Below, in pieces: positions 1-32,445 of a stretch of DNA of 32,445 nt. Source of the stretch: a virus; the IMG/VR virus record IMGVR_UViG_3300022752_000247, positions 1-32,445 of that record. The stretch is one strand, 5' to 3'. The translations under genes and the position numbers were made by a program. How positions within the stretch are numbered: position 1 is the first letter of the stretch; every line of letters starts with the position of its first letter. The notes beneath the pieces are model-generated. The model saw nothing but the letters and a program-made list of their open reading frames with translations. It was not told the DNA's origin and made no database searches.

Positions 1-226
1 TATAACTTCAAACACACTAACAGTCAATGCACAAGATATGAGTTTTAATGCATCAAAGACACTGACACTGAAAGATCAAAACTTTACATGGACTCCATCC
101 ACAATCAATGCAGCATTTAATGGAGTGAATACTAATATTAGTACGATAACCAGCAGAATCAATTCACCGACAACTGGTGTCGCTAATACGCCTACGGGCA
201 CTGATACATTTATTAAGTCATTATAA
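1..226 (+). CDS. 3' end of an upstream virion protein gene (partial)
   Basis: The frame is open from the window edge (first full codon at base 2) to the TAA at 224-226, so this is the C-terminal 74 residues of a longer protein. The ATG at 38 is probably internal, because the frame continues upstream without a stop and no ribosome site precedes it. The visible part is rich in Thr, Ser and Asn with short alternating beta-type stretches (TLTVNAQ, KTLTLKDQNFTW), as in the beta-structured tail of a spike, hub or fibre. T4 synteny (gene 5 precedes 6) makes a gp5-like hub or spike C-terminus possible, but no diagnostic motif is visible. The family is not recognised. Confidence 0.6.
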   Translation, partial: ITSNTLTVNAQDMSFNASKTLTLKDQNFTWTPSTINAAFNGVNTNISTITSRINSPTTGVANTPTGTDTFIKSL

Positions 227-237
227 AGGAGATAATT

Positions 238-423
238 ATGACAAATCATGAAAATTTAGTAAGTCTTTTTGACACATACTTAGCTGAGAATGCAAAATTT
301 ACCGAAAAGGGAAACAAAGCTGCTGGTACACGGGCTAGAAAAGCACTTGCTGAAATTGCAAAAGTGATTAAAGAAAGAAGAAAAGAAATTCAAGATACCA
401 AAACCGCAGAAAAGACGGCATAA
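238..423 (+). CDS. Small histone H1-like (Hc1-type) DNA-binding protein
   Basis: A 61-residue, Lys/Arg/Ala-rich helical protein. The core (AEN..FxEKGNKAAGTRARKALxEIxKxIKERRKEIQ, about residues 16-52) resembles the N-terminal half of chlamydial histone H1-like Hc1, which has a comparable EKGNKAA.RxR segment followed by a basic helix. From memory, similar small proteins occur in marine T4-like phages. A strong AAGGAG site lies 6-11 bases before the ATG, so it is probably well translated. It is expected to bind nucleic acid, perhaps packaged phage DNA or the host nucleoid. Its place just before gene 25 gives no functional clue beyond likely late expression. Family likeness is moderate to good; the role is inferred. 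Confidence 0.7.
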   Translation: MTNHENLVSLFDTYLAENAKFTEKGNKAAGTRARKALAEIAKVIKERRKEIQDTKTAEKTA

Positions 424-433
424 ATAATCAATT

Positions 434-814
434 ATGGCAACTACCGTTTTTTATAAAGATTTATCTTTAGATTTTATACCACATCCTGTAACTGGAGATA
501 TTAGACCTATTACGGATGAGGTTGCTATTAAACGTTCTATTGCAAATCTAATTAAAACGGAAAGAGGAACAAAGCCATTTAGACCTGATTATGGCTCGGA
601 AGTTAAGAAGTTTGCGTTCCAACAAGGCATCTTTGCTGAAGATGCCTTGAATAAAAGTCTTTATGATACCCTATCAAGATTTGAGCCTAGAATTATCGTT
701 ACAAAGATAGAAAGCACGATTGATAAAAATGATGTGACAATTAGTGTTGATTATATTATTAGAAATTTAAATACAACGTCAACAATTGAAACAAAAATTA
801 AAAAGGTAGCATAA
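434..814 (+). CDS. 25: Baseplate wedge subunit gp25
   Basis: A 126-residue protein of the GPW/gp25 family, close to T4 gp25 (132 aa). The hallmark is the segment at residues 43-57 (ERGTKPFRPDYGSEV), matching the conserved ERxxRPFxPxxG core of the family, followed by a helical half and a C-terminal beta strand pair. gp25 forms part of the inner baseplate ring and clamps the wedge to the first sheath layer, so it links baseplate rearrangement to sheath contraction. No Shine-Dalgarno is visible before the ATG; the gap from the previous stop is 10 AT-rich bases. The stop overlaps the gp6 start by one base (TAATG), which implies translational coupling. Confidence 0.95.
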   Translation: MATTVFYKDLSLDFIPHPVTGDIRPITDEVAIKRSIANLIKTERGTKPFRPDYGSEVKKFAFQQGIFAEDALNKSLYDTLSRFEPRIIVTKIESTIDKNDVTISVDYIIRNLNTTSTIETKIKKVA

Positions 815-2631
815 TGGCTCTTTCACCAGATTTAACGGTTGATGAACTAAATTTTGAAAACATAAAAGCGAATTTCGTCAGTTATTTACAAGCGCAAGAT
901 CAATTCAGAGACTATAATTTTGATGCATCTGGTATGCAAGTTTTATTAGATGTGTTAGCATACAACACATACTATAATTCGTTTTACTTGAACATGATCG
1001 CAAATGAGAACTTTTTATCAACAGCACAAAAAAGAAACTCAGTAGTAAATTTAGCACGATCATTAAATTATATTCCTAGATCAACCACATCCGCTACAAT
1101 TACTGGCACAGCAGTGTTATCTGTCACTGGTTCTCCGGCTACAGTAACAATACCAGCATACACTACATTTACAGGTACGGTTGATGGTGAAACATATCTT
1201 TTTAATACCACTGAAGCCGTTACAGTTTCACCAGTTTCAACAGTGTATTCAGTAGATTTGACTCTAAAAGAAGGTAGATTTTTAAGTCAACGATACACAG
1301 TAAATACAACAGATCCAGATCAAAGATTTTTAATTCCAAACGCTGGAGTAGATACTTCAACAGTTGTAGTTAAAGTTCAAACATCAACTTCAGATAGCAC
1401 AATTAGACTATTTACGGTGCCTGATAATCTTGTTGAAGTCACTGCAACGACAACAGCGTGTTTCATTGAAGAGGTTGAAGATGGTCAGTATGAAGTATTT
1501 TTTGGAGATGGTGTTCTAGGAGTTGCGTTAGATAATGGCAACATTGTCATTATTGAATACTTAGTATCTAATGGTCAATTAGCTAACGATATAGAGGCGC
1601 TAACATATTCAGGATCCATTTCAGGCGTGATCGATGTCACATTCACTGAAGACGCACCTGCTTCTGGTGGCGCAGAAAGAGAAACGACAAACAAGATTAG
1701 GTTTACAGCACCGAAAGCATACGAAGCGCAGAATAGAATTGTTACGACTGAAGATTATAAAGCGTTATTATTAAAACAACAAAATGTAAGAAGTGTTTCA
1801 GTGTGGGGCGGAGAAGATAATGATCCTCCTACATACGCTACAGTTTATATTTCAGTTATACCAGAAACTGGCGAAACACTTACTGCAACAGAGAAAGCTA
1901 TTCTTAGAGACAGCGTAATCAAACCTAAAAAAGTTTTAACGGTTTCTACAGAGTTTGTTGATCCAGAATACATTTACTTAGTAATTGACGCAAGTGTTAA
2001 GTATGACGCAAGAAAAGCAACACTCTCATCTACCAGTTTGGAGACTGTGGTTATTGATGTGATCAAACAATATAACGACGATGATATTAATGAATTTTCA
2101 AAGTATTTCAGATATTCCAAATTGTCTAGATTGATTGATCTAAGCGATAGATCCATATTGAATACTATTCTTTCTGTAACACTGAGAAAGGAGACTGATG
2201 TACAATTAGGATCCTCTGCGAGATATGAGATTGCATTTTCAAATCCTATAAATTCAAGTACAGATGGAAGACCATCAACATATCCCTATGGCGTAGGTAA
2301 TCAAGTAACATCAAACGAATTCAGTTACGGCGGCTTTGATGAATGTTATTTGGAAGAAAACAATGGCATCATGAGAATCTACCGATTGTCAGGTGGCTCT
2401 AAAGTTGCCGTTTCAAGTAACGTTGGTACGTTGAATTATACAACAGGAAAAGTTATTCTTACTGATTTTGCACCAACAAGTTTTGCTGATGGCGGTACAA
2501 CATTAAAACTTACCGCAGTACCGAGAGATTTAGATATTTTACCGTTGAGAAGTCAAATTGTAAAAATACTAGATGAAGATATTACGGTAACTATGGTGGA
2601 TGATAGCACAATCAGTTTAGTCAATCGTTAA
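814..2631 (+). CDS. 6: Baseplate wedge protein gp6 (baseplate J-like)
   Basis: A 605-residue protein, near T4 gp6 (660 aa). The N-terminus (residues 1-90) has the usual helical pattern with LLDVLAYNTYYNSFYLNM and a run ending at SLNYIPRS. The FFGDG motif at 229-233, followed by a GxxL.NG.I.I.Y pattern, is the signature of baseplate J/gp6 proteins. A further segment with APASGGAERET and VTTEDYKALLL precedes the C-terminal domain. gp6 dimers build the inner iris ring of the baseplate and join neighbouring wedges. The gene overlaps gene 25 by one base and is followed after 5 bases by the gp7-like gene. Confidence 0.95.
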   Translation: MALSPDLTVDELNFENIKANFVSYLQAQDQFRDYNFDASGMQVLLDVLAYNTYYNSFYLNMIANENFLSTAQKRNSVVNLARSLNYIPRSTTSATITGTAVLSVTGSPATVTIPAYTTFTGTVDGETYLFNTTEAVTVSPVSTVYSVDLTLKEGRFLSQRYTVNTTDPDQRFLIPNAGVDTSTVVVKVQTSTSDSTIRLFTVPDNLVEVTATTTACFIEEVEDGQYEVFFGDGVLGVALDNGNIVIIEYLVSNGQLANDIEALTYSGSISGVIDVTFTEDAPASGGAERETTNKIRFTAPKAYEAQNRIVTTEDYKALLLKQQNVRSVSVWGGEDNDPPTYATVYISVIPETGETLTATEKAILRDSVIKPKKVLTVSTEFVDPEYIYLVIDASVKYDARKATLSSTSLETVVIDVIKQYNDDDINEFSKYFRYSKLSRLIDLSDRSILNTILSVTLRKETDVQLGSSARYEIAFSNPINSSTDGRPSTYPYGVGNQVTSNEFSYGGFDECYLEENNGIMRIYRLSGGSKVAVSSNVGTLNYTTGKVILTDFAPTSFADGGTTLKLTAVPRDLDILPLRSQIVKILDEDITVTMVDDSTISLVNR

Positions 2632-2636
2632 TTTAA

Positions 2637-5363
2637 ATGTCTGCAAATAACGTTTTTTTCAAACCATCATTCTCAATTGAGAATCTTGTCAACGAAAACT
2701 TTCGGTTAGATTCCGAAAGATTTCTTCTTTTCCTTCAAGCGTATTATGAGTGGCTTCAAACCGCTGAGATTGCATTAACAGGAATTTCTGGAACATTTTC
2801 TAGAGATGAAATTGTTACTGGATCTGATACAGGTGCAAGAGCAATTGTTAAAGAAGTTAAAACATCTTCAATTGTTGTGCGTATGCAAACAAACGCACCA
2901 TTTGATTTATATGAATCTTTAACTGGTGGAACAAGTTCAGCTACAGCGACTATTGATTCTATTAAAGATAACGTTGTTAGAAAAACCGGTCAGCTTTTAA
3001 ATTATCGTGACGCAACTAAAACAGTTGATAAGTATGTTGGATTTTTGAAAGATGAATTATATTCTACATTACCTAAAGATATAGAAGCGAACAAGCGATT
3101 AGTTGCAAGAAAGTACAGAGACTTTCTACAGAATAAAGGTAATGAAGAATCCTATAAATTTCTTTTTAGAACAGTGTATGATGAAGATATTGAATTAAAA
3201 TATCCTGGTGAGGATATTCTTAGAGTTTCTGATGGTAATTTTGAAAAGACTCAAATTATTAGAGCGGTTGTTGAAGATGAAACTACCATATTTGATTTTT
3301 TGAATCAAACGATTACAGGTCAAACAAGCGAAGCATTAGGAAATGTAGTTGACATCAAGCTGATTTATGTAGGCTCAACTCGTGTCGCTGAAATAACATT
3401 AAAACTTGTGTCTGGAACATTTGATGCAGGCGAACGAATAGAAATTGTAGACACTGAAACTACAAATACAGCAATTTATGGTATGGTAACAGGATTCACA
3501 ATCAATGACGGCGGATCAGGTTATCAAGTAGGCGATACTGTTACAATTACTAGCAATACTGGCTCAGAAGCACTTGCTGAAGTATCATCTATTAAATCTT
3601 CTCCAATTACAGCTATCACAGTAAACACTCCAGGATACGGTTATAGATTAAATACCAATGCCGTTGTCACAAACACAGGCACAGGCGGTTCAAATTTTGC
3701 TGTGCGTGTTACTGAAATCGCTAACACCTACACAGTAGGTGGATACACTGTCGGCGATACTGCTACGATTTCAATTATAAATCGTGGTTCAGGATATTTT
3801 AGTGCGCCGACAATCACACTCACCGATACCGTAATTAGTTCATTAGGCCTTTTGTCTGACAAATTAATTAACATAGTAAACGGCGGTACAAACTATGCAG
3901 TAGGCGATGCATTAGTATTTACAGGTGGTGCTGGATCAAGTGCATCAGGTAACGTTGCATCTGTGAGTGAAGCGACAACATACGATTTATTATTTGAAGA
4001 CGGCTTTAGAATGAAAGCTGACGGAAGTTATTATGATATTATTAAGAACGAAGATTGGAGTGTAACCGGAGCAATTACTAGATTAGAGCTAACTAACTTT
4101 GGTACCGGATATACTTCAGCAAACTTACCATCAATTTCTGTAACATCAGGAACAGGCTCCTCTGCAAATCTTATAGCAACTGGAATTCAGGGCGAAGGCG
4201 CAAATGTCACGGTAGACATAGCAAACAACAGTGCCGGCATTGGAGCAATCAGAAATATTAGAGTAAAGAATTTTGGTGTCGGTTATGAAAGCGCAAATGT
4301 CAATTTGACAGGATCAGGCGACGGCAATGCAAATGTTACAGCAATAGTTTCTGGTTTAGGTATCAGTGAGGGAACATGGTTAAATGATGGTGGTAAAATT
4401 GATTATAAGATTTTACAAGACTCTTATTATTATCAGGATTTTTCTTACGTCATTAGAAGTGGTTTAGAGTTTAACATATATTCTGATATGATTAAAGAAA
4501 TTATACATCCGGCCGGTCTTCAATTTTTTGGTGAAATTTTATTAACATCTAAAATTGGAGTTCCTGCATCATTTATAAGTATTATTGGAACAGTACAAAA
4601 TATACAACAATACATTCGTTATGTGGAGACATCGTTCTCAGTAGCAACTTCACCTTCAATATCAACATTTAAAACTTTAGTTAAACAACTTTTACCTGAA
4701 CCAGAAGGTGGTTTATTTGGCGGTGCAACTGTTCCATACTATTACGGTGATGAACCTTTATTAGGATATACTTCAGCGTTAATAAGTAGTTATGCTAATA
4801 CAACATTTGACACATTTATTCAACATATTCAAGTTAATGTTCCGATAAGATTTTCCGTATCATTTCAAAGAGATTTGGGTGTTGCTAATGTTTCATCTTC
4901 GGCGTTTTCCGATTTTAGTCATAAGTTAGCTGAAAGTAACTTTAATACTAGTACAAATATTATATCTCAGAGAGAACTTTCTGTTAATTTCAAATCCGAG
5001 GCTAATGCGGAATCTAATTATGTGGTGACAATTGGCGCATTAGGCGATCAGCAAATAAACATTTATGCTTCAAAATCTATAGGTCTTCATTCTTCAGAGA
5101 CTTTTAATGATGAGTATAGCACAACAGTTAAAACATGGAACAGAATGGCAGGATTTATGTCATTATATTCAGGAAGTTCAAATATTGTAGGAACCGGCAC
5201 CAACTTTAATACAGATTTGTTAGTTAATGATATAATTAATGTTGGAAACTCATTGAATAATTCATTAGAACAATTTGTAGTTACGGGCATCTCAAATGCA
5301 ACATATATGACTATAAATGTGCCTGCGACTTATAATTATACACCAGGATATATCTACAAATAA
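2637..5363 (+). CDS. Large baseplate wedge protein in the gp7 position, with GxGY repeats
   Basis: A 908-residue protein directly after gp6, where T4 has gene 7 (1032 aa). The N-terminal region (about 1-200) is mixed helical (FLLFLQAYYEWLQ, KYRDFLQNKGNEESYKFLFR). Residues about 285-570 carry six beta repeats centred on GxGY or GxNY (GGSGYQVGDTV, GYGYRLNT, GSGYFSAPT, GTNYAVGDA, GTGYTSANL, GVGYESANV). They are followed by LQDSYYYQDFSYVI and HPAGLQFFGEI, motifs I associate with marine T4-like wedge proteins. The last 68 residues form a GTGTxF module also found in the DUF4815 protein and the sheath. It is probably the wedge hub that binds gp6, gp8 and gp10-type parts. The gp7 name rests on synteny. 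No ribosome site is evident. Confidence 0.75.
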   Translation: MSANNVFFKPSFSIENLVNENFRLDSERFLLFLQAYYEWLQTAEIALTGISGTFSRDEIVTGSDTGARAIVKEVKTSSIVVRMQTNAPFDLYESLTGGTSSATATIDSIKDNVVRKTGQLLNYRDATKTVDKYVGFLKDELYSTLPKDIEANKRLVARKYRDFLQNKGNEESYKFLFRTVYDEDIELKYPGEDILRVSDGNFEKTQIIRAVVEDETTIFDFLNQTITGQTSEALGNVVDIKLIYVGSTRVAEITLKLVSGTFDAGERIEIVDTETTNTAIYGMVTGFTINDGGSGYQVGDTVTITSNTGSEALAEVSSIKSSPITAITVNTPGYGYRLNTNAVVTNTGTGGSNFAVRVTEIANTYTVGGYTVGDTATISIINRGSGYFSAPTITLTDTVISSLGLLSDKLINIVNGGTNYAVGDALVFTGGAGSSASGNVASVSEATTYDLLFEDGFRMKADGSYYDIIKNEDWSVTGAITRLELTNFGTGYTSANLPSISVTSGTGSSANLIATGIQGEGANVTVDIANNSAGIGAIRNIRVKNFGVGYESANVNLTGSGDGNANVTAIVSGLGISEGTWLNDGGKIDYKILQDSYYYQDFSYVIRSGLEFNIYSDMIKEIIHPAGLQFFGEILLTSKIGVPASFISIIGTVQNIQQYIRYVETSFSVATSPSISTFKTLVKQLLPEPEGGLFGGATVPYYYGDEPLLGYTSALISSYANTTFDTFIQHIQVNVPIRFSVSFQRDLGVANVSSSAFSDFSHKLAESNFNTSTNIISQRELSVNFKSEANAESNYVVTIGALGDQQINIYASKSIGLHSSETFNDEYSTTVKTWNRMAGFMSLYSGSSNIVGTGTNFNTDLLVNDIINVGNSLNNSLEQFVVTGISNATYMTINVPATYNYTPGYIYK

Positions 5364-5364
5364 A

Positions 5365-5372
5365 GATAAATA
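5365..5372 (+). promoter_or_regulatory. Possible degenerate late promoter upstream of gp8
   Basis: GATAAATA differs by one base from the T4 late octamer TATAAATA and lies 43 bases before the gp8 ATG. A second variant, AATAAATA, follows at 5387-5394. The gap of 52 bases between the gp7-like stop and gp8 is long for this region, and gp8 has a good AGGAG site. Those features fit a transcription start, but the one-base mismatch keeps this weak. Confidence 0.35.
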
Positions 5373-5415
5373 TTATGATTTTGTGAAATAAATAAAGTAA
5401 AATTAGGAGAATACT

Positions 5416-6702
5416 ATGCCAGCAGTTGTCAGCAGCAAATTTAGAGTCCATAATGCTCAACAATTTTATGAAGCCTTTTCAGAGACTTCAAATACCATTA
5501 TGTATTTTTATGTAGGTGGTCCAGTAGCATTTACGAATGATGCATCGCCACCAACACCAACAGTGTCCACAGCAAACGTAGAATACTTACCTTGGAGAGA
5601 TATGATGGCACTTAAACGTGTCACATCTTCCGATGTATCTCTAGGAATTCCTAGATACGATTGGACTTCAAGCACAGTTTACGATCAATATGATGATGCA
5701 GATACAAATTTAATTGAGTCGGATGATTTTTATGTTTTAACAGATGATTATCAAGTTTATAAGTGTCTTTTCAATAACGGTGGTGCAGCATCAACCACTA
5801 AACCTACAGGTACAAGCACTTCGCCATTCACCACTGCTGATGGTTACGTTTGGAAATTTATGTATAAATTGAGCACTGGAGAAGTTTTAAAATTCTTGAC
5901 TACAGATTATATGCCTGTTAAACTTCTAGATTCTGATGATGGATCAGATCAGTGGGATGTCCAAGCAGCAGCAGTTGATGGTGCAATTCATGTGATCAAA
6001 GTTACATCGGGTGGTTCTGGTTATGGTGCAGCACCCTCTGTAACAATCACAGGTGACGGAACCGGTGCTACAGCTAACTGTACACTTTCAGGTGGTGCAG
6101 TCAGTGCAGTTACCGTTACAAATGTTGGTTCAGGATACACAACAGCTTCAGTGACATTCGGAAGTGGCGCAGCAGCAGCAACAGCTATCATCAGCCCCAA
6201 GGGTGGTCATGGTGCCAATCCAGTTGAAGAATTGGGTGGAAAATATTTAATTCTTAATGTGCGCTTAGATGGCAATGAATCAAATACTGTATCAACGGCT
6301 AATGATTTTAGAAAGGTGGGTCTTGTTCGTGATCCATATTCATATGGCACAACTACACGCCATGTGGCAACAAATGTTCGCCAAACATATCGGTATACAA
6401 TGGCAAGCGTTTCTGGAACATATTCGATTGATGAAACTGTAACGGTAGGAAGTAATACAGCTACAGTCGTTGAGTGGGACTCAACAAACGGATATCTATA
6501 TACAACGAAGCCAATGACAAAAGATTTTGCTAATGCATCATATGCTGTCGGAGGAACATCTTCAGCAAACGGTTTAATTACTGCTATAAATAATCCAGGC
6601 ATTCAGCCATACACGGGCGATATCATCTATACAGAATTTAGAAGTCCTATTACTAGAGCGACAGACCAGATTGAAGATGTAAAATTAATTATTCAGTTTT
6701 AA
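5416..6702 (+). CDS. 8: Baseplate wedge protein gp8
   Basis: A 428-residue homologue of T4 gp8 (334 aa). The N-terminus [17 protein letters not shown], the IPRYDW motif (about residue 77), the YKCL segment and GYVWKFMYK with a preceding Gly/Thr loop line up with the T4 protein, as does TDYMPVKLL. The extra length comes from two beta insertions: GGSGY repeats at about residues 190-260, and a second segment at about 330-395 ([20 protein letters not shown]). gp8 is a peripheral wedge protein that joins gp7 and gp10 and responds to the baseplate switch. It starts at an AGGAG site and is followed 21 bases later by the DUF4815 gene. Confidence 0.93.
6585..6592 (+). promoter_or_regulatory. Exact TATAAATA octamer inside gene 8
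   Basis: A perfect T4-type late octamer lies within the last 120 bases of gene 8 and about 130 bases before the DUF4815 gene start. It could give extra transcription of the giant gene. It is the only exact copy I found that is not intergenic, so it may be chance in AT-rich coding DNA. Confidence 0.3.
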
Positions 6703-6723
6703 TTTATTGGAATTAAAAAAAAC

Positions 6724-9700
6724 ATGGCCAATACAAATCCAGGTGGGCTGAATTTAAATGTCAGTCCATATTATGATGACTATGATGAAGATAAAAAGTT
6801 TGTAAGAGTTCTTTATGTTCCTGGGCGAGCAGTTCAGGGCAGGGAACTTTCTCAGTCTCAGACATATCAACAAAAACAAATAGAACGGTTTGCTAATTAT
6901 TTCTTTAAGCAAGGTTCTATCATTGATGGTTGTGAGCAAACATTAGATTTAAGTATGCAATATGTTAAGTTGCAATCAACATATAACGCAACTTCAGTTA
7001 ATGTAAACAGTTTTTTATTGAAAGAAATCGTAGGTGCAAACACTGGTGTAAAGGCATATGCTGGATTAGTTTCTGATATTGAGGGTACTGATCCCAAGAC
7101 ATTGTTTATTAATTATACCGCAGCTGGTGCAGTTCTGCTAACAGTAAATACTGCACCATCAACACTTACAGTTGGAAATACAATCACATTTTCAACTGGA
7201 AACACAGCGACAATTAGAGCATGGGTTACTGATCCTATAACAGCTATCAATACAATTTATGTCTCTAACGTTACAGGAACGCTAACAACTACAACAGCAA
7301 ACACAGTATTGTCTACAGGCTCAACTCAAGCACTGAATGTCACTGTAATTACGGATAAAAGATCCTCTTCTACATTTGAAGATTCCGAACTTATTTTCAC
7401 AGCAAACATCACAGGCCGAGCATACGCAAATACAGCAACGTCCGACGCAACTCAGTATATTGTAGATGAGGGTTTGTCTACAGAAAAAACATACACACGT
7501 GGATCTAAAATTACAGTAGGTGATGGTGTTGTTTACATTGCTGATCATTTTGTGAAGAATAGTTCACAGACTGTTATTCTTGATAAGTACACAAATAATC
7601 CATCATACAGAATTGGTTTTGTGCCTACAAAAAGTTATGTGGATTATATTGAAGATAACAGTTTAGTTGACAACGCAGCTGGTACACCAAACTTTCAAGC
7701 GCCTGGTGCTGATCGTCTAAAAATAGATACGACACTCACTAAGATTGCTTTAGGTGAAACAACAGACGAAAACGAATTCATATCGTTATTAGAAGTAGAA
7801 GATGGCATTTCTAAGAAACGCAAAATTTCTGGTATTGAAAGTAAACTAGAAGAAGCTATCGCAAAACGCACATTTGAAGAATCTGGTAACTATACACTTT
7901 CAGATCCAAAAATTAATATTCGTGAGCATCTATCTCAGTCTGGAAATGGCGGTAGATTTTCATCAGCAGAGGGTGGTAATAACAGTCTCCTCTTAGTTGA
8001 AGTTGATCCATTTACAGCATATGTCGGTGGATTCAGAAACGAATTTATTGTGAAACAAAATGTATCAGTAGATAAAGGTTTAGATACACAATATGTTCCA
8101 CAAGTTAAAACACAAATCAATTCAGGCAACTACGTTGAAGTTAAAGAAATGGTTGGTTCATGGGATTTCATGGAAGCAACTTCCGTTGATCTTTATGATA
8201 CAGCGCAACAAGTTGTCAGTAATAATGCATATTCAGTTGCAACAGTCCGCGGTAGTTCAATAGGCACTGCAAAAGTTAAAGCAATTGAATATGTAAGCGG
8301 TACAGTTGGTACAGCGGACGCAAGATATTACTTATATCTTTTTGATGTTGTTATGAATTCTGGTGAGATATTTGATGATGTTCGTTCCGTATATGATTCA
8401 GCGACACCAAAACGCTTTGCTGATATTGTTCTAGATTCTAATGGTAACGCTATTCTTCAAGAGCAGTCATTTGACAAAGCAATTTTCAAATTGCCATATG
8501 ATGCAATCAAAACACTTCGTGATGAAAATAATGATGTTCAAACAGGATTTAGATTTAGAAAAGATTTTTCAGTTACGTTCACTACAGGTGTCGCTACAAT
8601 TTCTACAACAGATTCTAGTGAAACATTTGTAGGAACTGGAGCACTTACAACATCACAGAAAAATGAGAACTATCTAGTTATCATTAATAATTCTGGCGCT
8701 AACGTTGAAACATCAGCTTTGACTGGTACAGTCACAGCAACAGCATCAAGCAATGTCTTGTCAGGAAGCGGAACAGCATTTACAACTCAACTGAATGTCG
8801 GCGATCTAATTAAAGCAAATAATGAAACAAGCAAGATTGCTTCAATTACAAACGCAACATATGCAATTCTATCTTCAGTTAGAACAGTTGGTGCATCGGC
8901 AAATACATTCACTAAGATTCTTCCTGCAGGCACACCAGTATATCTAAGTGGTAATGGTGGTTCAGGTGCAACGAGAACTGTAACAGTATCATCTCCAGGC
9001 ACAATTCAGATTGATCTAAAAGAGAGTGCAACATTCACAGCGAGAGTGATTGCTACAATGGATCGTGCTGATGCTAGAGAGATGACAAAGATTCTCAATT
9101 ATTCTGCAAATACAAATCTAGATCCTAGCACACATCCAAATGGGCTTGTTGGTCCATATAGTTTAGGTAGAGCGGATGTATATCAACTTCGTGGAATCTA
9201 TCAAGCTGCAAACTTTTCAGCAAATGCTACAACATCTAGCACAGATGTGACATCTAGTTATGATTTTGATAATGGCCAGCGTGATAACACTTATGAACAT
9301 GCTACAATTACACCTAAGGTTGGTGTAGTGCCAACTGGAAGATTGCATGTTGTATATGATCATTTTACACATGATACAACACAGGGCGTTGGTTATTTGA
9401 CAATCAATTCTTATCCAATTGATGATGCTGCAACATCTAATACTACAATTAATACAACAAACGTTCCTAAGTATACAAGCACAAGAACTGGTGAAGTGTT
9501 TGATTTAAGAAACTGTATTGATTTTAGACCAATTAAAACAGCAAGCACATCATTGAATCCTACAGATCCAGGAACGTATAATGTGCCCACAGGTGGATTG
9601 CATATTCCTACACCAGGCTCAGACTTTGAAGCAGACTTGATTTTCTACAAAGGTCGTAGAAGCAAACTCTATATTGATTCTAAGGGTTCTCTTGGATTTA

Positions 9701-12700
9701 ATGATGGATCTCCTGGTTATCCAAATCCATTATCGCCACCGACGTTGCCTGATACAATGGACATTGCGGAACTTGTGATTCCTCCATATCCATCAGTGCC
9801 GTCCGACATTGACGTTCAGTTATTCAAAAACAAACGTTATACAATGAAAGACATTGGAAAGATTGAAGAGCGTGTAAACAAATTAGAATATTACACAGCA
9901 CTCAATTTGCTAGAAAAACAAGCAACAGATAAAGTCATTTTAGACGATGATGGTATTGATAGATTTAAGAACGGCATTCTTGTTGATCCATTTACAGGAT
10001 CAGGTGTCGCTGACGTTTCATCGCCAGTTTACAAAGCGTCTATCAATCGCTACGATAAGTATGTAACGGCATACGCTAACAATGAAAATCAAGTTGCTCT
10101 AAAATATACAACAAGCGGTTCTTCTGGTATTACTAGAACGACAGGTAATAAACTCATTCTATCATACTCAGAATCAACCTTCATTGATCAAGCATATGCA
10201 TCTTCAGCATTAAATTTAGCGCAGAATCTAACATACGCTTGGGTGGGCGATGTTTCATTGACACCACCTACTGATAACTGGTTAGATACTGATCGTGTTG
10301 TTGCAAACAATATTGTTATTGATAATTCAGGTGAATCGGATAACTGGAAGAAACTATCTGACGCATGGAATACTGAGATTGCACCAGTTAATCGTCATTG
10401 GATTGGTACGGTTGATGAGCCCAAACAAGTTGGTCAAAGTGTAGATACGCTCAATCAAGGCTTAGACATTCCTAGACAAGTTCGTTCTAATATTCAATCC
10501 GAATACTTAAATAAGTCTGAATTTTCAACGTCAATCAAAGAAAAGAATAAGTCTATTGATCGTGATGTTGATGTGTCTATCGCACATGAAATGCGAAGCA
10601 GAGACTTTGTTTTCAAAGCAACTGGTATGAAACCGGGCGCAAGACTCTATGCATTCTTTGATGGTATAGATGTCACATCAAGCTGCAAACAGATTCGCAT
10701 TCCATCAGGAAAAACGCTGCGTGATTTGTCTGATCAGTATGATAATGACGGTAAAATATCAGCAGCAGCAAATACAGTTTATTATAATTTAGTTTCTAAT
10801 GGTCTTTTGCGTGTAGAAGATAATTACGAAGTTCTTGGTATATTTACAGTTCCAGCAAATCGCTTTAAAGTTGGAACTAGGGAATTTAAACTGACAGATA
10901 GTTCTACAAATGCAGACAGTGGCACAACAACAGTGGCAAGAGAAACACTCCAAGCAGTTGGTGTAAGTCAAATCAAGAGTGTTTCAGTTTTAAATACTAG
11001 ACCATTTAGCATTTCTTTTGATGCAGCAAACGTTAGAAGTCTTCCTGGGCGCTTGTCTTCATCACTGGCAAGTGATGCTGCTGCAACCGTTCGTAGAACT
11101 GGCACAGTCACACCATTTACAGATGCACCTCGTAGACCAGATCCTCTTTCACAAAGTTTTTATATTGATGATGCATTCTATCCAGATGGTGTCTTTGTAA
11201 CTTCCGTTGATCTATACTTTAAGTCTAAATCAGATGACAATCATTTAGGCGTATCGGTTGAAATCCGTGAAATGGAAAACGGTCTTCCAACTAAGAAAGT
11301 GATTGGTGGTGAAAGGGCTAGAGTTCTTTCTTCAGCAATTACTACAAGTGCAACCGCAGGATCTGCTACAACATTTACATTTGATAGCCCAATCTACTTG
11401 TTACCAGGTAACGAATATTGCTTCTCAGTAAAACCTGATGGTAATGCAGATGACTTTGAATTGTGGGTTGCTGAATTAGGTCAGATTGATGTTACAAATT
11501 CTGATACAAGTATTAGAATTGATAGAAACAATGCACTCGTTGGTGGTGTTCTATTTACTACATCAAGTGAATACAACTATTCAGTCAAACAAGCACTTGA
11601 TATTAAATTTAAAATGAAGATTGCTACGTTCTCAACATCAACAACTGGTGTAGCGTTATTCAATAATAGTGCATTTTCAAATAATATAACATACGGTGCA
11701 TTCCAAACTAACGTTGAAGATTTAATTCCATCAAGAACCGCTATCACATACGAAGCAAAAACTGCTGATAGCACATACACTGCTGGCGATTTTTTCACAG
11801 TTAAAAATCTTGAACGTGTTATTCTTACATCACAAGCGCAGATTTCAAATACTACAAATGAAACTGCTGAAGCATTCAAGTCATTTACAGTTCGTGCATC
11901 AATGTCAACCGATAGTCAATATATCAGCCCGTACATTGATCTGACACGAGGCAATATTGCACTTGAAGACTTTATCATCAATAATACGACATCAAATACG
12001 CTGACTGGCACTGTTACCTATTCAGCGGCATCAAACGTTGTCGTAGGAACTGGTACAGCATTTACAACTGAAATTGATGCTGGTGAATATGTTAAATTTG
12101 GTGATCAATTTAGATTGGTCGCAAACGTTGTTAACGCAACTTATATGACAGTTTCAACAAACTTTACCGAGGCAAATGATGTAAATCAAACCATTTCAAT
12201 GGAAAACGAAGAGAATCCAGAAGGACCTTATGTTTCTGATACTAGATACATAACAAGACGGGTTGCATTAAACGATGGTTTTGAAGCGTCTGATTTAGTT
12301 GTTTATTTGGATGTAAATAGACCAGCCGGCACTGATATCAAAGTATATTACAAGATTTTGAATGAAAACGATAATGACACATTTGATGATAAATTCTACC
12401 AAGAAATGTCATTGAGTGGCACAAAAATATTCAATCAAAACTCTAGAATATATTCTGAAGAGAAATATATAGTACCAACAGCAATTAAAACTGGTGGAAG
12501 CACATTACTTTCTGGTACAGTTTTAATTTCTAGTTCAAATACAGATGTTGTCGGAACTTCTACAAGATTTATTGAAGATTTAAGAATAGGCGACACAGTT
12601 GCAGCTGGTGTTGCTAGAAGTCAGCGGGTGGTGTCAACGATTGTAAATAACACATTTTTAACAGTTGAAAGCGCATTTAGTACCTCAAATAATAGTCAAG

Positions 12701-12858
12701 ACATTTTCAAAGTGCTAAATAATGCTATTCAATATACAACGCCAGATAGTAAGACATTTACTGGCTTTAAATATTATGCTATAAAGGTTGTATTTACTTC
12801 AGATAATGAGGCGTATGCACCTAGAGTTAAAAACTTAAGAGCGATTGCATTAGCATGA
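6724..12858 (+). CDS. Giant DUF4815-type virion protein (baseplate/fibre attachment)
   Basis: A 2044-residue protein. The N-terminus (NPGGLNLNVSPYYDDYDEDKKF.RVLYVPGRAVQGRELSQSQ...Q) is the signature of the DUF4815 family, whose members are large tail or baseplate proteins of marine and other T4-like phages. Later parts include IGKIEERVNKLEYYTALNLLEKQA (about 1040-1065, possible coiled coil), a segment around DPLSQSFYIDDAFYPDGVFVTSVDLYFKSK (about 1475-1505) that resembles carbohydrate-binding-like beta domains of phage structural proteins, and an APRVKNLRAIALA end. Three GT.TxF..xL.VGD modules start at residues 666, 1760 and 1929. It replaces the T4 9-10-11 region and probably attaches the fibres. 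There is no good ribosome site (GGAATTAAAAAAAAC). The ATGA at the end couples it to the next gene. Confidence 0.85.
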   Translation: MANTNPGGLNLNVSPYYDDYDEDKKFVRVLYVPGRAVQGRELSQSQTYQQKQIERFANYFFKQGSIIDGCEQTLDLSMQYVKLQSTYNATSVNVNSFLLKEIVGANTGVKAYAGLVSDIEGTDPKTLFINYTAAGAVLLTVNTAPSTLTVGNTITFSTGNTATIRAWVTDPITAINTIYVSNVTGTLTTTTANTVLSTGSTQALNVTVITDKRSSSTFEDSELIFTANITGRAYANTATSDATQYIVDEGLSTEKTYTRGSKITVGDGVVYIADHFVKNSSQTVILDKYTNNPSYRIGFVPTKSYVDYIEDNSLVDNAAGTPNFQAPGADRLKIDTTLTKIALGETTDENEFISLLEVEDGISKKRKISGIESKLEEAIAKRTFEESGNYTLSDPKINIREHLSQSGNGGRFSSAEGGNNSLLLVEVDPFTAYVGGFRNEFIVKQNVSVDKGLDTQYVPQVKTQINSGNYVEVKEMVGSWDFMEATSVDLYDTAQQVVSNNAYSVATVRGSSIGTAKVKAIEYVSGTVGTADARYYLYLFDVVMNSGEIFDDVRSVYDSATPKRFADIVLDSNGNAILQEQSFDKAIFKLPYDAIKTLRDENNDVQTGFRFRKDFSVTFTTGVATISTTDSSETFVGTGALTTSQKNENYLVIINNSGANVETSALTGTVTATASSNVLSGSGTAFTTQLNVGDLIKANNETSKIASITNATYAILSSVRTVGASANTFTKILPAGTPVYLSGNGGSGATRTVTVSSPGTIQIDLKESATFTARVIATMDRADAREMTKILNYSANTNLDPSTHPNGLVGPYSLGRADVYQLRGIYQAANFSANATTSSTDVTSSYDFDNGQRDNTYEHATITPKVGVVPTGRLHVVYDHFTHDTTQGVGYLTINSYPIDDAATSNTTINTTNVPKYTSTRTGEVFDLRNCIDFRPIKTASTSLNPTDPGTYNVPTGGLHIPTPGSDFEADLIFYKGRRSKLYIDSKGSLGFNDGSPGYPNPLSPPTLPDTMDIAELVIPPYPSVPSDIDVQLFKNKRYTMKDIGKIEERVNKLEYYTALNLLEKQATDKVILDDDGIDRFKNGILVDPFTGSGVADVSSPVYKASINRYDKYVTAYANNENQVALKYTTSGSSGITRTTGNKLILSYSESTFIDQAYASSALNLAQNLTYAWVGDVSLTPPTDNWLDTDRVVANNIVIDNSGESDNWKKLSDAWNTEIAPVNRHWIGTVDEPKQVGQSVDTLNQGLDIPRQVRSNIQSEYLNKSEFSTSIKEKNKSIDRDVDVSIAHEMRSRDFVFKATGMKPGARLYAFFDGIDVTSSCKQIRIPSGKTLRDLSDQYDNDGKISAAANTVYYNLVSNGLLRVEDNYEVLGIFTVPANRFKVGTREFKLTDSSTNADSGTTTVARETLQAVGVSQIKSVSVLNTRPFSISFDAANVRSLPGRLSSSLASDAAATVRRTGTVTPFTDAPRRPDPLSQSFYIDDAFYPDGVFVTSVDLYFKSKSDDNHLGVSVEIREMENGLPTKKVIGGERARVLSSAITTSATAGSATTFTFDSPIYLLPGNEYCFSVKPDGNADDFELWVAELGQIDVTNSDTSIRIDRNNALVGGVLFTTSSEYNYSVKQALDIKFKMKIATFSTSTTGVALFNNSAFSNNITYGAFQTNVEDLIPSRTAITYEAKTADSTYTAGDFFTVKNLERVILTSQAQISNTTNETAEAFKSFTVRASMSTDSQYISPYIDLTRGNIALEDFIINNTTSNTLTGTVTYSAASNVVVGTGTAFTTEIDAGEYVKFGDQFRLVANVVNATYMTVSTNFTEANDVNQTISMENEENPEGPYVSDTRYITRRVALNDGFEASDLVVYLDVNRPAGTDIKVYYKILNENDNDTFDDKFYQEMSLSGTKIFNQNSRIYSEEKYIVPTAIKTGGSTLLSGTVLISSSNTDVVGTSTRFIEDLRIGDTVAAGVARSQRVVSTIVNNTFLTVESAFSTSNNSQDIFKVLNNAIQYTTPDSKTFTGFKYYAIKVVFTSDNEAYAPRVKNLRAIALA

Positions 12859-13094
12859 GATATATACCAGATAAAATTAGAATGAAAGAAATTGTGGGCG
12901 GATTTACTGAGCGTGACGTAGACTCTAAAGCGTTACTAAATACAGATGTAGATTCGCTTTTGAAATATAAAATTCAGAAAAGAAGACTGTCTAATAGTCA
13001 AGAGGTTGAAAAAATTCAAGATGAGGTGCGAAGTTTAAAAATGGAACTCATTGAAATTAAACAACTGTTATTAACAATAGCAAAGAGTAATTAA
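12855..13094 (+). CDS. Small coiled-coil protein between giant protein and fibre gene
   Basis: A 79-residue protein whose ATG overlaps the TGA of the DUF4815 gene (ATGA), a strong sign of translational coupling. The first half is polar (IVGGFTERDVDSKALLNTDVDSLLKYKIQKRR). The second half, about residues 46-75, has a heptad-like pattern (VEKIQDEVRSLKMELIEIKQ) and is a likely coiled coil. Size and position suggest a connector or trimerisation piece between the baseplate protein and the fibre, or a fibre chaperone. I do not recognise the family. The fibre gene starts 2 bases after its stop. Confidence 0.7.
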   Translation: MRYIPDKIRMKEIVGGFTERDVDSKALLNTDVDSLLKYKIQKRRLSNSQEVEKIQDEVRSLKMELIEIKQLLLTIAKSN

Positions 13095-13095
13095 T

Positions 13096-15120
13096 ATGCC
13101 AATTGCAAATGTAGAACTATCAAATACCTTTAATCAGTTTCGTACCACAACGAATGATGTAATTCAGCAAGTCAATGCGGCCGCATCAGCAAATGGTAAT
13201 TCAACCATCGTCGCTAGAGATGCTTCAGGATCTTTTACTGCGAATAATATAACCGCTACAACATTCTCTGGTTCTGGAGCATCCTTAACAAATATAAACG
13301 CATCTAATGTAGCATCAGGAACTTTAGCAAATGCTAGAACAACAGCTTCAAGTTCTAATGGCGCTTCAACCATCGTCGCTAGAGATGCTTCAGGATCTTT
13401 TACTGCGAATAATATAACCGCTACAACATTCTCTGGTTCTGGAGCATCCTTAACAAATATAAACGCATCTAATGTTTCTTCAGGCACTTTAAATGCTACT
13501 AGATTAGCAACATCAGGTGTTACTGATGGAGCTTATGGTAATAGTACATCCGTTCCTCAACTCATTGTTGACACCTACGGTAGAGTTACTTTAGCATCAA
13601 ATGTGAGTATTAATGGTATTAATCAATTTAATTATCACACAGGTAACGCAAACTTTCAAATTACCACTCCTTCAGGAAGTTCTTATACAGCGACAATTGG
13701 TCAAGATTTAGGAACAACTGCTAATCCAACGTTTAATAATCTTGTTGTTTCAGGCAATCTAACTGTTTCTGGAACTACAACAACAATTTCAGCAAACAAT
13801 TTAAAAATTGAAGATAATCTCATTTATCTAAATGATGCATCATCAAATACTAACGTTGATTTAGGTTTTGCTGGCAATTATAACGACGGTACATATAGAC
13901 ATGCAGGCTTGGTCAGAGATGCTGACGACGGTGTATGGAAATTTTTTCATCAGTATACTCCTGAACCTGATGCTTCAGCAAACTTAGACACTTCAAATGT
14001 AACATTCGTTTTTGCTCCATTAAAAGCTGGTGACATCACATCTAATAGTATTTTTTATGGTAACGGTTCAGGATTAACAACACTCAATGCTTCTAATGTT
14101 TCTTCAGGTACTTTAGCAAATGCTAGAACAACAGCTTCAAGTTCTAATGGCGCTTCAACCATCGTCGCAAGAGATGCTGGTGGAAATTTTACAGCAAATG
14201 GTATCACAGCAACTTCTGTTAGTGCTCCAACACTTACGGGTGTTGCTTCAGTTGCTACTGTAGCGAATACATCCACACTAACGGCAGATAATACAACAAA
14301 TGCTACAAACTATGTACCATTTACAAATTCTGCTACAGGCAATCAAGCACTCAGAACAAGTTTAGGATTTAGTTTTAATCCTAGCACAAATACATTAACT
14401 GCTGGTGTTTTCAGTGGTTCTGGTGCATCACTTACGAGTATTCCTAACAGTGCTACAACAGCTTCAAGTTCTAATGGCGCTTCAACCATTGTCGCTAGAG
14501 ATGCTTCAGGATCTTTTACCGGAAACACTATAACCGCTACAACATTCTCTGGTTCTGGAGCATCACTTACGAGTATTCCTAACAGTGCTACAACAGCTTC
14601 AAGTTCTAATGGCGCTTCAACCATTGTCGCTAGAGATGCTGGTGGAAATTTTACAGCAAATAATATAACTGCTGCTAATTTAACAACTTCAGGAATTGCT
14701 ACACTGAATAGTCAGACTGTGTTTAATTCGTTCATGAAAGAAAAAGCGAATGTTTCATCAACGGCTGCTACAGGAATCATAAATTTTGATGCTGTCACGG
14801 CGCCAGTTTTGTATTACACCGCAAATAGCACAGGAAACTTTTATTTAAATGTAAGAGGAAACTCTACAAATACATTTAATTCATTGACATCTAATAATGA
14901 AGCTGTTAGCGTAGCATTTTTAGCGACACAAGGTGCTACTCCATATTATCATTTAACTAATATTCAAATTGACGGATCAAATAATGCCATAAGATGGCAG
15001 GGTGGATCAGCACCAACATCAGGAAATGCAAATAGTATTGATGGATTTGCATTTACGATCATTAAAACTGCGAATGCTACATATACTGTGTTAGGATCTC
15101 AAACACAGTTTAAAGCGTAA
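13096..15120 (+). CDS. Repeat-built tail fibre protein
   Basis: A 674-residue Ser/Thr/Ala/Asn-rich fibre. It contains five copies of a module reading ST.VARDA(S/G)G.F(T)..(N/G)xITA, at about residues 36, 91, 354, 463 and 508, spaced by 55, 263, 109 and 45 codons. Between copies 2 and 3 lies a conserved fibre segment (NLKIEDNLIYLNDAS, HAGLVRDADDGVWKFFH). The C-terminal 140 residues (from about 535; FYLNVRGNST, VAFLATQGATPYYHL, QIDGSNNAIRWQGG, FTIIKT) match a domain I remember from the ends of cyanophage fibre-like proteins. It probably forms a trimeric shaft with a distal beta domain. It starts two bases after the coiled-coil gene without a visible Shine-Dalgarno. Confidence 0.85.
   Translation: MPIANVELSNTFNQFRTTTNDVIQQVNAAASANGNSTIVARDASGSFTANNITATTFSGSGASLTNINASNVASGTLANARTTASSSNGASTIVARDASGSFTANNITATTFSGSGASLTNINASNVSSGTLNATRLATSGVTDGAYGNSTSVPQLIVDTYGRVTLASNVSINGINQFNYHTGNANFQITTPSGSSYTATIGQDLGTTANPTFNNLVVSGNLTVSGTTTTISANNLKIEDNLIYLNDASSNTNVDLGFAGNYNDGTYRHAGLVRDADDGVWKFFHQYTPEPDASANLDTSNVTFVFAPLKAGDITSNSIFYGNGSGLTTLNASNVSSGTLANARTTASSSNGASTIVARDAGGNFTANGITATSVSAPTLTGVASVATVANTSTLTADNTTNATNYVPFTNSATGNQALRTSLGFSFNPSTNTLTAGVFSGSGASLTSIPNSATTASSSNGASTIVARDASGSFTGNTITATTFSGSGASLTSIPNSATTASSSNGASTIVARDAGGNFTANNITAANLTTSGIATLNSQTVFNSFMKEKANVSSTAATGIINFDAVTAPVLYYTANSTGNFYLNVRGNSTNTFNSLTSNNEAVSVAFLATQGATPYYHLTNIQIDGSNNAIRWQGGSAPTSGNANSIDGFAFTIIKTANATYTVLGSQTQFKA
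13201..13475 (+). repeat. Perfect 110-bp direct repeat in the fibre gene
   Basis: Bases 13201-13310 recur without mismatch at 13366-13475, an offset of 165 bases (55 codons), so the reading frame is kept. The unit encodes one VARDASGSF module plus its SGSGASLTNINASN linker. The third copy shares 59 exact bases with the second (13321-13379 and 14110-14168). Confidence 0.95.
14425..14640 (+). repeat. Perfect 81-bp direct repeat in the fibre gene
   Basis: Bases 14425-14505 recur exactly at 14560-14640, an offset of 135 bases (45 codons). The unit encodes ASLTSIPNSATTASSSNGAS and the start of the ARDA module. It uses ATT where the first repeat pair uses ATC (ACCATTGTCGC against ACCATCGTCGC), so the two pairs are separate recent duplications. 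Confidence 0.93.
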
Positions 15121-15142
15121 TTGAACATGGAGAAATAACAAA

Positions 15143-16081
15143 ATGCCTTTAATAACTACATTCGGCGGAATTGCAATTAAGCGATTTGGATTTTCTTCTG
15201 GGGCTAAAGCGTTTTTTGCTGAATTGCTGTTGATAGCTGGAGGCGGGGGCGGTGGTAGTATTAACGCATTTACAGGCGGAGGCGGTGGTGGTGGATATAG
15301 AACATTTTCAGGAGGATCGGCAGTAAGACTTGTTAAAGGAGATATACTTACTGTAACAGTAGGTGGTGGCGGTAGTGGCGGTGGAGGAAAAGGATCTAAC
15401 TCACGATTCGGATCATATTGTTCAACTGGTGGTGGCGGTGGAAGTAATGCTGGTGGCAGTGGTGGCGGTAGTGGTTCTTCTAGTGGCGGTAGTGGTAATG
15501 AAGGTGCATATACTCCAGCTGAAGGTTGTAACGGTGGTGGTGGAGGTCCATCACATCGAGGGCCTACGGGGAGTCATTTTCCAGTGGGTTCGAACCCTGC
15601 CGCATATCAAACCGGTGGCGGTGGTGGAGGTTCTGGCGCTGCCGGTTCTACGGCATCCGACTATAATTGGGCTGGTGGCGGTGGAAGCGGTGGAAATGGC
15701 GGTTCAGGAAGAGCAAGTAGTATAACTGGAAGTTCAGTTCATCGTGCCGGTGGAGGCGGTGGCGCTTATGGTGGAACCGGTCATGGTGCAAATGGTGGTG
15801 CGGGAGGAGCAGGAGGAGGCAGTAATGGTATAAGCTATTATGGATATGCTAGTTATGGAAGATCTGCGCCGCATGGTCATCATAGTGGTGGAACAAACAC
15901 GGGTGGCGGTGGTGGAGTTCCTGCTGGTGGTGGATCTGGAATTGTAATTATAGCATATCCAAGCACTGAAGCAGATATAACAACAATTGATGTTGGATTA
16001 ACATACAGCTTGAGCACTGTATCTAGAAGTGGATATAAGGTTTATTCATTCACAGCTGGTTCAGGAAATATAACAATATAA
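15143..16081 (+). CDS. Polyglycine-rich fibre tip / adhesin-like protein
   Basis: A 312-residue protein. A short N-terminal segment (GGIAIKRFGF) is followed, from about residue 32 to 270, by many runs of three to seven glycines broken by Ser, Asn, Tyr and His. LVKGDILTVTVGGGG and SGIVIIAYPS flank the glycine region, and the end reads GYKVYSFTAGSGNITI. The pattern AxLLIAGGGGGG...SGIVIIxYP is common in phage tail proteins with glycine-rich domains. Polyglycine helices with exposed loops form the receptor-binding tip in gp38-type adhesins; that role here is inferred from composition and from the place next to the fibre gene. A weak GGAGAA site precedes the ATG. Confidence 0.8.
   Translation: MPLITTFGGIAIKRFGFSSGAKAFFAELLLIAGGGGGGSINAFTGGGGGGGYRTFSGGSAVRLVKGDILTVTVGGGGSGGGGKGSNSRFGSYCSTGGGGGSNAGGSGGGSGSSSGGSGNEGAYTPAEGCNGGGGGPSHRGPTGSHFPVGSNPAAYQTGGGGGGSGAAGSTASDYNWAGGGGSGGNGGSGRASSITGSSVHRAGGGGGAYGGTGHGANGGAGGAGGGSNGISYYGYASYGRSAPHGHHSGGTNTGGGGGVPAGGGSGIVIIAYPSTEADITTIDVGLTYSLSTVSRSGYKVYSFTAGSGNITI
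15235..15945 (+). repeat. GGT/GGC-rich glycine codon tract
   Basis: This stretch of the glycine-rich gene is dominated by GGT, GGC and GGA codons and is much richer in G than its AT-rich surroundings. Long open frames in other phases here are composition shadows. Such tracts favour slipped pairing and local recombination. Confidence 0.8.
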
Positions 16082-16089
16082 AAAAAAAA

Positions 16090-16548
16090 ATGGCACACTA
16101 CGCACTATTAGACGAAAATAATATTGTCACTCAAGTTATAACTGGAAGAAATGAAGATGAATTAGGTATAAATTGGGAAGAATGGTATGGAAATTTTCAT
16201 AATCAAAAGTGTAAAAGAACAAGTTATAATACAAGACATGGTAAATATCGTGTAGGAGGAACATTAGAACTTCATCCAGATCATGGAAATGGGTTTAGAA
16301 AAAATTTTGCTAGTGTAGGATATTCATATGATGAAAATTTAGATGCATTCATACCTCCTAAGCCTGTTGCTACTCCAAGTTTTATATTGGATACTGATAT
16401 TTGTGATTGGATTCCACCTATACCTATGCCAACTGTTGAACCAGGTTATGTTGCTTCATGGGATGAAGCATCAATATCATGGAAAATTACACCAAGGTTA
16501 GTATCAGTACCAGTAGAACCTGAAGACAATAACTCCGCTAATACTTAA
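16090..16548 (+). CDS. Conserved small fibre-region protein (MAHYA family)
   Basis: A 152-residue protein. It starts MAHYALLDENNIVTQVI and contains WEEWYG, KRTSYNTRHG, RKNFASVGYSYDENLDAFIPPKP and SFILDTDICDWIPPIPMP. This is a conserved small protein I remember from many cyanophages and other marine phages, usually beside fibre genes; as far as I know it has no assigned function. The aromatic and proline-rich ends would suit a fibre tip, cap or assembly factor. The start follows the previous stop by eight adenines only, with no Shine-Dalgarno, so translation may rely on coupling to the glycine-rich gene. It is the last gene before a late promoter. Confidence 0.8.
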   Translation: MAHYALLDENNIVTQVITGRNEDELGINWEEWYGNFHNQKCKRTSYNTRHGKYRVGGTLELHPDHGNGFRKNFASVGYSYDENLDAFIPPKPVATPSFILDTDICDWIPPIPMPTVEPGYVASWDEASISWKITPRLVSVPVEPEDNNSANT

Positions 16549-16595
16549 ATTTAAATTTCTTAACATTATCATAAAATAAAAAGAATAATCGCACT

Positions 16596-16603
16596 TATAA
16601 ATA
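16596..16603 (+). promoter_or_regulatory. T4-type late promoter upstream of gp13
   Basis: An exact TATAAATA octamer sits in the 81-base gap before gene 13, 26 bases upstream of the ATG. T4 late promoters consist of this octamer recognised by gp55, with gp33 and the gp45 clamp as coactivators. An AAGGA ribosome site follows at 16619-16623. The rest of the gap is AT-rich with no other clear signal. Confidence 0.85.
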
Positions 16604-16629
16604 GCCATGTTACAATTTAAGGATTTAAC

Positions 16630-17373
16630 ATGGCTAAACCTACCACAAGAGAAGACTTCAAAGAGTATTGCTTACGCAAGCTAGGCAAGCCTGTTCTTGA
16701 AATTAACGTTGATGATACACAAGTTGAAGACAGGATTGATGAAGCGTTAGCCTATTATCACGATTATCATTTTGATGGAACGCAGAAAGTTTATTTAGCG
16801 CATCAAGTCACTGAAGAAGATAAGACAAACAAATATCTCACTATACCAGAAGCTGTTATAGGTGTTATCAACATCTTTGACATCGGCGATTCTTACTCAA
16901 CCAATAATCTCTTCAACATCCGTTATCAAATCGCATTGAATGATCTATTTGCATTCAATTATGGACCATTTGCGCCATACTACATGGCTCTTCAGAATGT
17001 AGCACTTGCTGAAGAATTGTTTGTGGGCAAACAAAGTATGAGATACAATCGCCATGTGAATAGACTCTACATTGATATGGACTGGGAAGCAAAGATTGTT
17101 ACAGGAGAATATATCATTGTTGAAGCGTACCAAAAAGTAGATCCTGAAACATACTCAGACGTATGGAGTGATCGCTGGCTTGAACGATATGCGACAGCAC
17201 TCATTAAAAAACAATGGGGTGAAAATCTGAAAAAGTTTGAGGGGCTTCAAATGCCTGGTGGTTTGACATTCAATGGTCAGAGAATTTGGGATGAAGCAAC
17301 GGAAGAACTTACAAAACTTGAAGAAGAAATGATTTCTTCATATTCTCTACCAGTTTCTGATATGATTGGATAA
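16630..17373 (+). CDS. 13: Neck protein gp13 (head completion)
   Basis: A 247-residue homologue of T4 gp13 (309 aa). Recognisable parts are the N-terminus (REDFKEYCLRKLGKPVLEINV), DRIDEALAYYHDYHFDG, the PEAVIGVINIFDI segment, the RLYIDMDW block and KKQWGENLKKFEGLQMPGG near the C-terminus, which is the best-conserved part of the family. gp13 joins gp14 at the neck, closing the packaged head and forming the docking site for the tail. It is the first gene after an exact late promoter, and gp14 follows with a 2-base gap. Confidence 0.93.
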   Translation: MAKPTTREDFKEYCLRKLGKPVLEINVDDTQVEDRIDEALAYYHDYHFDGTQKVYLAHQVTEEDKTNKYLTIPEAVIGVINIFDIGDSYSTNNLFNIRYQIALNDLFAFNYGPFAPYYMALQNVALAEELFVGKQSMRYNRHVNRLYIDMDWEAKIVTGEYIIVEAYQKVDPETYSDVWSDRWLERYATALIKKQWGENLKKFEGLQMPGGLTFNGQRIWDEATEELTKLEEEMISSYSLPVSDMIG

Positions 17374-17375
17374 GA

Positions 17376-18191
17376 ATGGCACGCAATCGCTATTTCAATC
17401 AATATGGTACACAGAGTGAACAAAACGTATACGAAGATTTAATTATAGAATCTATAAAGATATACGGTATTGATGCGTATTATATACCAAGAACTTCTGG
17501 GTATGTAGATCAAATCTATGCTGAAGACAGACTATCACTTTTTGATGATGCGATTTCATTAGAACTTTTTGTTAAAAGTTATGACGGTTTTATTGGTCAA
17601 GAAGATTTTCTTTCTAAGTTTGGTTTGCAGATTGATGAGCAAATCAATTTTGTCGTTGCACAAAAACGATTCACACAATCGCTAAAAACAAGTCTGTTGA
17701 CAGAATATGGTTATAACTTTAAGACTGAAGATGGAAATCAGCTACTCTATGATGTATCTGACGCATGGGATTACTCAGACATTCTTCGCCCAAGAGAAGG
17801 CGATTTGATATGGATTCCAATGATGGGATACATGTACGAAATTAAGTTTACTGAAAACACTGAAAACTTTTTCCCATTAGGCAAACTCTTCACATACGAA
17901 ATGAGATGTGATAGATACGAATACAGTAGTGAACGAATTGACACCGACGTTGCAGACATTGATGCAGTTGAAGATGACTTTTCAGAATCAACATCTATCA
18001 TTGATAACATTCTTCTGGAAGATACTGATTCATTGCTTCTTGAAGATGACACCATTCTTCTCACAGAAGGTGAACACATCAAGACGGTTGATGCTGAATC
18101 CGATAACGATTATATCACTGATAGAATTCGTGACGGTGACATCATTGATTTCTCGGAGTCAAATCCGTTTTCATTAGTTAAGGAGTACTAA
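17376..18191 (+). CDS. 14: Neck protein gp14
   Basis: A 271-residue homologue of T4 gp14 (256 aa). The N-terminus (ARNRYFNQYGTQSEQNVYEDLIIESIKIYG) and IYYIPR-like segment, LELFVKSYDGFIGQEDFLSKFG and PREGDLIWIPMMGYMYEIKF are typical of the family. gp14 and gp13 form the neck collar between portal and tail. An acidic C-terminal stretch at about 187-260 contains repeated LLLEDD-like units (ILLEDTDSLLLEDDTILLTE), a motif I have seen in other phage structural proteins. The next gene begins 2 bases after the stop, behind its own AAGGAG. Confidence 0.93.
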   Translation: MARNRYFNQYGTQSEQNVYEDLIIESIKIYGIDAYYIPRTSGYVDQIYAEDRLSLFDDAISLELFVKSYDGFIGQEDFLSKFGLQIDEQINFVVAQKRFTQSLKTSLLTEYGYNFKTEDGNQLLYDVSDAWDYSDILRPREGDLIWIPMMGYMYEIKFTENTENFFPLGKLFTYEMRCDRYEYSSERIDTDVADIDAVEDDFSESTSIIDNILLEDTDSLLLEDDTILLTEGEHIKTVDAESDNDYITDRIRDGDIIDFSESNPFSLVKEY

Positions 18192-18193
18192 TC

Positions 18194-18919
18194 ATGATGT
18201 TCGGTCATGACTTCTATCATGGTATTGTTAGAAAATATATTGTTATGTTTGGTAATCTATTTAATGAACTTCAGATTGAAAGATATAATGATTCAGGTAC
18301 AAAAATACAAACACTCAATGTGCCTATTGCTTACGGACCTAAAGCAAAGTACATAGCAAGAATTACTTCAGATCCAGATTTGAATCGTGAAATTTCTATC
18401 ACACTACCTAGATTATCATTTGAATTAACTTCATTAACTTATGCACCAGATAGAAAATTGAATACTGGTTTAAGATTGAAGAGAGGTATAAACACAGGCG
18501 GCACAGATTTTTCTGGTGTTTATGCACCAATACCATACGACATGGGATTTTCGTTATCTATTATGACAAAGTACGCTGAAGATGGCGTTCAATTAGTAGA
18601 AAAGATTATACCATTTTTTACACCAGACTTCACAGTAACCGTTAAAGCACTAACTGATTTATCACTCAATCTTGATGTGCCTATTGAACTAAATGGTATA
18701 ACAAACAATGACTCATACGAAGGCGATTTTGAGAGTAGAAGGGTTATCACTTGGGATTTAAATTTTACTGTAAAAGGTTATCTATTTGGTCCTGTTACAA
18801 AGACTAAGTATATCACGAGTGCAGTTATTAATTTGAGAGATGAAACGACTGACGCTACAGTTTCAACAACAACATTTACTGGCAATTCTGAATTTGGATT
18901 TACTGAGACGCTGACATGA
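18194..18919 (+). CDS. 15: Tail completion / sheath stabiliser gp15
   Basis: A 241-residue homologue of T4 gp15 (272 aa), the hexameric ring that caps the sheath and tube and binds the neck. The N-terminus (MFGHDFYHGIVRKYIVMFGNLFN.LQIER), the PIAYGPK segment, ITLPRLSFEL, MGFSLSIMTKYAEDGVQLVEKIIPFF.PDF and RRVITWDLNFTVKGYLFGP follow the T4 protein closely. AAGGAG at 18180-18185 is 8 bases from the ATG at 18194 and 11 from the in-frame ATG at 18197; T4 gp15 begins MFG, so either start is plausible. Its TGA overlaps the gp16 ATG. Confidence 0.93.
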   Translation: MMFGHDFYHGIVRKYIVMFGNLFNELQIERYNDSGTKIQTLNVPIAYGPKAKYIARITSDPDLNREISITLPRLSFELTSLTYAPDRKLNTGLRLKRGINTGGTDFSGVYAPIPYDMGFSLSIMTKYAEDGVQLVEKIIPFFTPDFTVTVKALTDLSLNLDVPIELNGITNNDSYEGDFESRRVITWDLNFTVKGYLFGPVTKTKYITSAVINLRDETTDATVSTTTFTGNSEFGFTETLT

Positions 18920-19323
18920 AAAAACCTATTAATGAAAAGATAAGCGATGCACTGGATATTCCTTATATTGAAAACACTCCTCAAGAACGTCCTGTCGCAT
19001 CTATTGTGAAAAAACAAGAGGATTCTATTGACGATGATTATCTCTACGCTAGGGACAATCTTAAGCACTTTATTGAAAAAGGTAAAGAGGCTATGGATGA
19101 AATCATTTACTTAGCAAAAGAAGTAGAATCGCCTAGAGCATATGAAGTTGTTGGCCAATTGATTAAAACATTGTCTGATACTAATAAAGATTTATTAGAC
19201 CTTTCTAAGAAAGTCAAAGAACTCAAACAGAAAGATGAAGAAAAACAACCGACACATGTGACAAATGCTCTATTTGTAGGCAGCACAGCAGAGTTACAAA
19301 AACTACTCAAAGGCGATGGCTAA
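18916..19323 (+). CDS. 16: Small terminase subunit gp16
   Basis: A 135-residue homologue of T4 gp16 (164 aa). An acidic N-terminal tail (to about residue 40) is followed by two helices with strong coiled-coil character (DNLKHFIEKGKEAMDEIIYLAKEVE and AYEVVGQLIKTLSDTNKDLLDLSKKVKEL) and a C-terminal NALFVGSTAELQKLL motif, which is typical of the family. gp16 forms a ring that recognises DNA and stimulates the packaging ATPase. The ATG overlaps the gp15 stop (ATGA) and the last 8 bases overlap gene 17, as in many T4-like phages. Confidence 0.92.
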   Translation: MKKPINEKISDALDIPYIENTPQERPVASIVKKQEDSIDDDYLYARDNLKHFIEKGKEAMDEIIYLAKEVESPRAYEVVGQLIKTLSDTNKDLLDLSKKVKELKQKDEEKQPTHVTNALFVGSTAELQKLLKGDG

Positions 19324-20962
19324 AAAAATATACTTAGGAAATCCGCTTCTTAAAGCAGCAGGAGTTTCCGTACCATTTACAAAAGAGAACATTCAAGAAT
19401 ACATAAAATGTTCAGAAGATTATATTTACTTTATTGAAAAATATTGTAAGATTGTTACGCTTGATTATGGTTTGCAACCGTTTAATCTTTACGATTGTCA
19501 GAAAGAAAAGTTGGACATTATACATAACAATCGTAAAGTTATACTCATGGAGCCACGGCAGCAAGGCAAAACTACAACGTCAGCAGCATATATTCTCTGG
19601 TATACTTTATTTCAAGGCAGCAAAACTGTTGCAATTCTAGCAAACAAAGCGACAGCAGCACGAGAAGTTTTAGCACGATATCAATTGATGTACGAAAATC
19701 TTCCTCAATGGCTTCAGCAAGGCGTCAAGACATGGAACAAAGGTGACATTGCACTTGAAAATGGATCAATTGTTTTCACAGCAGCAACAAGCAGACAAGG
19801 TATCCGTGGTAAGTCTGTCAATCTATTGTATGTTGATGAAACTGCAATCATACCAAATAATATAGCAGAAGAATTCTTCACGGCCGTTTCACCAACCATT
19901 TCTGCTGGTTCTACAACTAAAATTCTTCTATCTTCTACACCACTCGGATACAATCATTTCTGGAAATTCTGGAATGATGCAGAAAATGGTAGAAACGATT
20001 TCATACCACTTTTCATACCATACTGGAAGATACCTGGGCGTGATGAAAAATGGGCTGAAGAACAGAAAAGGCAGCTCGGCAATCTCAAATTTAACCAAGA
20101 GATTCTCTGTGCATTCTTAGGATCAAGTCTTACACTCATTGCTTCAGATTCTATAGCACAAATGTCTGCATCTAGACCTATATACAGCAAAGATGGTTTA
20201 GACATTTACGAAAAAGTGGAGAAAAATGCTTCGTATGTATTGGTTGCAGACGTTGCAAAAGGCCTCGGTGGCGACTATTCAGCGTTCACGGTACTCAGAA
20301 TTGATGAAATGCCTTACAGACAAGTTGGTAAGTTTAGAGATAATCAAATCAGCCCGTTGCTATATCCTTCTATGATATACAAAGTTGCTAAAGAATATAA
20401 CGATGCATGGGTTCTCATTGAAATTAATACATCAGAACAAGTTGCTGAAATTCTACATAGTGAATATGAATACGAGAACATTATATTTGTGAATAGAACA
20501 GCACAGGGCCAAGTTGTTTCAGGCGGTTTCGGTGGTGGTAAGACGCAGCTAGGTGTCACAACAGACAAAAAAATCAAACGAATTGGTTGCATGAACTTCA
20601 AATCTTTAGTCGAAGGCAAAAAATTGCTGATCCAAGATGCTGATACCATTGCTGAAATTTCAACTTTCATAGAAAGAAGATATAGTTATTCAGCAGATGA
20701 AGGATATCACGACGATTTAGTGATGCCGCTAGTGCTTTTTTCATGGCTGACAACCAATCCATATTTTAAAGAATTGACAAATACAAACATCCGAAAAGAA
20801 TTGTATGAACAGAGGATGAAAGCTATTGAAGATGAAGTTACTCCTTTTGGTATTATTGATGATGGCCGTGATGAAACTCAGATTGTAGACGCAGGTGGTC
20901 AAGTCTGGGAAATTGAAGATCGTATGGAAAGAAGAGAAAAGAACTTTCTAATGAATCTATAA
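19316..20962 (+). CDS. 17: Large terminase subunit gp17 (packaging ATPase/nuclease)
   Basis: A 548-residue homologue of T4 gp17 (610 aa), the motor that translocates DNA into the prohead and cuts the concatemer. Walker A is EPRQQGKTT at residues 79-87, Walker B with the catalytic glutamate is LLYVDE at 170-175, and the coupling motif is SST at 206-208. The RNase H-like nuclease domain begins near residue 305, with acidic residues at D312 (VADVAKG), E369 (LIEINTS) and D466/D467 (HDDLVM). All key residues are present, with no intein or intron in the frame. It ends the transcription unit before the gp18 promoter. Confidence 0.97.
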   Translation: MAKKIYLGNPLLKAAGVSVPFTKENIQEYIKCSEDYIYFIEKYCKIVTLDYGLQPFNLYDCQKEKLDIIHNNRKVILMEPRQQGKTTTSAAYILWYTLFQGSKTVAILANKATAAREVLARYQLMYENLPQWLQQGVKTWNKGDIALENGSIVFTAATSRQGIRGKSVNLLYVDETAIIPNNIAEEFFTAVSPTISAGSTTKILLSSTPLGYNHFWKFWNDAENGRNDFIPLFIPYWKIPGRDEKWAEEQKRQLGNLKFNQEILCAFLGSSLTLIASDSIAQMSASRPIYSKDGLDIYEKVEKNASYVLVADVAKGLGGDYSAFTVLRIDEMPYRQVGKFRDNQISPLLYPSMIYKVAKEYNDAWVLIEINTSEQVAEILHSEYEYENIIFVNRTAQGQVVSGGFGGGKTQLGVTTDKKIKRIGCMNFKSLVEGKKLLIQDADTIAEISTFIERRYSYSADEGYHDDLVMPLVLFSWLTTNPYFKELTNTNIRKELYEQRMKAIEDEVTPFGIIDDGRDETQIVDAGGQVWEIEDRMERREKNFLMNL

Positions 20963-20973
20963 AACGTCATTTT

Positions 20974-20981
20974 TATAAATA
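20974..20981 (+). promoter_or_regulatory. T4-type late promoter upstream of gp18
   Basis: An exact TATAAATA in the 77-base gap between genes 17 and 18, 58 bases before the sheath ATG. An AAGGAG site at 21027-21032 completes a leader suited to strong expression of the sheath and the two tube genes. A weak AATGAT/ATCATT inverted repeat also lies in the leader. Confidence 0.85.
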
Positions 20982-21039
20982 AACTGAAAATGATTGTAAA
21001 ATATTGATATAAACATCATTATATTCAAGGAGAACATAA

Positions 21040-22935
21040 ATGGCAATTAGTCTAGTTTCACCTGGAATCAAGATTACAGAAAAGGATCTTGTTTCTACGC
21101 TTCCTTCAGTTGGAGCAACTGTAGGTGGTTTTTCTGGTCAATTTCGTTGGGGACCAATTGAAGAAGCAACATTGGTGACAAGCGAAGTCGCTTTGGCTGA
21201 TCAATTTGGAAAACCTAACGCTACAAATATCGTAGATTTTCTTTCAGCAGCAAACTTCTTAAGCTATTCTTCAGCATTGAGAGTTGTTCGTGTAGCAAAC
21301 ACTGCACTCAATGCTACAGCATCTAACACGACAGCAGACAGTGCAAACGCTGGCACAGGTGTCTTAATTAAGAATCTTGAAACTTATAACAATACAAGTT
21401 CTTTTGATAATGGTCCTTGGGCAGCAAGATATGCAGGTGCATTAGGAAACTCCCTTAAAGTTTCTACTTGCCCATCTTCAGCAGCATGGCAGTCAACACT
21501 AAGTGGTACATTTACCGTAGCAGCAGGTTCTACAGCAGTTGTTGGTTCAGGTTCAGCAGCAAATACTGAACTTTCAGTTGGCGATTTGTTCATTGCAGGT
21601 GGCCGTACAATTAAAGTTGCGGCTATTACTAATGCAACACACTTCACACTTGCTTCATCACATCTAACTGGTGTCACAGCAGGTTCTACAGCAACACGCC
21701 GCTGGGAATACTACGGTGAATTTACAGCAGCACCAGGAACATCAACAGATGGTACAACAAAAGGCGCAACTAATGATGAAATGCACGTTGTTGTCGTTGA
21801 TGAAGACGGTCTAATCACAGGCGTTGCAGGTCAAGTTTTAGAAAAGTATGATGGTCTTTCAAAAGGATCAGATGCTAAGGGTGAACAAGGTGGCTCTAAT
21901 TACTATAAAGATGTAATTAACGCATCATCAAGATATGTTTACTGGACAGATCATGATGTAGCAGGTGTAAATTGGGGCAATGCTCTAACAGGCACAACAT
22001 ATACCGCTGTCACTACACCTAAAAAGTATAGTCTTGCTGGTGGTTCAGACGGTAACTCATTGACTGATGGTAACAGAATTACAGGTTACGGATATTTTGC
22101 AAACAAAGATTTAGTTCCAGTCAATATCATGATTGCTGGTCAAGCAACAGCTACCGTTGTAAATACTATCATTTCAGATATTTGCGAATTGAGAAAAGAT
22201 TGTATCGTTTGCGCTTCACCATTAAGAGCAAACGCAGTAAACAACGCAGGATCAGAAGTTACAAGCATTACAACATGGGCAGGAACAGTCACACGTTCGT
22301 CTTATGCAGTTGCAGATAGCGGTTGGAAATATCAATATGATAAGTATAATGATGTTTACGTTTATGTGCCATTGAACGCAGACACAGCAGGATGTATTGC
22401 TAGAAATGATAACAATCGTGAACCATGGCTTTCACCAGCAGGCATTGCAAATGGTGTTATCAATAATGTAATCAAACTTTCTTGGAATCCTAAACAAGAA
22501 GACCGTGATGCATTGTATAAGTTAGCAGTAAATCCAGTGTTCACGCAAACGGGCCGTGGAACAATTCTATTTGGCGATAAGACATTTATTCTTAAAAACT
22601 CATCGTTCAGCAGAGTTAATGTTCGTAAATTGTTTATTGAACTTGAAAGAACAATTGGTGCTTCAGCAGAAAGTGTATTGTTTGAACAGAATGATGCTAC
22701 AACAAGAGCAACGTTCGTAAATCTAATTACACCATATCTAAGAAGCGTACAAGCTAGAAGAGGCATTACAAACTTCAGAGTCATTTGTGACGGCACAAAT
22801 AACCCAGAAGATGTAGTCTTAGCAAACGAATTTGTATGTGACATTTTTGTTCAGCCAATTACTTCAGTAAACTTTATTCAACTAAACTTTGTTTCTGTTA
22901 GAGGTTCCGCATCCTTTACCGAAGTTACAGCCTAA
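21040..22935 (+). CDS. 18: Tail sheath protein gp18
   Basis: A 631-residue contractile sheath protein (T4 gp18, 659 aa). The N-terminus (SLVSPGIKITEKDL....PSVGATVGGFSGQFRWGPI) is the conserved sheath start. The C-terminal half (REPWLSPAGIANGVINNV, LSWNPKQEDRDALYKLAVNPVF, GRGTILFGDKT, INVRKLF-type segment, PYLRSVQARRGI) is the conserved core that interlocks adjacent subunits. Residues about 154-211 hold a GT-rich module (SGTFTVAAGSTAVVGSGSA..ELSVGD) shared with the DUF4815 and gp7-like proteins, probably on the outer sheath surface. The gene has an exact late promoter and a strong ribosome site. Confidence 0.96.
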   Translation: MAISLVSPGIKITEKDLVSTLPSVGATVGGFSGQFRWGPIEEATLVTSEVALADQFGKPNATNIVDFLSAANFLSYSSALRVVRVANTALNATASNTTADSANAGTGVLIKNLETYNNTSSFDNGPWAARYAGALGNSLKVSTCPSSAAWQSTLSGTFTVAAGSTAVVGSGSAANTELSVGDLFIAGGRTIKVAAITNATHFTLASSHLTGVTAGSTATRRWEYYGEFTAAPGTSTDGTTKGATNDEMHVVVVDEDGLITGVAGQVLEKYDGLSKGSDAKGEQGGSNYYKDVINASSRYVYWTDHDVAGVNWGNALTGTTYTAVTTPKKYSLAGGSDGNSLTDGNRITGYGYFANKDLVPVNIMIAGQATATVVNTIISDICELRKDCIVCASPLRANAVNNAGSEVTSITTWAGTVTRSSYAVADSGWKYQYDKYNDVYVYVPLNADTAGCIARNDNNREPWLSPAGIANGVINNVIKLSWNPKQEDRDALYKLAVNPVFTQTGRGTILFGDKTFILKNSSFSRVNVRKLFIELERTIGASAESVLFEQNDATTRATFVNLITPYLRSVQARRGITNFRVICDGTNNPEDVVLANEFVCDIFVQPITSVNFIQLNFVSVRGSASFTEVTA

Positions 22936-22961
22936 ATAGAATAAAGTAAAGGAGAAGAATT

Positions 22962-23540
22962 ATGGCGACATTTAGTCTTGAAAGATTCAGAGATGCAATC
23001 GGAGCAGGTTCAAGACCGAACCTGTTTCTTGTTAGAGTAACGCCTCCAACAATTACAGGCGTTACTTTAGAGGGTTTTGAGTATGTGTGTCGTGCTGCAT
23101 CTCTTCCTGGTTCAACATCGGGATTAATTGAAATTCCTATGAATGGTGGTAGAAGATTAAAGATTGCAGGAGATAGAACGTTTCCTGAATGGACAACCAC
23201 AATTTTAAATGATGAAAATTTTATCATTAGATCCCAATTTGAACTATGGCAGAACAGCATTGTAAAAACAAATTATAACTTGGATGTTGTTGGTAATAGA
23301 GCGATAGGAGTTGGTGCTGTATTCAGTCAAGCTGGATTAACAAACGGCGTTGTTGAAGTATATCAATTAGATTCTTCAGGCGCATCAGTGAAAAACGCTG
23401 AAATGAAATTGATCAATTGTTGGCCTAGTGACATCTCATCAATTGATCTTTCTTATGACACCACAGATACCGTTGAAGAATTTACAGTGACATGGACATA
23501 TGATTATTATGAACACAACAGCAACGCTGCGCTAGTTTAA
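22962..23540 (+). CDS. 19: Tail tube protein gp19 (first copy)
   Basis: A 192-residue tube protein (T4 gp19, 163 aa). The family pattern is clear: RDAIGAGSRPNLF at the start, YVCRAASLPGSTSGLIEIP, GGRRLKIAGDRTFPEWTTTI and the C-terminal SSIDLSYDTTDTVEEFTVTWTYDYY. Hexameric rings of gp19 stack to form the tube through which DNA passes. Immediately downstream of gp18, as in T4, with a strong AAGGAG site (22949 onward). I regard this copy as the main tube subunit because of its place and ribosome site; the paralogue follows after 12 bases. Confidence 0.93.
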   Translation: MATFSLERFRDAIGAGSRPNLFLVRVTPPTITGVTLEGFEYVCRAASLPGSTSGLIEIPMNGGRRLKIAGDRTFPEWTTTILNDENFIIRSQFELWQNSIVKTNYNLDVVGNRAIGVGAVFSQAGLTNGVVEVYQLDSSGASVKNAEMKLINCWPSDISSIDLSYDTTDTVEEFTVTWTYDYYEHNSNAALV

Positions 23541-23552
23541 TAGGGAAATAAA

Positions 23553-24185
23553 ATGGCACTTTCAACAATTCAAAATTTACGAGATACATTACAAGTTGGT
23601 TCTAGACCGAATCTCTTTGAATGCGATATTCAATTTCCAGCAGCGATATCTTTAAATTCAGGTTTAGCCGCATTATATAATACCACGATTGATGGTGCAC
23701 AATTGAACAGAACAAAATATCTGTGTAAGAGTGCAGCAATACCATCATTCACAATTGGTGTTATTGAAGTACCTGTGAGAGGCGGTAGAAGAGTTAAGAT
23801 TCCTGGTGACAGAACATTTGCAGATTGGACAGTTACATTTATTAGCGATTCTGGTCATGCGCTTAGAAAAGTTTTCCAAGCATGGAAAGAATACATATCA
23901 ACAAGTAATTATGCAGCAGAAGCAATTCGTTTGTATGATGCATCTGGTTATGATTATATTGCTGACATGTCAGTTTCGCATCTAAGACAGAACGGTACAG
24001 TTTCTAGACAATATAAGTTGTTTGATTGTTTTCCAACTGATGTTGGTGCAATTGATTTGTCTTTTGATTCAACTGATAGCATCTCTGAGTTTACTGTAAC
24101 ATTCCAATATCATTACATGACAGCAGTTGGTGGTAATGAAACGATTGCATCTGATTCAGATGTGAGTCTTTCAACTAAAGAGTAA
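23553..24185 (+). CDS. Second tail tube (gp19-like) protein
   Basis: A 210-residue paralogue of the preceding tube protein. Both share SRPNLF, GGRRxKIxGDRTFxxWT and a C-terminal IDLSxDxTDxxxEFTVTxxY block. This copy carries an insertion of about 17 residues after the first strand (SLNSGLAALYNTTIDGAQL) and a longer polar C-terminus (GGNETIASDSDVSLSTKE). T4 has more distant tube-fold relatives (gp54, gp3) at the tube ends, so this could be a tube initiator or terminator, or a second subunit mixed into the tube. The ribosome site is weak (AGGGA), which suggests fewer copies. A terminator-like hairpin follows. Confidence 0.88.
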   Translation: MALSTIQNLRDTLQVGSRPNLFECDIQFPAAISLNSGLAALYNTTIDGAQLNRTKYLCKSAAIPSFTIGVIEVPVRGGRRVKIPGDRTFADWTVTFISDSGHALRKVFQAWKEYISTSNYAAEAIRLYDASGYDYIADMSVSHLRQNGTVSRQYKLFDCFPTDVGAIDLSFDSTDSISEFTVTFQYHYMTAVGGNETIASDSDVSLSTKE

Positions 24186-24199
24186 ATCAATAAACTTTT

Positions 24200-24220
24200 C
24201 GCAACGAATAAATAGTTGCG
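24200..24220 (+). other. Hairpin CGCAAC/GTTGCG with AATAAATA in the loop
   Basis: CGCAAC (24200-24205) and GTTGCG (24215-24220) form a perfect 6-bp inverted repeat. The 9-base loop contains AATAAATA (24207-24214), one base from the late-promoter octamer. Its right arm overlaps the left arm of the next inverted repeat by three bases. Confidence 0.5.
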
Positions 24221-24250
24221 TAATAGTTTTCAATAAAGGGGCTATTACGC
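24218..24250 (+). other. Alternative 9-bp hairpin upstream of portal gene
   Basis: GCGTAATAG (24218-24226) and CTATTACGC (24242-24250) are perfect reverse complements separated by 15 bases. The right arm overlaps the loop and part of the terminator stem, so this pairing and the terminator hairpin exclude each other. Confidence 0.55.
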
Positions 24251-24258
24251 CCCTTTTT
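24235..24258 (+). terminator. Rho-independent terminator between the second tube gene and gp20
   Basis: AAAGGGGC (24235-24242), loop TATTAC, GCCCCTTT (24249-24256), then further T residues to 24258. The 8-bp stem with four G:C pairs plus a run of T fits an intrinsic terminator, placed 50 bases after the second tube gene's stop. It would separate the tail unit (18-19-19b) from the head unit starting with the portal gene. Confidence 0.75.
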
Positions 24259-24278
24259 AATTTATATAAGAGAGAAAA

Positions 24279-25937
24279 ATGGCCATAAAGTTATTTGGAT
24301 TTAAGATTGGTAAAGATGAGCCAGAACAATCGCAACCACAATCGTTTGTTCCTAAAGCGGAAGACGACGGCGCAGTTGCAATATCAGCAGGTGGTGTTTA
24401 CGGAACTTATGTTGATTTAGAAGGGCAGATTAGGTCTGACTCTGAACTCATCAATAAGTATCGTGAAATGGCTATGCAACCAGAATGCGACTTAGCAATT
24501 GATGATATAGTAAATGAAGCAATTGTTTACGAAGAACATAAGTATCCTGTTGAAATTGTTTTGGATGAACTAAAGCAACCAGAATCTATCAAAAAGAAAA
24601 TTCGTGATGAATATTCACACATTATGAAATTGCTTGACTTCAATAATATGGGATATGACATCTTCAGGCGCTGGTATATTGACGGCAGGCTATATTATCA
24701 TATGATTATTGACGAAAAAAATCCAAGATTAGGATTGCGTGAAGTCCGTTACATTGATCCACGAAAGATTCGCAAAGTCCGTGAAGCAGTCAAGAAAAAA
24801 GATCCAACAGGTGTCGCACAGATTTATAGCAAACCAAATGAATATTATATCTTTTCAGACAAAGGTTTTGCAAAAGATGGCGCACAAGGTTTGAAGATTG
24901 CAGCAGATTCTATTTGTTATGTTCATTGTGGTCAATTTGACAAAGATGGTAAAGTTGTTATATCACATCTACATAAGGCAATCAAGCCATTGAACCAATT
25001 AAGAATGTTGGAAGATGCTACAGTCATATACAGAATTTCAAGAGCACCTGAACGTAGAATATTTTATATTGATGTAGGTAATCTACCTAAGATGAAAGCA
25101 GAACAATATTTGCGTGAAATGATGCAAAAATATAAGAACAAACTTGTCTATGATGCACAGACAGGTGAAATTCGTGATGATAGAAGATTTCAGACAATGC
25201 TTGAAGATTTCTGGTTACCACGAAGAGAGGGTGGTAAAGGCACTGAAATTTCTACACTTGCAGGCGGACAAAACTTGGGTGAGATTGAAGACGTCCTATA
25301 TTTCCAAAAGAAACTCTACAAATCATTAAACGTGCCAATTTCTAGATTAGAAGCTGACAATGGATTTTCTTTAGGTCGTGCAAGTGAAATCAGTAGAGAT
25401 GAAATCAAGTTTTCAAAATTTATATCAAGACTTCGCTTGCGATTTACACATCTTTTTGATAAACTGTTGGAAACACAATTGCTACTAAAAGGTGTGTGTA
25501 CAAGGGCAGAATGGCTTCAACTAAAAGAAGAGATCAATTATGATTTTATTTCAGATTCATATTTTGTAGAACTAAAGCGATCTGAAATCATGAAAGATAG
25601 ATTAGGTCTGTTAGGTGAAATTGATTCGTATGTGGGTAAATACTTTTCGGTCGCTTATATCCGTAAAAATATTCTTCGCCAATCTGAAGATGAGATTGAA
25701 AATATGGATAAAGAAATGGAAGAAGATAAAGCAAATATGGAAGATGAGCCAGTAGAAGCACCACCACCTCCATCGCCGGTAGCACCTCCACCACAAGAGG
25801 TTGTTGTGAGTGTAAAGAAAGAAGAAACAGAATCTCGCACCGTTGATGACACTGATCAAAAAGAGTTAGCTAAATCTATGACACGTTTTTTTGAAACACT
25901 AACTGAAGAGACAAAGCATGAGCGAGGAGAAAAGTAA
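24279..25937 (+). CDS. 20: Portal vertex protein gp20
   Basis: A 552-residue portal protein (T4 gp20, 524 aa). Family features are DLEGQIRSDSELINKYREMA (about residues 46-65), ECDLAIDDIVNEAIV, FRRWYIDGRLYYHMIID, RYIDPRKIRKVRE, RISRAPERRIFYIDVGNLPKMKAEQYL and PRREGGKGTEISTLAGGQNLGEI. Twelve copies form the ring through which DNA enters and leaves the head and on which the prohead assembles. Residues 491-506 form a proline-rich linker (PVEAPPPPSPVAPPPQ) before a charged C-terminal tail. The ribosome site is AGAGAG-like and weak. The last 20 bases overlap the collagen-like gene. Confidence 0.96.
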   Translation: MAIKLFGFKIGKDEPEQSQPQSFVPKAEDDGAVAISAGGVYGTYVDLEGQIRSDSELINKYREMAMQPECDLAIDDIVNEAIVYEEHKYPVEIVLDELKQPESIKKKIRDEYSHIMKLLDFNNMGYDIFRRWYIDGRLYYHMIIDEKNPRLGLREVRYIDPRKIRKVREAVKKKDPTGVAQIYSKPNEYYIFSDKGFAKDGAQGLKIAADSICYVHCGQFDKDGKVVISHLHKAIKPLNQLRMLEDATVIYRISRAPERRIFYIDVGNLPKMKAEQYLREMMQKYKNKLVYDAQTGEIRDDRRFQTMLEDFWLPRREGGKGTEISTLAGGQNLGEIEDVLYFQKKLYKSLNVPISRLEADNGFSLGRASEISRDEIKFSKFISRLRLRFTHLFDKLLETQLLLKGVCTRAEWLQLKEEINYDFISDSYFVELKRSEIMKDRLGLLGEIDSYVGKYFSVAYIRKNILRQSEDEIENMDKEMEEDKANMEDEPVEAPPPPSPVAPPPQEVVVSVKKEETESRTVDDTDQKELAKSMTRFFETLTEETKHERGEK

Positions 25938-27399
25938 GCTCACTGAGAACGCTCTTGTTGTAGCAACTTCAATTGCTTATACAAAAAAAGAGATTGGAAA
26001 ACTACAAGAAAGAATAGATTCTCTTTCGTCACAAAAAGAAATTGTAGAAATTGTAGGTCCACAGGGCGACCAAGGTCCTCGTGGATTGCCCGGCATCATC
26101 GGTGAAAAAGGTGATCGTGGAGAAAAAGGCGATAAAGGTGACAGAGGAGAAAGAGGCGAACAAGGCGTCCAAGGAATTCCTGGTGCACCCGGCGAACAGG
26201 GATTCAGGGGTGAAAAGGGTGAAAAGGGTGATATAGGGCCACAAGGTCCACAGGGCGAAAAAGGTGATCGTGGTGAGCAAGGCATTCAAGGTGAAAAAGG
26301 TGACAAAGGTAATAAAGGTGATAACGGTCTTCGTGGAGAAAAAGGAGACAAAGGTGATTCTGGTTCACGTGGTGAAAGAGGTGAACAAGGATTTCCAGGC
26401 AAAGATGGTAAAGATGGTGCAGCAGGCAAAGATGGTAAAAAGGGTGAACGTGGAGAAAAAGGTGACATAGGTCCACAAGGAGAACAAGGACCACAGGGCG
26501 AAAAAGGTGAAAAGGGTGACAAAGGTGATCCAGGAAAAGATGCAGATTTCACAGCGATACAAAATCAAGTCAATGATTTCAAAGATGTCCTACAAAAAGA
26601 TGTAACACAATACAAAAATAAAGTCAATGCAATCATATCAAAAGGATTTGGTGGAGGAGGTGGTGGTTCAGGTGAAGTCAATCTAAGATTTCTCGATGAC
26701 GTTGACACATCAAATTTAACAAATAACTATTATTTAAGATATAACGCTACAACTGGTAAATTTGTATTTGCTCCTATATCAGTTGGTGGTGCTGATCAAT
26801 CATTAAACACGACTGATAGTGTAACATTTGCAGACATTACTATCACAGGAAGCACAATTAACGTTGGTTCTGCTACGCTTACAGCAAATGGTTCATCGTT
26901 TGATTTACCAGCAGGCACGACAATCGGTGGTACAACAATTAGTGGTATCGATTCAACAGCTAGAACACTTGCAAATGCGGCATATGCTCAAGCAAATACT
27001 GCTACAACTTTAGCTCAAGCAGCATATGATCAAGCAAACACTGGTGGTGGACAACCACATGAAGATGCTCTTGTTGTTACATTTGACAATGATACGGGCG
27101 ATGTTCATAAAATTGTAGCACTAAACGCTAACGCAGAAACAATTGCAGCAACAACAAAAAATTTAGATTTCATTGATAGAATCGTTGGTGTATTAGATTC
27201 TGATGATCATACAGTATCTTTTGGAGTAATAGAATATAATGGATGGAATTGGACACCAGAACAATCATTGTTTTTAGGCGATAACGGATCTATTGTTACG
27301 ACATCTACTATTGACGGCGCACTATTTTCATTAAAAATAGGATACGCTATTAATTCAACAAAGATATTTATAAAAATTGGTACACCTGTTATTTTATAA
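25918..27399 (+). CDS. Collagen-like fibre protein coupled to the portal gene
   Basis: A 493-residue protein. Residues 1-46 include a short coiled coil ([14 protein letters not shown]). Residues 47-208 are 54 unbroken Gly-X-Y triplets rich in [12 protein letters not shown], a collagen triple-helix sequence. A polar linker and a short GGGGG stretch follow, then fibre-like beta segments ([37 protein letters not shown]), alanine-rich repeats ([23 protein letters not shown]) and a C-terminal beta domain of about 130 residues. It is most likely a trimeric fibre. The place between genes 20 and 21 suggests a head-associated fibre, but a tail or neck whisker cannot be excluded. The start lies inside gene 20 (20-base overlap). 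Confidence 0.85.
26056..26541 (+). repeat. Collagen Gly-X-Y coding repeat (54 triplets)
   Basis: A 486-base purine-rich tract of 9-base units, mostly of the form GGTGAAAAA, GGTGATCGT or GGACCACAA, with no interruption of the Gly-X-Y phase. The strong strand asymmetry creates long antisense open frames that are not genes. Confidence 0.95.
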
Positions 27400-27402
27400 A
27401 TA
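27395..27402 (+). promoter_or_regulatory. T4-type late promoter upstream of the 133-aa protein
   Basis: An exact TATAAATA that overlaps the stop codon of the collagen-like gene and lies 34 bases before the next ATG. A TTGGAGAAT ribosome site follows. Confidence 0.82.
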
Positions 27403-27436
27403 GACAACAAAAACATTCTTTTATTGGAGAATATGA

Positions 27437-27838
27437 ATGGCAAACGCATTATATCCTAAAGCTAAAGAAGCATTTTTAAATGCCGATATTGATTTGGCTA
27501 TTGATACAATTAAAATTTCTTTGATAGATACTGGTGAATACACATACAGCGGAACACATCAATATAGAAGTAATGTAGCAAATGCTGCTGTAATATCTAC
27601 TGCGACACTATCGAATAAAACAACTGCAAACGGTGTATTTGATGCTGACGATGTGACATTTACATCTGTCACTGGTGCAAATGCTGAAGCATTAATTATA
27701 TTCCAAGACTCTGGCGTCCAATCGACGTCTAGACTAATTGCATATATTGATAGTGCAACAGGTCTTCCAATTTTACCTAACGGCGGTGATATTACTGTAG
27801 CATTTTCGAGCGGCTCAAATAAGATTTTCTCTTTATAA
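27437..27838 (+). CDS. Conserved small virion-type protein (133 aa)
   Basis: A 133-residue protein beginning ANALYPKAKEAFLNADIDLAIDTIKISLIDT and continuing with YSGTHQYRSNV, ATLSNKTTANGVFDADDVTFTSVTG, EALIIFQDSG and SRLIAYIDSATGLPILPNGGDITVAF. This is a family found in many tailed phages, often near capsid or fibre genes and, as far as I recall, annotated only as structural or hypothetical. The sequence is nearly all beta strand. It is the first gene after an exact late promoter with a good ribosome site, so it is probably made in quantity late in infection, perhaps as a head decoration or fibre-associated protein. The role is inferred. Confidence 0.8.
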   Translation: MANALYPKAKEAFLNADIDLAIDTIKISLIDTGEYTYSGTHQYRSNVANAAVISTATLSNKTTANGVFDADDVTFTSVTGANAEALIIFQDSGVQSTSRLIAYIDSATGLPILPNGGDITVAFSSGSNKIFSL

Positions 27839-27858
27839 TATTTTAGTGTTGCAATGAT

Positions 27859-28758
27859 ATGGCAGGAGAAACGCAGTACGTTAGATTAGAACCAATAATC
27901 AACGATCTAGAATTTGTTGAGATATCAGTATATGCAAATTCTACCATTGATTCATTTTACTATACCGTTGCCTCGAATTCTTCAATTGTAGGTGATTTTA
28001 GTTTAATTCCTTTAATTTATCCAAACTCTATAGAAAGTGTATCAACGCTTTCTTCTCCTGATCAATTAAAATTTTTAATTTATCCTGATTCCATATCATC
28101 AAGTGCGAATCTTGTTTCTGAATTGACCTTTCCTCTTTTAATTTATGATCAAACAATTTATATAGATAGTGTACTTGCACTATACAGCACTGTTACTATA
28201 AATGATGTAAAAGATATTCAAATATCTGAATATGTTCAAGGTGGTATATCTTCAACATCAAATTTTGGCGATTCTAAATTATCATTACAAATTATATCCA
28301 ATTCAATTGATTCCACAGTTAGTTTTTCTGCAAACAATCAGTTAAATTTCATACTATATTCCTCGTCAATTAGTTCAACTGCCATATTTGGTTGGAATGA
28401 CCCCCTTCTTAATATGCAGATTAGGAATACTCCTAATCCAGAAATTTCATCAACAGTTGTAATACCAAGTCCAAATGTTTTAAAAGTTATCGGTCCATTA
28501 AGTATTGCTACTACAGTAAACTTTGAATTACCATCATTTACAGATAGTATTCATAGATTGCTCATATTTAAAAATGACAACATTACAAAAGTTGGTAATA
28601 CTGATGCCGTTATTGTTGCTGGTGGTATAAGAATTAATCCAAGTATAGCAAAAACCGAAACGGCTATAGCAGGATCAGCGTCTTTACCATCTAATCCGGT
28701 AGGATTCATATCAGTTAATATTGATGGAAATGACTATAAAATACCATATTATAATTAA
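27859..28758 (+). CDS. 299-aa beta-repeat protein of unknown function
   Basis: I do not recognise a named family. From about residue 49 to 226 the protein is built on a 21-residue cadence with a core of L-x-F/L-x-I-Y-x-x-S-I-x-S: LIY at 52-54, 73-75 and 94-96, and the conserved Ile at 58, 79, 100, then 150 and 171. One unit includes SSTSNFGDS, like the I.S..xFG repeats of other phage structural proteins. This suggests a beta-solenoid or stacked beta-sandwich. The C-terminus (DSIHRLLIFKNDNITKV, GFISVNIDGNDYKIPYYN) looks like a separate cap. No Shine-Dalgarno is visible; the ATG is 20 bases after the previous gene. It is probably a virion fibre or decoration part. Confidence 0.7.
   Translation: MAGETQYVRLEPIINDLEFVEISVYANSTIDSFYYTVASNSSIVGDFSLIPLIYPNSIESVSTLSSPDQLKFLIYPDSISSSANLVSELTFPLLIYDQTIYIDSVLALYSTVTINDVKDIQISEYVQGGISSTSNFGDSKLSLQIISNSIDSTVSFSANNQLNFILYSSSISSTAIFGWNDPLLNMQIRNTPNPEISSTVVIPSPNVLKVIGPLSIATTVNFELPSFTDSIHRLLIFKNDNITKVGNTDAVIVAGGIRINPSIAKTETAIAGSASLPSNPVGFISVNIDGNDYKIPYYN
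28003..28536 (+). repeat. Diverged 21-residue tandem repeats (protein level)
   Basis: Repeating units such as SLIPLIYPNSIES, QLKFLIYPDSISS, TFPLLIYDQTIYI, KLSLQIISNSIDS and QLNFILYSSSISS recur every 63 bases in most of this stretch. The DNA copies have diverged, unlike the fibre-gene repeats. Confidence 0.7.
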
Positions 28759-28763
28759 AAAAT

Positions 28764-28771
28764 TATAAATA
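28764..28771 (+). promoter_or_regulatory. T4-type late promoter upstream of the 70-aa protein
   Basis: An exact TATAAATA 30 bases before the ATG at 28802, with AAGGAG in between. It overlaps the right arm of a perfect AT-only inverted repeat (TTATAATT 28749-28756, AATTATAA 28761-28768). Confidence 0.82.
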
Positions 28772-28801
28772 CATTGAAATGTAATATTAAGGAGAAATGC
28801 T

Positions 28802-29014
28802 ATGAATCATGTAAAAAGTGCGTTACAATATGCAACAGATTCAAATGCTCTAGAATTTAAAAAATCAATTCTTGCAGCGTTACAAGATAAAGTACAAGAT
28901 GCACTTCATTTGAAAAAAATGGAAATAGGTGCACATGTATTTGCTGAGAAAGAAGACGATACATCAAAACAGGATTACACAGACAACGAGGAAAATATAG
29001 ATGAGAACCTTTAA
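28802..29014 (+). CDS. Small acidic head-region protein, possible prohead core (gp67/68 position)
   Basis: A 70-residue protein. Helical N-terminal part with ALEFKKSILAALQDKVQDALHLKKMEIGAHVF, then a strongly acidic tail (EKEDDTSKQDYTDNEENIDENL). The arrangement of a short helix pair, a Lys-Lys-x-Glu motif and an acidic end is like small prohead-core proteins that T4-like phages carry between genes 20 and 21 (T4 67 and 68). That assignment is by position and character. It has its own exact late promoter and a strong AAGGAG, implying high copy number. Its last 14 bases overlap the next gene. Confidence 0.7.
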   Translation: MNHVKSALQYATDSNALEFKKSILAALQDKVQDALHLKKMEIGAHVFAEKEDDTSKQDYTDNEENIDENL

Positions 29015-29726
29015 ATCTTTTATTTCAGAGTTAGAAACAATCAAGCTCAAACCAAAAAAAGAGCAAGAGATTGTTGATAAAACTTATATGGCTCAAGTTA
29101 AGGATCCTGGTGATCTTGAAGATGTCGGTCCTGAAGAAGTTGGTCCACAGGGTGTCAAGTCTGGTTCAGGTAAAAGGCCTGCGGATCGCTTAGATAATAA
29201 ACAAGCATTTGGTGAGTCTGAAAGTTCGCAAAGTCATCAAGCAAAAACAACGTTAAAGCATATCAAACCTGGTACAGTTAGGCAGAATCGTGGCGACAAA
29301 GCTGATGCTGCAAAAATCAAACCAGGCACTAGCGACTATGCATCAAGGCATGCTATGCTAATGAGAGCGAAGAAAGAAGGCCGTTTAAAAGAAGATCAGC
29401 AAGTTGACGAAGCAGATTTCACTAAGCAGCAAACAAAGATGGCACACACCATTGGCAAAGAGTTTGAAAAAAAAGGTGTTGGTGACAAATACAAAGGTGG
29501 TCCTTTTGCAGTTGCTACAGCAATGGTGCGTGATAAGCCTGAAGCAGCAGCAAAAGCATACAAGACAATCAAAGGTAAAATGAAAGAACAAACAGAAGTT
29601 GATGCTCTGTTTAATCTTTATAACGAATTAAATGAAGAAAATCAAGAAATCTTCATGTTGCAATTGGAAGAGAATCCAGAAGCACTGATTGATTTCATTA
29701 ATTCATTGGAAGAAACAAATGGCTGA
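29001..29726 (+). CDS. Charged head-region protein with MRTFKSFISE start
   Basis: A 241-residue, highly charged and mostly disordered-looking protein. The start MRTFKSFISELE resembles the M(K)TFxxF(I/L)xE leader common in T4-like phage proteins near the capsid genes, and contains ISE, a fit to the gp21 cleavage rule (I/L-x-E). The middle is Lys/Gly/Asp-rich (GKRPADRLDNK, KIKPGTSDYASRHAML). A helical segment with PFAVATAMVRDKPEAAAKAYKTIKGK (about 167-192) and an acidic C-terminus (NLYNELNEENQEIFMLQLEE) follow. It is possibly an internal head or core protein packaged and processed with the capsid; this is inference. It overlaps the 70-aa gene by 14 bases and the next gene by 8. Confidence 0.7.
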   Translation: MRTFKSFISELETIKLKPKKEQEIVDKTYMAQVKDPGDLEDVGPEEVGPQGVKSGSGKRPADRLDNKQAFGESESSQSHQAKTTLKHIKPGTVRQNRGDKADAAKIKPGTSDYASRHAMLMRAKKEGRLKEDQQVDEADFTKQQTKMAHTIGKEFEKKGVGDKYKGGPFAVATAMVRDKPEAAAKAYKTIKGKMKEQTEVDALFNLYNELNEENQEIFMLQLEENPEALIDFINSLEETNG

Positions 29727-30174
29727 TATTGTAACATCACAAAAATTAAAAGATCATGCGTCAGCATGGGCGTATGTTTTTACTAACATTTCTGATGGTA
29801 CTGGTGAAACAAACGTTCTAAAAGTTGACGTATCAGGTTTAACAGCAGCATCAAATAGTTCATTGACAGATCAACGAGTAAACATCAATAAACTATCGTG
29901 GTCTATTGCAGGCGCAAACTCTAAAGTAAAACTCATGTGGTCTGGCGACAATTCACCGACAACAAACACGATTGTTTTTCTTTCTGGTTCAGGCACAATG
30001 GACTTAGCTACAAATCTTACAGCACCACTTACAAATAATACAGGTAATACGACAGGCGATATTTATTTGAGTACAGCTGGTTTTGTTGCAGGTGCAGGAT
30101 ACACATTGATTCTTGAAGGGAAGAAGACTGCTGGATTTACAAGCCGTGAAACAACAGATGATGGTCAAACATAA
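29719..30174 (+). CDS. Conserved virion protein of the MADIV family
   Basis: A 151-residue protein from the ATG at 29719. A longer frame opens at 29689, but the extra ten residues (ISLIHWKKQ) lie inside the previous gene, and relatives I remember start MA(D/N)IV. Features are ADIVTSQKL, VFTNISDGTGETNVLKVDVSGL, INKLSWSIAGANSKVKLMW, VFLSGSGTMDL, NNTGNTTGDIYLSTAGF and YTLILEGKK. This all-beta family occurs in many marine T4-like phages near the head genes and is usually called virion structural or hypothetical; a capsid decoration role is plausible. The start overlaps the previous gene by 8 bases, with GGAAG as a modest ribosome site. Confidence 0.8.
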   Translation: MADIVTSQKLKDHASAWAYVFTNISDGTGETNVLKVDVSGLTAASNSSLTDQRVNINKLSWSIAGANSKVKLMWSGDNSPTTNTIVFLSGSGTMDLATNLTAPLTNNTGNTTGDIYLSTAGFVAGAGYTLILEGKKTAGFTSRETTDDGQT

Positions 30175-30186
30175 AACGGAGTTAAA

Positions 30187-30834
30187 ATGAAACTTATAAC
30201 AGAAGTGACTGAACAAGTCAACATCATCAACGAAGCAACAGAGAGCGGCAAAAAAGAATTCTTTATTGAAGGACCATTTCTTCAAGCAGAAAAAAAGAAT
30301 CGCAATGGTCGCATTTATCCATTGCCAGTAATGGAACGTGAAGTTAACCGTTATGTTACTGAGTATGTAGATAAAAATAGAGCATACGGTGAACTAGGTC
30401 ATCCATCAGGTCCAACACTCAATCTAGAGCGTGTATCACACATGACAAAGAGTCTTCGCAAAGAAGGTTCTGATTATATTGGTAGAGCAAAGATTATGGA
30501 TACACCGTACGGTAACATCGTTAAAAATCTTATGTCAGAAGGTGCAACACTCGGTGTTTCATCAAGGGGCATGGGATCACTCAAAGAAAAGAACGGTGTC
30601 ATGGAAGTTCAAGATGATTTTTATCTTGCGACAGCAGCAGATATTGTAGCAGATCCTTCAGCACCTGATGCATTTGTTCGTGGCATTATGGAAGGTAAAG
30701 AGTGGGTGTGGGACAACGGTGTCATCAAAGAAATTGATGTTGACACATACAAAAAAACAATTCAAAAGACACCAGCAAAAAACTTAGAACAAGTTCAGAT
30801 GCGTGTATTTGAAGATTTTATTTCAAAACTATGA
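30187..30834 (+). CDS. 21: Prohead protease gp21
   Basis: A 215-residue serine protease (T4 gp21, 212 aa) that cleaves scaffold, core proteins and gp23 during head maturation. The catalytic histidine is H72 in GELGHP, and the catalytic serine lies in GVSSRG (S125 or S126). An Asp-rich segment, DIVADPSAPDAF (152-163), completes the herpesvirus-protease-like fold. The N-terminal part has FIEGPFLQAEKKNRNGRIYP, typical of the family. Its own leader contains ITE, which could be a self-cleavage site. ACGGAG precedes the ATG by 6 bases. Gene 22 follows behind a separate late promoter. Confidence 0.96.
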   Translation: MKLITEVTEQVNIINEATESGKKEFFIEGPFLQAEKKNRNGRIYPLPVMEREVNRYVTEYVDKNRAYGELGHPSGPTLNLERVSHMTKSLRKEGSDYIGRAKIMDTPYGNIVKNLMSEGATLGVSSRGMGSLKEKNGVMEVQDDFYLATAADIVADPSAPDAFVRGIMEGKEWVWDNGVIKEIDVDTYKKTIQKTPAKNLEQVQMRVFEDFISKL

Positions 30835-30838
30835 TTTT

Positions 30839-30846
30839 TATAAATA
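30839..30846 (+). promoter_or_regulatory. T4-type late promoter upstream of gp22
   Basis: An exact TATAAATA in the gap after gene 21, 42 bases before the ATG at 30889. AAAGGAG at 30876-30882 is correctly spaced for that ATG, which supports it over the earlier in-frame ATG at 30856. Confidence 0.85.
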
Positions 30847-30888
30847 TGTTACAAATTGATTTATTCAATATACGCAAAGGAGAAACTC

Positions 30889-31641
30889 ATGGGTATTGAG
30901 AACAAAGAAATCTCTGAAAATTTAGAAAACATTGTAGACGATGTATCTACAATCTTTTCAGGTGAAAATCTTTCAGAAGAATTTAAAGAAAAAGCAAAAG
31001 CTATTTTTGAAGCAGCAATTTTAGCTAAAGTTGAAGAAAAAGAAGCAGCACTTCAAGAAGAATTTGAACAAAAACTTGAAGAAGCGCAAAAAGAATTCAC
31101 AGATGATATGGTATCAAAGGTTGATGAGTATTTGGACTATGTTGTTGCAGAGTGGGTTGAAGACAATAAAGTGGGCATTGAAAAGGGTTTGAGGGCAGAA
31201 CTCGTAGAAGACTTTATGCTTGGTCTAAAGAATCTATTTGCAGAACATTATGTTGATATTCCTGAAGACAAAGTTGATGTAGTTGAAGAATTTGCTACAA
31301 GACTTGATTCAATGGAAGAAGAATTGAATAATGCTATTTCCGATAACATTGCACTTCGTGCTGAAATTAATGGTTTCAAGAAAGCGATTGTGTCATATGA
31401 AGTCTCAGAGGGGCTTACAGAGGTTCAACAAGCGAAACTTGAATCATTAGCAGAAAATGTTGATTTTGTATCAGAAGAAGATTATAAAGAAAAACTTCTC
31501 ATGATCAGAAAGAAATATTTTGAAGCGAGTGATGTTGTTGAGAAAAAAGATGATGCAGAAGATGGACAATCACTTGAAGAAGCGTACAGTCCATTGATGC
31601 AGCATTATGTAAATAGTATTTCAAAAATTGTCAAAAAATAA
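30889..31641 (+). CDS. 22: Prohead scaffold (major core) protein gp22
   Basis: A 250-residue, strongly acidic, helical protein (T4 gp22, 269 aa). Residues about 35-85 (FKEKAKAIFEAAILAKVEEKEAALQEEFEQKLEEAQKEF) are predicted coiled coil by pattern, followed by the conserved DYVVAEWVEDNKVGIEKGLRAELVEDFMLGLKNLF block of scaffold proteins and MEEELNNAISDNIALRAEI. It forms the core around which gp23 assembles and is then degraded by gp21. I chose the ATG at 30889 because the AAAGGAG site fits it; a start at 30856 would add 11 residues and lacks a ribosome site. It has its own late promoter. Confidence 0.93.
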   Translation: MGIENKEISENLENIVDDVSTIFSGENLSEEFKEKAKAIFEAAILAKVEEKEAALQEEFEQKLEEAQKEFTDDMVSKVDEYLDYVVAEWVEDNKVGIEKGLRAELVEDFMLGLKNLFAEHYVDIPEDKVDVVEEFATRLDSMEEELNNAISDNIALRAEINGFKKAIVSYEVSEGLTEVQQAKLESLAENVDFVSEEDYKEKLLMIRKKYFEASDVVEKKDDAEDGQSLEEAYSPLMQHYVNSISKIVKK

Positions 31642-31646
31642 CTTTT

Positions 31647-31654
31647 TATAAATA
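31647..31654 (+). promoter_or_regulatory. T4-type late promoter upstream of gp23
   Basis: An exact TATAAATA six bases after the gene 22 stop and 48 bases before the gp23 ATG, with AAGGAG in between. A dedicated promoter for the major capsid gene matches T4. Confidence 0.87.
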
Positions 31655-31702
31655 AAAAAAGAGTTAAAATAAAAATACTCATTCAATTAAGGAGAAAGAG
31701 AA

Positions 31703-32445
31703 ATGAATATTGATTCCCTAGTTAAAAAATGGGCACCAGTTTTAGATCATCCTGACCTTGGGGCAATCAAGGATCCACATCGTCGTGCAGTTACAGCACA
31801 ACTTTTGGAAAATCAAGAAATTGATTCACGCACAAATGGTTCAGCTGGTTACCGTAATCCACAGTCACTGATTGAAGCAGCACCAACAAACTTTATGGGT
31901 GCATCTTCTTCAGATGCTACCGCAGGTAACATTGACATTTATGATCCAGTTTTGATCAGTTTGATTCGTCGTGCAGCACCAAATCTTATCGCTTATGATA
32001 TTGCTGGTGTTCAGCCAATGACTGGTCCTACTGGTCTAATTTTTGCAATGCGTTCACGTTACGCAGTTTCAGGTCAAGGTCAGACAGGCACTGAAGCATT
32101 GTTTAACGAAGCAAATACAACATTCTCAGGCACAAACAGCGGCAACACAATTGGTTCACTTCAAACGGGTGCAACACCTGCTCTTGCTAATGCTACTAAC
32201 TATACAGTTGGTACAGGAATGACAACAGCACAAGCTGAAGCATTGGGAGACGGTGCAAGTAATCAGTTCAATGAAATGGCATTCAGCATTGAAAAGATTT
32301 CTGTTGTTGCTAAAAGCCGTGCGCTTAAAGCAGAATACACAATGGAACTTGCACAGGATCTTAAAGCAGTTCACGGTCTTGATGCAGAACAAGAACTTGC
32401 TAACATTCTTTCAACAGAAATTCTTGCTGAAATCAATCGTGAAGT
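31703..32445 (+). CDS. 23: Major capsid protein gp23 (5' part, runs off the window)
   Basis: The frame from the ATG at 31703 stays open to the window end: 247 full codons of a protein that is 521 residues in T4. The start reads MNIDSLVKKWAPVLDHPDLGAIKDPHRRAVTAQLLENQE, typical of gp23 precursors. LIE followed by AAPTNFMG puts the expected gp21 cleavage site after E58, giving a mature N-terminus AAPTN as in related marine phages. Further conserved parts are IDIYDPVLISLIRRAAPNLIAYDIAGVQPMTGPTGLIFAMRSRY and the EKISVVAKSRALKAEYTMELAQDLKAVHGLDAEQELANILSTEI block just before the end. It has an exact late promoter and strong AAGGAG. Confidence 0.97.
   Translation, partial: MNIDSLVKKWAPVLDHPDLGAIKDPHRRAVTAQLLENQEIDSRTNGSAGYRNPQSLIEAAPTNFMGASSSDATAGNIDIYDPVLISLIRRAAPNLIAYDIAGVQPMTGPTGLIFAMRSRYAVSGQGQTGTEALFNEANTTFSGTNSGNTIGSLQTGATPALANATNYTVGTGMTTAQAEALGDGASNQFNEMAFSIEKISVVAKSRALKAEYTMELAQDLKAVHGLDAEQELANILSTEILAEINRE

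Follow-up and report, generated by a model that had tools for sequence, protein, structure and literature searches.

The tail sheath protein gp18 of phage T4 exposes its domains I and II to solution. Domain I is a six-stranded barrel that is inserted in domain II and faces outward, and it binds the baseplate and the retracted long fibres (PMC3004832). On sheaths and tubes, extra domains have been proposed to help adhesion (PMC9230969, PMC8718954), and Ig-like domains are shuffled among phage structural proteins (PMC9230969, PMC10684548). The module that we describe here resembles those Ig-like domains in being a small beta domain found across classes of virion protein. It differs from them in that it is not Ig-like by predicted topology and in that its sites are stable over the group we sampled.

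We analyzed a viral record of 32,445 bases (the window), which holds the T4-like virion cluster of an aquatic T4-like phage. The cluster encodes gp25, gp6, a gp7-like protein, gp8, a DUF4815 protein of 2044 residues, fibre-like proteins, neck proteins, terminase, the sheath protein gp18, two tube proteins, portal, protease, scaffold and the major head protein; some of these names were assigned by reading the sequence together with gene order. The original prediction was that one Gly- and Thr-rich (GT) beta module occurs five times in the gp7-like, DUF4815 and sheath proteins, and that it either serves a common binding function or was spread by recombination within the cluster. We find that the module is real, ancient and site-stable, and that it represents a known phage domain put to a variant use.

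Five copies of one module in three virion proteins

PHROG and Pfam matches agree with the identities proposed for the three parent proteins (Table 1). The sheath matches PF17482 at 8e-15, PF04984 at 8e-13 and PF22671 at 3e-6. Its nearest relatives in named phages are those of Ochrobactrum phage OC (46.6%) and Pelagibacter phage Mosig (44.2%), and relatives in IMG/VR are numerous, with up to 72% identity. As predicted, the parent proteins are unrelated overall: when the DUF4815 protein was searched against the window's own record, it matched only itself and the sheath module (21475-21699).

Table 1. Parent proteins and module copies in the window
Feature	Position	Strand	Evidence
gp7-like baseplate wedge protein	2637..5363	+	phrog_17744 baseplate wedge 8.7e-50
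gp7-like module copy, residues 841-897 of 908 (C-terminus)	5157..5327	+	leave-one-out profile
DUF4815 protein, 2044 aa	6724..12858	+	PF16075 4.7e-40; phrog_358
D1 module copy, DUF4815 protein residues 666-720	8719..8883	+	leave-one-out profile
D2 module copy, DUF4815 protein residues 1760-1815	12001..12168	+	leave-one-out profile; model topology
D3 module copy, DUF4815 protein residues 1929-1986	12508..12681	+	leave-one-out profile; model topology
Tail sheath protein gp18, 631 aa	21040..22935	+	phrog_23 9.2e-110; PF17482, PF04984, PF22671
Sheath gp18 module copy, residues 154-211	21499..21672	+	leave-one-out profile; model pLDDT 91-95

Other features of the cluster were observed alongside these. 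Two adjacent tail-tube-like proteins (22962-23540 and 23553-24185), a duplicated gp19, are 35% identical over 198 residues. A fibre-like protein (13096-15120) has several near-identical internal repeats around SSNGASTIVARDASGSFTANNITATTFSGSGASLT, and between the fibre and neck genes lies a 312-residue protein in which glycine is very abundant (15143-16081). Adjoining the portal gene is a tail-fibre-like protein with a long collagen-like Gly-X-Y stretch (25918-27399). Viral records name relatives of the C-terminal part of the DUF4815 protein virulence-associated VriC/VrlC protein, which is probably a misleading label for a structural protein of the baseplate region.

Each module copy was scored with a profile built from the other four, and 500 composition shuffles of each copy served as the control. 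In this leave-one-out comparison, the gp7 copy scored 37.0 bits (best shuffle 13.1), D1 58.8 bits (13.5), D2 55.8 bits (12.2), D3 43.3 bits (12.1) and the sheath copy 49.5 bits (6.8). All five segments are in frame, and the module is 52-58 residues long. The leave-one-out profiles establish that the five segments are homologous copies of one module, which occurs in the sheath and in two further virion proteins, all three otherwise unrelated. Real copies score clearly higher than shuffled Gly/Thr/Ser-rich segments (37-59 vs at most 13.5 bits), so the original prediction withstands the shuffling control that could have refuted it. The motif that defined the module is present in the five copies, except that the sheath copy reads GSGSAAN instead of GTGTxF and so lacks the near-universal Phe. 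A profile search at E 0.1 found no sixth copy elsewhere in the six-frame translation of the window. A single-copy tblastn search over phage records returned only five weak matches, with a query that reads LSGT where the window has LTGT.

Predicted fold of the module

We modeled the sheath (42 sequences, pLDDT 83.5) and the C-terminal part of the DUF4815 protein (24 sequences, pLDDT 77.9, pTM 0.38) with AlphaFold. Because of its pTM, the DUF4815 model is usable for within-domain topology only, and folds were compared by the order and spacing of strands in the sheath copy, D2 and D3. In the sheath copy, strands are predicted at residues 157-160, 164-170, 183-186, 189-196 and 201-208, with a helix at 174-177. 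D2 has strands at 164-166, 173-177, 190-193, 196-203 and 208-211 and a helix at 181-184 (model numbering), and D3 has strands at 333-336, 342-346, 359-362, 367-376 and 379-382 and a helix at 350-353 (model numbering). Counted from the start of the first strand, the elements begin at 0, 7, 17, 26, 32 and 44 in the sheath copy, at 0, 9, 17, 26, 32 and 44 in D2, and at 0, 9, 17, 26, 34 and 46 in D3. The same topology is predicted for all three copies: strand-strand-short helix-strand-strand-strand, with near-identical spacing. In these models, the order of elements is that of a small beta-barrel and not of an Ig sandwich. The seven-strand topology of an Ig-like beta-sandwich was rejected as a candidate, since the three copies are predicted to have five to six strands and, behind the second of these, a short helix. 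A Foldseek search of the DUF4815 C-terminus against the PDB gave no convincing whole-chain match.

The sheath model aligns with the sheath of a Klebsiella phage KP1 variant (VIA-align Z 40.9) and with T4 gp18 (3j2m; Z 35.1 over 468 residues). The window sheath has the core domains and the gp18-like fold of a T4-like tail sheath protein.

Position of the sheath insert

The comparison with T4 supports insertion of the sheath module in the region equivalent to gp18 domain II, between early strands; it is flanked by the strand that carries the LGNSLKVS motif and by the RRWEYY...APGTS segment. T4 gp18 domain I (PF22639) is likewise a barrel-like domain inserted around domain II. However, T4 domain I (98-188) precedes the first domain II strands, whereas the window module follows those strands. 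PF22639 did not match the window sheath at E up to 1, and it matches T4 gp18 itself at 96-188. By analogy with T4, the slot is probably exposed on the sheath. On our reading of the sequences, T4 appears to hold about 27 other residues at this place.

Conserved sites in relatives

A profile search of fetched loci found 266 module copies in 216 proteins. Copies lie at residues ~155-210 of the sheath, near the C-terminus of gp7, and at residues ~692, ~1786 and ~1956 of the DUF4815 protein. The gp7 proteins that are more distant also have an internal site, and DUF4815 proteins have copies at further positions. A copy near the C-terminus is found in 70 of 88 gp7 relatives, and most of the remainder are cut by a contig end or carry a further domain after the module. 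The gp7 stretch before this copy varies greatly in length among relatives. Three gp7 relatives (L209, L210 and L212) extend past the C-terminal module with a PTSINEGANGTFNV...LYWTI stretch, possibly an Ig-like domain.

The nearest neighbor of a copy comes from the same site for 53/55 sheath copies, 11/11 D2 copies and 11/12 D3 copies. Identity within the sheath and DUF4815 sites is 44-54%, and within the gp7 C-terminal site 35%; between sites it is 24-37%, and copies within one genome average 31%. On a module tree (57 columns, 216 rows), we counted 15 changes of site label, where the least possible number is 5 and the shuffled mean is 121.6. Only clustering by site was read from this tree, single branches not being trusted, and that clustering is inflated by close relatives, although its sign is still clear. 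These data clearly suggest that the copies at each site descend from an old lineage of their own and that the sites were filled long ago.

A recent spread of the module through the virion gene cluster, by recombination or gene conversion, would fit the occurrence of all five copies in 16.5 kb of a single cluster and the 47% identity between the sheath copy and D1. However, identity at the same site in other phages is higher (up to 77% for the sheath, 80% for D1 and 82% for D2), and the sheath and DUF4815 copies are only 28-47% identical to other sites within the same genome. The few label changes on the tree also stand against recent spread, as does the longest exact DNA match between two window copies, which is 15 bp. 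Because copies group by site and not by genome, across divergent phages, the data do not support a recent spread in the cluster. As a recent process, the recombination of the original prediction is already contradicted, and we regard it as extremely improbable.

Exchange of slot content

More distant relatives carry different modules, or none, at the same places. The sheath slot holds a VGDTT-type module in Mosig, HTVC008M, Melnitz and many contigs and GGSGY modules in S-CAM1, whereas Xanthomonas phage X1 and Acidovorax phage ACP17 have nothing in this slot. Distant DUF4815 relatives have a GGSGY module in place of D2 and a cleanly empty slot at D3. In hhalign, a VGDTT profile built from nine clean seeds aligns with the GT module at 89-95% and a score of 29-38, and column shuffles reach at most 12.6, so the two module types are related. 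The same type of profile comparison showed no relation between GGSGY and the GT module (hhalign probability 1.6%). A relation of T4 gp18 domain I to GGSGY is no more than a lead, since the two overlap over only 17-22 residues, at 12.6 bits. The content of the fixed slots is exchanged over longer times, with VGDTT-type modules, GGSGY modules and empty slots as the alternatives. Domain exchange thus stands as slow replacement within fixed slots, not as recent spread.

GGSGY is a second recurring beta module, which occupies sheath and DUF4815 slots in other phages. In the window, it occurs in the gp7-like protein (residues 291-346) and in gp8 (5416-6702; residues 177-254). In the sheaths of X1 and ACP17 (L250 and L253), GGSGY modules lie at residues ~227-316, which is a third position where sheaths carry an insertion.

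Known relatives of the module

The module type is already known, as originally proposed: it is a building block that is common in phages and widespread among their tail proteins. We searched a profile of 32 representatives against solved structures, PHROG and Pfam. PHROG 1980 was matched by 26 of the 32 (best 6.5e-12; DUF4815 copy 2 at 6.9e-7), and the whole DUF4815 protein and the whole sheath match it as well. Among tail-fibre PHROGs, the module matches 1980 above all and also 17834, 28473 and 2712. Residues 7-57 of the F2-pyocin side fibre (PDB 25ve) match the profile at 2.5e-5, and residues 4-58 of the distal tail protein gp20 (PDB 23gd) at 1.6e-5. Pfam holds no model for the module, and the best low-level matches there were MS_channel_2nd (8.5e-4, three members) and TIG (0.023).

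With the four fibre PHROGs and the F2-pyocin side fibre, the likeness is sequence homology over the whole module. The position differs: the module is N-terminal in the tail-fibre families, whereas here it is a loop insertion in the sheath and DUF4815 proteins and a C-terminal cap in gp7. The distal tail protein gp20 also has a module homologous in sequence, but in another host protein and at another position. As judged by these matches, the modules are homologous to the PHROG 1980 type, while their parent proteins are not members of that fibre family.

D2 was also compared with solved structures. It resembles the tailspike gp49 of Pseudomonas phage LKA1 (4ru4; Z 10.4, 77 residues, 1.8 Å), the tail tube of Acinetobacter phage Mystique (9n71; Z 8.5, 72 residues, 2.5 Å) and the phi92 endosialidase (Z 5.3). 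For D3, matches at Z 6-7 fall on the N-terminal barrels of rotary ATPases and on a portion of the lambda tail tip protein; Z values of 6-8 can mean no more than a shared arrangement. The insertion regions of LKA1 gp49 and the Mystique tail tube resemble D2 in structure, with no match by sequence, and these Z values may reflect a common small-barrel arrangement.

Discussion

The columns common to all sites are G, T, V, G, T, F, G, D, V/I, I and T, and the site-specific columns differ. From the alignment, the common columns look structural, of a kind that would keep the fold. Because the all-site columns appear structural and the site-specific ones differ, a single ligand for all copies is unlikely. 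The proposal of a common binding function is therefore not supported, as what the sites have in common is Gly, Thr, Val, Phe and a GD turn.

A related possibility is glycan-binding adhesion, in which copies on the sheath and baseplate weakly bind host-surface sugars and so keep the phage on the cell. Tailspikes and fibres contain similar folds, as in the matches of D2 to LKA1 gp49 and phi92 endosialidase; the F2-pyocin side fibre is related by sequence; and extra sheath and tube domains have been proposed as adhesion aids (PMC9230969, PMC8718954). However, no common exposed polar or aromatic patch is apparent in the sequences across sites, and in fibres the module is N-terminal. The N-terminus of a fibre is usually the end attached to the virion, not the receptor end. 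We consider adhesion unlikely.

It is also doubtful that the module is neutral filler, that is, bulk in loop insertions that tolerate any stable small domain. The slots hold different modules or nothing in relatives, and similarity between sites is no more than that of fold, both of which would be consistent with filler. However, site and sequence are strongly conserved, the sheath copies being 54% identical on average between loci, and the gp7 C-terminal copy is present in nearly all complete relatives despite the length variation before it.

We favor as the probable explanation that one small beta-barrel domain is a plug-in part in fixed slots, providing local decoration or docking that is specialized by site. 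The plug-in positions are the sheath slot between early strands of the domain II-equivalent region, two loops of the DUF4815 C-terminal beta domain (D2 and D3), another site in DUF4815 and the C-terminal end of gp7, which the module caps. At each, the module would fold independently, face outward and offer a decoration or docking surface that was specialized separately. Docking might join the sheath to the baseplate or to folded-back fibres, or one baseplate part to another. Such a role would be akin to that of T4 gp18 domain I, though from a different slot, and judged by this parallel the sheath module most likely presents an outward-facing surface for docking or decoration.

A more specific arrangement, which we think very unlikely, is that the sheath and baseplate copies are partners: the lowest-ring barrels would dock on the gp7-end or DUF4815 copies as a latch made of one fold and released by contraction. 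If true, the latch would hold the extended sheath, and a change of module type in the slots of one protein would call for a matching change in its partner.

Relative to the original prediction, the gain is the description of fixed slots with exchangeable content and the evidence that contradicts recent spread in the cluster. Since natural sheaths without the module exist, the role of outward sheath domains can be tested by clean removal. The module can link unrelated virion proteins in similarity searches, a warning for annotation by such matches. Three proteins of one abundant group of aquatic T4-like phages, namely the sheath, a baseplate wedge protein and the DUF4815 protein, draw on one small domain; the fixed slots are defined insertion points in sheath and baseplate proteins, and changes in their content account for some of the odd variation in length among gp18 and DUF4815 proteins.
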